Source of the DNA: Arbacia lixula
Lineage: Eukaryota; Echinodermata; Echinoidea; Arbacioida; Arbaciidae
Assembly: GCA_963669155.1 (NCBI GenBank)
Contig: OZ022596.1
Span: 18,463,379-18,527,378, forward strand
Length of the DNA: 64,000 nt
Direction: 5' to 3'
The position numbers and the translations under genes are program-made. This document shows positions 1 through 64,000 of the stretch, in pieces. How positions within the stretch are numbered: position 1 is the first letter of the stretch; every line of letters starts with the position of its first letter. Below the pieces are notes generated by a model. It did not search any database and was not told where the DNA came from. It was given only the letters and a program-made list of their open reading frames with translations.

Positions 1-779
1 CGGCGGCTTATCTTTATAGTAAAGGTCTGGTTTATTCAGAGGTTTTGATTATTCGAAGAATATATGAAGTACTTCCATTAGTTTGGAAAAGGAAAATAGA
101 AAATACGGAACCAGGAACTGATACATGTGATGAAATGACTTTTATAAGAAATAGCTGTAAATTTTCTTTAGATACGAATACATCTAAACAAGTTTATAAT
201 GATTTTGTGGAAAAGATAAGAGATAAGTCATCTTTGAAAGAAAAAATGAGAAATGTACATACTCGCGAGTTTTCTGATACAGATATAAAATCGGTATTTA
301 GTAGACCTAGAAAAAGTACTTTGAACTGTATATTGAGGGATTTCCAATTTAGGTTATTACACGGAATATTATATACGAACTATCATTTATGTAAATTCAA
401 CATTACTGATGATAACTTATGTTCATTTTGTCACAAAGAGGAAGAGACTTATAAACATATATTTTATACGTGTGAATTTGCTGGGATGATATGGGAACGG
501 TGCAGTAACCTTCTTGATTATATAAATTTAAAAAACTTAAGCTGGGAAGAGATTCATTTTGGAATTGACTTACCGGACAAAGGAAGAGGTCAATTAGTTA
601 ATCATGTTTTAATACTGGTAAAAAGATTAATTTTCTTAGGAAGAGGAAAGAACACACAAATAACTGAACAATCGGTTAAAAGCCAGATTGAACAAGATAG
701 GTTAGAAGAAAAAAGGATAGCAGTTTTGCATAATACATTATCAGTGCACTTGAAAAAGTGGGAAAATTGGTTATGGTAG
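1..779 (+). pseudogene. LINE-A ORF2 C-terminus (partial)
   Basis: The frame is open from the first bases of the window to the TAG at 777-779, so the annotated part is a fragment and the ATG at 45 is only an internal methionine. It corresponds to the last ~255 residues of the ORF2 polyprotein. A CCHC-type zinc knuckle is visible (CSFC, then H-x4-C in HIFYTC), as in the zf-RVT region that follows reverse transcriptase in L1/Tx1-type elements. The C-terminus ends KKWENWLW, the same as the copy at 31.1 kb and unlike the 40.4 and 45.5 kb copies (KKWGNWIW). It is labelled pseudogene because the rest of the ORF cannot be seen; the visible part has no stop or frameshift. Confidence 0.85.
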
Positions 780-1366
780 GGCTCCCCTGCCTTGTGAGTC
801 TTTATGTATTTGAAAATAAAATAAAACAAACTAAAATAAAACGTATATTTATTAACATTGAAGGAGTGGGACGACAATTCAGAAGTATTTTTAGTATCCA
901 CCAAGATATGCCCTGCAACTCGTTCTAGAGATGGTAATATGTATGCTCCTGTTCCAGAAGAAATAAGTGCATGTATAAGAAGCCCGGGGGGGGGGGGGGG
1001 TGGAGGGAAAGGAGAGGGCGGGGTATGGTTGAGGGGTGGGGTAGGGGAAATGGAGGGAAGGGCCTTTTTGGTGTCCCTTTTTCTTATCTAATTTATCAAT
1101 GAACACAATGAGCGAATGATATGTTTTTCCTTTTGAACAGCGATTAATGGTTGTTTTTCTTTATTGTTGTAATTTCATGTAATTCTTGAAAAATCTGACA
1201 GTTTGTATAAATTTGTTATGATCAATGATTATGACGAATATGTTTCTGGAAATAATTTATTTATTTGTTACAGTAATTGTAATTTAAATCATTCACGAAT
1301 AATTGTTCAATGTTCTGTAAAATTGGTGTTCATTGATTAATAAAATACACGTTGAAACAAAAAAAA
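1..1366 (+). mobile_element. LINE-A copy 1, 3' end (cut by window edge)
   Basis: This is the 3' part of a non-LTR retrotransposon. It holds the C-terminal ORF2 coding region to 779, a 3' UTR with a 15-base G run near 986-1000 followed by a purine-rich stretch, a terminal TTGATTAATAAAATACACG segment, and a short A tail at 1359-1366. The same 3' end recurs at 9.3, 30.5, 38.3, 41.5, 42.8 and 48.9 kb, so the boundary is defined by comparison. The flank after the tail (TAGAGAACATACC) does not resemble the PP-module Z flank used by other copies. The 5' end lies outside the window. Confidence 0.9.
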
Positions 1367-2690
1367 TAGAGAACATACCACTTATTCACTAAGAATATAA
1401 TTTATGTTAGATTTGATATTTCGTATACAATTTTAAAGTTGTTATATCTCAATAGCAAAAAACATGTCATAAAAGACTTGTATCAAGCTGAATTTGACAC
1501 ATCATTATAATCAGATGAAAGATGTCGAAGTAGGGTTTGTGGTATTACATGATTTCATAAATCATAATTGTTGTAATAATCCTAGGAATATTAAATGAGG
1601 TATTCACTTGTGGATAAATTTGGACCCAAAAGTTTGTGTGATGTAGGCCTACTAGTTTTATCACTTGCCCAATACAGATCTAATAGCATCACGTGACCGA
1701 TAGCCCCATTAGCGAGGGGTTTCGTAATCGATTACAAACGAATCATAATCGATCAAAATAACTCTGAAATAATCAGTTTTAAAAATGAATGAAATTAAAA
1801 TATCTTTTTGAATTAAAAAAAATGCACGTTAGTAATTTGAAATTTAGCAGATATATGTGATTTTTTTGCTGATATTCGTGAATATCATTTACAGATCATC
1901 GAAATCACTTTGCATAACGAATATCTAATGTGAGATGTCATGGCTAAAATTCTTTTGAGCAAACTTGACTTGGGTGTAATTCGTACATTCATATCAGAAA
2001 GATCTGTACCCCAGAGCGTTTCAATCTCTCAAAGTTTTGATTTTGTGACGCCACGTGCGATTAGCCCTCCCATGTTGTGTACATTTTATTCAGGTAAAAA
2101 TGTCAATTTACCCAGAAAGGTATGCTTGATTTTACATATGATTGTGAAACAGCATTACAGCATTACAGTTCTTACACACGTACCTCTATGAAAAAAAAAA
2201 AACATTCCTTCAACAAAAACAGAAAAAGGACAATAATTCAAGGAATCATGTAACACACAACAATCATAATCGGAAAGCACCTCGCATGACTTTTGTGACG
2301 TAACAAACAATTGATATTTCAAAAGATCATAACTTTCTTATCCTTCGACGGATTTTCGTGAAACCTTCACTGATATGTTTCTTTCATATTTCTTCGTTTA
2401 TTGTACATATCTATATTTGTAGACCTGTCTATAAGTAAGATAATTTATTTTATTGCGAGAGGAGGCCGATTTGTAAGTCCTCCCACTTAAAAACATTTGC
2501 AACATCATCTAACAGACTGTGTAAACGAAGGAATACCCTTAAAGGAATACCCCTGCACTAACTAGGAAACCCCTATCCTTTCTTGTGAGATGTACGACTT
2601 GTTTTATCACATGCCCAGCATTGGCCGATCAGCATCACGTGACCGATAAGCCACACCATTTTAGCGGGGAAAAGGGGTGGGGTGGGGGGG
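1367..2690. repeat. Degenerate repeat region with F2 palindrome and MITE remnant
   Basis: No gene is recognised. Around 1684-1758 and again at 2632-2735 the sequence carries a related pair of motifs: CATCACGTGACCGATA, a GGGG-rich spacer, then an imperfect palindrome AATCGATTACA ... AATCGATCA. This is the F2 form of the P2 palindrome. Positions about 1930-2405 resemble part of the MITE found at 62.5 and 63.5 kb (GTGACG sites, ATAACTTTCTTATCCTT, GGATTTTCGTGAAACCTTC). Short ORFs here have no recognisable domain. Confidence 0.5.
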
Positions 2691-3140
2691 GGGGGGGGGT
2701 GTTCAGAATCGATTACACAGTGTCTCCTATTCGATCACTTTATTCATACAATGTAATATTTGAACGAATATTTAGATGACATACAGAGGTATTTATTCAT
2801 TGCATCCATAATAATTCAAGTAAGTAACTAAGATTTGGCGGTAAAAATAAATTCTTTATTTCTACTTATTGATCATTTATTATGTGATAATAAAATGATC
2901 ATTTAAACTAATTATATTTTTCTTTACATAACGAATACATATTATAAATATTTCTGAATTATATTAATTCCCTCTCACTCTTCCATCATACGAAAAGAAA
3001 ATTTTGAAAAGTACCGAACCTCACAGCTGTTAGTAGTAAAGAACCATAATACCTAACATGAAATGAAATATATGCAGTGCTGTGACTTTGCGGAGTTCTT
3101 CGTGTTCCAATCCTCATTGGGTATACCAATGTCTGGGTAC
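2632..3140 (-). repeat. F2 module, degenerate
   Basis: An F2 P2-like palindrome at about 2704-2735 is followed by an AT-rich segment containing GAATATTTAGATGACAT. This segment also occurs after the palindromes at 6.6 and 13.8 kb. Near 3103-3140 lies a degraded counterpart of the F2 P1 palindrome (CCAATCCTCATTGGGTATACCAA). Orientation is given relative to the PP modules, with P2 to the left of P1. Confidence 0.45.
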
Positions 3141-4471
3141 TACGCTGAGAAGAACATGGTAACAGCCGAATACATGAGCAACGTACTACGTCTGGGTAGC
3201 ACAGACTAGGCTGGTCAGTGACGCAGGCACTGGAGATCAGTGGACCCAGGGCGCGTTTCTCGACACGATGACAACTCTCATCTCAGCTCTAATTCCGATA
3301 GTTAGCACTGAGGTGATTCTCGAAGCCAGTACAACTCTAATCTCAATTCTAAATGCTGGACCTGCTCGGACCTTGTCAAATCAATTGTTCTCCATCGGAC
3401 GATCCTTGAGAACAATAGTGGCTTATGGAGAACTGAATTGCGTACTTACGACTTTGAAAAGTGGATATATTTGCATTACGCGTTCGATGATAACATTTCT
3501 GCTGCATTTTGTCAGAATTCGCTAGGCATTAAATCAGCTGTGGTGGGGAATGGGGTTTCCTTGTTTAACATCACCCCATTGAAGCGAGATTCATGATAAA
3601 GGTTGACAAATATTTTAAAATGTTGAGTATCATTCGAGCATTCCGTAGATCCGAGGGCCAGTCTAAGCAATCCGACATTCTAACATTGTTTAATGTTGAA
3701 AATTCACTCGTGTTCGCTTATTTATTATTGAATGATTAGGTCTACGTGTGATTGAGATTTTTGCATCAGTTCTGAATACCAACACATGCATGTGATTACC
3801 CCTTTTTCAATATTCAGACATTTATTTTAAGAATGGGTTTAAGAATGGTTTGCGTAAACTATAATTTACATGGCATCTTTCAACACAAATATGACCGAAA
3901 TGGAAAGCATTGAAGAAAATCGATGAATAATTTGATTTATCAGAAAAAAATGAGAGATTGAAAGTACAACAATCTTCATGAAAATGATGTGTCATACATC
4001 AAGCCATAGACTAATCAACGTTTTTAAACAGTCTTCACCCCATATTTAACAAAATGATAATGATTTCAATCTGATATTTTATCAAATTATTGCGGAGTTT
4101 CGTGAGAAAGGCTATAAATTTGTCTGAAAATTCCGATCCAGTATCGATACACGAGATGTCACTGATAGCCGACTTAGCAATCTCTTCGAGAAACGGTTAA
4201 GCACTATTAATACTAGCGTGAGTCCTAAGTGAGATGTAACTGGCATTCTGATGCATTAACAGGCTCATTGACTTAACGTGTTTAATTTCACTGTTGTAAG
4301 TACCTTGTGAATGATGCTGTTAGTCAACCTGTAAGATTGCGTATGATTTTTTTCTTATGATAGAAATTGTGTTATTTTAACTACTGGCACTCGTAAAACG
4401 TCTATGGTAAATGAGTTTTGAACGAAACGCAGCTTGACACATCCCATTTCAAGGGAGAAATTACATCAACA
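3141..4471. other. Non-coding stretch, possible old foldback element
   Basis: No gene is seen. CGTTTCTCGA near 3256 and the inverted TCGAGAAACG near 4187 could be remnants of terminal inverted repeats of an element about 0.9 kb long, but the match is short. At about 4265-4330 there is a segment (TTGACTTAACGTGTTTAAT, CACTGTTGTAAGTA) that recurs at 24.3 kb and inverted at 30.25 kb, so this stretch is also partly repetitive. Confidence 0.3.
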
Positions 4472-4698
4472 TTTTTTTTTTAAATGATATTTTTTATTTT
4501 CTCTCAAATCAATTGAACAAATCATTCTTACATAAACTTGATACATTGTACATTGATGTATTGAATTAAACATAAATTGCAATAGTAGCAAAAAGTACCT
4601 ATTCATATATTGTTTACAAACATGGTTGTACAATCAAATATCTTGAGAGAAAAGTTTTGTCTATTTAATCTCTCACACACATACGCACCCTTACATAC

Positions 4699-4738
<40 letters not shown>

Positions 4739-4805
4739 AAACACACACGCACACACACACACACACATATATACACTTCCACTCCACTCTTGCTTCCATC
4801 TATCA
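4472..4805 (-). mobile_element. A-tailed CA-microsatellite retroelement, copy 1
   Basis: On the minus strand this element ends with ATTTGAGAGAAAATAAAAAATATC and an A tail (T run at 4472-4481). Sharing this end are the copies at 7.05, 7.42, 14.2, 14.86 and, on the plus strand, 16.5 kb. Moving 5' it contains CAATTTATGTTTAATTCAA, CAAGATATTTGATTGTACAA, and then a long GT/CA microsatellite. The A tail and polyadenylation-like AATAAA show retrotransposition; no protein is encoded here, so it is a truncated LINE or a SINE-like element. Confidence 0.6.
4672..4775. repeat. (CA)n microsatellite
   Basis: Interrupted CA dinucleotide tract of about 100 bp lying inside the A-tailed retroelement at 4472-4805. 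The His/Thr- and Val/Cys-rich reading frames across it are artefacts of the repeat. Confidence 0.95.
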
Positions 4806-5228
4806 TTAATATCTCTTGTACTGTATGTTTCTTGTAAAATATTATATATGTCTACTTATCTCTACGCCAATTAAAAATTTTCTGTCTTTTTGATCTCTCT
4901 CTTTTATTCCTTTTACATTTAGCGATATAAAGTTACGAACAATAGATACATTCCTATATTCCATTTAAATCAAAGAGAAAAAAATGAATTAACCTGTCGA
5001 CTATTCTACATTTTTCAGGCAACGGCGAGGCGATCACAATTATTGACTTTTCTATTTTCCGTAAACTTCATTTCATTTACATCGGAGAGTCTGTGACATC
5101 TATTCAACCCGAACGGCACACCTACAGTAGCATACACGTATATAAAAAAAGACAAACACACACCCAATCACACAACACAAAACATTCATACTCATAAACA
5201 CATCTGCTGTCATGTTCGAGGCCCTCCC

Positions 5229-5326
5229 ATTGCCTATTCTAATTCAAGGCTTGACGACTCTAGACAGAAGTACCAACAACTTGACCGCATAATAAAACAG
5301 TACAGGGCGTGACGACCTTATAGTGT
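5229..5326 (+). repeat. F2-associated direct repeat, left copy
   Basis: About 97 bp starting TATTCTAATTCAAGGCTTG and ending ACCTTATAGTGTTATT. A near-identical copy lies at 6263-6366, with only a few substitutions. The two copies bracket the LTR-like segment 5333-6255. The right copy continues into the rest of the F2 unit; the left one does not. Confidence 0.8.
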
Positions 5327-6262
5327 TATTTGTGTTATAAATTTGTGTAATCCATGCACATAGCCATTAAAGAAGCTGCACTCTATGTGCTTGTGAAATT
5401 CCTCACTAACTTTGTGAAATAAACATTGCGCAATGTACTGCCTGGAAGAGTCTGGAATGCTATTTACATGAAAGAATGTTCCACTTAGCTGAGACTCATT
5501 AGCATAATAAAGGAGGCACTGGCTAGAGTGTCCCTAGGGAGTTTAGTGACCTTTTAGGGCCAGTGATGACTCATCAGTGTAATCTGGGTCAGGTCAATAT
5601 TGTTTATCATGTATTTCTAGATGTACTTAAATTTTCTATAAGCAGATAATAGAACCTTCTAGAATATACAGATTGTAGTATATATATATATATGAGTTGC
5701 TTCAATAGGAGTTCAGTTTACCTATCATCTCGCCCCAGTCACCTGTGGTATATAGTAACCCGCATCTAAGATTTTGTTGTGACCCTGGCCCAATACTTAC
5801 CTGTGGATTTATACGAGGATTTTCTCTACGTGGATACCTGCCTGTTAAATAGTGCTTATGAGACCCTGCCTGTGGAAGGCACACTCTCTGTGGATTGATA
5901 TTTGACCATCTTGGATCATCTATTTGGACTTGACTATCTGGAATACCTGCTCTTCAGCGTACAACATTGGGATCAACATTGCGATCATAATTTGGGAATA
6001 GTGGATCGGATTATTAACTGGACCATCAGCGAGAGCCGTGGATCCATTGGACTTCAGTATCCTCCAGCACTGTAAGCTAATCTGTATCCATATATTGTAA
6101 AGTAAATTTATATACATGTACATGTATTGATGTATTGATTTACTGAGAGTGAAAGCTTGTCTTGATTTTAAAAGGGAAATACCTTATATGATTAAGAACA
6201 CATAAACTAAATATTGGTATCATTTTGTGCGATCCTTTCTGGCGTGAACTGATCGTAACACT
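5327..6262. other. Unclassified ~0.93 kb segment between direct repeats, LTR-like
   Basis: The segment begins near TGTGTTATAAATTTG and ends near GATCGTAACACTATTC, so it could be bounded by TGT...ACA. It contains TGAAATAAACA near 5415 and a TA run near 5679, features one could expect in a solitary LTR. There is no coding sequence, primer-binding site or polypurine tract in view, and no clear 4-6 bp duplication. A solo LTR is a guess; an unrelated insertion between duplicated flanks is equally possible. Confidence 0.25.
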
Positions 6263-7010
6263 ATTCATACACTATTCTAATTCAAGGCTTGACGACTCTA
6301 GACAGAAGCACCAACAACTTGACGGCATAATAAAACAGTACAGGGCGTGGCGACCTTATAGTGTTATTGGTCTTACTGTGAAAAAAAAAACCCGGGAAAA
6401 GCAGAGAAACCAAAATTGGTTGGCTTTAGAACTCTTCCTCTTTATTTGACTTTTAACGTCAGGCATATGGTATCACAAAAGGGCATTCTCTCTTTTGCCT
6501 TTTTAAATTTTCAAACATCTACAAACACACCCAGATGACAAATAACCTCTTTTTACGTAAGCCCTGACTTTATTCTCTGATCACATGGTGAGTCGATTAA
6601 ACACTGTCTTATAATCGATCACAAAATTCACATTATTTTTTAACGAATATTTAGATGACATAAATAGCATTCATTCTTTGCATTCATAATCAATGTATGT
6701 AATTTAAAATCTAGCTAAAAATACTTAATTTTATAATAATTAAATGTCTATTCGTTCATTATTTCACGTTTGATTATTAAATGATTGTTGAAATTAAGAA
6801 CAATTTTAATACTAATAACTAGTAAATAATATAAATGTATATAATATATTTGGGGTTCCTCCTCATTCATGTGTAGTCTAAAAATCACTAAAAATCTGTA
6901 AATATTTGCAAGGTACGCATCCCACCGCATTGGGGCGTACCAATGTATTGTTCGCTCTTTTCACCTTATTTCTATCGCGACATCGCCTGTAGCCGACATG
7001 TCAAGCAACA
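6263..7010 (-). repeat. F2 repeat unit with paired palindromes
   Basis: The unit runs from the 97-bp direct repeat through TTGGTCTTACTGTGAAAAA, CTCTTCCTCTTTATTTGAC, GGGCATTCTCTCTTTTGCC and TAAGCCCTGACTTTATTC. It then reaches a P2-like palindrome at about 6594-6622 (GTCGATTAAAC ... ATAATCGATCAC), an AT-rich core, and a P1-like palindrome at 6911-6941 (GGTACGCATCCCA ... TGGGGCGTACC). It is the uninterrupted reference for LINE and MITE insertions in other F2 copies at 8.45-9.27 and 13.75 kb. Order of parts is P2 then P1, so it is minus relative to the PP modules. Confidence 0.7.
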
Positions 7011-7039
7011 TCTTTTATTCCTTTTTTGTTTCTAAAGAT

Positions 7040-7402
7040 CCTACTCTATATCCTCTCAAATCAATTGCACAAATTATTCTCACATAAACTGTTGATACAA
7101 TGTACAGTGATATTTTGAATTAAACGTAATTTGTAATAGTTATATAAACAAAAGAAAAAGCAAATTTTCATATATTGTTTACGAAACATTATTGTACAAT
7201 CAAGTCTTGAGAGAAAAGTTTTGTCTATTTATTCTCCCAACCCCTCCCCCGTTTGAACATACTCCCAACATCCCTATGCACACACTCAAACTCTCTTTCT
7301 TACACACACGCACCCACACACACACAAACACACACACACAACAAAATATGTGTACCGAAGGATACATGCAAAAGTAGTGCAATCGCAGCCTTTCCAGCAT
7401 AT
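7040..7402 (-). mobile_element. A-tailed CA-microsatellite retroelement, copy 2
   Basis: Same family as 4472-4805. From left to right it shows CTCTCAAATCAATTGCACAAA, ACAATGTACAGTGATATTTTG, CAAGTCTTGAGAGAAAAGTTTTG, a C-rich block (CCCAACCCCTCCCCCG), a CA tract at about 7301-7345, and GTACCGAAGGATACATGCAAAAG. The C-rich block is a G-rich tract on the element's sense strand. Confidence 0.6.
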
Positions 7403-7412
7403 CTTCTTTTTT

Positions 7413-7668
7413 TTTTAAGATTTTGTTTATTTTCTCTCAAATCAATTGAACAAATCATTCTTACATAAACTAGATACATTGTACATTGATATTTTGAGAT
7501 AAACATAAATTGCAATAGCAAATAACAACAAAAAAATGTTTGCAAAACATTATTGTACAATCAAGAATCTTGAGAGAAAAGTTTTGTCTATTTATTCTCC
7601 CACCCCCTCCCCCGATTAGTACTCCCAACATCTTCATCCACACACCCAAACTCACACACACATACGCA

Positions 7669-7708
<40 letters not shown>

Positions 7709-7830
7709 ACATCTCCACACAAACACACAAACACAAAAAACAAAATAAGTGTACCGAAGGATAATATGCAAAAGTAGTGCAATCGCAGCCGTTCCAGCAT
7801 CCAGCCATTCCAGCATATCACCTTGCGATA
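7413..7830 (-). mobile_element. A-tailed CA-microsatellite retroelement, copy 3
   Basis: Starts with a T run (the A tail on the minus strand) at about 7409-7418 and TTTGTTTATTTTCTCTCAAATC. The C-rich block CCCACCCCCTCCCCCG and a CA tract at 7638-7742 follow. The distal end extends past GTAGTGCAATCGCAGCCG to CCTTGCGATACCGATATC, as in the copy ending at 15.3 kb. It lies head-to-tail behind copy 2. Confidence 0.6.
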
Positions 7831-7924
7831 CCGATATCTGATCGATTGCTCTTGGGAACGGAGAGAACATAATTAAGAACGGCGAGGTGAATATTATCTA
7901 TTTTTTGGCAGAAGTTAGAAAAAG

Positions 7925-8573
7925 TTAGAGTGTTATTGGTCTTACTGTGAAAAAAAAAACAACCGGGAAAAGCAAAGAAACCAAAATTGGTTGACTTTGG
8001 AACTCTTCCTCTTTATCTGACTGTTAACGACAGTATCACAAAAGGGCATTCTCTCTTTTGCCTTTTTAAATTTCCAAGCATCTCCAAACACACCCAGATG
8101 AAATAATATCCACACAGTGATTTGAGACTAGGGGAGTAATGACCTCTTCCTTACGCATTCCTGACTTCATTCTCGGATACCTACCTAAAATATTGGTGCG
8201 GCATTCACCTATTGCTTTGCAATAAATACGTAGCTCCAAAATAACATGTTCATCTCAGATTTTTAAGTGTGTTCAAGATCTTCATTTTCATTGTTTGTTA
8301 CATAATCCATTATAATCACAATTTTCTTTCAACGATCAATAAACACACTGCACACTACAATCCGTGAATGTCAACGCCCATTTCTCAAAAGCACAGTGAA
8401 TTTTCCTTCCCAATCTTATCCATATCCTAGCTTGACCACTTATTAACGGTACAAAGCGAGACGACCTTTTACACAGATTATTGATTGTCTTACTGTGAAA
8501 AATAAAACCCTGGGAAAAGCAAAGACAACAAATAGATTGACTTTGGAACTCTTCCTCTTTATCTGACTTTTAA
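7925..8573 (-). repeat. F2 repeat fragments
   Basis: Positions 7929-8195 repeat the F2 sequence from GTGTTATTGGTCTTACTG to GACTTCATTCTCGGA. Positions 8445-8573 repeat the same start again (GACGACCTTTTACACAGATT, CTTACTGTGAAAAATAAAAC, CTCTTCCTCTTTATCTGAC) and are interrupted at TTAA by the element 8574-9092. The stretch 8200-8440 holds nothing I recognise. Confidence 0.6.
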
Positions 8574-9092
8574 AGATTGTCCGTCCCTTTTGCAAGCTTA
8601 AAATTTGAAATCGTCTATCACGATGGTAAATTGAAGAAAGTGTGATTCAAGACCATTTCTAAGAATATAGCATGTTGAAGCTTTCTCTATATGTAAAAAT
8701 TTCAGCCGTTAAATTTCAAACCGACTTTTTTCGTACTACGAAAAAAGTATTAGTCTTTGTTACAGCATCTATGTGGTTATTATGCATGTGTGAAATCCTA
8801 ATCTTATGAGTAATTACCAATTTTGGAGATGATTCCTTCTATAGAACAATTTTTTTCATAATGCGTTTTATAATTTAATAAACAGATTAATCAATAAAGC
8901 AGATATTTCAACACAAACTGCTAAGAGCCTGAGGTAAAGACTATTAATCAGACGCTGTTTACGTGCATTATTTGAATTTTACACTACATATCAGTTTCAA
9001 ATTATGAATATACAGCTTGCTAACACTTCTCTATTTTTTTTTGCCAATGTTTCGATGGTTTTGTGGTGATCTGAAAAAGGGACGGGCTGTCT
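8574..9092. mobile_element. TTAA-flanked MITE (519 bp) inside F2 repeat
   Basis: Terminal inverted repeats AGATTGTCCGTCCCTTTT and AAAAGGGACGGGCTGTCT bound the element. TTAA is present on both sides (8570-8573 and 9093-9096). The uninterrupted paralogues at 6447 (GACTTTTAACGTCAGG) and 8022 (GACTGTTAACGACAG) show a single TTAA at this point, so the flanking TTAA is a true target duplication. TTAA targets are typical of piggyBac- and Kolobok-like transposases. No ORF of note lies inside, so the element is non-autonomous. Confidence 0.75.
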
Positions 9093-9268
9093 TTAACGAC
9101 CGGCTTACGGCGGTATCAAAAAATGGCATTCTCTCTTTTGCCTTTTTAGATTTCTAAACATCTCGAAACAAACCCAGGTGGCAAAATGATTCCCATATAG
9201 TGATGGAGACTAGGGGGAGTAATAACCTTTTTTTTTTACGTAAGCCCTGACTTTATTCCCTGATTACA
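9093..9268 (-). repeat. F2 repeat, right part up to LINE insertion
   Basis: Continues the F2 unit interrupted by the MITE at 8574-9092: TATCAAAAAATGGCATTCTC, AACAAACCCAGGTGGC and TAAGCCCTGACTTTATTC. It stops at CTGATTACA where the poly(T) of the LINE-A copy begins. The continuation of the unit (P2-like palindrome) is found at the other end of that LINE, at 13750. Confidence 0.7.
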
Positions 9269-9811
9269 TTTTTTTTTTTAAACAATTATTCATGAATGAT
9301 TTAAATGACAATTACTGTAACAAATAAACAAATTATTTCCAGAAACATATTCGTCATAATCATTGATCATAACAAATTTATACAAACTGTCAGATTTTTC
9401 AAGAATTACATCAACTTACAACAATAAAGAAAAACAACCATTAATCGCTGTTCAAAAGGAAAAACATATCATTCGCTCATTGTGTTCATTGATAAATTAG
9501 ATAAGAAAAAAGCACACAAAAAAGGCCCTTCCCTCCATTACCCCTACCCCACCCCTCCACCATACCCCGCCCTCTCCTTTCCCTCCACCCCCCCCCCCCC
9601 CCCCCGGGCTTCTTATACATGCACTTATTTCTTCTGGAACAGGAGCATACATATTACCATCTCTAGAACGAGTTGCAGGGCATATCTTGGTGGATACAAA
9701 AAATACTTCTGAATTGTCGTCCCACTCCTTCAATGTTAATAAATATACGTTTTATTTTAGTTTGTTTTATTTTATTTTCAAATACATAAAGACTCACAAG
9801 GCAGGGGAGCC

Positions 9812-11289
9812 CTACCATATCCAATTTTCCCACTTTTTCAAGTGCACTGATAATGTATTATGCAAAACTGCTATCCTTTTTCCTTCTAACCTATCTTGTT
9901 CAATCTGGCTTTTAACCGATTGTTCCGTTATTTGTGTGTTATTTCCTCTTCCTAAGAAAATTAATCTTTTTACCAGTATTAAAACATGATTAACTAATTG
10001 ACCTCTTCCTTTGTCCGGTAAGTCAATTCCAAAATGAATCTCTTCCCAGCTTAAGTTTTTTAAATTTATATAATCAAGAAGGTTACTGCACCTTTCCCAT
10101 ATCATCCCAGCAAATTCACACGTATAAAATATATGTTTATAAGTCTCTTCCTCTTTGTGACAAAATGAACATAAGTTATCATCAGTAATGTTGAATTTAC
10201 ATAAATGATAGTTCGTATATAATATTCCGTGTAATAACCTAAATTGGAAATCCCTCAATATACAGTTCAAAGTATTTTTTCTAGGTCTACTAAATACCGA
10301 TTTTATATCTGTATCAGAAAACTCGCGAGTATGTACATTTCTCATTTTTTCTTTCAAAGATGACTTATCTCTTATCTTTTCAACAAAATCATTATAAACT
10401 TGTTTAGATGTATTCGTATCTAAAAAAAATTTACAGCTTTTCTTATAAAAGTCATTTCATCACATGTATCAGTTCCTGGTTCCGTATTTTCTATTTTCTT
10501 CATATATACTTCATATACTTCATATATACTTCATATATTCTTCGAATAATCAAAACCTCTGAATAAACCAGACCTTTACTATAAAGATAAGCCGCCGAAT
10601 ATAACTCCCCACTCCTGTCTATAATATGTTCCACTCTATAAAAAAATTCTTCAACTGCAAATTTTCATTATAAATAGATTTTCCTTCAATTCGAATCATT
10701 TTATTATTTAAAAGGACTTCCTTCCGTACCTGATTATGATTACCCCTAAATTCCTTCGTTTTCCCCCAGACTTCTAATGAGTTCGCATAGAATAGCGGTA
10801 TAGACAAATCCAAAAGGTCTACTAAATAATTACCACAAAATATAAATTTGTCTCCTATCTGCTTTGTACATTCCTCAAAGTATTGTTTCCATTTCATTTC
10901 TTGTTTACCATGACAAAGCCTTTTGACCCACATTACTCTTTGAGCGTCTATTAAAGATGGAAAATGCATTAATTTTAAACCCCCTTGTTCATAACCTAAA
11001 GCTAAAACACTTTTTATTAATCTTCGGTTTTCCTCGCCAAATAAAATCCCAAACAATACTTTCTAACTCACCATATACCCAGTTTGGCACCGGAGTGAGA
11101 GAGGCAATATATATAAGCTTAGAATAAATAAAAGTCTTCAATAACTGAATTTTACCCTTAAGTGTCAAATCTCTTTGCTTCCACCATATCAATATTTTTT
11201 AAATTTTACTTAGAATTTCTTTATAGTTCTTATTTTCCTTCACATCGGGATCCAACGTGAAGTATACCCCTAAAATCTTTAAAACACCC
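9812..11289 (-). pseudogene. LINE-A ORF2 C-terminal half, broken
   Basis: The frame encoding the zinc knuckle and C-terminus is open from 10357 to 9812. Upstream it is broken: an A-rich indel near 10431 and a run of repeated ACTTCATAT units near 10500-10535 replace the ordinary sequence, so the reading frame is lost. The thumb/connector part is readable from 11056 to 10619 and 11192 to 10989 in different frames. Compared with the copy at 31.1 kb there are several frameshifts, so this is a dead copy. Confidence 0.85.
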
Positions 11290-12696
11290 CAGGGCTCTAC
11301 AAACCCACTTGCCCGATTGCCCGGGGCAAGTGAAAATGACGCCCGGGCAAGCATTTCTCAAAGACACTTGCCCGTCCGGGCAAGTGGTTATTTTCCACCC
11401 AAAAATATGGAAATAACATTGATAACATTGTTCTTACGCATATGCGAGAAAATTAATGTGAATGTGTCTCGTATCATGTCAAACCAGGCAAACACAGCTG
11501 AAATTGGAGTGAGATCACTGACATTTTGTCATGAAAATTCGTCTGAAACTCCGCTCTGTGGACACTGCCATCTTGAACTGAAAAATAAATTCTGCTCATG
11601 CATATGCGCGATATCCGCATTACTGATATTTTAACCAGATAAGAGCACTGGCTTGCGATCGCGAATGTGCGACTCCGCGATGTGAAATTTTTCGTAACAG
11701 CTGTGTTTATTTGTGTGTCCACATACCGTATTTACATGGATTACTACATATGGGACTGTAATGTGAAAACGTGTGTAAGTGATTGTTGCATGAGTTCTGC
11801 ACATATACCTGCCGTGGAGCAGCAATGATTTAATTGATTTGCCCATGATTTTGATCGCTACCAGTACACTTGAAACGGCAAAATGAGCACATCTACCAAG
11901 AACCCTATCCAGAAATATCGGGCTGATTACTCTAAGGTTTTCTGTATTAACAAGCTCAAAACTGGGAGATCATGGCGCTAGTTCATAACTAAGTGTATCC
12001 ACGACAGCCTACGGCTATGCGGCTAGTCACAGGTAGCTAGCCGCCTAGCCGTCCTGGGGCTATAGGGTCTAAACGGACGCTAATGCAGATCTAGAAATCA
12101 CTTTTTTGGACGATTCAACGGCAAAGAAGTTGTCTAGGGTTAGACATTTTACCTTTGAAATGTGACTGTTTATAATCCTGTCAGCGTGCTTATGAGTTAC
12201 ATGTATTATGACAAGCTTTGCCACCTACAAATTACAATGCAATGTGGTGTAGTCATGTTATCAATATGTGTTTTTTAAATTCCTCTAGTCTTGTGAAAGT
12301 GTCCTATACCTGCCTACATGTTGTGAGCAGAGTCTGCTCCCAACATGCCCAATTATTAAGGGAGGTCAGGCGTATGTGTGCTTCATTTCGAGTGAAAGCA
12401 AGAGTACTATAGTTAGGAGAGTCAGTGCTAAACATGATGGACTCCGATGATTAAAAACAAACAGTAGTAACTTGTCAAACTCTGTGTAAATACCTATTGT
12501 TATGTTCAGTTGTCCTGTAAAGTATGTTATAATTCGGCAGGATAAGGTATGCCGCTTCTGCAGAAAAATTAGTGAAAAACAAGGGTTATAATAAAAAAAA
12601 AAAAAGCGGGCAAGCAGTTTTTCCTCCAGGGCAAGCAAATATTTTTACCACTTGCCCTGTCGGGCAAGCGGTAAATTTTTTTTTTGTAGAGCCCTG
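11290..12696. mobile_element. DNA transposon with CAGGG ends (hAT-like), 1407 bp
   Basis: Ends are CAGGGCTCTACA and TGTAGAGCCCTG, with subterminal GGGCAAGTG/CTTGCCC motifs repeated near both ends. Flanks are CACCC at 11285-11289 and CACCC at 12697-12701. The intact LINE-A copies at 32.57 and 46.95 kb have a single CACCC here, so the 5-bp duplication is real. CAGGG ends suggest the hAT superfamily; ordinary hATs make 8-bp duplications, although a 5-bp group (hAT5) has been described. No transposase domain was recognised in the interior ORFs, so it is probably non-autonomous. Confidence 0.75.
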
Positions 12697-13740
12697 CACC
12701 CACTTTTTTCCCGAAAACTAAACCATACTCCCCATCTTCATCTTGACTACTTCCAAGTTGTAACAATTTCGTCTTATCTTTATTTATTTTGAGACCGGAA
12801 ACCGCTTTAAAACCCTCAAAAACCACTACTAATCTCCTGATGGATTCAATATCTTGTACTAATAGAGTAATATCGTCCGCACAAAGCACCTGCTTGACTT
12901 CGTTTGACCCGAACGGTAAGCCTAAGATATCTTTATATTGTGTGCCAAAACTTCAATACATAAAATAAAAAGATAGGGTGACAACGGGTCTCCTTGTCTA
13001 ACTCCCTTTCGACCTTAAAATATTCTGTGGATTTACCCCCATTAAAAACACAACTAAGGGCATTATTATAGATAGTATCCACCCATTTCCGGAATGACGG
13101 TCCAAAACCGAAAGACAAAAGGACCTCTTGTATAAAACTATGAGCAATTGAATCGAAAGCCTTTTCAAAATTAATGGCAACTATAGTAAATAACCCGGTA
13201 AATCAAAATGTGATGTGTGGAATATCATATCATCTATGATACGTATTGCTTCACCAATATTTCTGCCCTTCATAAATCCCATTTGATCTTCCAAAATAAT
13301 TTCATTCAAAACTTGTGTAACTCTCAACGTCAAAACTTTAAATAAAATTTTGTAATCCACATAGAGTAATGAAGTAGTCCTATAATTCTTTATTTGGAAT
13401 AGATCCTTACCCTATTTAGCAATTAAAATAATCATTGCTTGCTTTTGAGAGACCGATAATTCCCCATATTGATATGCTTTACTATATTGATATACTTCAT
13501 TGAAGGCCTATACCATAAACTGCCTGATATATACCCAAAAAGTTTAATAAAATTTTACGGTTAGGCCGTCATTCCCGGGTGATTTATTCAGCTTCATTTT
13601 TTCTAAAACCTGTATACACTCCCTTTCAGATATTTATCCTTCACACAACTTTTTTAACTCTAAAAATAACGTGGGTAAATCTGAAAGAAAGAAGGGATTG
13701 TCTAAGTAGTGGATCACCTCCGATTTCGCATATAATTTAC
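12697..13740 (-). pseudogene. LINE-A reverse transcriptase N-terminal part, broken
   Basis: Encodes the RT core in pieces. The YADD-type active-site motif survives in altered form (LCADDITLL, tyrosine to cysteine, near 12885). The region upstream (KWVDTIYNNALSCVFNGG) is readable near 13000-13110. Frameshifts and stops separate the pieces, including loss of sequence near 12940 where the intact copies read HNIRKDKD. It continues ORF2 across the transposon at 11290-12696. Confidence 0.8.
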
Positions 13741-13750
13741 TATAAAAGTG

Positions 13751-14170
13751 TGATCAGAATCGATTATACTTTGTCCTATAATCGAGCACAAAATGCACAA
13801 AATATTTAAATGATATAAATAGTATTCATTCTTTGCATTCATAGTCAATGTATGTAATTTTAAATTTAGCTAAAAATACCAATTTTTATAATGATTGAAT
13901 GTCCATTTGTTCATTATTTAACGTTTGATGATTAAATGATTATTAACATTAAGAACAATTTTAATATTACATAACTAGTAAAAATTGTAAATGTATTTAT
14001 TTAATATAAGGTTCACCCCCGCCATTTGTTAGCTAATAAATTAAAAAAAACATCCAAATTTTGGAAGGTACACATCCCAACGTATTGGGGCGTACCAATT
14101 TATTATACATCAATGTAACTTAAGGCAGCGCTATAACGCCCGTAGCCGGCATACATCAAGCGATATCTTC
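13751..14170 (-). repeat. F2 module (P2-like core P1-like)
   Basis: Continues the F2 unit interrupted by LINE-A copy 2. The P2-like palindrome is at 13757-13790 (AATCGATTATAC ... CTATAATCGAGCAC). An AT-rich core shared with 6.65 kb follows, then a P1-like palindrome at 14067-14096 (GGTACACATCCCAA ... TTGGGGCGTACC). P2-to-P1 spacing is about 310 bp, as in the 6.6 kb copy and similar to the PP modules. Confidence 0.7.
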
Positions 14171-14253
14171 TTAATTTTATTCTAAAGATCCTTTTTTACA
14201 TTTTCTCTCAAATCAATAGAAGAATTTATTCTCACACAAACTTTTGATACAAT

Positions 14254-14392
14254 AGGCCCGTTCACACGCAAGGGAAAAATTGCGATTTAAAAATCAATTT
14301 TCTTATCGCGATCAAAATTTCGAAATTTTTTTCCAGTGTGGACAGAAAAATCGCACTAATTACCGCGATCCTTATCGCGATCCAACTCGCAT
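14254..14392. repeat. Small insertion with CGCGAT motifs
   Basis: About 140 bp absent from the paralogous retroelements. It begins GGCCCGTTCACACGCAAG and contains TTGCGATTT, ATCGCGATC and CCGCGATCC in both orientations. This fits a short non-autonomous DNA element, but its exact ends and target duplication are not clear. Confidence 0.4.
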
Positions 14393-14595
14393 TTGATATT
14401 TTGAATTAAACATAATTTGCAATAGTTATACAAATAAAAGAAAAAGTACATCTTTATAAAATTATATTGTTTACGAAACATTATTGTACAATCAAGAATA
14501 TTGAGAGAAAAGTTTTGTCTATTTATTCTCCCATCCCCTCCCCCGATTGAACATACTCCCAACATTCCTATGCACACACTCAAACTCTCTTTCTT

Positions 14596-14681
14596 ACACA
14601 CACACACACACACACACGCACCCACACACAAGCACACGCAGCTCACAAACACGCACACGCACACACACAAACACACACACT

Positions 14682-14713
<32 letters not shown>

Positions 14714-14778
14714 AACACACACATCCACACACACACACACACACACACACATCACACACAAACACACACACACACAAA
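14596..14778. repeat. (CA)n compound microsatellite
   Basis: A CA tract of about 180 bp with CG, AA and TC interruptions, inside the retroelement 14200-14850. It gives rise to long but meaningless His/Thr and Val/Cys ORFs on both strands. Confidence 0.95.
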
Positions 14779-14850
14779 AAATAAAAAAACATGTGTACCG
14801 AAAGATACATGCAAAAGTAGTGCAATCGCAGCCTTTCCAGCATATCTTTC

Positions 14851-15119
14851 TTTTTAAAGATATGTTTTTACTATTTTCTATCAAATCAATTGGACAAATC
14901 ATTCTTACATAAACTAGATACATTGTACATTGATATTTCGAGTTAAACATAAATTGCAATAGTTATAACATTTTTTTTTGCAAAACATTATTGTACAATC
15001 AAGAATCTTGAGAGAAATGTTTTGTCTATTCATTCTCCCATCTCCCCTCTCCCGATTGAACATTGAACTCCCAACATCTTCATCCACACACCCAAACTCA
15101 CACACACATACGCACCCTT

Positions 15120-15159
<40 letters not shown>

Positions 15160-15330
15160 CACACATCTACACACACAAACACAAAAAACAAAATAAGTGT
15201 ACCGAAGGATAATATGCAAAAGTAGTGCAATCGCAGCCGTTCCAGCATCCAGCCATTCCAGTATATCACCTTGCGATACCGATATCTGATCGATTGCCCT
15301 TGGGAACGGAGAGAACACAAGAACGGCGAG
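14851..15330 (-). mobile_element. A-tailed CA-microsatellite retroelement, copy 5
   Basis: Same order of parts as copy 3 at 7413-7830: CTATCAAATCAATTGGAC, ACATTGTACATTGATATTTC, a C-rich block with CCCATCTCCCCTCTCCCG, a CA tract at about 15098-15192, GTACCGAAGGATAATATGC, GTAGTGCAATCGCAGCCG, and CCTTGCGATACCGATATC. Copies 3 and 5 extend furthest 5' and are the best templates for the family. Confidence 0.6.
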
Positions 15331-15437
15331 GTGAATAAATTATATCTATTTTTTGGCAGAAAAAAAAAATCGCTGTAACGACTGTAATTGCACTACTTTT
15401 GCATATATCCTTCATTACACATGTTTTTTTTTTTTTT

Positions 15438-15491
15438 TGTGTGTGTGTGTGTGTGTGAGTGTGTGTGTGCGTGTGTGTTTGTGTGTGTGGA

Positions 15492-15530
<39 letters not shown>

Positions 15531-15611
15531 GTGCGTGTTTGTGTGTTGCGTGTGTATGTAAGGGTGCGTATGTGTGTTTGTGTTTGTGTGTGTGTGTGTG
15601 TGTGGATGTGA

Positions 15612-15642
<31 letters not shown>

Positions 15643-15680
15643 GGTGCGTGTTTGTGTGTTGCGTGTGTGTGTAAGGGTGC
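15438..15680. repeat. (GT)n microsatellite
   Basis: GT dinucleotide tract of about 240 bp with internal ~130-bp higher-order periodicity: the string GTAGGTGCGTGTTTGTGTGT occurs near 15527 and again near 15641. It is part of retroelement copy 6. Confidence 0.95.
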
Positions 15681-15689
15681 GTAAGGGAG

Positions 15690-16044
15690 TTGATAAACGC
15701 AAAGGTGCTTTGACTATGGGGTTCGGAAAGCTGTTTTGAAACACGCAAATTTGTGCGGTCCTAAACACGTTTGAGCCAGAAACGTGTTTAGAGAAGCGAG
15801 ATAAACGCAAAGCTGTTTTGAAACGACTTTAAACCACGTGTTTCCATAAACACATCGATCGCACACTATTGTACTACAGTGCACGTGTAACGGCGCAGTA
15901 GAGCTGCGCAGTGACAAGGCCGGTTTTCGACTTGGGCGATTGAGTTGATAAACGCACCTGTTTTTTAAACGCGTTTGGAAACGCGTTTGGAAACGCGTTT
16001 CAAATTCTGAAAAGATGATAAAAATATGAAAAATATGAAAAGGT
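15690..16044. repeat. Insertion with AAACGC motifs
   Basis: This segment separates two halves of retroelement copy 6. GAGTTGATAAACGCA occurs near 15687 and again near 15942. Many AAACGC/GCGTTT motifs are present, some in tandem (AAACGCGTTTGG). Related AAACGC-rich sequence occurs near 28150-28230 and 45330-45400. There is no ORF of interest; it is an unclassified repeat. Confidence 0.45.
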
Positions 16045-16086
16045 ACTTTTGTCTTTGTTTGTATAACTATTGCAATTTATGTTTAA

Positions 16087-16452
16087 AGGGAGTATACTGT
16101 ACTGGGAAGACAAAAAAGCCCTTCAAAAGGTAATCATGAGCAATCTCCTTGCCAGTGGTCTTACATTCATGTATTGTTCATTTTAGATACTTGCAGAAAG
16201 TTATTTGCCCTAAAATCATTCACATTTAGAGTAATCAGTTATAAAATCACAATTCCTCAAATTGTTCGGGCCGAACATTTAGATGATTTGTGATTTAATT
16301 ACTAATTACTCCATATCTGTATTATATGAGGGCAAATAACTTTCAGCAAGTTTCAAAAATGGGCAATACATGAATTTAAGACCATTTACAAGAAGATTGC
16401 TCACAGTTACCTTTTGAAGGCTTTTTTGTCTTCCCAGTACAGTATACTCCCT
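16087..16452. mobile_element. TTAA-flanked MITE, 366 bp palindromic
   Basis: Long imperfect inverted repeats start AGGGAGTATACTGTACTGGG and end with the complement. TTAA flanks both ends (16083-16086 and 16453-16456). The other copies of the host retroelement have a single TTAA at this point (ATTTATGTTTAATTCAA), which proves the target duplication. A second full copy is at 27503-27875, and half copies lie near 43890, 49040 and 51960. Non-autonomous. Confidence 0.85.
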
Positions 16453-16545
16453 TTAATTCAAAATATCAATGTACAATGTATCAAGTTTATGTAAGATTGA
16501 TTTATTCAATTGATTTGAGAGAAAATAAAAAATATCTTTTAAAAA

Positions 16546-17566
16546 AAGTATACTTCCGGTAAGACTTTGTTCCTTATTCAATTCACGCAATAACGCACAG
16601 ACTCTGTAATTTCGATCCTCGTAAACCTCGCAATATTAATCAATTGACCTAAATGGAAGGGTTGTTACATGGACGATGGACTTGAAAAAAATATAACCAA
16701 TCGCTCACGGCGATTTTTTTTTTTTTTTTTTTGCCTACGTCAACATTGATTGTGGATGGACTAATGAAAGAATAAAAAGACACAAGCAAGATGGCTGTAG
16801 AATGTTCGTGGACCGAAAGTTCATATCCCAAGAATTAAAGGTAAAAAAATAAGAGCGCCGCACGCGTTCAGATTCGGAGAGCTATGTGCCATCGGGAGAA
16901 TTCAACGAACTAAACGAAAAAAAACTAAAACATAAAACGTCTTTCTATTTCTGTGGGAGAATTCAGTGATATCGTTAAGTACACACTCGGTCCAAAGACT
17001 GATCACTATCTCGTATTTCCACATGTAAAATGTACGCCATGGAGCGATATCGCCGCCATCTCAGGATGCAGAATAGTGTGCTGGCTGTATGGCTGCATTT
17101 ACCAGTCGTGATTTATTCAGAGAGTGTTACTCAAACATGTTTAATTGAGTATCACATGGTACCATATTGAAAACCATTGAATTAATGAGAGAGAGAGAGA
17201 GAGGGAGAGAGAGTTTGAATTTGAAAGTATAATTCCTAAACATTTTTTTGTTGTTTTTAAATTTTCATAATTTTCAAATTATTGGAAGAAAAAAAAAATC
17301 AATTTTTAAAATTCATTTTGAAAATGAGTTTTTGAGGAGTGCGTTGGTGTCACAGTGGATAATCAATTACTCAATCAATCAAATTGAGCCTTCCACTAGC
17401 AAATTACTGCACGATGTGAGATACATTAATTTTTGAGGACTATTGATAACTTACTAGATCTTAAAATGCACATAGTAAAGTCAATATTATTGTTGTTCTT
17501 GCTGTTGTTGTTATTGGTTTGTGGTTTAAGGCGCGTAAAATCAACCCAGCGCTTTGCAATGGATCT
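16546..17566. other. Non-coding stretch
   Basis: I see no gene. A T run at 16712-16732 and a short GA tract at 17188-17213 are the only clear simple repeats. Confidence 0.5.
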
Positions 17567-17726
17567 GGGCCCTGTTGCATAAAACTTACCATTGATGGTA
17601 ACTTTGCGATCAATGGCAATTTCTATAGAAACCATGAATTCCATTGGCTGTCAGGCGATGCTACCATGGTTTTTACCATTGATAGCAGAGTTACCATTAA
17701 TGATAAGTTTTACGCAACGGCGGCCC
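17567..17726. mobile_element. Palindromic MITE (GGGCCCTGTTGCATAAAAC family)
   Basis: About 160 bp with inverted ends GGGCCCTGTTGCATAAAAC and GTTTTACGCAACGGCGGCCC. Between them are several ACCATTGATGGTAA-like subpalindromes. Related copies lie at 49304-49465, 51948-52276 (interrupted), 52797-52912, 58425-58525 and 59575-59718, three of them in introns of the SLC46-like gene. No coding capacity. Confidence 0.75.
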
Positions 17727-18065
17727 TACATGTGCACGTTTACTTTGTCTGGTCAGTATACATTGTTAACCTTTTTTGTTAAAGGTGCATTTACGTCCAT
17801 TAGATATTGTTATTTTTATCTTAATCTCTGACAATTAATTTCACTCTTTTTCTCACATGATTTTATGCATGAGTGCATAAATTAGTTTGATCAATAACAT
17901 GTTTATCATGCAATCAACTACTTATTTTTTAATGCTAAATATTATGTTACTCATTACGGATAAATGGCCACTGATAATCGTTTGTCTCGCAATGTAAGGT
18001 AAACGAAAAGATCACGAAGTTTCGTGCGCCACTGCAACACTTCGTCAGGCGTGATACAAAATTGT

Positions 18066-18298
18066 AGTAAGTAGGGGTTTAAATACCCAATGCAGTGTAT
18101 AAGCGCACTCACTGAAATGTGCTCATAAATGGCCCAATACTAATAGCCGGCGTATCCGGGTACTTGACCAACAACGGTCAATGGTCTATACTGTTGGTCA
18201 AGTACCCGGATACGCCGGCTATTAGTATTGGACTATTTATGAGCAGATCTGAGTTAGCGCGCTGCACTGGCCATAGGGTATTTAAACCCCTACTTACT
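18066..18298. repeat. 233-bp foldback palindrome
   Basis: Inverted arms of about 115 bp. The outer part AGTAAGTAGGGGTTTAAATACC is matched by GGTATTTAAACCCCTACTTACT. The inner ~55 bp (from GCTCATAAATGG through GCCGGCGTATCCGGGTACTTG) are nearly perfect around the centre TCAATGGTCTATAC. Transcribed RNA would form a long hairpin. It may be a foldback MITE; a microRNA-like precursor is less likely because the pairing extends over both inner and outer arms. Confidence 0.8.
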
Positions 18299-18337
18299 TA
18301 TTTAGAGTGTTAGTATTAAAGCATTAATGCGTAGAAG

Positions 18338-19194
18338 ATATAATATCATAGGTAGTCAGTGTATAGTAAGGATGATACGCTAACAAATAAGACAGTGTCA
18401 GGTTCTTTGTACATCAAGCATGAACAATCCATCTGGTAATGCTTTAATACTAACGCTCCAAACAGTTCCACTTTCCAAAAATGAACTTCCTGAAATTTTC
18501 TGAAATTTACCGCTACTTCCTGAAAAAAGTAGAAAAGGCGAGCGGAGTCGCTGAAGTGAGGGGGGAGGATTTTTTTTAAATATGGGCTCTACAGTCAAAA
18601 ACTGGGGGGAAAATAGAGCTAGATCTACATCTCTGTATTATCAACGGTACAGGCTGTAAAAAAAAAATGTTCTATTTTTGACACTCTTTACAATATTTTT
18701 TGCATTTTTGGACACTTTTTGTTTTGCTTAATAAGTATCGGATTTCAGGAGTTTTCATTTATAAGACCGAAAATTCCTGAATTTCGAAAGGTAGCTAATC
18801 ACTGAGCCACTAGATGGGACATATCACGTGCAGTCCTACAAAGACTTGGTCATGAAGTAGCCACCACGACAGTGACTACTTTCCACAAATTACATGCTAT
18901 ATCGCATGTGACTGACTATTACACACTTAGTAGGGGCAGGGTACAATATATAAATAATAAATAAATAACTAAAGTATTGGTTGTATTGTAAAATATATAC
19001 TTTTTTTATTAATCTAGTTCAATCTTACATGTTATTACATTGTTGTTATTAATTTTCATCTAATTGCAAATTATTCGTATTTTTAAGATTCATAATATTT
19101 TAAAGATTATTTCTGAAAAGAAAAAGGGAGTTTCAAGAACATGATGACTCAAATATTGTCATCGATTACAGTATTATTCATCATCGATGACAAC
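18338..19194 (+). repeat. PP module 1 with 5' flank W
   Basis: Flank W (18338-18853) starts AGATATAATATCATAGG and is repeated at 20488. P1 is at 18854-18882 (GAAGTAGCCACCACG ... GTGACTACTTTC). The AT-rich core contains TAAAGTATTGGTTGTATTGT. P2 is at 19156-19194. The core ends with GTTTCAAGAA shortly before P2, as in the other modules. An A-tailed insertion follows P2 and the Z flank resumes at 19410. Confidence 0.75.
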
Positions 19195-19347
19195 AATGAT
19201 GATCAACAATGATGATCAACCTGGGAAAGGGAGGGAGGGGGGAGGGGGGAGGGAACGAAAGCGAGAGAGATAGAGAGGGAGAGAAAGAGAGAGAGAGAGA
19301 AGGAGAGAGAAGGATAGAGACAGAGAGTGAGAGGGAGAGAGGGGGGG

Positions 19348-19399
<52 letters not shown>

Positions 19400-19409
19400 A
19401 AAAAAAAAA
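19195..19409 (+). mobile_element. A-tailed GA-rich insertion at the P2/Z junction
   Basis: Between P2 and Z lie two ATGATGATCAAC repeats, then GGGAAAGGGAGGGAGGGG, a GA tract (about 19260-19394) and 15 A residues (19395-19409). TGATCTAAAAATGTTCG follows directly. In undisturbed modules (28.5, 39.7, 45.0 kb) P2 and Z are adjacent. A G-rich stretch, simple repeat and A tail suggest a very short retroelement 3' end; no element family can be named. Confidence 0.55.
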
Positions 19410-20369
19410 TGATCTAAAAATGTTCGTGAAGCTATGAATGTGAAGTTTCATACAGTTTCCGAGTTTGTGAGTTTCATGACTGTTTGTAAATGGGCTACCC
19501 GCTATCTCTAACAGTGCAAGTGTACCCCAAAGCGATGATGCAGCTAGATTGGAGGTGTGTGTGCTTGGTGGATCGAGATCATCAAGATTGCGGGCGAGGT
19601 TTTGTGAAACTGGGGGAGTTAAAACCAGGACGAGATGTTTGCGTCCAAAAAGAAAAAAAAGCACATAAATGATGAATGTTGTAACACCTGAGTCCAAGAA
19701 AATAAAAAATATATGAACTTGATCTATTCGATCTCGTTTTCTTTCAATTTATACTTCATGTATTGTAGATGTCAATTAAAAAAAAAAGAAGTAGTTGATT
19801 GCTTCCTGAAAAACTGTGTGAAACTTCACAGTCACAGCTTTTCGAAGATTTTCAGATCATGGTTGTCATCGATGATGAATATAATGTAATCGATGACAAT
19901 ATTTGATTAATCTTGGAACTTTCAATAACATGTTTATCATGCAATCAACTACTTCTTTTTTTTTTAATTGACATCTACAATACATGAAGTATAAATTGAA
20001 AGAAAAAGAGATCGAATAGATCAAGTTCATATATTTTTTATTTTCTTGGACTCAGGTGTTACAACATTCATCAATTTATGTGCTTTTGTGTCTTTTTGGA
20101 CGCAAACATCTCCTCCTGGTTTTAACTCCCCCAGTTTCACAAAACCTCGCCCGCAATCTTGATGATCTCGATCCACCAAGCACACACACCTCAAATCAAG
20201 CGGTACCATCGCTTTGGGTACACTTGCACTGTTAGCGGGCAGTCCATTTCCAATGTCTTGAAACTCAGCAAATCGGAAACTGTATGAAACTTCACATTCA
20301 TAGCTTCACGAACATTTTCAGATCATCATGGTTGTCATCAATGATGAATAATACTGTAATCGATGACAA
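19410..20369. repeat. Inverted pair of Z flanks around P2 copies
   Basis: Z on the plus strand (19410 to about 19795; TGATCTAAAAATGTTCGTG, CAAGTGTACCCCAAAGCG, ATCATCAAGATTGCGGGCG) is followed by its inverted copy at about 19945-20327. Between them is a P2 palindrome at 19863-19899, and a second P2 lies at 20332-20369. The two Z arms differ by small indels, for example the CTATCTC insertion near 19502. The arrangement is a large hairpin of about 380-bp arms with a 150-bp centre. Confidence 0.7.
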
Positions 20370-20487
20370 TATTTGATACATTTTTTTTCTTGAAACTTCA
20401 ATATTTTTCAAGAAAGCGTCTTCACAAAATAGCCTATATCTTTGTCATAAAAATTTGTTATTAGATAATAATAAAAAAAAAACGCGT

Positions 20488-21390
20488 CAAAGATATAATA
20501 TCATAGGTGTAGTCAGTGTATAGTAAGGATGATACGCTAACAAATAAGACAGTGTCAGGTTGGTTGTACATCAAGCATGAATAATCCATCAGATAATGCT
20601 TAACACTCACGCTCCAAACAGTTCCACTTGCCAAAAATTAACTTCCTGAAATGAACTCTGAAATTTTCTGAAATTTACCGCTGCTTCCTGAAAAAAGTAG
20701 AAAATGCGAGCGGAGTCGCTAAAGTGAGGGGGGAGGGGGCTTAAAATGGGGTCTACAGTCAAAAAGTGAAAAAAAAAGTAGATCTAGATCTACATCTCTG
20801 TATTATCAACGGACAGATCGGTACAGGCTGTAAAAAAAAAGTAGCTCGATTTTTGACACTCTTTACAATATTGTTTGCACTCTTGGACGCTTCGTGTTTT
20901 TCTTATTATAGGATTTCTGGAAATTCCCTGGAATTATTTTAATTCCTGGAAATTTCCTTGAAAAGACCGAACATTCCTGTGTACCGGGAGGGATGTAAAT
21001 ACTGGGCCATTCGATGTGGGATGTCACGTGTAGTCCTACAAGGCCTTTGACATGAAGTAGCCACCACGGCAGTGGCTACTTTCCACAAAGTACATGCTTT
21101 ATCGCATGTAACGGTGTCTAAGTACAACCTCAGTTGGGTCAGGGTATACAATTTAAATAATAAAAAAATAACAAAAGTATTGGTTGCATTATAAAAAATA
21201 TACTTTTTTATCAATCTAGTTCAATCTTATATACTCTTAAATTGTTCTGATTAATTTTATCTAATTGCAATTTTTTTTCTAAGATTCATACTTTTTTACA
21301 GACTTTTTTTTTTAAAAAGAAAAAGGGAGTTTCAAGAACATGATGGATCAAATATTGTCATCGATTACAGCATTATTCATCATCAATAAT
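20488..21390 (+). repeat. PP module 2 with flank W (direct repeat of 18338-19194)
   Basis: Flank W is repeated at about 2150 bp distance. P1 is at 21054-21082 (GAAGTAGCCACCACGG ... GTGGCTACTTTC). The core follows, and P2 starts at 21355, but its right arm is cut short (CATCATCAATAATGTTCG), so P2 is fused directly to Z. This copy shows a deletion across the site where other copies carry LINE insertions. Confidence 0.7.
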
Positions 21391-21812
21391 GTTCGTGAAG
21401 CTATGAATGTGAAGTTTCATACAGTTTCCGAGTTTCCGAGTTTCATGACATTGGAAATGGGCTGCCCGCTAACAGTGCAAGTGTACCCAAAGCGATGGTA
21501 CCGCTTGATTTGGGGTGTGTGTACTTGATGGATCGAGATCATCAAGATTGCGGGCGAAGTTTTGTGAAACTGGGGGAGTTAAAAACAGGACGAGATGTTT
21601 GTCCAAAAAGAAAAAAAAAACACGGCAAAAGTGCCGAGTTTCATGATTTTTTGCAAATGGGCTACGAGGCTTACTAGGCTCAGTAAGGTTTCATGAATGA
21701 AAACTCTAAATTGATGAATCATGCAAAATCAGCGTTTTGATACGGAGATAAACGCACCTTTTCCTGAAAAACTGTATGAAACTTCAGTCACAGCTTTTCG
21801 AAGATTTTGAGA
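21391..21812 (+). repeat. Z flank repeats on both sides of LINE-B tail
   Basis: Z on the plus strand continues to about 21620 (GAGATCATCAAGATTGCGGGC). From about 21760 to 21812 the Z flank appears in inverted orientation (AACTTCAGTCACAGCTTTTCG, AAGATTTTGAGAT) and runs straight into the poly(T) of LINE-B at 21813. An AAACGC-type repeat piece lies near 21725-21765. Confidence 0.6.
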
Positions 21813-22993
21813 TTTTTTTTGTATTAAGAAGTTTTTATTTGTCAACAACTTCAATTCATACATGTGATATACAAAATAAAATACATACGGCAATACAATA
21901 TATCCTTACAAAGTAATATATGAATACATTGTAAACTCATATAGTTAACACTTTACATTTTCTCTTTTTTCCTTTAGTGTTACAATAACACCTAATAAAA
22001 CTCAACGTACTCAATTTTTTTGTAGTGTCAAAATATTCATAACATGACAAATTTTCCAAATACACAAAGCCAATCATTAATACAACCTAGTCGAATTGAA
22101 GCCATTAACAAGGATTTTCCATAACCCCCCCCCCCTCCCCACCTTGGCCTCATTCCTCAAATATTTCATATCCTCTAACAACAACAACAGCATCTGGCCC
22201 TGAACCCTACACCTCCCCATAACCCCTCCCCCTCCCATGCCCTTCGTCGTCACAACCTTCCCGTTCTACTCGTGTGGGGGCGGAAAGAACGTTTTCTTTC
22301 CTTCTCTGAATGGTAAGAATGAAACAAAAATATATATATATATACATATATATATTAATGAAAAATACTCTCATACCTCAAATAGTTTATTCATTATCGT
22401 TATTATACACACATGTTATTCACACATTTATTCATTTTCACTTCATTTTTTTTTTATTATCATTATTTTATTATTATTATTATTATTATTTTTTATTTTT
22501 TTTTTGCACATCTAGCTCTCCCTAAACTCCTCCCAACATTCCCATTTTCTTAAGTGAAGGGGGTATTTATTTCTATTTAATGCCAATTTTCTTTCTTCAA
22601 ATTCATCTTCTTTGAATTTACGTTTAATCTTATTCAAAACTATTTCTGATTTTTTTTCTCTACCACTGAAAACTAAATACTTCACAAGGATTATTAAGTG
22701 ATTAACCAATTTTTCTTTTCCTTGATCTGCTAATTTTATCCCCCAAAATATGTCTTCCCAAGTAAGATTGGTGAAAGAAACAAAGTCAAAAATATTCTCG
22801 CAGTCTCTCCATATTAATTTTGCTTTTCCGCATTGAAAAAATAAATGACGATAAGTCTCTTCTTCTCTTTTACAGTAGCTACACAGATTAGAATCAACTT
22901 TCCCAAATAAATACAAATGCTGATTTGTATAAATGATTCCGTGTATTAATTTAAATTGGAACTCTCTAAGTCGGCTGTTTAATGTACATTGCC
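21813..22993 (-). mobile_element. LINE-B, 5' truncated, at P2/Z junction
   Basis: Minus-strand non-LTR element with A tail (T at 21813-21820), a 3' UTR with a C run near 22125-22135 (G run in sense), CA-poor AT-rich sequence, and ORF2 C-terminus at 22512-22993. The 5' end joins P2 exactly: GCCTGGTTGTCATCG at 22991. The 3' end joins Z. The element is related to LINE-A but clearly another family by protein sequence. Confidence 0.85.
22512..22993 (-). pseudogene. LINE-B ORF2 C-terminus fragment
   Basis: Encodes about 160 residues starting at QCTLNSRLREFQ and ending at a stop at 22512. It has the CSYC ... H-x4-C zinc knuckle (RHLFFQC). The open frame continues upstream of 22993 into the P2 palindrome, giving a false N-terminus (residues MNQILSSI...MTT are translated host repeat). 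The piece is therefore a 5'-truncated fragment and not an independent gene. No frameshift is seen within it. Confidence 0.85.
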
Positions 22994-23325
22994 TGGTTGT
23001 CATCGATGATGAATATAGTATAATCGATGACAATATTTGATTCATCTTGAAACTTTCAAAGATTATTCCAAGAAAAGTGTTCTGGAAATAGCCCTCATTT
23101 CAACTTTTTTTTTATAATTTATAATTTAATGAAATATAAAAATATAATATCACATTAAATGCATTAGATTAAAGAAAAACATATTTCACAATATAATAGA
23201 TATAACCAATACTTTGTGGTATTGTTATTTTGGTTATAGCTACCCTGTCACATTGTCTGAGCATGTCGTAAATTTAAATTTCGAAACTTATTTTGGAAAA
23301 GTACCCACTGAAGTAGTGTGTACTT
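22994..23325 (-). repeat. PP module 3
   Basis: P2 at 22997-23033, an AT-rich core, and P1 at 23297-23325 (AAGTACCCACTGAAGTAGTGTGTACTT). The order P2 then P1 shows minus orientation. LINE-B abuts the outer edge of P2. Confidence 0.8.
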
Positions 23326-23990
23326 AACATCAAAGGCTGTCAAGGCCAACCAACCTTTCGTGTTTGCACATAGGAAGCGTAGTTCGTCATGGGGCAATAC
23401 TGCCGTCACTTTAGGTAGCAGAGCAGCGCGCGCTTGCCGCATGCCTTCATGCGCTGCGCGTATATTTAAAAAAAAAAAACCAAAATGACTAACATCATTA
23501 TGATAGGTGAATCCAGGAATATTTCTAAAAATGCATCCTTTCATGTATGAAATGATATCCCCACCCTCACTTCTAATTTCCCCCCTTTTTTTGCTCTCAC
23601 ACGTCCAGGGCTATACTTATTTATACCTGCGATCGAGTAAAAACCAGACGACATAGCGTAGGATGTTCGCGTTGATGTTTGTTTTTCCTTTTCCTTGCAG
23701 AAAACGTATGTGTATATTATAATTGTTATTTTACAATTTATTATGTATTTCTCGTACCTTAGAAATGGTCGACAGAAATAACAAATAAACTTCAAATTTT
23801 AAGCTTTTAACTTCATTCGCGAACTTGCTTCTTCAAATGGCGCCCATGTCGTACAACAGCTTTTTCGGAGAGTGGTCGGTCTTGCGTTGCCTCGCAGCGC
23901 GATAAGGTCTTGCTTTAATATGCAGCCGTCAGTGAAGGTATGCTTGATAATCGATCAACCAGGCCATAAAAAAAAGAAGAAAAAAGGAAA
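23326..23990 (+). repeat. X flank segment
   Basis: About 600 bp next to P1. Landmarks are TTTGCACATAGGAAGCG, CGTCATGGGGCAATAC, GAATCCAGGAATATTTCTAA, TTGCTCTCACACGTCCAGG, ACGACATAGCGTAGGATG, GTACCTTAGAAATGGTCGAC and GGCGCCCATGTCGTACAAC. The same landmarks occur in order at 34.6-35.2 kb (plus) and inverted at 38.5-39.45 kb. Here X is plus while the adjacent core is minus; at 34.6 kb both are plus. Confidence 0.6.
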
Positions 23991-24522
23991 AAAAAAAACA
24001 ACTTTTAGTTGCCTTCAATGAAAACCGAAGTACACAACGGAAGGGTTGATGATAATCTGTCGAAGAATAAGGAAGTTACGATTGTTTTAAACTAATGACG
24101 TCACATGCGATGATTATGATTTATATAATTCAAACTTTGGCTATTTATAGCAATGTTTGCTAGGCGTTCCGGTCTGCAAGAGTGGCCGTGGTCAGGATCG
24201 CTATGGTCAACAAATTAGACACACGTTGTCACGAAAATTGTGCAGCCAATGACGCACACATGCAGAATACGTACACACAGTCGTGTACGTACATTTACAC
24301 AAATGAACACATTGACTTAACGTGTTTAATTCCACTGTTGTAAGTATTGTGTGAATGACGTTGTTTGTTAACCTGTAAAATTGTGTTTGCTTTTTTCTTT
24401 TACGTTTTTATCACGTGAACGACGTGAATTTCCATACAATGTATTTCTTTCATGTGCAGTGCACCAAATACATACAATTTGGTTCTCAGTCATAGCTTCA
24501 CGAACATAATTATTCTGATAAT
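23991..24522 (-). repeat. Repeat region ending in Z flank
   Basis: Contains the segment TTGACTTAACGTGTTTAATTC ... TTAACCTGTAAAATTGTG (24312-24390), which is also at 4.27 kb and inverted at 30.25 kb. It finishes with TCAGTCATAGCTTCACGAAC, the minus-strand Z flank, ending CTGATAAT at 24522, where a poly(T) starts. No gene. Confidence 0.5.
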
Positions 24523-24588
24523 TTTTTCCCCATCACCACTTTCTCTCCCCTTCTACTGCTCTTTCTATCACTCCCTCACTCACTAACT
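24523..24588 (-). mobile_element. Short A-tailed CT/GA-rich insertion
   Basis: A T run at 24523-24528 and a CT-rich stretch (CCCCATCACCACTTTCTCTC to CACTCACTAACTAA) sit between the Z flank and the poly(T) of LINE-C. It has the same polarity as the GA-rich A-tailed insert at 19195-19409. It may be the tail-end of an earlier insertion at this site. Confidence 0.4.
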
Positions 24589-26377
24589 AATTTTTTTTAT
24601 TGAGTAGTTTTTTTATTGACAACTTCAATTTATATACAAAATAAATGTATACAACAAATAGAACTTTGAAACATAGTATTTTCATGAATGTTACAATAAA
24701 ACACAATGTCATACATCTTCCAATACATAATTATAAATAACATTGATGATAGTTATACGCATCAAGAAGAAACTTCTACAGAAAATTCCAACACAATGAT
24801 TTTTTTCCAGTGTCAAATAAAAAACATTCGAGAAATTTTCCAAATACAAAAGTGAATAAATAAATCATTGATAAAATCTAAACGAATTGAAGCCATCAGC
24901 ATATAGATTTTTGACCATCACCTCGGCCTCTTCACCCAAATAAATTCAAAAACAAACTCAGCCCTTGTCATTACCCCCCCCCCCCCCCCACCTTCCCTTT
25001 AACTCCCCATCCACTATCCGGTGGAGAACTGGCTCTGTGCTCCGATACATGGTCTAATATTTAAGTTTTCCCATTAAGAGAAATGGATTGTAAGGGTCCC
25101 CCTCTTTGTTGCTAATTTCTTTTCTTCTCTTTGATCCCCCCTAATACTATTTTTTATTACAATCAATGAAGGAGTTCTTTTTAATTCTCGGTGTTTGTAA
25201 ATAAGATATTTAACTAAAATCAAAACATGATTAATTAATTGATATTTACCTTTACTTTTCTCCTGCTTCCCGAAAAGAATTTCCTGCCAACTAAATTGAT
25301 TTATTTCAAAATTCAAACTTCTTGCACATAGATCCCAAAGGGATTTTGAAAATTCAGTATAAAGTAAGAGTATAAAATAGATGTTCATACGTTTCTTCTT
25401 TCTTTTTTACAAAATGAGCATAAATTGGTCGAAATAAGACCAAAACGGAAAAGGTGGTGGTTAGTGTATAAAATATTATGCAAGAGTTTATACTGGAACT
25501 CCCTTAATCGACTATTCAGTGTGCAATATCTCAGTCTTAAAAATATACTTTCTATTTCCTTATTGGTAAGATCATAACTCGTTCTAATTCTGTCAAAAAT
25601 AGAAGGTTTAATTTCATTTTTATATAACAGCTGTTCGTATATTTCTTTTGATTTCAAAAACATCAAATTAGTCGTTTTCTTACCCAAATTGAAATCGATT
25701 CCAGAGTTATGCTTTGCATTTATTTCAATATTGTTCTTCCAGCTAACAGGTAAACAGGCATAAATATGCTTAATCTTTTCAACATCATTTGCATCTAAAT
25801 TCATATTAAGAAAATGTGTATCACATTTTAGTTTACCGTTATTATCCAAAATATGATGCAGCCTATAAACCCCTTTATCGTATAGAATCTTATCAAATAT
25901 ACAACTCCCTTTATATCGAATGAGCTTATTATTAAAAATCACCACTTTCCCAAACTCTGTACTTCTATGTCTTATATTTACCCACTATTCTAACAATTCC
26001 ATGTAAAATTTAGAAGCTGTTACTTTCAATAAACCTGGTATATAGTCACATGAAAATAATAGATCTCCACCCAAATGTTTAGTGGCTAAATTAAAGTACC
26101 GTTTCCATTTCATATCTTCAACTTTTTTTAAAAGTCTTTTAATCCACATTATACGCTGTGCCTTTACCTGTACAGGGAAGTTTAACGCCTTTAATCCTCC
26201 TTGCTTATAGTCTAAAAACATTGTATTCCTATTAATTTTGTCTTTCTTACCTTTCCATAAGAAATCAAAAGTTAATTCATCCAATGATTCATAAACCCAC
26301 TTAGGAACAAGAGTAAGAGACGCTCGGAAGAGTACTTTAGAATAGATATGCACCTTCAATAGTTGAATTTTCCCCAT
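24589..26377 (-). mobile_element. LINE-C, 5' truncated
   Basis: Minus-strand non-LTR element. The A tail is seen as T at 24591-24598, followed by GAGTAGTTTTTTTATTGACAA, which is related to the LINE-B 3' end. A C run at 24976-24990 (G run in sense) lies in the 3' UTR. ORF2 sequence covers 25074-26377. The element ends 5' at about 26377, where a T/G-rich run and another insert begin. It differs in protein sequence from LINE-A and LINE-B. Confidence 0.8.
25074..26377 (-). pseudogene. LINE-C ORF2 C-terminal half, broken
   Basis: Three frames carry the sequence. 26377-25985 holds the thumb-like part (GKIQLLKVHIYSK, QGGLKALNFP) and ends at a stop at 25985. 25945-25385 holds the connector and the start of the zinc knuckle (CSFCKKE). 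After a frameshift near 25388 the rest (SWQEILFGKQEKSKG, LINHVLILVKYLI) reads to 25074. The frameshift cuts through the zinc knuckle, so the copy is dead. The homologous order of parts matches LINE-A. Confidence 0.85.
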
Positions 26378-26677
26378 ATTTTTTTGTTTTGTTTTGTTTT
26401 TAACAACTTGTACCGCAAGGTATCATTTATTAATTGTATCTTTAATTAAAAACTCCAGGCCTTTCGACAAATTAGTTGACAAACTACACTATATTATCGC
26501 CGAATAGTGAATGGAGAGCGGTATCGTCTGGTAGTTCTGTCTTATTTTCTAGGTATAATTTACATCATCCAAATACAGCTGACAGCAAATATGCACGTGT
26601 TTATTGATACCTTTATTTTTGTGTAGGTATTTACATCATCCAAATGCAGCTTACAACAAATATGCACGTGTTTATGG
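26378..26677 (-). mobile_element. A-tailed insertion between LINE-C and P2
   Basis: A T-rich run (26379-26401, TTTTTTTGTTTTGTTTTG) is followed by about 270 bp that directly abuts P2 at 26678. Within it a ~70-bp segment (TTTACATCATCCAAATACAGC ... TATGCACGTGTTTAT) is repeated in tandem at 26569 and 26631. If the T-rich run is an A tail, this is a third retro-insert with the same polarity at the same junction. Confidence 0.4.
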
Positions 26678-27012
26678 TTGTAATCGATGATAAATAATGC
26701 TATAATCGATCACAATTTTTGATTCATTCTCATCTTGAATCTTCAATGATTTATTTTAAAAAAAAGAGTCTTCAAACATCAGACTACATTTTAAGTTATA
26801 AATAATATGTAAATTAATAGAAAAATCATCAATAGTGCAATATTATATGAAATTGCACTAGATTAATTAAAAAAGATACATTTAACAATAAAACCAATTA
26901 TTTGTTATTTTAAAATTATATAGATATGTATCGTTCCTCATTTAAACACAGTTTTACGTGAAATTTATTTCACAAGTTTTTGAGGGGTACTCACTGCCGT
27001 GGTGAGTCCTTA
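26678..27012 (-). repeat. PP module 4
   Basis: P2 at 26678-26715 (TTGTAATCGATGATAAATAA ... AATCGATCACAA), core, and P1 at 26985-27012 (GGGTACTCACTGCCG ... GTGAGTCC). Minus orientation. Confidence 0.75.
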
Positions 27013-27502
27013 TTAAATGAAAATCAATGGTGGAATGCTCTCTGGAATGTAGTGCGTCATGGTACCGGGTCAGTTTAGGCTGAAGTTTGGGAACCAAGTT
27101 GGCGGATACGTGCCACATCATTGGCCGTGAGGCGACCCCTTTTTCTTGCATGTTCGTTCGCGTCGCCAGGGGCATGAAAAAATAATAATGAATGTTACTT
27201 TTAAAATGTGCAAAACCAGATGTTCAATTAGACAAATCCTGCGCACTAACGAGAACATGTCAGATGGCAACCCTTCACACAGTGATCGTCAGGTTCGGTC
27301 TAGGCTACGTACAAAGTGCATGAGCAGACAAGGGAAGGTAGACACGTTAGTAATGAACGCAGTACTGCGTTGCCGTTTTGAAACGGGTTTAGCGATGGGA
27401 AACAATTTGTATGGGTGGCGCGTGTATGTAATATATACCAGTTTATGAACGGAGCAATTATGCTAGTTGATGCAATGTCCCCGGGCAGAAAGGAGGTATT
27501 AA
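27013..27502. other. Non-coding stretch
   Basis: Positions 27013-27180 resemble part of the sequence beyond P1 in other modules (AGTGCGTCATGGTACCGG). Reading frames on both strands show no recognisable domain. I see nothing else to call. Confidence 0.35.
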
Positions 27503-27875
27503 AGGGAATATACTGTACTGGGAAGACAAAAAAAAAAAACACTTCAAAAAGGGGATCGTGAGCAATCTTCTTGCCAATGCTCTTTTTTGTATTATTCATT
27601 TTAGAAACTTGCTGAAAGTTATTTGCCCTGAAATGATCCACATTTTGAGTAAAATAAGTGATTATGTCACAAATCCTCATTGAGTTCGGGCCGAACATCT
27701 TTATGATTTGTGATGTAATCACTAATCATTCCAAATGTGGATCATTTGAGGGCAAAAAACTTTCAGAAAGTTTATAAAATGGACAATACGTGAATTGAAG
27801 ACCATCGGTGGTAAGAAAATTGCTCACGATTACCTTTTTGAGAGCTTTTTGTCTACCCAGTGCAGTATATTCCCT
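27503..27875. mobile_element. TTAA-flanked MITE, 373 bp palindromic
   Basis: Second complete copy of the 16087-16452 family. It starts AGGGAATATACTGTACTGGG and ends with the complement (CCAGTGCAGTATATTCCCT). TTAA occurs at 27499-27502 and 27876-27879. The central part GTTCGGGCCGAACATC is itself a small palindrome and is also conserved at 16.27 and 51.98 kb. Confidence 0.85.
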
Positions 27876-27879
27876 TTAA

Positions 27880-28330
27880 CTGATTTTGAGTTCTGAATTG
27901 CTTGATAGTAATTGGGTACTCTCTTACTATCTTACTACTACAGTATTTGCCTGTTTAAATGAAAAAAGTGTCAGTGTATTATCAAGGAGGCTAACTAGAT
28001 CAGACCTTCCCTGTACTAGCTTCCTAATTATATTGGCAACATGTAGTTTTATTCTGTTCATCCAAAACGCCCTCTACGGGGGTATTGTTACTGATGGCAT
28101 GACGTCACCCCAAATCAGCGTTCAGTTCAAAACGCGGTTGTGTTCATGCTCATTTTGATTAACGCCGTTTTAAAAAGTCATTTCAAAACGCAGGAAAAGC
28201 CTTGCGTTTATCTCCGTATCAAAACACTTATTTTGGATGATTTATCCATTTAAAGAGTTTTTTTTAACACACACAAATCGATGTTACACAAACTACATAA
28301 TCGAAGCAGAAGCCAATCAAAATGTTGCTA
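27880..28330. other. Non-coding stretch with AAACGC repeat
   Basis: Positions 28150-28225 carry CGCCGTTTTAAAAAGTC, TTTCAAAACGCAGG and TGCGTTTATCTCCGTATCA. These are shared with 45.33-45.40 and 21.73 kb in one or the other orientation. No gene. Confidence 0.4.
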
Positions 28331-28536
28331 TATAAAAAAATTATACACGGCAGGTCAAAGCCCGGGTGTCCCATTCACCAAAATTCATGAAACTCGGCAG
28401 GAATCAGGGACTATATTCATGAAACCTTCCTAAGATAATAAGCCTAGTAGTGTGTTTGCAAAAAAATCATGAAACTCAGCAAATCGGAAACTGTATGAAA
28501 ACTTCACATTCATAGCTTCACATTTTCAGATCATGG
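28331..28536 (-). repeat. Z flank, undisturbed, minus
   Basis: Carries the outer Z landmarks (GTCCCATTCACCAAAATTC, CATGAAACTCGGCAGGAAT) and the inner ones (CAAATCGGAAACTGTATG, TTTTCAGATCATGG). It runs without interruption into P2 at 28537, so this locus is an empty target site for the LINE insertions. Confidence 0.7.
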
Positions 28537-28866
28537 TTGTCATCGATGATGAATAATGCTGTAATCGATGACAATATTGAGTAAATCTTCTTCTTTTTCT
28601 TGAAACTTCAATCATTTGTTTGAAGAAAAAGTCTTTCAAAATGAACAAAAAAATTATGTGAATAAATATAAAAAAACAACAATTATGTTTTAAATGCATC
28701 TAAAAATGCACTAGTTAAAAGATATAAAGAAGTGTAAATCTTATAATATAACCATTTTTTCTTTTTAAATATTTTATACATATATGTTGAGTGCCCATTC
28801 TTAGACAGCGCGTGAAAAAAAATTCACAGTTTTTGGGGAAGTATCCACTGCCGTGGTGGGTACTTT
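28537..28866 (-). repeat. PP module 5 (empty site)
   Basis: P2 at 28537-28574, core, and P1 at 28838-28866 (GAAGTATCCACTGCCG ... GTGGGTACTT). Z joins P2 directly, with no LINE. A good reference copy. Confidence 0.8.
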
Positions 28867-29754
28867 TTAATGTAAATGAGATTATATTACTAAGGAAAGT
28901 GGTCTTTGATGTTGTGCATGTGTCCGTCGACACGCGTCTGTGGCTGCACATGACCAAATGTGATGAGTATAAAGTTCCTGACGACTATCACTCAAGCAGA
29001 CCGAAGTGCTGATAACAGAACATTGACAGCGTGTGTTTTTGCAATGCTTGTGAGAGTGCTCAATATTCTGTGCTACAAATAGGGTGTAACGTGGAATCCT
29101 ACGTCATCTCCATTGCAGTCAAATATACCATTTTCGTTTTAAGTACATGTATGCACATTTTATTCACGTCGTTCAATCAACACGATATACCCTTTTCTCA
29201 CGGTCAAAAAATTCGCTCAGCCCCAGCAATTGCGGTGTTATGTGATGCTATTATAAGCACTTGCAGGTAGTCATTGCAACGTTTAGTTTGTGAATAAATT
29301 ATGTCTATTATCCTGCTAATTTCTACCTTTGATGATGTCACAGGGGGAATCTTGAGTTGGATGATATTTTGGAGGCAGGGTTTATCAGTGCTGAGAAAAA
29401 ATATAGAAAATTATTTTGAAATATTGGACACATATTTCCATTGAACAGTTAGTGATTTTGTTATAGACAAGTAAAGTTGCATCAACAGATGTCAACATAT
29501 ATTTTGATGACGAGGGCCCTTTAATTTAGTCAACTTATTTTCAGGACGGATGATTCCATTCATGAAATGTGACCTATTAGACTGATTTTGGACATAATAA
29601 TTGGACTGTAATGGAGTTGATGCAGGATTTCCCGCTTCATCCCCAGCTATGCACAGGTGTTGAGAATATTCAGATGGAAAGGTGTATGTACCACGAACTT
29701 GACACTAAGGTGTCATCGTATCATCAGTACATTACACTATCTGTCATCATTATA
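28867..29754. other. Non-coding stretch between two PP modules
   Basis: Contains GCTGCACATGACCAAATG (compare GCTGCACGTGACAAGATG at 30360) and GGGTGTAACGTGGAATC near 29080, which recurs inverted at 34475. Near 29650, GCACAGGTGTTGAGAATATTC and GTACCACGAACTTG match 34510-34555. These are outer parts of the PP repeat; no coding region is supported. Confidence 0.4.
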
Positions 29755-30068
29755 AAGTACCCACCACGGCAGAGGATACTTTTCCATAAATTTGGGAATG
29801 ATGATTCACTTTAAGAACTAATAATATTGTATGTGAGTAGCAGAGTAAATTGAACTGATTAAAAAATAACAAAGTATTTGTTGTATTGTAAAATGTATAC
29901 TTTTTTTTATTAATCTAGAGTAATTCTATATGATGTTACATTCTTTTTTAGCTAATTGCAATTATTCATATTTGTAAGATGAAGACTCTTCCTAGAAACA
30001 AACTATTGAAATTTTAATATAAAGGTAAATAAAATATTGTAATCAGCGTTATTCATGATCGATGACAT
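29755..30068 (+). repeat. PP module 6
   Basis: P1 at 29755-29781 (AAGTACCCACCACGG ... GAGGATACTT), core with AGTATTTGTTGTATTGTAAAA, and a degenerate P2 at 30036-30068. The Z flank follows directly (GTTCGTGAAGCTATGACTG), so no LINE is present. Confidence 0.7.
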
Positions 30069-30512
30069 CATGATGATATGAAACTGTTCGTGAAGCTATG
30101 ACTGAGAAGTAAATTGTATGTATTTGGTGCAATGCACATAAAATATTGTATGGAAATTCACTTTATTTACATGATAAGAACGTAGAAGAAAAAAGCATTT
30201 TTTACAGGTTATTTTTTTTTTTACAATTTTACAGGTTAACAAACAACATCATTCACACTGTACTTACAACAGTGGAATTAAACACGTTAAGTCAATGTGT
30301 TCGTTTGTGTGCATGTACGTACATGACTGTGTGTACGTATTGTGCATGCCGTATTTGGCTGCACGTGACAAGATGTGTTTCATTTGCTGAACATAACGAT
30401 CCTGACGACGGTCACTCAAGCAAAAAGCCCATTTGTAAAAAGTTATGAAACTCGGCAAATCGGAAACTGCATGAATCTTAACATTCACAGCTTTACAAAC
30501 ATTTTCAGATCA
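30069..30512. repeat. Z flank pieces
   Basis: Z plus at 30085-30110, then the inverted TTAACCTGT/CACGTTAAGTCAA segment (30235-30300), and then Z minus at 30440-30512 (GAAACTCGGCAAATCGG, ACAAACATTTTCAGATCA). Z minus ends at the poly(T) of LINE-A copy 3. Confidence 0.55.
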
Positions 30513-33500
30513 TTTTTTTTGTTTCAACATGTATTTTATTAATCAATGAACACCAATTTTACAGAACATTAAACAATTATTCATGAATGATTTGAATGAC
30601 AATTACTGTAACAAATAAATTATTTCCAGAAACATATTCGTCATAATTATTGATCATAACAAATTTATACAAACTGTCAGATTTTTCAAGAATTACATCA
30701 AATTACAACAATAAAGAAAAACAACCATTAATCGCTGTTCAAAAGGAAAAACATATCATTCGCTCATTGTGTTCATTGATAAATTAGATAAGAAAAAAGG
30801 ACACCAAAAAGGCCCTTCCCTCCATTTCCCTTACCCCACCCCTCCACCATACCCCGCCCTCTCCTTTCCCTCACTCCTCCCCCCCCCCCCCCCCCCCCCC
30901 CGGGCTTCTTATACATGCACTTATTTCTTCTGGAACAGGAGCATACATATTACCATCTCTAGAACGAGTTGCAGGGCATATCTTGGTGGATACTAAAAAT
31001 ACTTCTGAATTGTCGTCCCACTCCTTCAATGTTAATAAATATACGTTTTTATTTTAGTTTGTTTTATTTTATTTTCAAATACATAAAGACTCACAAGGCA
31101 GGGGAGCCCTACCATAACCAATTTTCCCACTTTTTCAAGTGCACTGATAATGTATTATGCAAAACTGCTATCCTTTTTTCTTCTAACCTATCTTGTTCAA
31201 TCTGGCTTTTAACCGATTGTTCAGTTATTTGTGTGTTCTTTCCTCTTCCTAAGAAAATTAATCTTTTTACCAGTATTAAAACATGATTAACTAATTGACC
31301 TCTTCCTTTGTCCGGTAAGTCAATTCCAAAATAAATCTCTTCCCAGCTTAAGTTTTTTAAATTTATATAATCAAGAAGGTTACTGCACCGTTCCCATATC
31401 ATCCCAGCAAATTCACACGTATAAAATATATGTTTATAAGTCTCTTCCTCTTTGTGACAAAATGAACATAAGTTATCATCAGTAATGTTGAATTTACATA
31501 AATGATAGTTCGTATATAATATTCCGTGTAATAACCTAAATTGGAAATCCCTTAATATACAGTTCAAAGTACTTTTTCTAGGTCTACTAAATACCGATTT
31601 TATATCTGTATCAGAAAACTCGCGAGTATGTACATTTCTCATTTTTTCTTTCAAAGATGACTTATCTCTTATCTTTTCCACAAAATCATTATAAACTTGT
31701 TTAGATGTATTCGTATCTAAAGAAAATTTACAGCTATTTCTTATAAAAGTCATTTCATCACATGTATCAGTTCCTGGTTCCGTATTTTCTATTTTCCTTT
31801 TCCAAACTAATGGAAGTACTTCATATATTCTTCGAATAATCAAAACCTCTGAATAAACCAGACCTTTACTATAAAGATAAGCCGCCGAATATAACTCCCC
31901 ACTCCTGTCTACAATATGTTCCACTCTAAAAAAATTCTTCAACTGCAAATTTTCATTATAAATAGATTTTCCTTCAATTCGAATCATTTTATTATTTAAA
32001 AGGACTTCCTTCCGTACCTGATTATGATTACCCCTAAATTCCTTCGTTTTTGCCCAGACTTCTAATAAGTTCGCATAGAATAGCGGTATAGACAAATCCA
32101 AAAGGTCTACTAAATAATTACAACAAAATATAAATTTGCCTCCTATCTGCTTTGTACATTCCTCAAAGTATTGTTTCCATTTCATTTCTTGTTTACCATA
32201 ACAAAGCCTTTTAACCCACATTACTCTTTGAGCGTCTATTAATGATGGAAAATGCATTAATTTTAAGCCCCCTTGTTCATAACCTAAAGTTAAAACACTT
32301 TTATTAATCTTCGGTTTTCCTCGCCAAATAAAATCCCAAACAATACTTTCTAACTCACCATATACCCAGTTTGGCACCGGAGTGAGAGAGGCTATATATA
32401 TAAGCTTAGAATAAATAAAAGTCTTCAATAACTGAATTTTACCCTGTAGTGTCAAATCTCTTTGCTTCCACCATGTCAATGTTTTTTTAATTTTACTTAG
32501 AATTTCTTTATAGTTCTTATTTTCCTTCACATCGGGATCCAACGTGAAGTATACCCCTAAAATCTTTAAAACACCCACTTTTTGCCCGAAAACTCCACCA
32601 TACTCCCCATCTTCATCTTGACTACTTCCAAGTTGTAACAATTTCGTCTTATCTTTATTTATTTTGAGACCGGAAACCGCCTTAAAACCCTCAAAAACCA
32701 CTACTAATCTCCTGATGGATTCAATATCTTGTACTAATAGAGTAATATCGTCCGCATAAAGCACCTGCTTGACTTCGTTTGACCCGAACGGTAAGCCTAA
32801 GATATCTTTATCCTTCCTTATATTGTGTGCCAAAACTTCAATACATAAAATAAAAAGATAGGGTGACAACGGGTCTCCTTGTCTAACTCCCTTTTCGACC
32901 TTAAAATATCCTGTGGATTTACCCCCATTAAAAACACAACTAAGGGCATTATTATAGATAGTATCCACCCATTTCCGGAATGACGGTCCAAAACCGAAAG
33001 ACAAAAGGACCTCTTGTATAAAACTATGAGCAATTGAATCGAAAGCCTTTTCAAAATCAATGGCAACTAAATAACCCGGTAAATCAAAATGTGATGTGTG
33101 GAATATCATATCATCTATGATACGTATTGCTTCACCAATATTTCTGCCCTTCATAAATCCCATTTGATCTTCCAAAATAATTTCATCCAAAACTTGTGTA
33201 ACTCTCAACGACAAAACTTTAGATAAAATTTTGTAATCCACATTGAGTAATGAAATAGGCCTATAATTCTTTATTTGCAATAGATCCTTGTCCTCTTTAG
33301 CAATTAGAATAATCATTGCTTGCTTTTGAGAGGCCGATAATTCCCCATATTGATATGCTTCATTAAAGGCCTCTACAACTAACTGCCCTATAACCGGCCA
33401 AAAAGTTTGATAAAATTCTACAGTTAGGCCGTCATTCCCGGGTGATTTATTCAGCCTCATTTTTTCTAAAACCTGTATACACTCCCTTTCAGATATTAAT

Positions 33501-34477
33501 CCTTCACACAACTTTCTAGACTCTAAAGATAACGTGGGTAAATCTGAATGAAAGAAGGGATTGTCTAAGTAGTGGATCACCTCCGATTTCGCATATAATT
33601 TACTATAAAAGTGCTTAATTTCAATGATTATATCTGCTTCATTATGAATAATTTCCCCCTCTTCATTAACAATCTTTTTAATGGTACTTTTCCTTTTATT
33701 TGACTGCATTAACTGCGTAAAAAATCGCACATCTTTCTCACCCCCTTCATAGTATTACCAAGAGGTACGGGAGCGAATCTTAACTCCTTCATTAACATAA
33801 TCATAACTTATTTGTAATTCCCGTTTTTTCTCTTCCAGTATTTTATATGTCTCTTGGTTTGGTTGATCTACTAAACTTTTTTCTAAATCTTCAATCTCTT
33901 GCTCAAGTTTTCTTCTCTGTTCTTTCCTATTTTGAGCAAGTTTCTTAGAAAAACGTTGCGTAAATTGACGAATTTTTAATTTCAAAAAGTCCCAAAGGAC
34001 TCTTTTATCTTGAATCTCTACTTGTAAGTCCCCTTTTAAATTCAAAATTTCTTCTTTCATTTGCTGAACATAAGCAGCGTCATTGCACAGACTATTATTA
34101 AATTTCCAATAAGAGCCTTTATTTTTTATCTGTGTTTCACGTTTATCAAAAAGACGTAACTCTATTGCCGAATGATCAGGAGCAATTGAATACATTATTT
34201 CACATTTTACCACTAGGTCAACCAAATCTTCTGAGATTATCCAATAATCTAAACGACTTTGCATGAATGGTAATTTCTGCCTATAAGTATATTGTTTTTT
34301 TGTTGGGTTTTTATTCCTCCAAATATCTATTAAGTTCCATGTGTACATAAAATTTTCCATTTCCAAATTGAATCTATTTTGACCTACAGGTTTATTACTA
34401 CCTACATAATCTAACTCTTCATTTTGAATCATATTAAAATCCCCACCCATTATAACCGGAAGATGTAGATGATACAC
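30513..34477 (-). mobile_element. LINE-A copy 3, longest and nearly intact
   Basis: Nearly 4 kb on the minus strand. A tail as T at 30513-30520, 3' UTR with a C run near 30881-30900, and ORF2 from 34477 to 31109. The 5' end is truncated within the endonuclease. The tail side joins the Z flank (TTTCAGATCA). The 5' side joins outer PP-repeat sequence (GATTCCACGTTACACCC) and not P2, so this locus has been rearranged or the 5' end was resolved elsewhere. Confidence 0.92.
31109..34477 (-). pseudogene. LINE-A ORF2: endonuclease (partial), reverse transcriptase, zinc knuckle
   Basis: The encoded polyprotein would nick target DNA and reverse-transcribe its own RNA. From the 5' end it has the C-terminal half of an APE-type endonuclease (GGDFN near residue 10, SRLDYW, then DHSAI), a charged linker, and the RT domain. 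In the 873-residue distal frame RT motifs are YRPISLLN at 156, catalytic AIDFEKAFD at 223, GVRQGDP at 281 and YADD at 325. The CCHC knuckle is near 755. The frame is open except for one stop at 33755-33757, caused by a 6-bp insertion relative to the 45.5 kb copy (TGGTATGAAG there). The N-terminus of the endonuclease and ORF1 are absent. L1/Tx1-type affiliation rests on domain order and motif style, not on a search. Confidence 0.92.
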
Positions 34478-34911
34478 GATTCCACGTTACACCCCCATCG
34501 AAGCACAAGTGTTGAGCATATTGATGTTGAACATAATGTACCACGAGCTTGGCACTGGTCTCTCGTCGTACAATCATAACAATACACATTGTGCAATAGT
34601 ATGAAGCAAAAACATTAGAGCGTTGCGAAGCAGCGCAAGACTGGTTACTCTCTCGTATTTGCACGTAAAAAAGTGTAATACGCCATGGGGTGATATCTCC
34701 CCCATTTTAAGATGCAGAGCATCGTGCTGGATGCATGCACTGCCCGTATATATATATAATATAACAACAAAATGATGGACGAATCCAGGGATATTTCTAA
34801 AAATGTATGCTACCATGTTTAAACTGACCCCCCCCCCCCCCCCACCCTACCTCTCGTTTTCCCCATTTTGCTCTCACACATCCAGGTCCATACTTATTTA
34901 CGCCTGCGATC

Positions 34912-34949
<38 letters not shown>

Positions 34950-35229
34950 AGACGACGTAGCATAGGATGTCCGCGTTGATGTTTGCTTTCATCCTGTTTT
35001 CATTTCTTTTCTCGTATTTTCGTTAAAGAAAACATAATGTGTACCTTAAAAATGTTATTTTACAAAATACTGTATTTTCCGTCCCTCGAAAAAGGGGTCA
35101 ACAGAATTATCAAATAACCTTCAAACTTCAAAATCTTATTCCGGAAATTTGCTTCCAACAATATAGCGCCCATGTCGCAATACAGCTTTTGCGGAGAGTC
35201 ATACGTCTTTCTTTTAGAATCTTTACTAT
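34478..35229 (+). repeat. X flank segment with outer PP sequence
   Basis: Shares ordered landmarks with 23326-23990: CGTATTTGCACGTAA, CGCCATGGGGTGATA, GAATCCAGGGATATTTCTAA, a C run at 34830-34846, TTGCTCTCACACATCCAGG, an A run of 32 at 34917-34948, ACGACGTAGCATAGGATG, and AGCGCCCATGTCGCAATAC. It leads directly into P1 of the next module in the same orientation. Short ORFs here carry no domain. Confidence 0.65.
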
Positions 35230-35585
35230 GAAGTACCCACCACGGCAGTGGATACTTTCCAAAAAATCACAATATATTTGTCTAGAGAGGAACAGATTAT
35301 ATTGATATAATTAAACAAAATAACAAAGTATTGGTTGTATCATTAAATGTTTCAGTTTTCCATCAATCTAGTGCAATATTACATAATATTGCACCTTTGT
35401 TGTAGTTTTTTATTCAATTACAATTTTTTTTTATTTCTAAAGATACAGTATGGCTAATTACCTGATAACTCGTTCTAAAAAATAAATCATTGAAGTTTCA
35501 AGAACTAAATTGAGCAAAAATGGTCATCGACTACAGCATTATATTCATCATCGATTACAGCATTATATTCATCATCGATGACAAC
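35230..35585 (+). repeat. PP module 7 with duplicated P2
   Basis: P1 at 35230-35257 and core with AAGTATTGGTTGTATCATTA. P2 at 35520-35585 is a tandem duplication of the left-arm-plus-loop (CATCGACTACAGC..., CATCGATTACAGC...). The LINE-A fragment follows at about 35592, after ACCACAGTG. Confidence 0.8.
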
Positions 35586-35630
35586 CACAGTGTTATGTTT
35601 CTGGAAATAATTTTTTTTATTTGTTACAGT

Positions 35631-38264
35631 CAGTGTTGTAGTCAAGACCAGACCATCCGAGACCAAGATCAAGACCAAGACCAAACACCCCGAGACCAAG
35701 ATCAAGAACCAAAAAATTGGTTCAAGATCAAGAACAGAGGTCCGAGACCGAGAACACCAAATTACGAGATCAAGACCAAGACCAAGACCACTCACCAGTA
35801 TTTAAATTTCTACTAGTTTTGAGGAAACACGCGTTATTTGTGAACTATGGTTATGAGTATAAACTGTCTAATCCTAGCACAACTTGCACAACATGGGCAG
35901 TCTGTAATATTCTTCTATATGGTTGAATTAAATGAAAAAATTGTTTTAAAAAGTTATACTTTCAATGTGCTTTTTCAATCACTTCACAGGCATGCTCAAA
36001 GCTAAATGCACAATACAAGTCAGTAGCTAGTAGTTTAGCAACAAACTGCACAAAGGATCCAGGATCGTGATAATATGTATGATGGGGAAAAATACTTAGT
36101 TATTTCTGCATGAACATATTTGCCTGAGTTACATAAAAACATATCAAATACTGTGATTTTTTTTTTGATAATGACAAAGGCACAAGGCATACAAAATGAA
36201 CGCAACTTCTTTCAAGAATGATGATTGTTTTCCGAAATATATTCAAGTCATTCGTTTTTCTCTATAAACACATACACATGACTTGAGTTACTTAATACTT
36301 ATATATTTTTCTTATATACTTCTTTATTTCTGCATGGACATATTTGCCTGAGCTCCTGAAAAACATCAAATACTGTGAAGTTTTTTTTATAATAATGCCA
36401 AAGACACAAGGCATACAAAATAAACACAACTTCATTTCAAGAATGATGATTGTTTTCCGAAATATATTCGTCATTCGCTTTTCTCTATAAACACATACAC
36501 ATGACCCGAGTTACTTATATATTCTTCTTATATACTTCTTTATTTCTGCATGAACATATTTGCCTGAGCTCCTGAAAAACGTATCAAATACTGTGAAGTT
36601 TTTTTTAATAATGCCAAAGACACAAGGCATACAAAATAAACACAACTTCATTTCAAGAATGATGATTGTTTTCCGAAACAGATTCGGAAAACATTCATTT
36701 TTCTCTACAAACGCATACACGTTACTTATATATAGGTCAGGCAAATTAAGTATTGGTCAAACTTTATCTTAGTAACCAAAACCTGCACCATTATGATATA
36801 AATGAATAATTATAACTCCACCATTTTCGAGATGTATACACTAATACAATGTAAAAAGCCTGTCATCATTCAAAAAGACCTGTGACAACTCGAGGGCATT
36901 CTCTATAGACTTATTGGTTTTAGCAATTTTTCATACAAAATTGTGCAATTCCTATTTTGTTAAAATAATTACTGAATAGGGATATCATCAAGAACTATTC
37001 AAAAACTTACTTTGATTTTTGAAAGTAATCTATTATGCATTTCTTGCATTATCTAAAAAGTCGCCTGGCCAGGCGACTTATTAAAAATATTTTTCAACTA
37101 TAAGAGCATTTAAGAGAGAATTATTCTGCCACGCATTTCATTTAATTAACTTTCAATAGGAATTAAAAACCAATCAACTTAGTGACATGGGGCATTTCTG
37201 GAATTACCAATACTCAACCATCCCTTTTACAAATTAATGCAACGATACAGCAAGGAAATAACTAAATACACACTATTCGCTAACAAATACAAACAAAACA
37301 TGACATTTCTAGAATTATTGTTTCCCAAGCTTGTTTTAATACTTTTCCTCTTAATTTAACTTTAATGAAAGGAAATGTGAATATATGACCCCATAAAAAT
37401 GTTTCAAGAATAATGAAATGTATACATTCACGTTTATTCCTGTGTTATTTTTTTCTATTTGTTTTTTGATTCCATGATATCATTTTATTTGGCATGGTTG
37501 GGCCTCAGTTTATCAGTTTTAACAGCCCCCCCCCAAAAAAAAAAAAAAAAAAATACTGTTCGGAATTAGCACTAGAATGAAGAAATTCAATGCTTGCATA
37601 AAAAGCGTATATTTATGTACATTACAAATGATAACTACTACAAAAAACAACTAAAATAGAAAAAGATATCAGGCATTTCATGTAAAAATCTGTTTCATTA
37701 TGGAGATGTTCATTTGTGTTTATCTGCAAAATTCCTTAGTTATTGAATGGTGGCAAGACATGCTCATTGCACTTCAGAAACATTAACAATTCCAATATGC
37801 GTGAAGACAGCTTCGCACGATGTGGCCGCATTAATTATGATACAGTGTGATGCGCTTTGCATGTGTGATGTTGGCACAGAATTATATTGCATGCTCGCTA
37901 ATCTGCATCTCACGCTTCCCGTGCTATGCAGTGGTCGGGCAGGGGCCGGGCCGGGTCGGCGGCAGGCTTGCACAGTATAGTAGGGATGATTGTAACTCCA
38001 AATTGTATGCGCTCCGACCAAGGAGAGTAATGTATCGTATCTCCTTTCTCCGACATGCATTATCAATATGATTTATGTGTAATATCGTAATTTTAGTAGC
38101 TGGTCTCGTGCTGGTCTCGACGTAAAATCCGAGACCAGAAAGGCTCAAGACCAAGAACAAGACCAAGACCAGAGGGTTCGAGACCGAGATCAAGACCAAG
38201 AACAAAAATCCTGATCTCGAGACTGGTCTCGAGACCAAGACCAGTCTCGAGAACTACAACACTG
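35631..38264. mobile_element. Non-autonomous hAT-like transposon, 2634 bp
   Basis: Terminal inverted repeats CAGTGTTGTAGT and ACTACAACACTG mark the ends. Both subterminal regions are packed with GACCAAGACC/GGTCTCGAGACC repeats over 120-170 bp. The 8-bp flanks GTTACAGT (35623-35630) and GTTACAAT (38265-38272) differ by one base, and intact LINE-A copies have a single GTTACAGT here. CAGTG ends plus an 8-bp duplication are diagnostic of hAT. No transposase ORF was recognised; the interior holds a triplicated ~220-bp tandem repeat and a moderately GC-rich stretch near 37750-38000. Confidence 0.85.
36101..36735 (+). repeat. Tandem repeat, about three copies of a 216-224-bp unit
   Basis: Units start TATTTCTGCATGAACATATT at 36101, 36325 and 36541. 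Each contains CAAATACTGTGA, AAGGCATACAAAAT and GAATGATGATTGTTTTCCGAA. The last unit degenerates near 36735. The repeat lies inside the hAT-like element. Confidence 0.85.
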
Positions 38265-38365
38265 GTTACAATAATTGTCATTTAAATCATTCATGAATAA
38301 TTGTTTAATGTTCTGTAAAATTGGTGTTCATTGATTAATAAAATACACGTTGAAACAAAAAAAAG

Positions 38366-38510
38366 TGACTTGGAAATGTTCGTGAAGCGATGTGAATGTG
38401 AGTTTTCATGCAGTTTCCGACTTGATGAGTTTCATGATTTTTTGCAACTGGGCTGCTATAAACTTAAACTTTATTTCCTATAAACTCTGTCGGAAAAAAA
38501 TCCGCAAATG
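38366..38510 (+). repeat. Z flank following LINE-A copy 4
   Basis: GGAAATGTTCGTGAAGCGATG, TTTCATGCAGTTTCCGAC and TTTCATGATTTTTTGCAAC identify the Z flank on the plus strand. It passes into the inverted X segment near 38510. Confidence 0.65.
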
Positions 38511-39470
38511 TTGTCAACATGTCGCCATTTGAGGAAGCAAGTGCCCGGATAAAGTTTAAAGTTTGAAATTTGAAGTTAATTTATTATTTCTGTCGACTAC
38601 TTTTGAGGTACGAGAAATAGTAAAATAGATTTTAAAATAACATTTATTAGTATACATGTATGTTATCTTTAAGGAAAAGAAAAAAGAAAAGAAAAGAAAA
38701 CAGGATGCAAGCAAATACCAGCGCAAACATCCTACGATATGTTGTCTGTTTTGTTTTTTTTTAAAACTAGATCGCAGGTCACGAGAGAGGTTTACGGTAC
38801 ACCATGTGTAAAGTCCTGGGAGGACTGAGATGAGAAAAGAAACGTGGATAGAATCGAAGGTGAAATGGATAGGCGAGAAAGTGGAGATTTGAAAGTAGAG
38901 TAAGTAGTAGTAAGTAGAAAAGTAGAGTCCTTTTCAGGACTACACTCATTTTGAAAGAATCATCTACTTTCAAATCTCCACTTTCTCGCCTATCCATTTC
39001 ACCTTCGATCCTATCCACGTTTTTCTTTTCTCATCTCAGTCCTCCCAGGACTTTACACATGGTGTACCGTAAACCTCTCTCGTGATTGATCATACCACCA
39101 TGCAAACCTTCAAACATCATAGATCGCAGGTGTAAATAATATAGCCCTGGATGTGTGAGAGCGAAAATGGGAGGGGGGTGAGAGGTGAGGGTGGGGAGAT
39201 CAATTTAGACATGGTAGCATACATTTTTTTTAGAAATAATCCTGGATTCACTTCTCATTTTTTTGTTATTTTGTAAAAAAAAAAATTGTTATACGCGCAG
39301 CTGGTACATGCGGCAATGCAGCCAGTGTGATGCATCCTAATGTGCGTGCGGTATTTCCCCATGGCGTACTTTTCTTTCATTTTCATTTAACTTTTCTTTC
39401 ACAATTGGCGTACTACACCATTTTGTGTGCAAATACGAGGTAGTGATTGATCTGTGACTTTCGCTTTCCA
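38511..39470 (-). repeat. X flank segment, inverted, interrupted by a foldback
   Basis: Reverse complement of the X landmarks at 23326-23990: CGCCATTTGAGGAAGCAAG, CTGTCGACTACTTTTGAGG, CATCCTACGATATGTTGTC, CCTGGATGTGTGAGAGC, AGAAATAATCCTGGATTCAC, CCCATGGCGTACTTTTC and GTGCAAATACGAGG. It is interrupted at 38780-39119. A core with P2 in plus orientation follows, so X is inverted relative to it. Confidence 0.6.
38780..39119. mobile_element. Foldback insertion with 12-bp flanking duplication
   Basis: Inverted arms of about 130 bp lie at 38780-38910 and 38955-39084 (CACGAGAGAGGTTTACGG ... CCGTAAACCTCTCTCGTG). A 35-bp unpaired tail follows on the right. TAGATCGCAGGT occurs on both sides (38768-38779 and 39120-39131), while other X copies have one GCCTGCGATC... 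segment here. The arms read as ordinary non-coding sequence, and no family can be named. Confidence 0.65.
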
Positions 39471-39732
39471 CAAGGTTGAAGCGGCAGAGTATTTCTAGAA
39501 ATCTAAGGTATTGGTTATAGCTACTGTATTGTAAAATAAATTCTCCTTTTATTACTCGAATGCATTTTCTATATAATATTACATCGTTTTTAATTTATAT
39601 TTAATTACAAATCATTTTTAAAGATATGAGCTATTCTTTGAATACTCGTTCTTGAGTAAATCATTGAAGTTTCAAGAAGAAAATTAATCAAATATTGTCA
39701 TCAATACAGCATTATTCATCATCGATGACAAC
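39471..39732 (+). repeat. PP module 8 (P1 degraded, empty site)
   Basis: The core AAGGTATTGGTTATAGCTACTG runs to P2 at 39695-39732, and Z follows at once (GGTGATCTGAAAATATTCG). P1 is not recognisable where expected. Z continues to about 39845. Confidence 0.65.
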
Positions 39733-40030
39733 ATGGTGATCTGAAAATATTCGTGAAGCCATCTATGAATGTGAAGTTTCGTACAGTTTCCGAGCTTTAT
39801 GACTTTTTGCAAATGCAGTGGGCTACGCGCTTTCTTTAGCAGTGTAAGTGTACATTATAAAGTTTAATTTACAAATTACTGTATTTGTCATACCTCGAAA
39901 GGGTCGACAGAAATAGCAAATAACCATCAAACATCAAAATTTGATCCAAAACCTCGCTTCCAACAATAGCGCCCATGTGGCACTACAGCTTTATCGGAGA
40001 ATAATGGCTTTCTTTGAGAATCTTTGCTAT
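39733..40030 (+). repeat. Z flank then partial X flank
   Basis: Z landmarks GTACAGTTTCCGAGC and GCAGTGTAAGTGTACA end near 39850. X landmarks GTCATACCTCGAAAGGGTCG and TAGCGCCCATGTGGCACTAC follow up to P1 of the next module. This gives a repeating order X-P1-core-P2-Z. Confidence 0.6.
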
Positions 40031-40360
40031 GAAGCACCCACCGCCGCGGTGTGTACTTTCCAAAATATAAATATGATAAATTCATCATGGTTCGAGCAGA
40101 TTATATTGATATAATTTAAACAAAATAAAAAAATATTGGTTGTATTATAAGAGGTTTTTTTATAAAAAAAAAATCTAGTGCAATATTACACGATCTTTCA
40201 TTTTTGTTGTAGTTTTGTATATAACTACAAAGTATTTTTTTTCAAGATATAGGCTAATTTTCTGAAGACTCGTTCTAAAAAATAAATCATTGAAGTTTCA
40301 AGAAGTAAATGGATCAAAAATTGTCATCGATTACAGCATTATATTCATCATCGATGACAA
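40031..40360 (+). repeat. PP module 9
   Basis: P1 at 40031-40059 (GAAGCACCCACCGCCGCGG ... TGTACTTTC), core, and P2 at 40321-40360. ACCACAGTGACTT follows and leads into LINE-A copy 5. Confidence 0.8.
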
Positions 40361-40370
40361 CCACAGTGAC

Positions 40371-40963
40371 TTTATAATGATTTTGTGGGAAAGATAAGAG
40401 ATAAGTCATCTTTGAAAGAAAAAATGAGAAATGTACATACTCGCGAGTTTTCTGATACAGATATAAAATCGGTATTTAGTAGACCTAGAAAAAGTACTTT
40501 GAACTGTATATTGAGGGATTTCCAATTTAGGTTATTACACGGAATATTATATACGAACTATCATTTATGTAAATTCAACATTACTGATGATAACTTATGT
40601 TCATTTTGTCACAAAGAGGAAGAGACTTATAAACATATATTTTATACGTGTGAATTTGCTGGGATGATATGGGAACGGTGCAGTAACCTTCTTGATTATA
40701 TAAATTTAAAAAACTTAAGCTGGGAAGAGATTCATTTTGGAATTGACTTACCGGACAAAGGAAGAGGTCAATTAGTTAATCATGTTTTAATACTGGTAAA
40801 AAGATTAATTTTCTTAGGAAGAGGAAAGAACACACAAATAACTGAACAATCGGTTAAAAGCCAGATTGAACAAGATAGGTTACCGGTAGAAGAAAAAAGG
40901 ATAGCAGTTTTGCATAATACATTATCAGTGCACTTGAAAAAGTGGGGAAATTGGATATGGTAG
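40371..40963 (+). pseudogene. LINE-A ORF2 C-terminus fragment
   Basis: Open to the TAG at 40961-40963, about 195 residues, including the CSFC ... HIFYTC zinc knuckle. It shares a 6-bp insertion (DRLPVEEKR, against DRLEEKR) and the ending KKWGNWIW with the copy at 48.4 kb. Those two therefore form a subfamily. It is a 5'-truncated fragment without RT. Confidence 0.88.
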
Positions 40964-41501
40964 GGCTCCCCTGCCTTGTGAGTCTTTATGTATTTGAAAA
41001 TAAAATAAAACAAACTAAAATAAAACGTATATTTATTAACTTTGAAGGAGTGGGACGACAAATCAGAAGTATTTTTAGTATCCACCAAGATATGCCCTGC
41101 AACTCGTTCTAGAGATGGTAATATGGGGGGGGGGGGGGGTGGAGGGAAAGGAGAGGGCGGGGTATGGTGGAGGGGTGGGGTAGGGGAAATGGAGGGAAGG
41201 GCCTTTTTGGTGTCCTTTTTTCTTATCTAATTTATCAATGAACACAATGAGCGAATGATTTGTTTTTCCTTTTGAACAGCGATTAATGGTTGTTTTTCTT
41301 TATTGTTGTAATTTGATGTAAGTCTTGAAAAATCTGACAGTTTGTATAAATTTGTTATGATCAATGATTATGACGAATATTCTGGAAATAATTTATTTAT
41401 TTGTTACAGTAATTGTCATTTAAATCATTCATGAATAATTGTTTAATGTTCTGTAAAATTGGTGTTCATTGATTAATAAAATACATGTTGAAACAAAAAA
41501 A
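40371..41501 (+). mobile_element. LINE-A copy 5, 5' truncated, with 8-bp flanking repeat
   Basis: Starts inside ORF2 at TTTATAATGATTTTG and ends with an A tail at 41494-41501. AGTGACTT precedes it (40365-40372, overlapping the truncation point) and follows the tail (41500-41508), so a target duplication of about 8 bp is visible. P2 lies on the left and the Z flank (CAAAATGTTCTTGAAGCG) on the right. The 3' UTR lacks about 43 bp before the G run compared with copy 1, as does copy 7. Confidence 0.9.
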
Positions 41502-42057
41502 GTGACTTCAAAATGTTCTTGAAGCGATGTGAATGTGAGTTTTTATGCAGTTTCGTGAGGTTTTATGAATATGGCCCTTGATTCCTGCCGAGTTTCATGA
41601 CTTTTGGTGAATGGGACACTCCGTCTTACAACTGACGTGTATGTTTTCTGTAATATGACATTTTGAAAGGCCTTAATATAAGAGATGAGCATGAACGCAA
41701 CTGCGTTTTGAACTACAAGGCGTATCAAAACGCTGATTTTGGCCCCAAAGGTTGAGCGTAAAAAGCAGCCTTTGTGTGTTTAATTTGCTCAACATAACGA
41801 CCAGACAGACTAATGACGACGGTCACTCAAACTAATCGAAACGCCTAACAAATATTGATATAGATGGCCAAAGATTGAATTTGTTTAAATCGTATATCAG
41901 AATTATCGAAATCTCTCTGAAGATGGATACAAGAAGAACTTGATTTTAAGCACATTTTTTTGACATATTTGTATTTGATCCATGAAATTGCTTCCAACAA
42001 TGTCGTATTACAGCTGCTTCGGAGAATGATCTGACTTTCCTGAAGAAACATTGTTAT
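41502..42057 (+). repeat. Z flank then X remnant
   Basis: Z continues to the distal landmarks GATTCCTGCCGAGTTTCATG and GTGAATGGGACACTCC (41580-41630), then AAACGC-type sequence near 41690-41745. A short X remnant (GAAATTGCTTCCAACAATG, TACAGCTGCTTCGGAG) precedes P1. No gene. Confidence 0.55.
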
Positions 42058-42409
42058 GAAGTACCCACCACGGCAGTGTGTACTTTCCAAAAAATAATGA
42101 ACGTACGCATGGTTCATTAAGACAGAATTAATCAAAATGGAGCTAATTATATAAATATAATTTTAAAAAATAACAAAGTATTGGTTGTATTATAAAATGT
42201 TTGAGTTTTCCATCAATCTAGAGCAATATTACATAATATTACGTCTTTGCTGTAGTTTTTATACAATTACAAATTTGTTTTTATTTGTAAAGATACAGTA
42301 TAGGCTAATTATCTGAAGACTCGTTCTAAAAGATAAATCATTGAAATTTCACGAACTAAATGGATCAAAAATTGTCATCGATTACAGCATTATTCATCAT
42401 CGATGACAA
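42058..42409 (+). repeat. PP module 10
   Basis: P1 at 42058-42085, core with AAGTATTGGTTGTATTATAA, and P2 at 42372-42409. LINE-A copy 6 starts immediately after P2 (ACAACTATGTGCACG). Confidence 0.8.
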
Positions 42410-42410
42410 C

Positions 42411-42812
42411 TATGTGCACGTATAAGAAGCCCGGGGGGGGGGGGGGGGGGTGGAGGGAAAGGAGAGGGCGGGGTATGGTGGAGGGGTGGGGTAGGGGTAA
42501 TGGAGGGAAGGGCCTTTTTTGTGTGCTTTTTTCTTATCTAATTTATCAATGAACACAATGAGCGAATGATATGTTTTTCCTTTTGAACAGCGATTAATGG
42601 TTGTTTTTCTTTATTGTTGTAATTTGATGTAATTCTTGAAAAATCGGACAGTTTGTATAAATTTGTTATGATCAATAATTATGACGAATATGTTTCTGGA
42701 AATAATTTATTTGTTACAGTAATTGTCATTTAAATCATTCATGAATAATTGTTTAATGTTCTGTAAAATTGGTGTTCATTGATTAATAAAATAAATGTTG
42801 AAACAAAAAAAA
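42411..42812 (+). mobile_element. LINE-A copy 6, 3' UTR only
   Basis: Starts at TGTGCACGTATAAGAAGCCC in the 3' UTR and includes the G run (42433-42450), the purine-rich stretch, and the conserved end to an A run at 42804-42812. P2 abuts the 5' end. The right flank is not Z; Z resumes only at 43685, after another A tract. Confidence 0.9.
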
Positions 42813-43684
42813 TCTCTGAGCTCGACCTAAATGGAATCGATAACACCGATAATCAAAAACCGATAATGACAATCATGATATAGAGCACTACGATATTTTG
42901 TTCACAAATTCACATGGAAAATCTATGCATGCCTTGAAACGTGAAGACGATGATACTTCTTTGAAATATTTTATCAAAGGCGATATATTACTCCTCGGGT
43001 AAAAAGCATCATTTTATGAAAGAAATGTAATGCTGAGGCTTGAATCGAATGTACTTTCGATTGTTTACGTGGAGCGGTAGAAAATAACATTTACATTTTG
43101 CAGACTTTATAGAATTTCACTTGATCCTTTGTAATATTCAATACATCACCATTTAAAAAAGGGATTTTTGTTGTGCCTTGATACTCACCATTTATATATT
43201 TCTACTCCAAAATTAAGCATAAGCTACTACAAGCAGTATACTGCTAGTTTTAATAAGATTTTATGTATCACTTATCTCTTAAGCTGCAAATTCTAAAATC
43301 TATTTCGAAATTAGATTAGCAAAAGTGCATTTCTGTGGGAAAACAACTTTGTGTTATCTATACTAATGCCCTTTTTTTATCAAAATCATATTAATCTGTC
43401 TTTTTATTAATATCACCAATGTAAGTATTTATTTATCTTATTATTAAAAGATTGTTTCACAAGTCATCAAGATTTGTAAAATTGATGTTATAAGTCACAT
43501 AACAAATCCACTATATTCTTACAACGAGTATCCCAAAGTTGCTGCTTTATCTAATACGAGTAATCCTTTTCACACTTTCCACTCTGTGTTGTCAGTTTAT
43601 CATGCAATGCTGTATATGAAATGTCATAATGCTGTTCATTTGGAAATTAAAAAACTGATTTGATTTCAATATCAAAAAAAAAAA
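42813..43684 (+). mobile_element. A-tailed segment downstream of LINE-A copy 6
   Basis: An 870-bp stretch without recognised repeats. It ends in 11 A residues (43674-43684) that join the Z flank (TGATCTGAAAATGTTCG). ATTAAA lies about 25 bp upstream of the A tract (43645-43650). The simplest readings are a 3' transduction by LINE-A copy 6, or a second retro-insert stacked at the same junction. Confidence 0.45.
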
Positions 43685-43890
43685 TGATCTGAAAATGTTC
43701 GTAAAGCTATGAATGTGAAGTTTCATACAATTTCCGAGTTGCTGATTTTCATGCAATAGGTAATGGACTGCCCGTTAACAGTGCAAGTGTACCCAAAGCG
43801 ATGATGCAGCTTGATTTGACGTGTGTTGCTTGGTGGATCGAGATCATCAAGATTGCGGACGAGGTTTTGTGAAACTCTCGGAGTTAAAGG
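43685..43890 (+). repeat. Z flank
   Basis: TGATCTGAAAATGTTCGTAAAG, GCAAGTGTACCCAAAGCG and GATCGAGATCATCAAGATTG identify Z. It is cut at GGAGTTAAAGGGAATATACT, where a partial TTAA-family MITE begins (to about 43960). Confidence 0.65.
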
Positions 43891-43960
43891 GAATATACTA
43901 TTGCCTTCAAAATGTGATCATGAGCAATCTTCTTACCAGTGGTCATAAAAATTTACCCAT

Positions 43961-44690
43961 TTTTCTTCCTTATTTGAGGTTCTTACTCGCTCAAAAACAT
44001 CACGATTGATACTAAATATGAGGTTTTCTCCCTCCTGTATTTTCTGTATCGTGTACATTTTTGTTGTTTCAATGCACTGCTGCGTTTTCTTTGTGCGTTT
44101 TTTTTTTTGTAATTTCTTTCATTATTTTGTATCTTCTTACCAGTGGAGGCCAATTTTCTGTGTTTTTATATAGACAATAGAATTGAATCGGAATCGGAAT
44201 CATGCCCCGAAAATAAAGATTGAACGTTATTCGAAATCTGCTGCGAGGCGATCAAGTCGCATTCATTACACGCCGCACGGAAGCTGCCAGGACCGTGTTC
44301 AGAGCCCCTCTTTCGTGCTCTCTCCGATGTGACGTCAAATGGGAACAACTCGATGGCCAGCAGCCGAGCTGGCCTGGCGTCCGACGATTTTTTATTTTTT
44401 TTTGCCGCACATATTATCGCAAATAAAAATGAATTATTCGTGAGCCGCTCGAATTCTATTGGCTGCAGTCCGGATATTAAAATTGACGAATTAAGCAGCG
44501 AAAATTTTGTCAAGGGTTTGTTTGGGTCAGGGTTAGATCTAGTATTAGGTTTAAGGTTAGGGTGAGGGTGAGATTTCGGATTAAAATTTACAAAATGAAC
44601 GGGACGTCCTCGTGACCAGGTTGGTTTAGTGTCGCAAAAGCGTTCATCTCTTTTCGGATGGGCTTTCCATTACACACGTTGCGATACAGC
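43961..44690. other. Non-coding stretch with a CpG-richer island
   Basis: Positions 44215-44345 are richer in GC and CpG than their surroundings (GCGAGGCGATCAAGTCGC, CACGCCGCACGG, CTCTCCGATGTGACGTC), but neither strand gives a recognisable protein. Positions 44515-44570 contain GGGTTAG/GGTTAGGG-like words, too degenerate for a telomeric array. I cannot assign a function. Confidence 0.35.
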
Positions 44691-45028
44691 GAAGTATTCA
44701 CCACGGCAGTGAATAACTTGCCAAAGATAATGATTACAACTTTAAGTCAGGAACTTTCTTTTCCAATGAATGTATATGAGTATATGAATGATTATATAAT
44801 AGCAAAATATTGGTTGTATTGTAAAATGTATACCTTTTCTTTATTAATGTAGTACAATTTCATATGATATAACATGGTTGTTGTTGGTTTTCATCTAATT
44901 ACAAATTATTCTTATTCTTAAGATATAAGCTATTTTTAAGACTTTTTTTTAGAAAAAATCATTGAAGTTTCAAGAAGATGATGAATCAAATATTGTCATC
45001 GATTACAACATTATTCATCATCGATGAT
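44691..45028 (+). repeat. PP module 11 (empty site)
   Basis: P1 at 44691-44719 (GAAGTATTCACCACGG ... GTGAATAACTT), core, and P2 at 44993-45028, joined directly to TGATCTGAAAATTTTCG. Z then continues to about 45215, including the distal landmarks CTGATTCCTACCGAG and GTGAATGGGACACC. Confidence 0.8.
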
Positions 45029-45443
45029 GATCTGAAAATTTTCGTGAAGCTATGGATGTGAAGTTTTCATACAGTTTCCGAGTTGCTGAGTTTCATGAGT
45101 TTTTGCAAATAGGCTTGCTAGGCTTAGTAAGGTTTCATGAGTGTAGTCCCTGATTCCTACCGAGTTTCATGACGTTTGGTGAATGGGACACCCTGTCTTT
45201 GACTTGACGTGTATGATTTGTATAATAGCAACATTTTGAGTGTCTTCTGCTTCGATAATTATGTTGTTTGTGAAACATCGATTTGCGTGTGTTTAAATTA
45301 CTATTTAAATAGATAATCATCCTAGATCAGCGTTTTGATACGCGTTTAGTGCATTTTGATTACCGCCGTTTTAAAACGTCGTTTCAAAACACAGAAAAAT
45401 GTTTGTTTCCATCGCCGATTCTGACTAATGACGTTAATAAAAT
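45029..45443 (+). repeat. Z flank and AAACGC repeat
   Basis: Z to about 45225. Then CTGCTTCGATAATTATG and GTTTTGATACGCGTTTAG, an AAACGC-type repeat related to 28.15-28.25 kb but inverted. No gene. Confidence 0.5.
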
Positions 45444-45484
45444 ATTATCATCGATTACAGCATTATTTATCATCGATGATCACC
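45444..45484 (+). repeat. Isolated P2 palindrome next to LINE-A copy 7
   Basis: TTATCATCGATTACAGCATT ... ATCATCGATGATCACC without a preceding core or P1. LINE-A copy 7 starts directly after ATCACCA. Confidence 0.75.
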
Positions 45485-48400
45485 ATTTAAAAGGGGACTT
45501 ACAAGTAGAGATTCAAGATAAAAGAGTCCTTTGGGACTTTTTGAAATTAAAAATTCGTCAATTTACGCAACGTTTTTCTAAGAAACTTGCTCAAAATAGG
45601 AAAGAACAGAGAAGAAAACTTGAGCAAGAGATTGAAGATTTAGAAAAAAGTTTAGTAGATCAACCAAACCAAGAGACATGTAAAATACTGGAAGAGAAAA
45701 AACGGGAATTACAAATAAGTTATGATTATGTTAATGAAGGAGTTAAGATTCGCTCCCGTACCTCTTGGTATGAAGGGGGTGAGAAAGATGTGCGATTTTT
45801 TACGCAGTTAATGCAGTCAAATAAAAGGAAAAGTACCATTAAAAAGATTGTTAATGAAGAGGGGGAAATTATTCATAATGAAGCAGATATAATCATTGAA
45901 ATTAAGCACTTTTATAGTAAATTATATGCGAAATCGGAGGTGATCCACTACTTAGACAATCCCTTCTTTCATTCAGATTTACCCACGTTATCTTTAGAGT
46001 CTAGAAAGTTGTGTGAAGGATTAATATCTGAAAGGGAGTGTATACAGGTTTTGGAAAAAATGAGGCTGAATAAATCACCCGGGAATGACGGCCTAACTGT
46101 AGAATTTTATCAAACTTTTTGGCCGGTTATAGGGCAGTTAGTTGTATGTTAGTTTAATGAAGCATATCAATATGGGGAATTATCGGCCTCTCAAAAGCAA
46201 GCAATGATTATTCTAATTGCTAAAGAGGACAAGGATCTATTGCAAATAAAGAATTATAGGCCTATTTCATTACTCAATGTGGATTACAAAATTTTATCTA
46301 AAGTTTTGTCGTTGAGAGTTACACAAGTTTTGGATGAAATTATTTTGGAAGATCAAATGGGATTTATGAAGGGCAGAAATATTGGTGAAGCAATACGTAT
46401 CATAGATGATATGATATTCCACACATCACATTTTGATTTACCGGGTTATTTAGTTGCCATTGATTTTAAAAAGGCTTTCGATTCAATTGCTCATAGTTTT
46501 ATACAAGAGGTCCTTTTGTCTTTCGGTTTTGGACCGTCATTCCGGAAATGGGTGGATACTATCTATAATAATGCCCTTAGTTGTGTTTTTAATGGGGGTA
46601 AATCCACAGGATATTTTAAGGTCGAAAAGGGAGTTAGACAAGGAGACCCGTTGTCACCCTATCTTTTTATTTTATGTATTGAAGTTTTGGCACACAATAT
46701 AAGGAAGGATAAAGATATCTTAGGCTTACCGTTCGGGTCAAACGAAGTCAAGCAGGTGCTTTATGCGGACGATATTACTCTATTAGTACAAGATATTGAA
46801 TCCATCAGGAGATTAGTAGTGGTTTTTGAGGGTTTTAAAGCGGTTTCCGGTCTCAAAATAAATAAAGATAAGACGAAATTGTTACAACTTGGAAGTAGTC
46901 AAGATGAAGATGGGGAGTATGGTGGAGTTTTCGGGCAAAAAGTGGGTGTTTTAAAGATTTTAGGGGTATACTTCACGTTGGATCCCGATGTGAAGGAAAA
47001 TAAGAACTATAAAGAAATTCTAAGTAAAATTAAAAAAATATTGACATGGTGGAAGCAAAGAGATTTGACACTTCAGGGTAAAATTCAGTTATTGAAGACT
47101 TTTATTTATTCTAAGCTTATATATATTGCCTCTCTCACTCCGGTGCCAAACTGGGTATATGGTGAGTTAGAAAGTATTGTTTGGGATTTTATTTGGCGAG
47201 GAAAACCGAAGATTAATAAAAGTGTTTTAACTTTAGGTTATGAACAAGGGGGCTTAAAATTAATGCATTTTCCATCATTAATAGACGCTCAAAGAGTAAT
47301 GTGGGTTAAAAGGCTTTGTTATGGTAAACAAGAAATGAAATGGAAACAATACTTTGAGGAATGTACAAAGCAGATAGGAGGCAAATTTATATTTTGTTGT
47401 AATTATTTAGTAGACCTTTTGGATTTGTCTATACCGCTATTCTATGCGAACTTATTAGAAGTCTGGGCAAAAACGAAGGAATTTAGGGGTAATCATAATC
47501 AGGTACGGAAGGAAGTCCTTTTAAATAATAAAATGATTCGAATTGAAGGAAAATCTATTTATAATGAAAATTTGCAGTTGAAGAATTTTTTTAGAGTGGA
47601 ACATATTGTAGACAGGAGTGGGGAGTTATATTCGGCGGCTTATCTTTATAGTAAAGGTCTGGTTTATTCAGAGGTTTTGATTATTCGAAGAATATATGAA
47701 GTACTTCCATTAGTTTGGAAAAGGAAAATAGAAAATACGGAACCAGGAACTGATACATGTGATGAAATGACTTTTATAAGAAATAGCTGTAAATTTTCTT
47801 TAGATACGAATACATCTAAACAAGTTTATAATGATTTTGTGGAAAAGATAAGAGATAAGTCATCTTTGAAAGAAAAAATGAGAAATGTACATACTCGCGA
47901 GTTTTCTGATACAGATATAAAATCGGTATTTAGTAGACCTAGAAAAAGTACTTTGAACTGTATATTAAGGGATTTCCAATATAGGTTATTACACGGAATA
48001 TTATATACGAACTATCATTTATGTAAATTCAACATTACTGATGATAACTTATGTTCATTTTGTCACAAAGAGGAAGAGACTTATAAACATATATTTTATA
48101 CGTGTGAATTTGCTGGGATGATATGGGAACGGTGCAGTAACCTTCTTGATTATATAAATTTAAAAAACTTAAGCTGGGAAGAGATTCATTTTGGAATTGA
48201 CTTACCGGACAAAGGAAGAGGTCAATTAGTTAATCATGTTTTAATACTGGTAAAAAGATTAATTTTCTTAGGAAGAGGAAAGAACACACAAATAACTGAA
48301 CAATCGGTTAAAAGCCAGATTGAACAAGATAGGTTACCGGTAGAAGAAAAAAGGATAGCAGTTTTGCATAATACATTATCAGTGCACTTGAAAAAGTGGG

Positions 48401-48973
48401 GAAATTGGATATGGTAGGGCTCCCCTGCCTTGTGAGTCTTTATGTATTTGAAAATAAAATAAAACAAACTAAAATAAAACGTATATTTATTAACTTTGAA
48501 GGAGTGGGACGACAAATCAGAAGTATTTTTAGTATCCACCAAGATATGCCCTGCAACTCGTTCTAGAGATGGTAATATGGGGGGGGGGGGGGGGGGGGGG
48601 GGGGAGGAGTGAGGGAAAGGAGAGGGCGGGGTATGGTGGAGGGGTGGGGTAGGGGAAATGGAGGGAAGGGCCTTTTTGGTGTCCTTTTTTCTTATCTAAT
48701 TTATCAATGAACACAATGAGCGAATGATATGTTTTTCCTTTTGAACAGCGATTAATGGTTGTTTGTCTTTATTGTTGTAATTTGATGTAATTCTTGAAAA
48801 ATCTGACAGTTTGTATAAATTTGTTATGATCAATGATTATGACGAATATGTTTCTGGAAATAATTTATTTATTTGTTACAGTAATTGTCATTTAAATCAT
48901 TCATGAATGATTGTTTAATGTTCTGTAAAATTGGTGTTCATTGATTAATAAAATACATGTTGAAACAAAAAAA
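45485..48973 (+). mobile_element. LINE-A copy 7, nearly complete polymerase region
   Basis: 5' truncated in the linker between endonuclease and RT. ORF2 runs to 48417, followed by the 3' UTR with a G run of about 25 (48578-48604), and the A tail at 48967-48973. The left flank is P2. The right flank (TTGCAGCCAAATTTAGG) is not Z. It shares the ORF2 6-bp insertion and the 3' UTR deletion with copy 5. Confidence 0.92.
45486..48417 (+). pseudogene. LINE-A ORF2: linker, reverse transcriptase, zinc knuckle
   Basis: One continuous frame interrupted by a single TAG at 46150-46152, where GAGGCC of the 31-34 kb copy is replaced by TGTTAG. Upstream lies a lysine/glutamate-rich linker. RT begins near 45.8 kb, with YRPISLLN after 46250, the catalytic region AIDFKKAFDS at about 46455-46485 (glutamate to lysine relative to copy 3), GVRQGDP near 46630, YADD near 46760, and the zinc knuckle near 48050. 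No endonuclease is present. The copy cannot be autonomous, but its single stop and lack of frameshifts suggest recent insertion. Confidence 0.9.
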
Positions 48974-50103
48974 TTGCAGCCAAATTTAGGTCCAAAATCG
49001 GTATAAAAGGGAAAATTTCATTATAGCCATTATACTGTACTGGGGAGACAAAACAAAATCCATCAAAACGGTGATCATGAGCAATCTTCTTGCCAATGGT
49101 AAATACCAGACGTAAATGTTTACTGACTCAATTTTACCCATGTTCTCCACATCCTAAAAACTATGGACTCATGTTTTGGTCTCCATATTCGAAAGTAAAA
49201 AAAAAAAACACTTGGCTGTGCATTAGCTAGAGAACCATGTAAACATGTTAACATGGGGGCCTTGTTCCTATTAGTTTTACAAAATCATTATCAAGACATA
49301 TCTGGGCCCCGTTGCATACAACTTACCATTAATGATAACTTTACCATTAATTGTAACTACCATGGTGACACTGCTCGGCAGCCAATCAAATTCAAGGTAT
49401 CCGTATAAGTTGCCATTGGAAGCAAAGTTACCATCAATGACAAGTTTCGTGCAGCATGGTCCTTGTTCGTAAGTAAATTGTCCTAATATGACAGAAGGAA
49501 GTAATGTTCTTAGTATGGTTTCGTGAATAATAACTTAGTTGGATGTCCTGTGGTAAGCTACTTGGTATTCGAAATTCCAACAAGCAGCGTTGGTGTCACC
49601 GGCAATCCTCAGATTCACCATCTTCGTCCCAATTTTCTGCTCTTTTTTCTACCCCCCCCCCCAAAAAAAAAAAAATCAACAACAACAACAACAACCAAGG
49701 AATATATATATACCCTCTACTTCTACCTCAATTTCATCCCATTTATTTTCGGTTTAAACACCGAAAATTAAAGCTAAAAATAGTCTTGTGTAAGTGCTAT
49801 AAGATATAAAAGTTCACCTCTCCTCTTTTTCACTTTCCTTTCCTTTCTTCACCCCATAAGTGGGCCAATTATCCAAAAGAATACAACCACATGGTGTAAG
49901 CGAAAGTTTTACTATTTTCTAAATACATGTAGTATTTATTAGTACACTCTCACCATGGAAACATTCAAAGAACATTTAAATATACATTTGTTAATGTGTT
50001 TAAGTATTCTGTGTTTTAATAATGTCCATTATTTGTGTATATTGTATTTCTTTATGATTTTTAAAAAAATAAAAATATCAATATAACAAAATACAAAAAA
50101 AAA
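48974..50103 (+). other. Segment between LINE-A copy 7 and an A tract
   Basis: About 1.1 kb ending in an A run at 50094-50103, with AATAAA about 25-30 bp upstream (near 50067). It contains a half copy of the TTAA MITE (TATACTGTACTGGGGAGAC at 49030) and a GGGCCC-type MITE at 49304-49465. It could be a 3' extension of the LINE-A insertion or an independent insert. The flank after the A run (CACGTTGAATCG) does not match Z. Confidence 0.35.
49304..49465. mobile_element. GGGCCC-type palindromic MITE
   Basis: GGGCCCCGTTGCATACAAC on the left, ATGATAACTTTACCATTAAT-like subpalindromes inside, and AAGTTTCGTGCAGCATGGTCC on the right. Same family as 17567-17726, with the right end mutated. Confidence 0.65.
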
Positions 50104-50659
50104 CACGTTGAATCGAAATATTGTATGTGCACATCATGAGCTTTATTTACACATGTTAGTATCATTACCATCCATCTTTACCGTTGAATATAAAAGTTAT
50201 AATACAGTTGACTCTCGTTATAATGATGTCATTGCGATGAGTTATACTTCGTTTTTATGCATACGTTTATGTCTTCATAACGAAATGCATCTGCATGAGT
50301 AATATATAAATAACCCACGTAAGAATATGGCAGTACGTATGCTATGGGTCTCTTAATGATATCATAATGTACGCGAAACCGAAACGCAATGACATACAAT
50401 TGAAACCAACGTTTTTTTTATCTCGTACTCAAGCACCTTTCATTATAATTATATACATTTCTTCGTGATATCCTAATAACAGTGAAAATACTAGAAACAA
50501 GACACTACATACGCCGTGATAATGCAACATTTTATTGTGAACATACTTAAAGACCATGACTCCGTAGATATTTAGCTACTTACGTGTTGCGCCCTACTAC
50601 CAAGTATTTTTTTTTTTTTACAAATGCAATTCATGATTTTGTCAGTACAAGCTGTTCGC

Positions 50660-50870
50660 AAGCTAAGAACGATTTTATGGAAGACTGGTGACCCTTTCTT
50701 GTGCTAAATGAGATATCACAATTTGCTCCTGTATGGGAGCTAATTTCCAACAATCCTGTTCGTAAGCTAAGAGCGATTTTACGCAAGACTGGTGACCCTT
50801 TCTTGTCCTAAATGAGATATCACAATTTGCTCCTGTTTAGGAGCTAATTTCCAACAATCCTAATCAAATT
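50660..50870. repeat. Tandem duplication of a ~105-bp unit
   Basis: GTTCGCAAGCTAAGAACG at 50654 and GTTCGTAAGCTAAGAGCG at 50758 begin two copies. Each continues through AAGACTGGTGACCCTTTC and CACAATTTGCTCCTGT to TTTCCAACAATCCT. Related single pieces occur inverted near 50960-51030 and near 58800-59040, the latter in intron 2 of the SLC46-like gene. The family is unclassified. Confidence 0.75.
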
Positions 50871-51265
50871 TGACAAATAACTTTGTCTTCTGACATTTGT
50901 TAACAACAAGAATATCTAAGAATCAAGAATCAAGAATTTCTAAAGATCATATTTCAACTTAAGCTTAGAATCTGATTTAGCACAAGAAAGGGTAACCAGT
51001 CGTGCATAAGGTCGATCCTAACCTAAGAACAGCGCGGTGAAACACCTCCGGTCACGAAAACCCCATTAGCTTGCTAGATACAAATGTGTGCATATGGCAA
51101 TGAGAAAGTTATTGTGCTGAAGACGGGTTTCACGCTACACCATTGGTCAATGTACTCCGTGTCATACTTTCTTAATCTGTCATCCCGACATACATCAAAA
51201 TAGGGCACGAATTTGACCAATTGGCCTCATGATTTATATCCGGTTATGCTCCTGCATGGTCCCAG

Positions 51266-51463
51266 ACTGGTTGGTTGGTTGGTTGGTTAGGACGTCGCGT
51301 CGCAATTGGTGGTATACGCGCTACACTGATTGGTTGGTTAGGACGTCGCGTCACAATTGGTGGTATACGCGCTACGCTGATTGGTTGGTTAGGACATCGC
51401 AATCGGTGGTATACGCGCTACACTGATTGGTCAGTTTGGACGTCGCGATTAGTGGTATACGGG
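51266..51463 (+). repeat. Minisatellite, about four ~52-bp units
   Basis: Units of the form TTGGTTGGTTAGGACGTCGC ... GGTGGTATACGCGCTACACTGA repeat from 51266 to 51463, with small deletions in the third and fourth. Open frames with repeated WLVRTS and GIRATLIGW words are produced by the repeat and are not a gene. Confidence 0.9.
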
Positions 51464-51675
51464 CGTATGGCAAGCCGTTTTAACATTTATTCCTATTTCT
51501 TCATATCACGAATTCGATTTCTTGATATCAAGAATTCGACTTCTTGATATCAAGAATTCCATTTCTTGATATCAAAAATTTGATTTCTTGATATCAAGAA
51601 ATAATTCTTGATATCAAGAAATCGAATTCGTGATATCAAGAAATAGGAATAAATGTTAAAACGGCTTGCCATACG
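51464..51675. repeat. Foldback element with internal TTGATATCAAG repeats
   Basis: Outer arms CGTATGGCAAGCCGTTTTAA and TTAAAACGGCTTGCCATACG flank a stretch in which TTGATATCAA (itself a palindrome) occurs six times, spaced by AATTCGATTTC-like words. The whole 212 bp can fold on itself in many registers. It lies 120 bp beyond the stop codon of the SLC46-like gene. TTTATT at 51486-51491 gives the first AATAAA on the gene's strand that I could find, about 305 bp after the stop. Confidence 0.85.
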
Positions 51676-51795
51676 GGCGACACTTGATGGGCGCGCTGAG
51701 TATTGTATAACCATGGGGCTACAACCACGGTATGACTGACAACATTGAACGACAAGAAACAGCCAGAGTCTGAGCTACGGATCTATTAACGCCCC

Positions 51796-51877
51796 TTAGA
51801 CCGGGCCGTGGATTTCCTCCGTCTGCAGAGACTTGTATCTTTCCGTGGGCCGCATTCGATCATCTATCTGCAGCGCT
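51796..51877 (-). CDS. SLC46-like last coding exon (cytosolic tail)
   Basis: 82 nt after CTTCTCATCCTACGCAG. It encodes ALQIDDRMRPTERY and KSLQTEEIHGPV followed by TAA. The phase (2 nt from exon 5 plus 1 nt here) fits and the codons are GC-rich like the other exons. The tail is hydrophilic, as expected after TM12. This is the least certain exon because the C-termini of the family are poorly conserved. Confidence 0.8.
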
Positions 51878-54800
51878 CTGCGTAGGATGAGAAGGAAAAA
51901 AAAGAAGGCTTTAACAACTTGAGTACCAGGGCCCTGTCGCATAAAACTTGTGATTAAATCGCAAATCATCTTAATGTTCGGGCCGAACATTTTAGGATTT
52001 GTGATTTCATCACTTATTACCACTTGAGGGAAAATCACTTCCAGCAAATTTCTACAATGGACAATACATGAATTCAAGACCATTGGTAAGATTGCTCAAG
52101 ATCTTTTGATTTTTTTTTTTGTCTTCCCAGTATATCAAATGCCGTTTAATGGTAACTCTGCCATCGATGGTAACTTCTATGAAAACCATAAATTTAATCG
52201 GTCGTTGAGCATTGTTACCATGGTAGTTACCACTAATGACAGTTATCATTAATGGTACGTTTTCTGAAACGGGGTCCATGTCAACTGTTGTCTAGGTTCT
52301 ATGTTGTGGAGAGCATGGACACAACCGAGTCTGTTAACAACTATGTCCGGTAACAAAGACTATCCCCTTTCCCCATTCAGAGTCCCCTCACGCAACAAGA
52401 ATTATTGATATGGGATTATCACTGTATAATAATGAGAGGGTCGAATTGATCAATTTCACTGCCCATCCCGATCGAAAACTTCTGTGAAAGATGCCGACAG
52501 ATATGATATATTTTAATGAAAACATCACCATGTCATGAATTGCGATTTATCGCAATTTGACTAACATTTGATATACATCGTGATTCCTTACATTAGAGTT
52601 AGCAGATTGAACTTCAAATTAACCAAAACTTTTTTTAAAAGGGATAGTCCACCCTAAAATTAAGCTGGTTTTCATATCAAAGCAGAAAGACAACAGAAAC
52701 AATGTTGCTTTTACGAATGTTGGTAAGAAGAAAAATTCATGACTGTTTTAAGTTTGATTTTGTGACGTCGGTGCTCTCCCATAATATATACGTTCTCAAT
52801 TATTGCAACTTACCATGAGTGGTAACTACCATGGCAACATGTGCAAATATGAGAGCTCATTGGCTGTCGCCATGGTAGTTACCATTGATGGTAAGTTACA
52901 ATAATTGAAAACATACATGCAACATGGCCCTGGATTACTTACAAGGTGAGGACGAAGGGAAGGAGGAAGGTGATTGCCATGGTAACGAAGATGAAGCCGC
53001 CGGAGACTTGCAGGGTGAGCGGGTAGAGGGCGTTGAAGATGAGCGGAGAGAGCAACGTGCCCAAGCTCTGGATGCAGCCACTGGCTGCAAACAAGACACC
53101 TGGATGACGGTGGAGGTAACGGGAGGGAGAACATTAAGGGTGATATTCATAGGAAATAAAATCAAATAAATATAGTGTATTCTATAATTCAATGAGTTAT
53201 TAAAGCAATGTATGCAGCTAACATGTCCCGAAAGTGTTCAGTTTTGTGTTTAATGAAAGTCAAATTTTACTAAATTGACTCTCTTCCTGACCTACGAAAT
53301 CGCCTCAGGGAAAGTGGCGTTGTGTGTACGTCACAGCCGGGATACGCTTCACAATGACCATTGTGTATCACACCTGTTAATCCACTAGCAACTGCCATCA
53401 CAGTTTCATTTACAATGCCTGATGCTTCTGGCTGAAAAGAAGCTGCGGATTGGCATGTGTGATGCACAATAACGCCTCCCGTTTCTTACGTCAGACCTAA
53501 AGGCCGTTTCGGATGACAGTAGGTCAAATTTGTCCCCGAGAATACGGTGATTGTTTTCACCCTAATTTCGCTTTTTGGACAGTAATATATTGTTTAAATG
53601 TCATCCGAGCTCATCGTATGGCTTATAAGCTTTCTGTAGATGAATATCTTCATATTTTTGGATTTTCTATGAATATCACCTTTAAGGGTTATGGCGCCTT
53701 AGAGGGGCAGTCCGCACCCAAAACAATATGTTGCAGTTGGTAAATTCAGATAAATATATTTGTGAAATGGGTGTGTAGATACATTTGATTGGAAGAGGTT
53801 ATCTTTGCCCATTAAATCAAGTGATCAGAATCCTTTGAACAGGCGTAACTTCACCACTAAATTTAGAAAATGCAGAAAATAGAACTTCGGTATCACCAGA
53901 GGTTGTATTTCTTCAGGATATTTACCAACCGATATGGTGAAATGGAGAAGAAAGAGCGAACAGAGCTGATTATCTTTAATTTTCAAACAATTAAACAAAA
54001 TTGCTTTTAGTTTGTTTGAAACGAAGATAAATACGATAAAATGGAAGTAGAAAGAATGGATGGTGATGAGAGTTGTGAACTGGTCACAGAATAGTTATTG
54101 TTTTTACTGGTTATTCTGACTATTGTATGTTTTATATCGTTTGAACTGATCTTGTCATCATGTTTGAATATGTCTAAATGCATAAATAAATAATTACTGA
54201 AAAGGAAGAAAGGAAGGAGAGTGGAAAGTGTGGTGAAAATAGAATAAGTTTTGCAACTAACTATATGTTTCTTTCAATATCAGAAAGAGAGAATCGTTTT
54301 TGAAGTTTCGACCAGTGTGTTCAGTCCGTCATCCACAGAATAACTATTAATCATTGAATTGAATTGAATTGAATTGAAATTAATTGAATTGCATTGAAGT
54401 GCATCAGTGAATTTATAGGTGAAAACATGCACACATGACGCATAAAGAGTTCAGGACAATGTAGAGCTATTTCTCTAACGACCGAATAATTTGTATCTTC
54501 ATCTCGTAATGAATCTTTGTTAGCTCCTGACAGTCATCGGTGAATCTAGCGGCTAACTTCAGTTACCTTGCTCGCCTGGACCAATCAGCTTCGACATCTT
54601 CGCTCTGCAAATGGGCATGGCGAGCATGCGCAGTGTACCCATCACAGTCACTGCATAGGAGACAGAGAGACAGAAACAATGACTTCTGAATAAATAATGG
54701 ACCATTTCTAGGTATGTTATTTCCTGACGAAATCAAAGACAAGGTCTCCATTTTGCATGTCAAAAAATCCCTGAAATTCGAACTTCCTTCCCAATATTAC

Positions 54801-57800
54801 AAAACTGGAAACTGACTTTAAGAGAAACTATAGCGATCAGTAGATTTTGAGGTGGTTTTGGGCCGGTCGTCCGAAACCTACAGCCTAGAGACCGTTCATG
54901 GTCCGCACCGGTTCCGCTCCACTTTGCATGCGTTCAATGGGAGCAACGCCCGCATCGCGCTTTGACAGGGACAACACGATTATAAATGTAGACGATGGTT
55001 AGTGCGTTTCAAACGTAAACAAGGATAGTTTTTCACTTTTCCTGAAAATGTTCGTAATGCTATGACTGATATTTCATTCACATTATCGTTAGGTTATACG
55101 GGTCAATCCACGTGAAATCAACCAATTTTCAGACGATTTGTAACCCGACCCCCTTCAATTTTCTTCAAACTCGCATCAAATGTTCCCCCAAGTGTCTGAC
55201 GGAAGATTCTGAAATATTTTGCCCCAAAGTCAAATGGTTGCTAAGATACGGCCTCCCTTAGCAACCAATGCGTGATCAAACAACTGAGTTTAAATAAAAT
55301 TTGCTATTTTTGATTGACCGCTGCAGCCAAGTTAGATGAGTTACATTGCTCATTTCCTGTAAATTGAAAGAACTTTATAGTCTTAACATGCACAATGTAT
55401 TCTGGTGCCGATCGGACAACCCATTCTTACGCATGACGTCAAAGAAAATGGTGTTAAGCTTCAATGGCAATGTGTTCGGGTGCATGTTTGGAAGCTGATA
55501 ACTTTAAAACTAAATTAGTTTAGAACCCACAATTTTGCAGATATATAGTCGTTTACTAGCTCTACCCAAATACCAAAAATTGATCAAAAAACATGCATCG
55601 TTTTCTCGTAGAGCGCCCTCAAAATTTGATTTTTTTAAAAAGTTGCCAAGTTCAAGGTCTCAAATCACCACTCGTCCCATTGAGGATCGACACCAATTTT
55701 GGTGTGTTGATAGACTTTTACCTATATTTTTATAGGATACCTAAACACTTTTGTGACCGAAATGTTAAATAGCTGATTTAAGCATTTGAAAATGGTTGTA
55801 AACACCCCAAAATCTATGTAAAATGTCACATTGGATTTTAAGCACATTTCAAATTGTGATAACTCAGAGATGAAAAGCCAAAATACAATGATATCTTCTG
55901 TGATAATAGTCTGTTATTAGTACTGAAAGAATATACATCACAAATACTTTTGTTTTTTTGTCAATGACCTCAAAAAAGCGCCTGAAAATCACAAGAAACA
56001 ATAAATCAGTCAATTTTCCGTAACCATGGTTACCATAATGGTGTTAATGTGTGTTTACATTGATTTCTAATGGTGTGTCATTTCAGTACTAATGGTGACT
56101 TAAAGCTGATAACTGCATATCATGTTTTAATATATATTTTCTTTTAGCTTCACATAATACCTTAAGTCATGTTCATATCTATTGACCTTGACACCATTCT
56201 GAAAGAGCTGTATAAGCCTAAAAATTAGCATATTCTCAACACCAGTGAGCTTTACATCACATTTCAAAATCATTTTCCTCTCGCACAGAATGCCTGATCA
56301 TGTCGATATATGGAGTATTGGAAGTCTGGAATTAGTATTTAGAGGATCTAGTATTATTTGATTTGCCTAAAATGAAAATGACCTTGAAAATACACCTAGA
56401 AATCATCATAACAAAAGCAACAATCTCTCAAATTTCCAATAATAGATTGTGGACACCGGCTTTGAGTTGAGTGCCATTTTAATATGAATACTGACTCAAG
56501 TTTGATAATTGCAAATCTGTTGCCCTTTTTGTTCCATTTTGAGTTGCAAATAATATTTAAAGTAAAAATAACATTGACCTTGACATAAATGTAAGATTAG
56601 TCGTAAATGTCTCTGAGCATAAGTCACAATATGAGTTTTACACTTTTATTTGTAGCTTAAAATGGAAGAAAAGGGAACATGATTAACAATTATCGGCTTT
56701 AAATTCACTATTGATATTAAAATGACACATCTTTTTTTATTGAAAGTCTTTGTAAAATGCCTTACAATAGAAATATTGATTTTTTGTGATTTTCAGCTGT
56801 ATTTTCAAGGTCATTGTTATGTTAGATAAATGAGATAATACTATATACTCTAAACACTTATCAAAGTATACCACTACTGCAAATATCGACATGATCAGGC
56901 ATTCTGTCCGAGAGAAAAGTGATTTTAAAATATGATGTAAAGCTCACCGGTGTTGAGAATATGCTAATTTTTAGGCTTATACAGCTCTTTCAGAATGGTG
57001 TCAAGGTCAATAGATATGAACATGACTTAAGGTATTATGTGAAGCTAAAAGAAAATATATATTAAAACATGATATGCAGTTATCAGCTTTAAGTCTCCAT
57101 TAGTACTGAAATGACACACAATTAGAAATCAATGTAAACACACATTAACACCATTATGGTAACCATGGTTACGGAAAATTGACTGATTTATTGTTTCTTG
57201 TGATTTTCAGGCGCTTTTTTGAGGTCATTGACAAAAAAACAAAAGTATTTGTGATGTATATTCTTTCAGTACTAATAACAGACTATTATCACAGAAGATA
57301 TCATTGTATTTTGGCTTTTTATCTCTGAGTTATCACAATTTGAAATGTGCTTAAAATCCAATGTGTCATTTTACATAGATTTTGGGGTGTTTACAACCAT
57401 TTTCAAATGCTTAAATCAGCTATTTAACATTTCGGTCACAAAAGTGTTTAGGTATCCTATAAAAATATAGGTAAAAGTCTATCAACACACCAAAATTGGT
57501 GTCGATCCTCAATGGGACGAGTGGTGATTTGAGACCTTGAACTTGGCAACTTTTTAAAAAAATCAAACTTTGAGGGCGCTCTACGAGAAAACGATGCATG
57601 TTTTTTGATCAATTTTTGGTATTTGGGTAGAGCTAGTAAACGACTATATATCTGTAAAATAGTGGGTTCTAAACTAATTTAGTTTTTAAGTTATCAGCTT
57701 CCAAACATGCACCCGAACACATTGCCATTGACGCTTAACACCATTTTCTTTGACGTCATGCGTAAGAATGGGTGGTCCGATCGGCACCAGAATACATTGT

Positions 57801-59105
57801 GCATGTTAAGACTATAAAGTTCTTTCAATTTACAGGAAATGAGCAATGTAACTCATCCAACTTGGCTGCAGCGGTCAATCAAAAATAGCAAATTTTATTT
57901 AAACTCAGTTGTTCGATCACGCATTGGTTGCTAAGGGAGGCCGTATCTTATCAACCATTTGACCTTGGGGCAAAATATTTCAGAATCTTCCGTCAGACAC
58001 TTGGGGGAACATTTGGTGCGAGTTTGAAGAAAATTGAAGGGGGTCGGGTTAACACCATTGGTTGATTTCACGTGGATTGACCCGTACTACCTATTCCTGT
58101 TCAGTTTCATGACTTTGGCAAATGGGACACTGGCTTTAACGTATTTTATATAAAATGTAAATAAAAAAAAATGTCATCCGGACTCACCTGCATACAACAT
58201 GACGTTGTTATACGAAAAGGCTGCCAGCACGAGGGCACTCACGAAGGAGAGGATGGATATCTGCATGATGAAGTGATCCGAAAAGCACAGCCGAAGCACA
58301 TACCCTCCGATCACGAGTCCTACGCGTAAACAAATAGTTATCATAGCACCATCAAAGATGTCGTTGCCGCTTCTACTCATACACTACTGGGCCATGTGGC
58401 ATATAGGGGTTTGATGATTAAAACTTACCACCAATGGTAACTATCATGATAACAGGTGCAATGAGAGCTCATTGGATGTTGCTATGGTAATTACCATTGA
58501 TGGTTACGAAACTTGAAAACCTATGTGAAACATGACTCTGATTAGATAAACATCAATAATGCATAAAAAAGTTAACATGCTTGTTTTTAGAATTGGTCGA
58601 TATGATGTGAATTTGATGTTTTTCCTTTGTCGATGGAATGCACAGTTTCCTAGTGCTTAAAATCGACAATTAGCTGCTCTTTTTAACACTGCATGTGTTG
58701 GCCCCATTCCATATCTGCGTTCAGACTGAGAAGTGCTATTAGTATAGGGCCCTATGTGTGTGTTTTTTAAAGATAAGTGAAAGTTACGCACGATTTAACG
58801 CACGACTGGTGACCTATTCTTGTGCTAAATCAGATTATCAATGAATATGATTCACATCAGCTGAAGTTGCAATCTGATCTTGGTAAATAGAAATTATTGT
58901 TACAAACGTCTGAATACAAAGTTTATGATCAGTAAAATTTGATTAGGATTGTTGGAAATTAACTCCCACTATGTTAAAACAGGAACAAATATGGGTATCT
59001 GGTTTAACACAAAAACAGGTCAACAGTCGTGCGTACAGTCTTTCGAAGCTTACGAGCAGCTTGGTTTGTTTCCACAAACTGATCTTATTATCCTGTTTAA
59101 ATATG

Positions 59106-59137
<32 letters not shown>

Positions 59138-61212
59138 TATACTGCGCATGTTGCAACTTACCGAAAGAGCTGAAAAGAAACGTCAGACCATTGAATATCC
59201 CGATGAGGGCGCTAGACCAGCAGAACGGCTGACCTAAAGAAAAGGAAACATAATTATGTTCAGGTTATAATCATTATAAACATTTTCTTGAACGATAAGG
59301 CTATTGGTAAGGGCTCACAAGGTAGGCGTCAGTTAATGCGTCAATTACTTACAAGATATCTCTGATGTTGGGTCCATCCTGACGTATAAATCATGGCGCG
59401 TGTGTATCGCATCCAGTGTGGGCTGATTCATTGTTTTGTTTGCGATTGAATAATGTATTAACTGACCCATTCACGTAATGGTTTCATAATCCATTTTACG
59501 CATTTTTCTACCACGTCTTTACTATTAATTTCACATCCCTATCTATATTACGCACCAAGAGGGCGAATCCGCATGGGCCCTATTGCATAAAACCTACCAT
59601 CGATGGTAATTTTGCTCCATTGGCAGCTGCTATGGAAATTTGATTGGTTGTCGAGCAATGTCACTATGGTAGTTACTATTAAGGGAAGAGTTACCATAAG
59701 TTTTATGCAACGGGGCCCTGCATGTACTACAACAATATGAATGTTCTCCTGTGGTCCGTCTATTTTTCGAAACAGGTATTTTAGCTTGGGTTGGCTGAGT
59801 AAAGTGCACCGTGTGTAAAGCACCTGGGGATAATCTTATATCAGGCGCTATCATAGTAGAAGTTCATCTTCATTACATGATATGAAATTCTTAATGTTAC
59901 TGTTAATTTTACTGCGTATTGTCTCGTTCGTTGAATTTTTTAGAATGTTGACATGTATTGTATTTATCTATTTATCTATTGATATGTATTGTATTTATAT
60001 ATTTATCTATTTATTATCTATCTAGTTATCTATTTATCTACAATACTTTGTCATAGAAGACTCCCATCGTCATTACATGACATGAAGTTTTTAATGCTAC
60101 TGTTGATTTTACTTGTTCGTTGAATTTGTTATGTATTGTAATGTATTCTTTTTAACTTCCAGGGACATCAGTGACAGCAGTTTTATAACTGAAGAGACCA
60201 CCCTTCTGAAATAAAGCTGAAATAAATAAATGAACATGCAAATCGAATATTATTATTATCATCATTATCAATGTCCGGTTCTCTTACCCTCAGCAACCAG
60301 GACATTAGTTGACAGGAAGGACACGATGATGAGAACGAATTGGAAGAGGATCACATTATACGACACCATCTTCCAACACCTTCCATTCGCGTCCGATCGG
60401 AAAAGATCGGCAATTCCTCCGATGAACTTCATTAACCCGAACCCGCCTTTCGATAAGCGTTCGGCTTCCGGTCGCGTCGGATCGCTCAGCTTCGGAGCCG
60501 CCTTCGGGAGGCTCTCAGGAAGGAAGAAGACGTAGATCGCGCACATGATCATGAGGCCGAGGATGGTGTAGTACACTGGTGGGAAGCCGGTCACCTGCAC
60601 CATGAAGCCGACGCCGACCTGCCCCGCGCCCGCCCCGACACTGGTCAGGCACTCCAGGATGACCATGCGATAGGTCCGCGTCGTGCTCGTGGTCGTATCG
60701 GCGATGTACGCAAAAGAGCACGCCACCAACGTCACGAAATCCCCACAGAGTCCCAGCGGGAGCGTTCCGATGATGAGGACCCAGAGTGGGAGGTGTAGTT
60801 GCGCTACAAGCGCGTAGAAAATAGAGTAAACCGCAAATCCGGTAATGGGGAACAGCATGGCCGCACGACGCCCCTTAGCGTCGCTCAACGCGCCGATGAG
60901 ATTGGCTGAGAACAAAGCAGGTAAGGCTTGCGCGACGGCTATATACAGCGTCCAATAAGACGTCTGGGTTTGAACTTCGATGTAACGATCATACTCTTCA
61001 GAAGACGAGTTCAGTGCGCACGCAACACTCGTGTTAGTCGTCGGGTTGGTGAAATTGGCCTCCTGGGACAGCCGTTTGTTGAGATATTCAACCCGCAGCA
61101 TGATGAGCATCCCATAGGCCAGCATGAAAACGACGGTAAGCGGCTCGACAATGAGTCTACACCTCCACGATTTTCTAGCCGATTGGTGATCGGCGGATGA
61201 GACCTTCTCCAT
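51796..61212 (-). CDS. SLC46 family transporter (proton-coupled folate transporter-like), six coding exons
   Basis: A 483-residue, 12-helix major facilitator protein, expected to sit in the plasma or lysosomal membrane and move folate-like or other small solutes with protons. Coding exons run 61212-60288, 59233-59162, 58319-58188, 54650-54567, 53099-52943 and 51877-51796 (1452 nt including the TAA). All five introns are GT-AG and phases agree. The MFS loop 2-3 signature GALSDAKGRR is at residues 107-116. The first extracellular loop has N-x-S/T sites at 53, 60 and 68, and the central loop ends near 280. The C-terminal half has GQPFCWSSALIG and SKLIGPGEQG, typical of SLC46. The start ATG has a good context (GTCACCATGG); an upstream acceptor-like TTGATACAG at 61222 suggests a separate 5' UTR exon. 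SLC46A1, A2 or A3 orthology cannot be decided. Confidence 0.9.
51948..52276. mobile_element. GGGCCC-type MITE interrupted by a TTAA-family MITE half (intron 5)
   Basis: The left end AGGGCCCTGTCGCATAAAAC and right end GTACGTTTTCTGAAACGGGG belong to the 17567 family. Between about 51970 and 52140 lies half of the 16087 family (GTTCGGGCCGAACATTTTAG, ACAATACATGAATTCAAG, TTGTCTTCCCAGTATA). A nested pair in intron 5 of the transporter gene. Confidence 0.6.
52797..52912. mobile_element. Short palindromic MITE (intron 5)
   Basis: AATTATTGCAACTTACCATG and ATGGTAAGTTACAATAATT form the ends, with GAGAGCTCATTGGCTG near the centre. Same general type as 58425-58525. It ends only about 30 bp before the splice donor of exon 5. 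Confidence 0.7.
52943..53099 (-). CDS. SLC46-like coding exon 5
   Basis: 157 nt after CCACCGTCATCCAG. It encodes VLFAASGCIQSLGTLLSPLI and the last membrane helix (GGFIFVTMAITFLLPFVLT). The donor CTT|GTAAGTAAT is a strong match. Reading through it would give a stop at once, but splicing to the exon at 51877 restores a frame with a hydrophilic tail. A second AG inside the exon (TTGTTTGCAG) is less likely because it would remove VLFAA of the family pattern. Confidence 0.88.
54354..54400. repeat. (GAATT)n microsatellite (intron 4)
   Basis: ATTGAATTGAATTGAATTGA and imperfect continuations in intron 4. Confidence 0.9.
54567..54650 (-). CDS. SLC46-like coding exon 4
   Basis: 84 nt between TGTCTCCTATGCAG and GTAACTGAAG. 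It encodes MGTLRMLAMPICRAKMSK and LIGPGEQ; the SKLxGPxEQG motif is typical of the SLC46 family and continues across the next splice junction. Phase 1 at both ends. Confidence 0.9.
55099..58084. mobile_element. 2986-bp palindromic (foldback) element in intron 3
   Basis: Ends are CGGGTCAATCCACGTGAAAT and ATTTCACGTGGATTGACCCG, with TA on each side (55097-55098 and 58085-58086). The arms stay closely matched for about 1.25 kb, for example AAGTGTCTGACGGAAGATTC at 55191 against GAATCTTCCGTCAGACACTT at 57982. They become more diverged toward the centre near 56620. There is no ORF of significance. The flanks (TGTTCGTAATGCTATGACTG before, GTTTCATGACTTTGGCAAATG after) are Z-flank sequence of the PP repeat. 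A TA duplication suggests a Tc1/mariner-type or similar transposase, but a foldback this long cannot be classified by eye. Long-TIR TU elements are known from sea urchins. Confidence 0.9.
58188..58319 (-). CDS. SLC46-like coding exon 3
   Basis: 132 nt between GTTTACGCGTAG and GTGAGTCCG. It encodes LVIGGYVLRLCFSDHF and a helix (ISILSFVSALVLAAFSYNN). Phase 1 at both ends. The following intron holds the 3-kb palindrome. Confidence 0.9.
58425..58525. mobile_element. Short palindromic MITE (intron 2 side)
   Basis: AAACTTACCACCAATGGTAA and TTACCATTGATGGTTACGAA with GAGAGCTCATTGG inside, in intron 2 about 100 bp upstream of exon 3. Same type as 52797-52912. Confidence 0.6.
59117..59141. repeat. (TA)n microsatellite
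   Basis: AT dinucleotide run in intron 2, about 20 bp from the donor of exon 2. Confidence 0.9.
59162..59233 (-). CDS. SLC46-like coding exon 2
   Basis: 72 nt between TTTTCTTTAG and GTAAGTTGC. It adds 24 codons in phase 1-1 with the family motif QPFCWSSALIGIFNGL. Too short to stand out as an ORF; found by splice sites and phase. Confidence 0.88.
59575..59718. mobile_element. GGGCCC-type palindromic MITE (intron 1)
   Basis: GGGCCCTATTGCATAAAACC on the left and AAGTTTTATGCAACGGGGCCC on the right, with ACCATCGATGGTAA-type inner palindromes. A well-preserved copy of the 17567 family. Confidence 0.8.
59956..60040. repeat. (TCTA/TTTA)n imperfect microsatellite (intron 1)
   Basis: Repeated TATTTATCTATTTATCTAT words with interruptions. 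Confidence 0.8.
60288..61212 (-). CDS. SLC46-like coding exon 1 (residues 1-308)
   Basis: 925 nt, ending in phase 1 at GCTGAGG followed by GTAAGAG. It encodes the cytosolic N-terminus, TM1 near 21-40, the glycosylatable extracellular loop 41-85, TM2-TM6, the central loop (about 235-280, with KLSDPTRPEAERLSKGG) and TM7. Aspartate 111 in SDAKGRR corresponds to the conserved loop aspartate of the family. An in-frame extension upstream begins only with TTG at 61242, so the ATG at 61212 is preferred. The exon is much richer in GC than the surrounding repeats. Confidence 0.9.
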
Positions 61213-61868
61213 GGTGACGTTCTGTATCAAATATGGTGACAAAACAGGGATAAATAGTCTTAAGGAAAAAGGAACTTCTGGAATGAGCCAACAAAGTAGA
61301 AAAACATTTTCGGAATTGATGTTTGTTTTTTACATTATCACCTTTTCCTTAACACTAGCACCGCCCACCAGTACCACTTAGAGACTGCTACTAACACCAC
61401 TTCTAAGATCAATATCACTAATTCCACGAACAACCCAAGCACTACACTATCACAACATACACCACACTTCTAACACCAGCAATACTTTACACCATGCACC
61501 AGCATTACTTCCAATAACATGACCACTGAGACCATCATCACTACTACCAGTATGATCATTTTCATACACCAACAACACCACCAGCACCACTAATAACATC
61601 ACCATCGCACCACTACCAACATCAGTACAACTAATATAAGACCACCACCACCACCACCACCACCACTACCATCACCAGCACCATGATCCAAGACCACCGC
61701 CACCACTACCAACACCCAAACTACTATAAAACACCACCATCACCAACACTTTACACCACCAGCACCACAAATGCCACCATTACCACCATATCCACCACAC
61801 CGACACCCACATCAAGTCTCTTGCAAAGTCTCTTTGGAAGTAGGAGACGGTCAAAAACACGGTATTAC
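61213..61868. other. Upstream region of the SLC46-like gene, ACC-rich
   Basis: Immediately upstream of the start is a possible splice acceptor (ATATTTGATACAG). Positions about 61365-61800 are rich in ACC/CAC/ATC words, with a pure (ACC)8-like run near 61640-61663. I see no TATA box or other promoter element I would defend. Confidence 0.45.
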
Positions 61869-61975
61869 GTCGTGTGGCAATTGGAATTGCCACACGACCT
61901 TAATAAGTGCGTTGTGTGGTAATTCCAATTGCCACACGACGTAATTATTTAGGTCGTGTGGCTGCTTCCATAGTC
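61869..61975. repeat. Nested palindromes GTCGTGTGGCAATT
   Basis: 61869-61898 is a 30-bp palindrome, perfect except for the central GG. A second, slightly imperfect copy with a CC centre lies at 61911-61940, and a half copy (GGTCGTGTGGC) follows at 61952. The set can form alternative hairpins and lies about 700 bp upstream of the transporter start codon. Confidence 0.85.
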
Positions 61976-62535
61976 TCCCGGCCCCCACTAGCATGCCTAT
62001 GGTCCCAGCAAACACTGCTTAAAGAATGCTAGCCTACTGCCCTGGAGGCGAGGAAGAGGAAAGTCCAGGACAGGTCAGGTCAGAGGGATTAGGGCCTAGT
62101 CTGTATTACCAGACATAGTTGTGTCCGTGCACTCCACAGCCCCAGTACCTAGGCTAAAAGAATGCTACCTCACTGCGGGGACCCCCACCCCACCCCCTCA
62201 TCATCCTCCTTATGAACTTTGAAGACTCCAGTTCACCACGCCAAATCAAGTATTAACCCTCTTAGTACTAAACACGAAGTGGCTAAATTGACTAATTACA
62301 CATGTCATACACCAGTGGTTTTCTGAGGATCATACTCGCTAATCTCTGGTCATGCTATGGTGGCTTCTTCGGAGCAAAAGTGATTATTGTTTGTTGCTGC
62401 TCACCCTGGCGGCGGAAGCCGGATTACATAATATGTCTCGTAAATGATACCAGGTATCTATTTCCCATCCCTGGTCATCCCTGGTTGAGGAGAGGTCATC
62501 GACGCCTCCGCGAATTCCCGATTATGGACATTTAA
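61976..62535. other. Non-coding stretch
   Basis: A C run with CCCACCCC at 62181-62199 and otherwise unique sequence. The ORF at 62302-62535 has no recognisable domain. I see no supported gene. Confidence 0.4.
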
Positions 62536-63013
62536 AGGGATAGTTCACCCTGAAATTGAGTTGGTTTCAATCAAAGCAGACACGTGAAAGAAACATATTA
62601 GTGAAGGTCTCGTGAAAATCCGTCAAAGGAAAAGAAAGTGGTTATAATATTTTGATTATGTGACGTTACGTGCGAGGTCCTCTCCCACATGTGTACAATT
62701 TTTATTGAAAATATGCATGTTCTCAAAAAGATATGCGTCATTTTTCTTGTGCTTTTGATAAATTATTAAAAACACGTGTTTGTTTTACACATACCTGTAT
62801 GAAAAAATGTCATTCCGTTGTCAAAAACAAAAAAAGGCAATTATTCTGCACACACCAAATGGGAGAGCAACTCGCACATGACGTCACAAAATGGAAATTT
62901 CAAATGATCTTAACTTCATCATTTGACGGATTTTTGTAAAACCTTCTATTTTTACGTTTCTTTCGTGCTTCTGCTTTTATTGAAACCAACTTGTCCTCAG
63001 GCTGAACTACTTC
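62536..63013. mobile_element. MITE with AGGGATAGTTCACCCT ends
   Basis: Starts after TTAA (62532-62535) with AGGGATAGTTCACCCTGAAA and ends near CAGGCTGAACTACTTCT. The internal halves mirror each other: GTGAAAATCCGTCAAAGG against TTTGACGGATTTTTGTAAAA. Related sequence occurs at 63504-63844, 52641 (left end) and about 2270-2405. The right TTAA is not visible, so that end is approximate. Confidence 0.6.
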
Positions 63014-63503
63014 TATAGAGGGGAACTACAGTTCCAATAGAAGTTGCTCTCGGTTTTAATGAAACTGGTAATGATAAAAACAATCTCTGTGATAATTGCA
63101 ATGCAGCATAATTCGTAGAAGAATTACAGAGCCTTTCGTAATGAATTTGAGTTATGCGATTCTGGGTGAAGGTAAACATGATTTACGTATGATTTGAAGC
63201 AAATGTTTCAATTCAAAATGCTTAAACTCTTAATAATCATACCAGTAAAAGTGTTCACCACATTTAATGCATGGAAGGGAAATCAAAGCCGCGTCTCATT
63301 AGGCGGATTAGTGTTTTAAATAAACAGACTCCAGGGGGGAACTACGCCGCTGCATTACGTAACTTTAAGTTGGTTACGTAACTTCAAGTTGAATGTTAAG
63401 TGGTTACAGGTGACTGAGTTTAAGCTATTTCTTTGTGACCCTGCATAGGTAACGGTCAAACGCGAAGGCGGGATCCTTTCAGCCTAGGCCTATATACATT
63501 TAA

Positions 63504-63844
63504 AGAAAAAGTCCACCCTAAAATGTAACTGGTTTTAGTTATAGCCTTAAAATTAAAGCAACTTATTGGTAGGGGTTTGACGAAAATCCGGCAAAGGATA
63601 AGAAAGTTATGTGTTTTTATAGCTTGAGTATCAAATACACCGGTAAAATGATTAACACTATTTCTTAGGAAATGGCCATTACAAAAAAGTTCACATTTTG
63701 GAGAGCAACTCGCAAAATAAAAAGTAAACAAATTCATAACTTTCTTATCCTTTGGCGAATGTTCATCAAAACTTCACTTATATGTTTATTTCAGGTTTCT
63801 GCTTTTCTGAAAACCCAACTATATTGAGGGTGGACGTTTCCCTA
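63504..63844. mobile_element. MITE related to 62536-63013
   Basis: Starts after TTAA (63500-63503) with AGAAAAAGTCCACCCTAAAA and ends GAGGGTGGACGTTTCCCT. The internal mirror is GGATAAGAAAGTTATG and TTTCTTATCCTTTGG. Non-coding. Confidence 0.6.
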
Positions 63845-64000
63845 TAATAGTCGATGGAGATCTGGATGTCGTATTGAATTAACAACGTCACGAAGTGGTT
63901 TGCCTCAAATATAAATGTATTCAAGATTTTGTTTTCCAAAGAACGAGAAGAACGACTTGAAAATCTTAGAGATGCGATGTCATTGGAAATAATATTCAAC
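63845..64000. other. Window end, non-coding
   Basis: The last 150 bp show no recognisable gene or repeat. An open frame on the minus strand crosses the edge but has no domain signature. Confidence 0.4.

Follow-up and report, generated by a model that had tools for sequence, protein, structure and literature searches.

The window analysed here is a 64,000-nt stretch of the Arbacia lixula genome (GCA_963669155.1, OZ022596.1, positions 18,463,379-18,527,378 of the forward strand). An SLC46-like gene has its nearest matches in Lytechinus and Strongylocentrotus (69-70%), which points to an echinoid. It carries a host repeat in which a palindromic sequence, P2, adjoins a flank, Z. There are 11 matches to P2 (at most 2 mismatches; 0.57 expected) and 11 to Z (at most 3 mismatches; 0.35 expected). 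The features, numbered from the start of the window, are:

1-1366, plus strand: LINE-A copy 1; head beyond the window, tail not on Z
9278-13750, minus strand: LINE-A copy 2; in its 5' flank, ATCGATTCTGATCA, ATCGAT lies 8 nt from the LINE
19157-19196, plus strand: P2 containing ATCGAT twice; the GA-rich insert comes next
19197-19409, plus strand: GA-rich, A-tailed insert between P2 and Z; poly(A) toward Z
19843-19899, minus strand: uninserted P2/Z junction, exact join at 19860/19859 (motif matches and junction reading)
20309-20369, minus strand: uninserted P2/Z with 3 extra nt (TGA) between, at 20329/20325
21813-22993, minus strand: LINE-B, 5'-truncated, starting 8-11 nt past the last ATCGAT of P2
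24523-26674, minus strand: LINE-C with extra sequence (LINE-C proper about 24602-26422); Z diverged
28517-28574, minus strand: uninserted P2/Z junction, exact join at 28534/28533 (motif matches and junction reading)
30513-34465, minus strand: LINE-A copy 3; tail on Z; one end of the proposed inversion
35592-38365, plus strand: LINE-A copy 4, as pieces 35592-35630 and 38265-38365, between P2 and Z
35631-38264: hAT-like element splitting LINE-A copy 4
39695-39753, plus strand: uninserted P2/Z with small indels
40371-41501, plus strand: LINE-A copy 5, between P2 and Z
42411-43684, plus strand: LINE-A copy 6, between P2 and Z; LINE-A to 42813, continued by an A-tailed 3' extension of 870 nt
44993-45044, plus strand: uninserted P2/Z with small indels, CAACCA missing
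45486-48973, plus strand: LINE-A copy 7; P2 at its head; second end of the proposed inversion

Empty and occupied P2/Z junctions

The undisturbed P2/Z loci of the original prediction are real: the one at 28.5 kb is an exact join, and at 39.7 and 45.0 kb the two sequences adjoin with small indels. P2 and Z also adjoin with small indels at 30.07 kb, and the join at 21387 is a deleted form. Rfam gave no matches, the exact 20-nt P2 was not found in IMG/VR, where no relative of LINE-A was confirmed, and the exact 24-nt P2 was not found in the GTDB genomes.

Junction reading confirmed A-tailed foreign DNA between P2 and Z at six loci in the window. In every such insertion, whether of LINE-A, LINE-B, LINE-C or the GA-rich sequence, the poly(A) faces Z, which is the fixed orientation that had been predicted. 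At the GA-rich insert the last ATCGAT lies 8 nt upstream, TGATGATC is repeated on the 5' side and TGATC follows the poly(A). The 3' end of the LINE-C insertion carries an A-tailed extension of about 80 nt, and its 5' side some 250 nt of other DNA; the P2 beside it occupies 26675-26715. LINE-A copy 3 retains an 881-aa RT ORF together with a portion of the endonuclease ORF, and copy 5 has the target duplication GTGAC with its nick 10 nt from ATCGAT. Upstream of copy 2 lies a divergent P1/P2 pair, a doubtful relative of host repeat X with an nhmmer E there of 0.86 at best; the ATCGAT beside this copy holds regardless of how the pair relates to X.

The host repeats are alike on both sides of the insertions, as segmental duplication of one ancestral insertion would have it. 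However, the LINE-A copies are 92-99% identical and the X flanks only 58-83%; the insertions are therefore independent, as had been argued, and duplication of a single insertion was dropped as next to impossible. The split pair that had been noticed is also present: the tail of the copy at 30.5 kb meets Z, and the head of the copy at 45.5 kb meets P2. An inversion between LINE-A copies 3 and 7, which are inverted relative to each other, explains it best. Rejoining P2 (45485) to Z (30512) restores the canonical site. When the remaining two flanks are rejoined, they align with gaps, for about 40 nt across the joint, to a paralogue near 29.1 kb that has no insertion, the tail flank having been entered 3 nt short.

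LINE-A and its relatives

LINE-A encodes an intact ORF2 of 1,269 aa with the Pfam domains Exo_endo_phos, RVT_1 and zf-RVT. Among solved structures, its closest match is human L1 ORF2p, with which it is colinear over residues 21-892 (E 4e-105); the best R2 structure is matched at E 2e-22. From these matches, ORF2 is classified as an L1-superfamily protein, with a predicted APE endonuclease followed by a reverse transcriptase (RT). The copies have poly(A) 3' ends and variable 5' truncation, and LINE-A was probably active recently.

LINE-B and LINE-C, which are related to LINE-A, also struck P2/Z junctions in the window. Both LINE-B heads read (the window copy and L050) fit the ATCGAT spacing described below; a third copy, at L034, has a junction that was not located and stands outside these two. 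On the 3' side of LINE-B, ATCGAT was seen by eye within 100 nt in 1 of 20 flanks.

ATCGAT at LINE-A insertion sites

The original prediction took the P2/Z junction itself as the target, and a genome-wide check set beforehand contradicts this. Of at least 91 LINE-A 3' ends in the genome, 90 tails were read and 4 are followed by Z; the tail of L040, additional to these, runs through another A-rich stretch and then into TGATCTGAAAA. The majority of the 90 tails lie outside the repeat, which is incidental. The joined 27-nt P2/Z sequence (at most 3 mismatches) has two matches assembly-wide, both inside the window. Although at least six window insertions lie at the junction, these two results refute it as a general rule, and a strict requirement for this junction of a single dispersed repeat is highly improbable. 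The prediction holds for directed insertion and for its ClaI-type ATCGAT element as the target core, which is borne out by enrichment and spacing in LINE-A flanks.

Over the final 75 nt of LINE-A 5' flanks, no hexamer ranks above ATCGAT, which occurs in 23 of 40 heads. Control segments taken from these flanks contain it in 6 of 118 cases (p 7e-12, uncorrected for the roughly 2,000 hexamers). Split by distance, it is present in 15/40 (0-25 nt) and 11/40 (25-50 nt); each later bin up to 400 nt has it in 1-3 of 39-40. The 3' flanks have it in 19/85 (0-50 nt) and 16/85 (50-100 nt), followed by 3/85, 4/85 and 2/71; since ATCGAT is often clustered, this 3' enrichment is not independent evidence. Near-duplicates were left out of the hexamer count (5 of 90 3' flanks and 3 of 43 heads), and some of its 40 heads are imperfect, a later re-resolution listing 49.

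Eight of these 49 resolved heads were set aside from the spacing set. L043 (twice) and L089 were set aside as nested, and L040 because its 5' end was not reached; L045 was set aside at first and is counted as a miss below. Window copies 3, 4 and 7 were set aside and then re-entered by hand as three sites. Four heads with less than 100 nt upstream were left out, with ATCGAT within 16 nt in L011 and L066 and not in L064 or L067. The heads examined thus number 41 plus 3, out of 90 LINE-A copies.

All hexamers were scanned at gaps of 0-40, allowing each target duplication that was admissible. ATCGAT takes the first two places, at gap 11 (8 sites) and at gap 10 (6 sites). Within any 4-nt window of gaps, ATCGAT reaches up to 17 of 41 heads, and non-overlapping words reach up to 4, with a median of 1. 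At gap 8-11, ATCGAT is found in 15 of 41 heads versus 0.15 expected from the distal flanks, where 21,600 nt contain 20 occurrences. Here, copy 6 is a miss, the aligner having drawn 5 nt of flank into the LINE; copy 4 is a match in this count and not in the all-hexamer scan; and L034 contributes two heads sharing one inverted sequence, one match and one miss. Outside the window, 12 of 36 heads match. Their 300-nt contexts have no BLAST match among themselves when low-complexity sequence is masked; masking hides TCTA-type microsatellites in the contexts of L027 and L048. Nine of these 12 sites have a single ATCGAT within 45 nt upstream, and the P2-like double word is not required for insertion. 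Six further upstream pieces were fetched after the motif had been fixed. The 5' junction was reached in three; all three have ATCGAT within 22 nt, and two have it at gap 11, with the duplications CCTT and TACCGTAT.

A perfect ATCGAT lies within 60 nt in only 26 of the 41 heads. Some of the other 15 show near-variants at about the right distance, such as ATCGTA (L022) and ATCGCG (L041), as does the off-target site of the window (ATCGTG); others, among them L017, L018, L025, L046 and L047, have nothing ATCGAT-like. Where the nick falls hinges on how the target duplication is called, and in repetitive flanks that call is ambiguous. At the 15 matching sites the sense-strand base before the nick is A in 10, not T, which departs from the canonical L1 target (TTTT/AA); A after the nick is impossible by construction.

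How the hexamer may be read

From these sequence comparisons, LINE-A is very probably a multicopy, L1-superfamily LINE that inserts preferably at ATCGAT-marked sites, with the nick about 10-11 nt away. Insertion would occur by target-primed reverse transcription at sites marked by the palindromic hexamer. The nick, in the bottom strand, would fall downstream of ATCGAT as read on the element sense strand, at a distance of about 10-11 nt (range 8-11), and the target would be otherwise unconserved. A nick placed there would leave the poly(A) abutting it and ATCGAT on the 5' side, with variable 5' truncation. As P2 mostly offers ATCGAT twice, P2/Z junctions would be hit repeatedly, by LINE-B and LINE-C too. 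Either a DNA-binding activity of the LINE or a host protein bound to ATCGAT could position the endonuclease one helical turn off.

The chances are about even that the LINE itself reads the word, with ORF2p (via the endonuclease loop, linker or zinc finger) or ORF1p binding ATCGAT and the cut falling one turn away. The spacing equals one helical turn, and site-specific APE LINEs are known in the Tx1 and R1 clades (PMC4640811). Further support comes from L040, where 6,038 nt (LINE-A plus 1,668 nt upstream of ORF2) lack ATCGAT, versus 5.6 expected at the distal-flank rate or about 2 by dinucleotide composition. However, Pfam identifies no DNA-binding domain in ORF2 beyond the endonuclease, RT and zf-RVT, and the ORF2 strand of L040 has no other ORF of at least 150 aa, so that no ORF1 was seen. 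A quite different reading, that hairpins or cruciforms formed by P2 and similar palindromes are sought and ATCGAT is a by-product, draws on the folding of P2 (z -2.3) and on the palindrome-rich appearance, by eye, of targets L005, L009, L022 and L052. The spacing, however, is measured from the hexamer, and most of the outside sites have the single word. In addition, other palindromic hexamers at gap 8-11 (at most 1 mismatch) reach 0-5 sites versus 16 for ATCGAT; the hairpin was dropped as the target and is an unlikely explanation.

Tethering has a reasonable chance of being correct, below that of recognition by the LINE. Here, a candidate Cut-homeodomain factor (CUX/ONECUT) would bind ATCGAT, and the LINE complex would dock on it and nick one turn away. 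The offset is fixed while the nick site is otherwise unconserved, as tethering would predict, but the tight 10-11 nt spacing equally fits a DNA-binding domain of the LINE. Docking of this kind, on RNA polymerase III factors, has been proposed for TRE5-A and Ty3. ATCGAT is the core of most CUT-homeodomain motifs, although other proteins such as Miz-1 bind it too (both PMC4077741), and TRE5 is an earlier example of a LINE whose distance from a factor-bound landmark is fixed (PMC5006619). The more specific proposal, that a Cut-homeodomain host protein delivers LINE-A, LINE-B and LINE-C and that their insertions are a germ-line footprint of that factor, is tentative and less likely than not.

Human L1 shares with LINE-A the APE-type endonuclease, RT, C-terminal zinc region, poly(A) and 5' truncation. 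Its nick site is TTTTT/AA (PMC8565326), whereas LINE-A has ATCGAT as a marker about one turn from the nick. Like LINE-A, Tx1L, R1 and TRAS of the Tx1 and R1 clades combine an APE endonuclease with directed insertion (PMC4640811). LINE-A differs from them in using a dispersed 6-nt word in many contexts. Site-specific LINEs of those clades each keep to a single site, in a repeated gene, a transposon or a microsatellite. Tx1L of Xenopus sits inside Tx1D, another repeated element, and in this it resembles LINE-A in its repeat, but for LINE-A the repeat is incidental; Tx1-type strict specificity for one repeated sequence was rejected on the 4/90 tails. TRE5 of Dictyostelium inserts about 50 bp upstream of tRNA genes, and in vitro data suggest an interaction of TRE5-A ORF1p with TFIIIB (PMC5006619). 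Both TRE5 and LINE-A lie at a fixed distance from a landmark (gap 10 and 11 for LINE-A). The landmark of TRE5 is a tRNA gene about 50 bp off, whereas that of LINE-A is a hexamer 10-11 nt off, with a host factor as a candidate only.

In literature without Repbase and most subscription journals, no paper brings ATCGAT together with a retrotransposon and its target site, and among the matches listed no title or opening of an abstract describes such a target. Known APE LINEs either have weak specificity (L1) or are confined to a single repeated gene or array. One with an address that is short, readable and dispersed, and with a constant offset from it, would stand between these two types; for a mobile element of this class, the ATCGAT address is exceptionally short and easy to read. 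Engineers of targeted DNA writing would take an interest in an L1-type machine addressed by a hexamer, and target finding by LINEs becomes directly testable with one hexamer, one spacing and one protein.

Independent insertions between P2 and Z

The window (G000:C21:18463379-18527378; 64,000 nt, 35% GC) belongs to an assembly of 607 Mb in 590 contigs and carries, at its right end, an SLC46-like gene with 69-70% identity to Lytechinus and Strongylocentrotus proteins, which marks the host as a sea urchin. P2, a palindrome with ATCGAT words (TTGTCATCGAT...ATCGATGACAACCA), and the flank Z (TGATCTGAAAATGTTCG) both recur here far more often than chance. As the original prediction had it, P2 adjoins Z at uninserted loci and A-tailed inserts part the two at six others; one further P2/Z locus is divided by an inversion. 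Two long near-perfect hairpins, at 18134-18231 (40/40 arm positions paired) and 61864-61945 (31/32), are apparently unrelated to P2.

The insertions were also predicted to be independent, and this is borne out. The LINE-A copies of the window are 91.9-99.0% identical to one another, whereas identity is only 57.6-82.9% among the X flanks (the host repeat between P1 and P2, some 330-400 nt long, compared at six loci with an insert and one without) and 45.7-79.8% among the Z flanks (seven loci). In addition, the 5' truncation point varies among LINE-A copies. Duplication of a single insertion is thereby excluded. By protein comparison, LINE-B (48% to LINE-A over 155 aa) and LINE-C (35% over 198 aa) belong to the lineage of LINE-A but form families of their own.

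LINE-A copies 3 and 7 are mutually inverted, head facing head. A normal P2/Z site results when the P2 next to copy 7 is connected to the Z next to copy 3. The remaining two flanks, once joined (with the tail flank 3 nt short), can be aligned through the junction to an uninserted paralogue near 29.1 kb; this alignment contains gaps and covers about 40 nt. The simplest account of this split pair would be an inversion between the two copies.

Distance from ATCGAT to the insertion

Once the target is taken as ATCGAT, P2 is mostly a pair of these words. Ten copies have both, 21-24 nt apart or approximately two helical turns:

P2 copies with two ATCGAT words (window positions)
19161/19183
19868/19889
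23002/23023
26683/26705
28542/28564
35550/35574
40326/40350
42377/42399
44998/45020
45450/45472

Four other copies (20359, 21360, 30058, 39721) keep one. Some targets outside the window (L015, L049) have similarly spaced words, at 22-23 nt.

The distance from the second ATCGAT of P2 to LINE-A copy 5 is 10 nt. Read by eye, this distance is 8 nt for the restored inversion locus, copy 6 and the GA-rich insert, about 10 nt for copy 4, 8-11 nt for LINE-B and 8-10 nt for LINE-C. Copy 2, away from P2, has ATCGAT at 8 nt, and the inversion's off-target partner has ATCGTG at 9 nt. A hAT-like element (35631-38264; ends CAGTGTTGTAGT...ACTACAACACTG) sits inside copy 4, flanked by an 8-nt near-duplication (GTTACAGT/GTTACAAT). 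Between P2 and LINE-C are about 250 nt (26423-26674) ending in an A-rich run, which may have arisen by template jumping or from a previous insertion at this site.

In L050, a second LINE-B copy, ATCGAT lies 8 nt away; the junction of a third copy, L034, was not found. LINE-B 3' flanks are not enriched for ATCGAT (1/20 within 100 nt; 20 read of 69 found), and the extension of ATCGAT targeting to LINE-B and LINE-C is therefore suggestive only.

ATCGAT beside LINE-A heads across the genome

The revised set lists 49 LINE-A 5' heads, and ATCGAT recurs just upstream of them. In a scan of all hexamers in the 5' flanks it ranks first (23/40 versus 6/118 control segments from the same flanks), being present in the last 25 nt of 15/40 flanks, in the next 25 nt of 11/40 and in 1-3 flanks per bin farther out. 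With target duplications trimmed, the word ends 8-11 nt before the nick at 15/41 sites versus 0.15 expected; 13 of the 15 have a gap of 10 or 11 nt. A scan that paired each hexamer with each gap of 0-40 nt, over all admissible duplications, ranked ATCGAT at gap 11 (8 sites) and at gap 10 (6 sites) as the best two pairs. Outside the hexamer, no single base exceeds 9/15 of the sites with a gap of 8-11 nt, except A directly before the nick (10/15).

With window sites left out, 12/36 have ATCGAT at 8-11 nt, and masked BLAST among these twelve contexts found no match to one another, although two of them (L027, L048) both lie in TCTA-type microsatellites. Of six upstream pieces fetched once the motif was fixed, three extended as far as the 5' junction, and each of these has ATCGAT no more than 22 nt away. 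In two, the distance to the nick is exactly 11 nt and the duplications are CCTT and TACCGTAT; in the other (L058) it is 22 nt, and a target duplication was sought but not found. An exact ATCGAT within 60 nt is absent from 15/41 heads, and the heads examined number only 41 plus 3, of 90 LINE-A copies.

The element and a proposed mechanism

L040 (C8:1995601-2003638) has an intact ORF2 of 1,269 aa with Exo_endo_phos, RVT_1 and zf-RVT domains. It is colinear with human L1 ORF2p (E 4e-105), whereas the best R2 match is far weaker (E 2e-22). Upstream of ORF2 are imperfect repeats, seen by eye, in units of several hundred nt. The ORF2 strand of L040 showed no second ORF of at least 150 aa, and ATCGAT is absent from the 6,038 nt extracted from this copy. 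Elsewhere, three LINE-A 3' ends in the same orientation (G000:C12:16449722, 16454236 and 16458747; spacing 4,514 and 4,511 nt) are probably a tandem array. L009 and L010 (C8:5.42 Mb) form an inverted pair with both tails within the same palindrome-rich repeat, and the target duplication of L009 is 30 nt or longer.

The insertions are directed, oriented and independent, at a fixed offset from ATCGAT. In the established mechanism, an APE endonuclease together with a reverse transcriptase carries out target-primed reverse transcription. Here, the endonuclease would be positioned by a protein bound at ATCGAT, on the same side of the helix and at a distance of one turn; this protein may be a LINE component or a host factor. 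Most CUT-homeodomain sites are described as having ATCGAT for their core (PMC4077741). Docking at a fixed distance has a precedent in TRE5 elements (PMC5006619).
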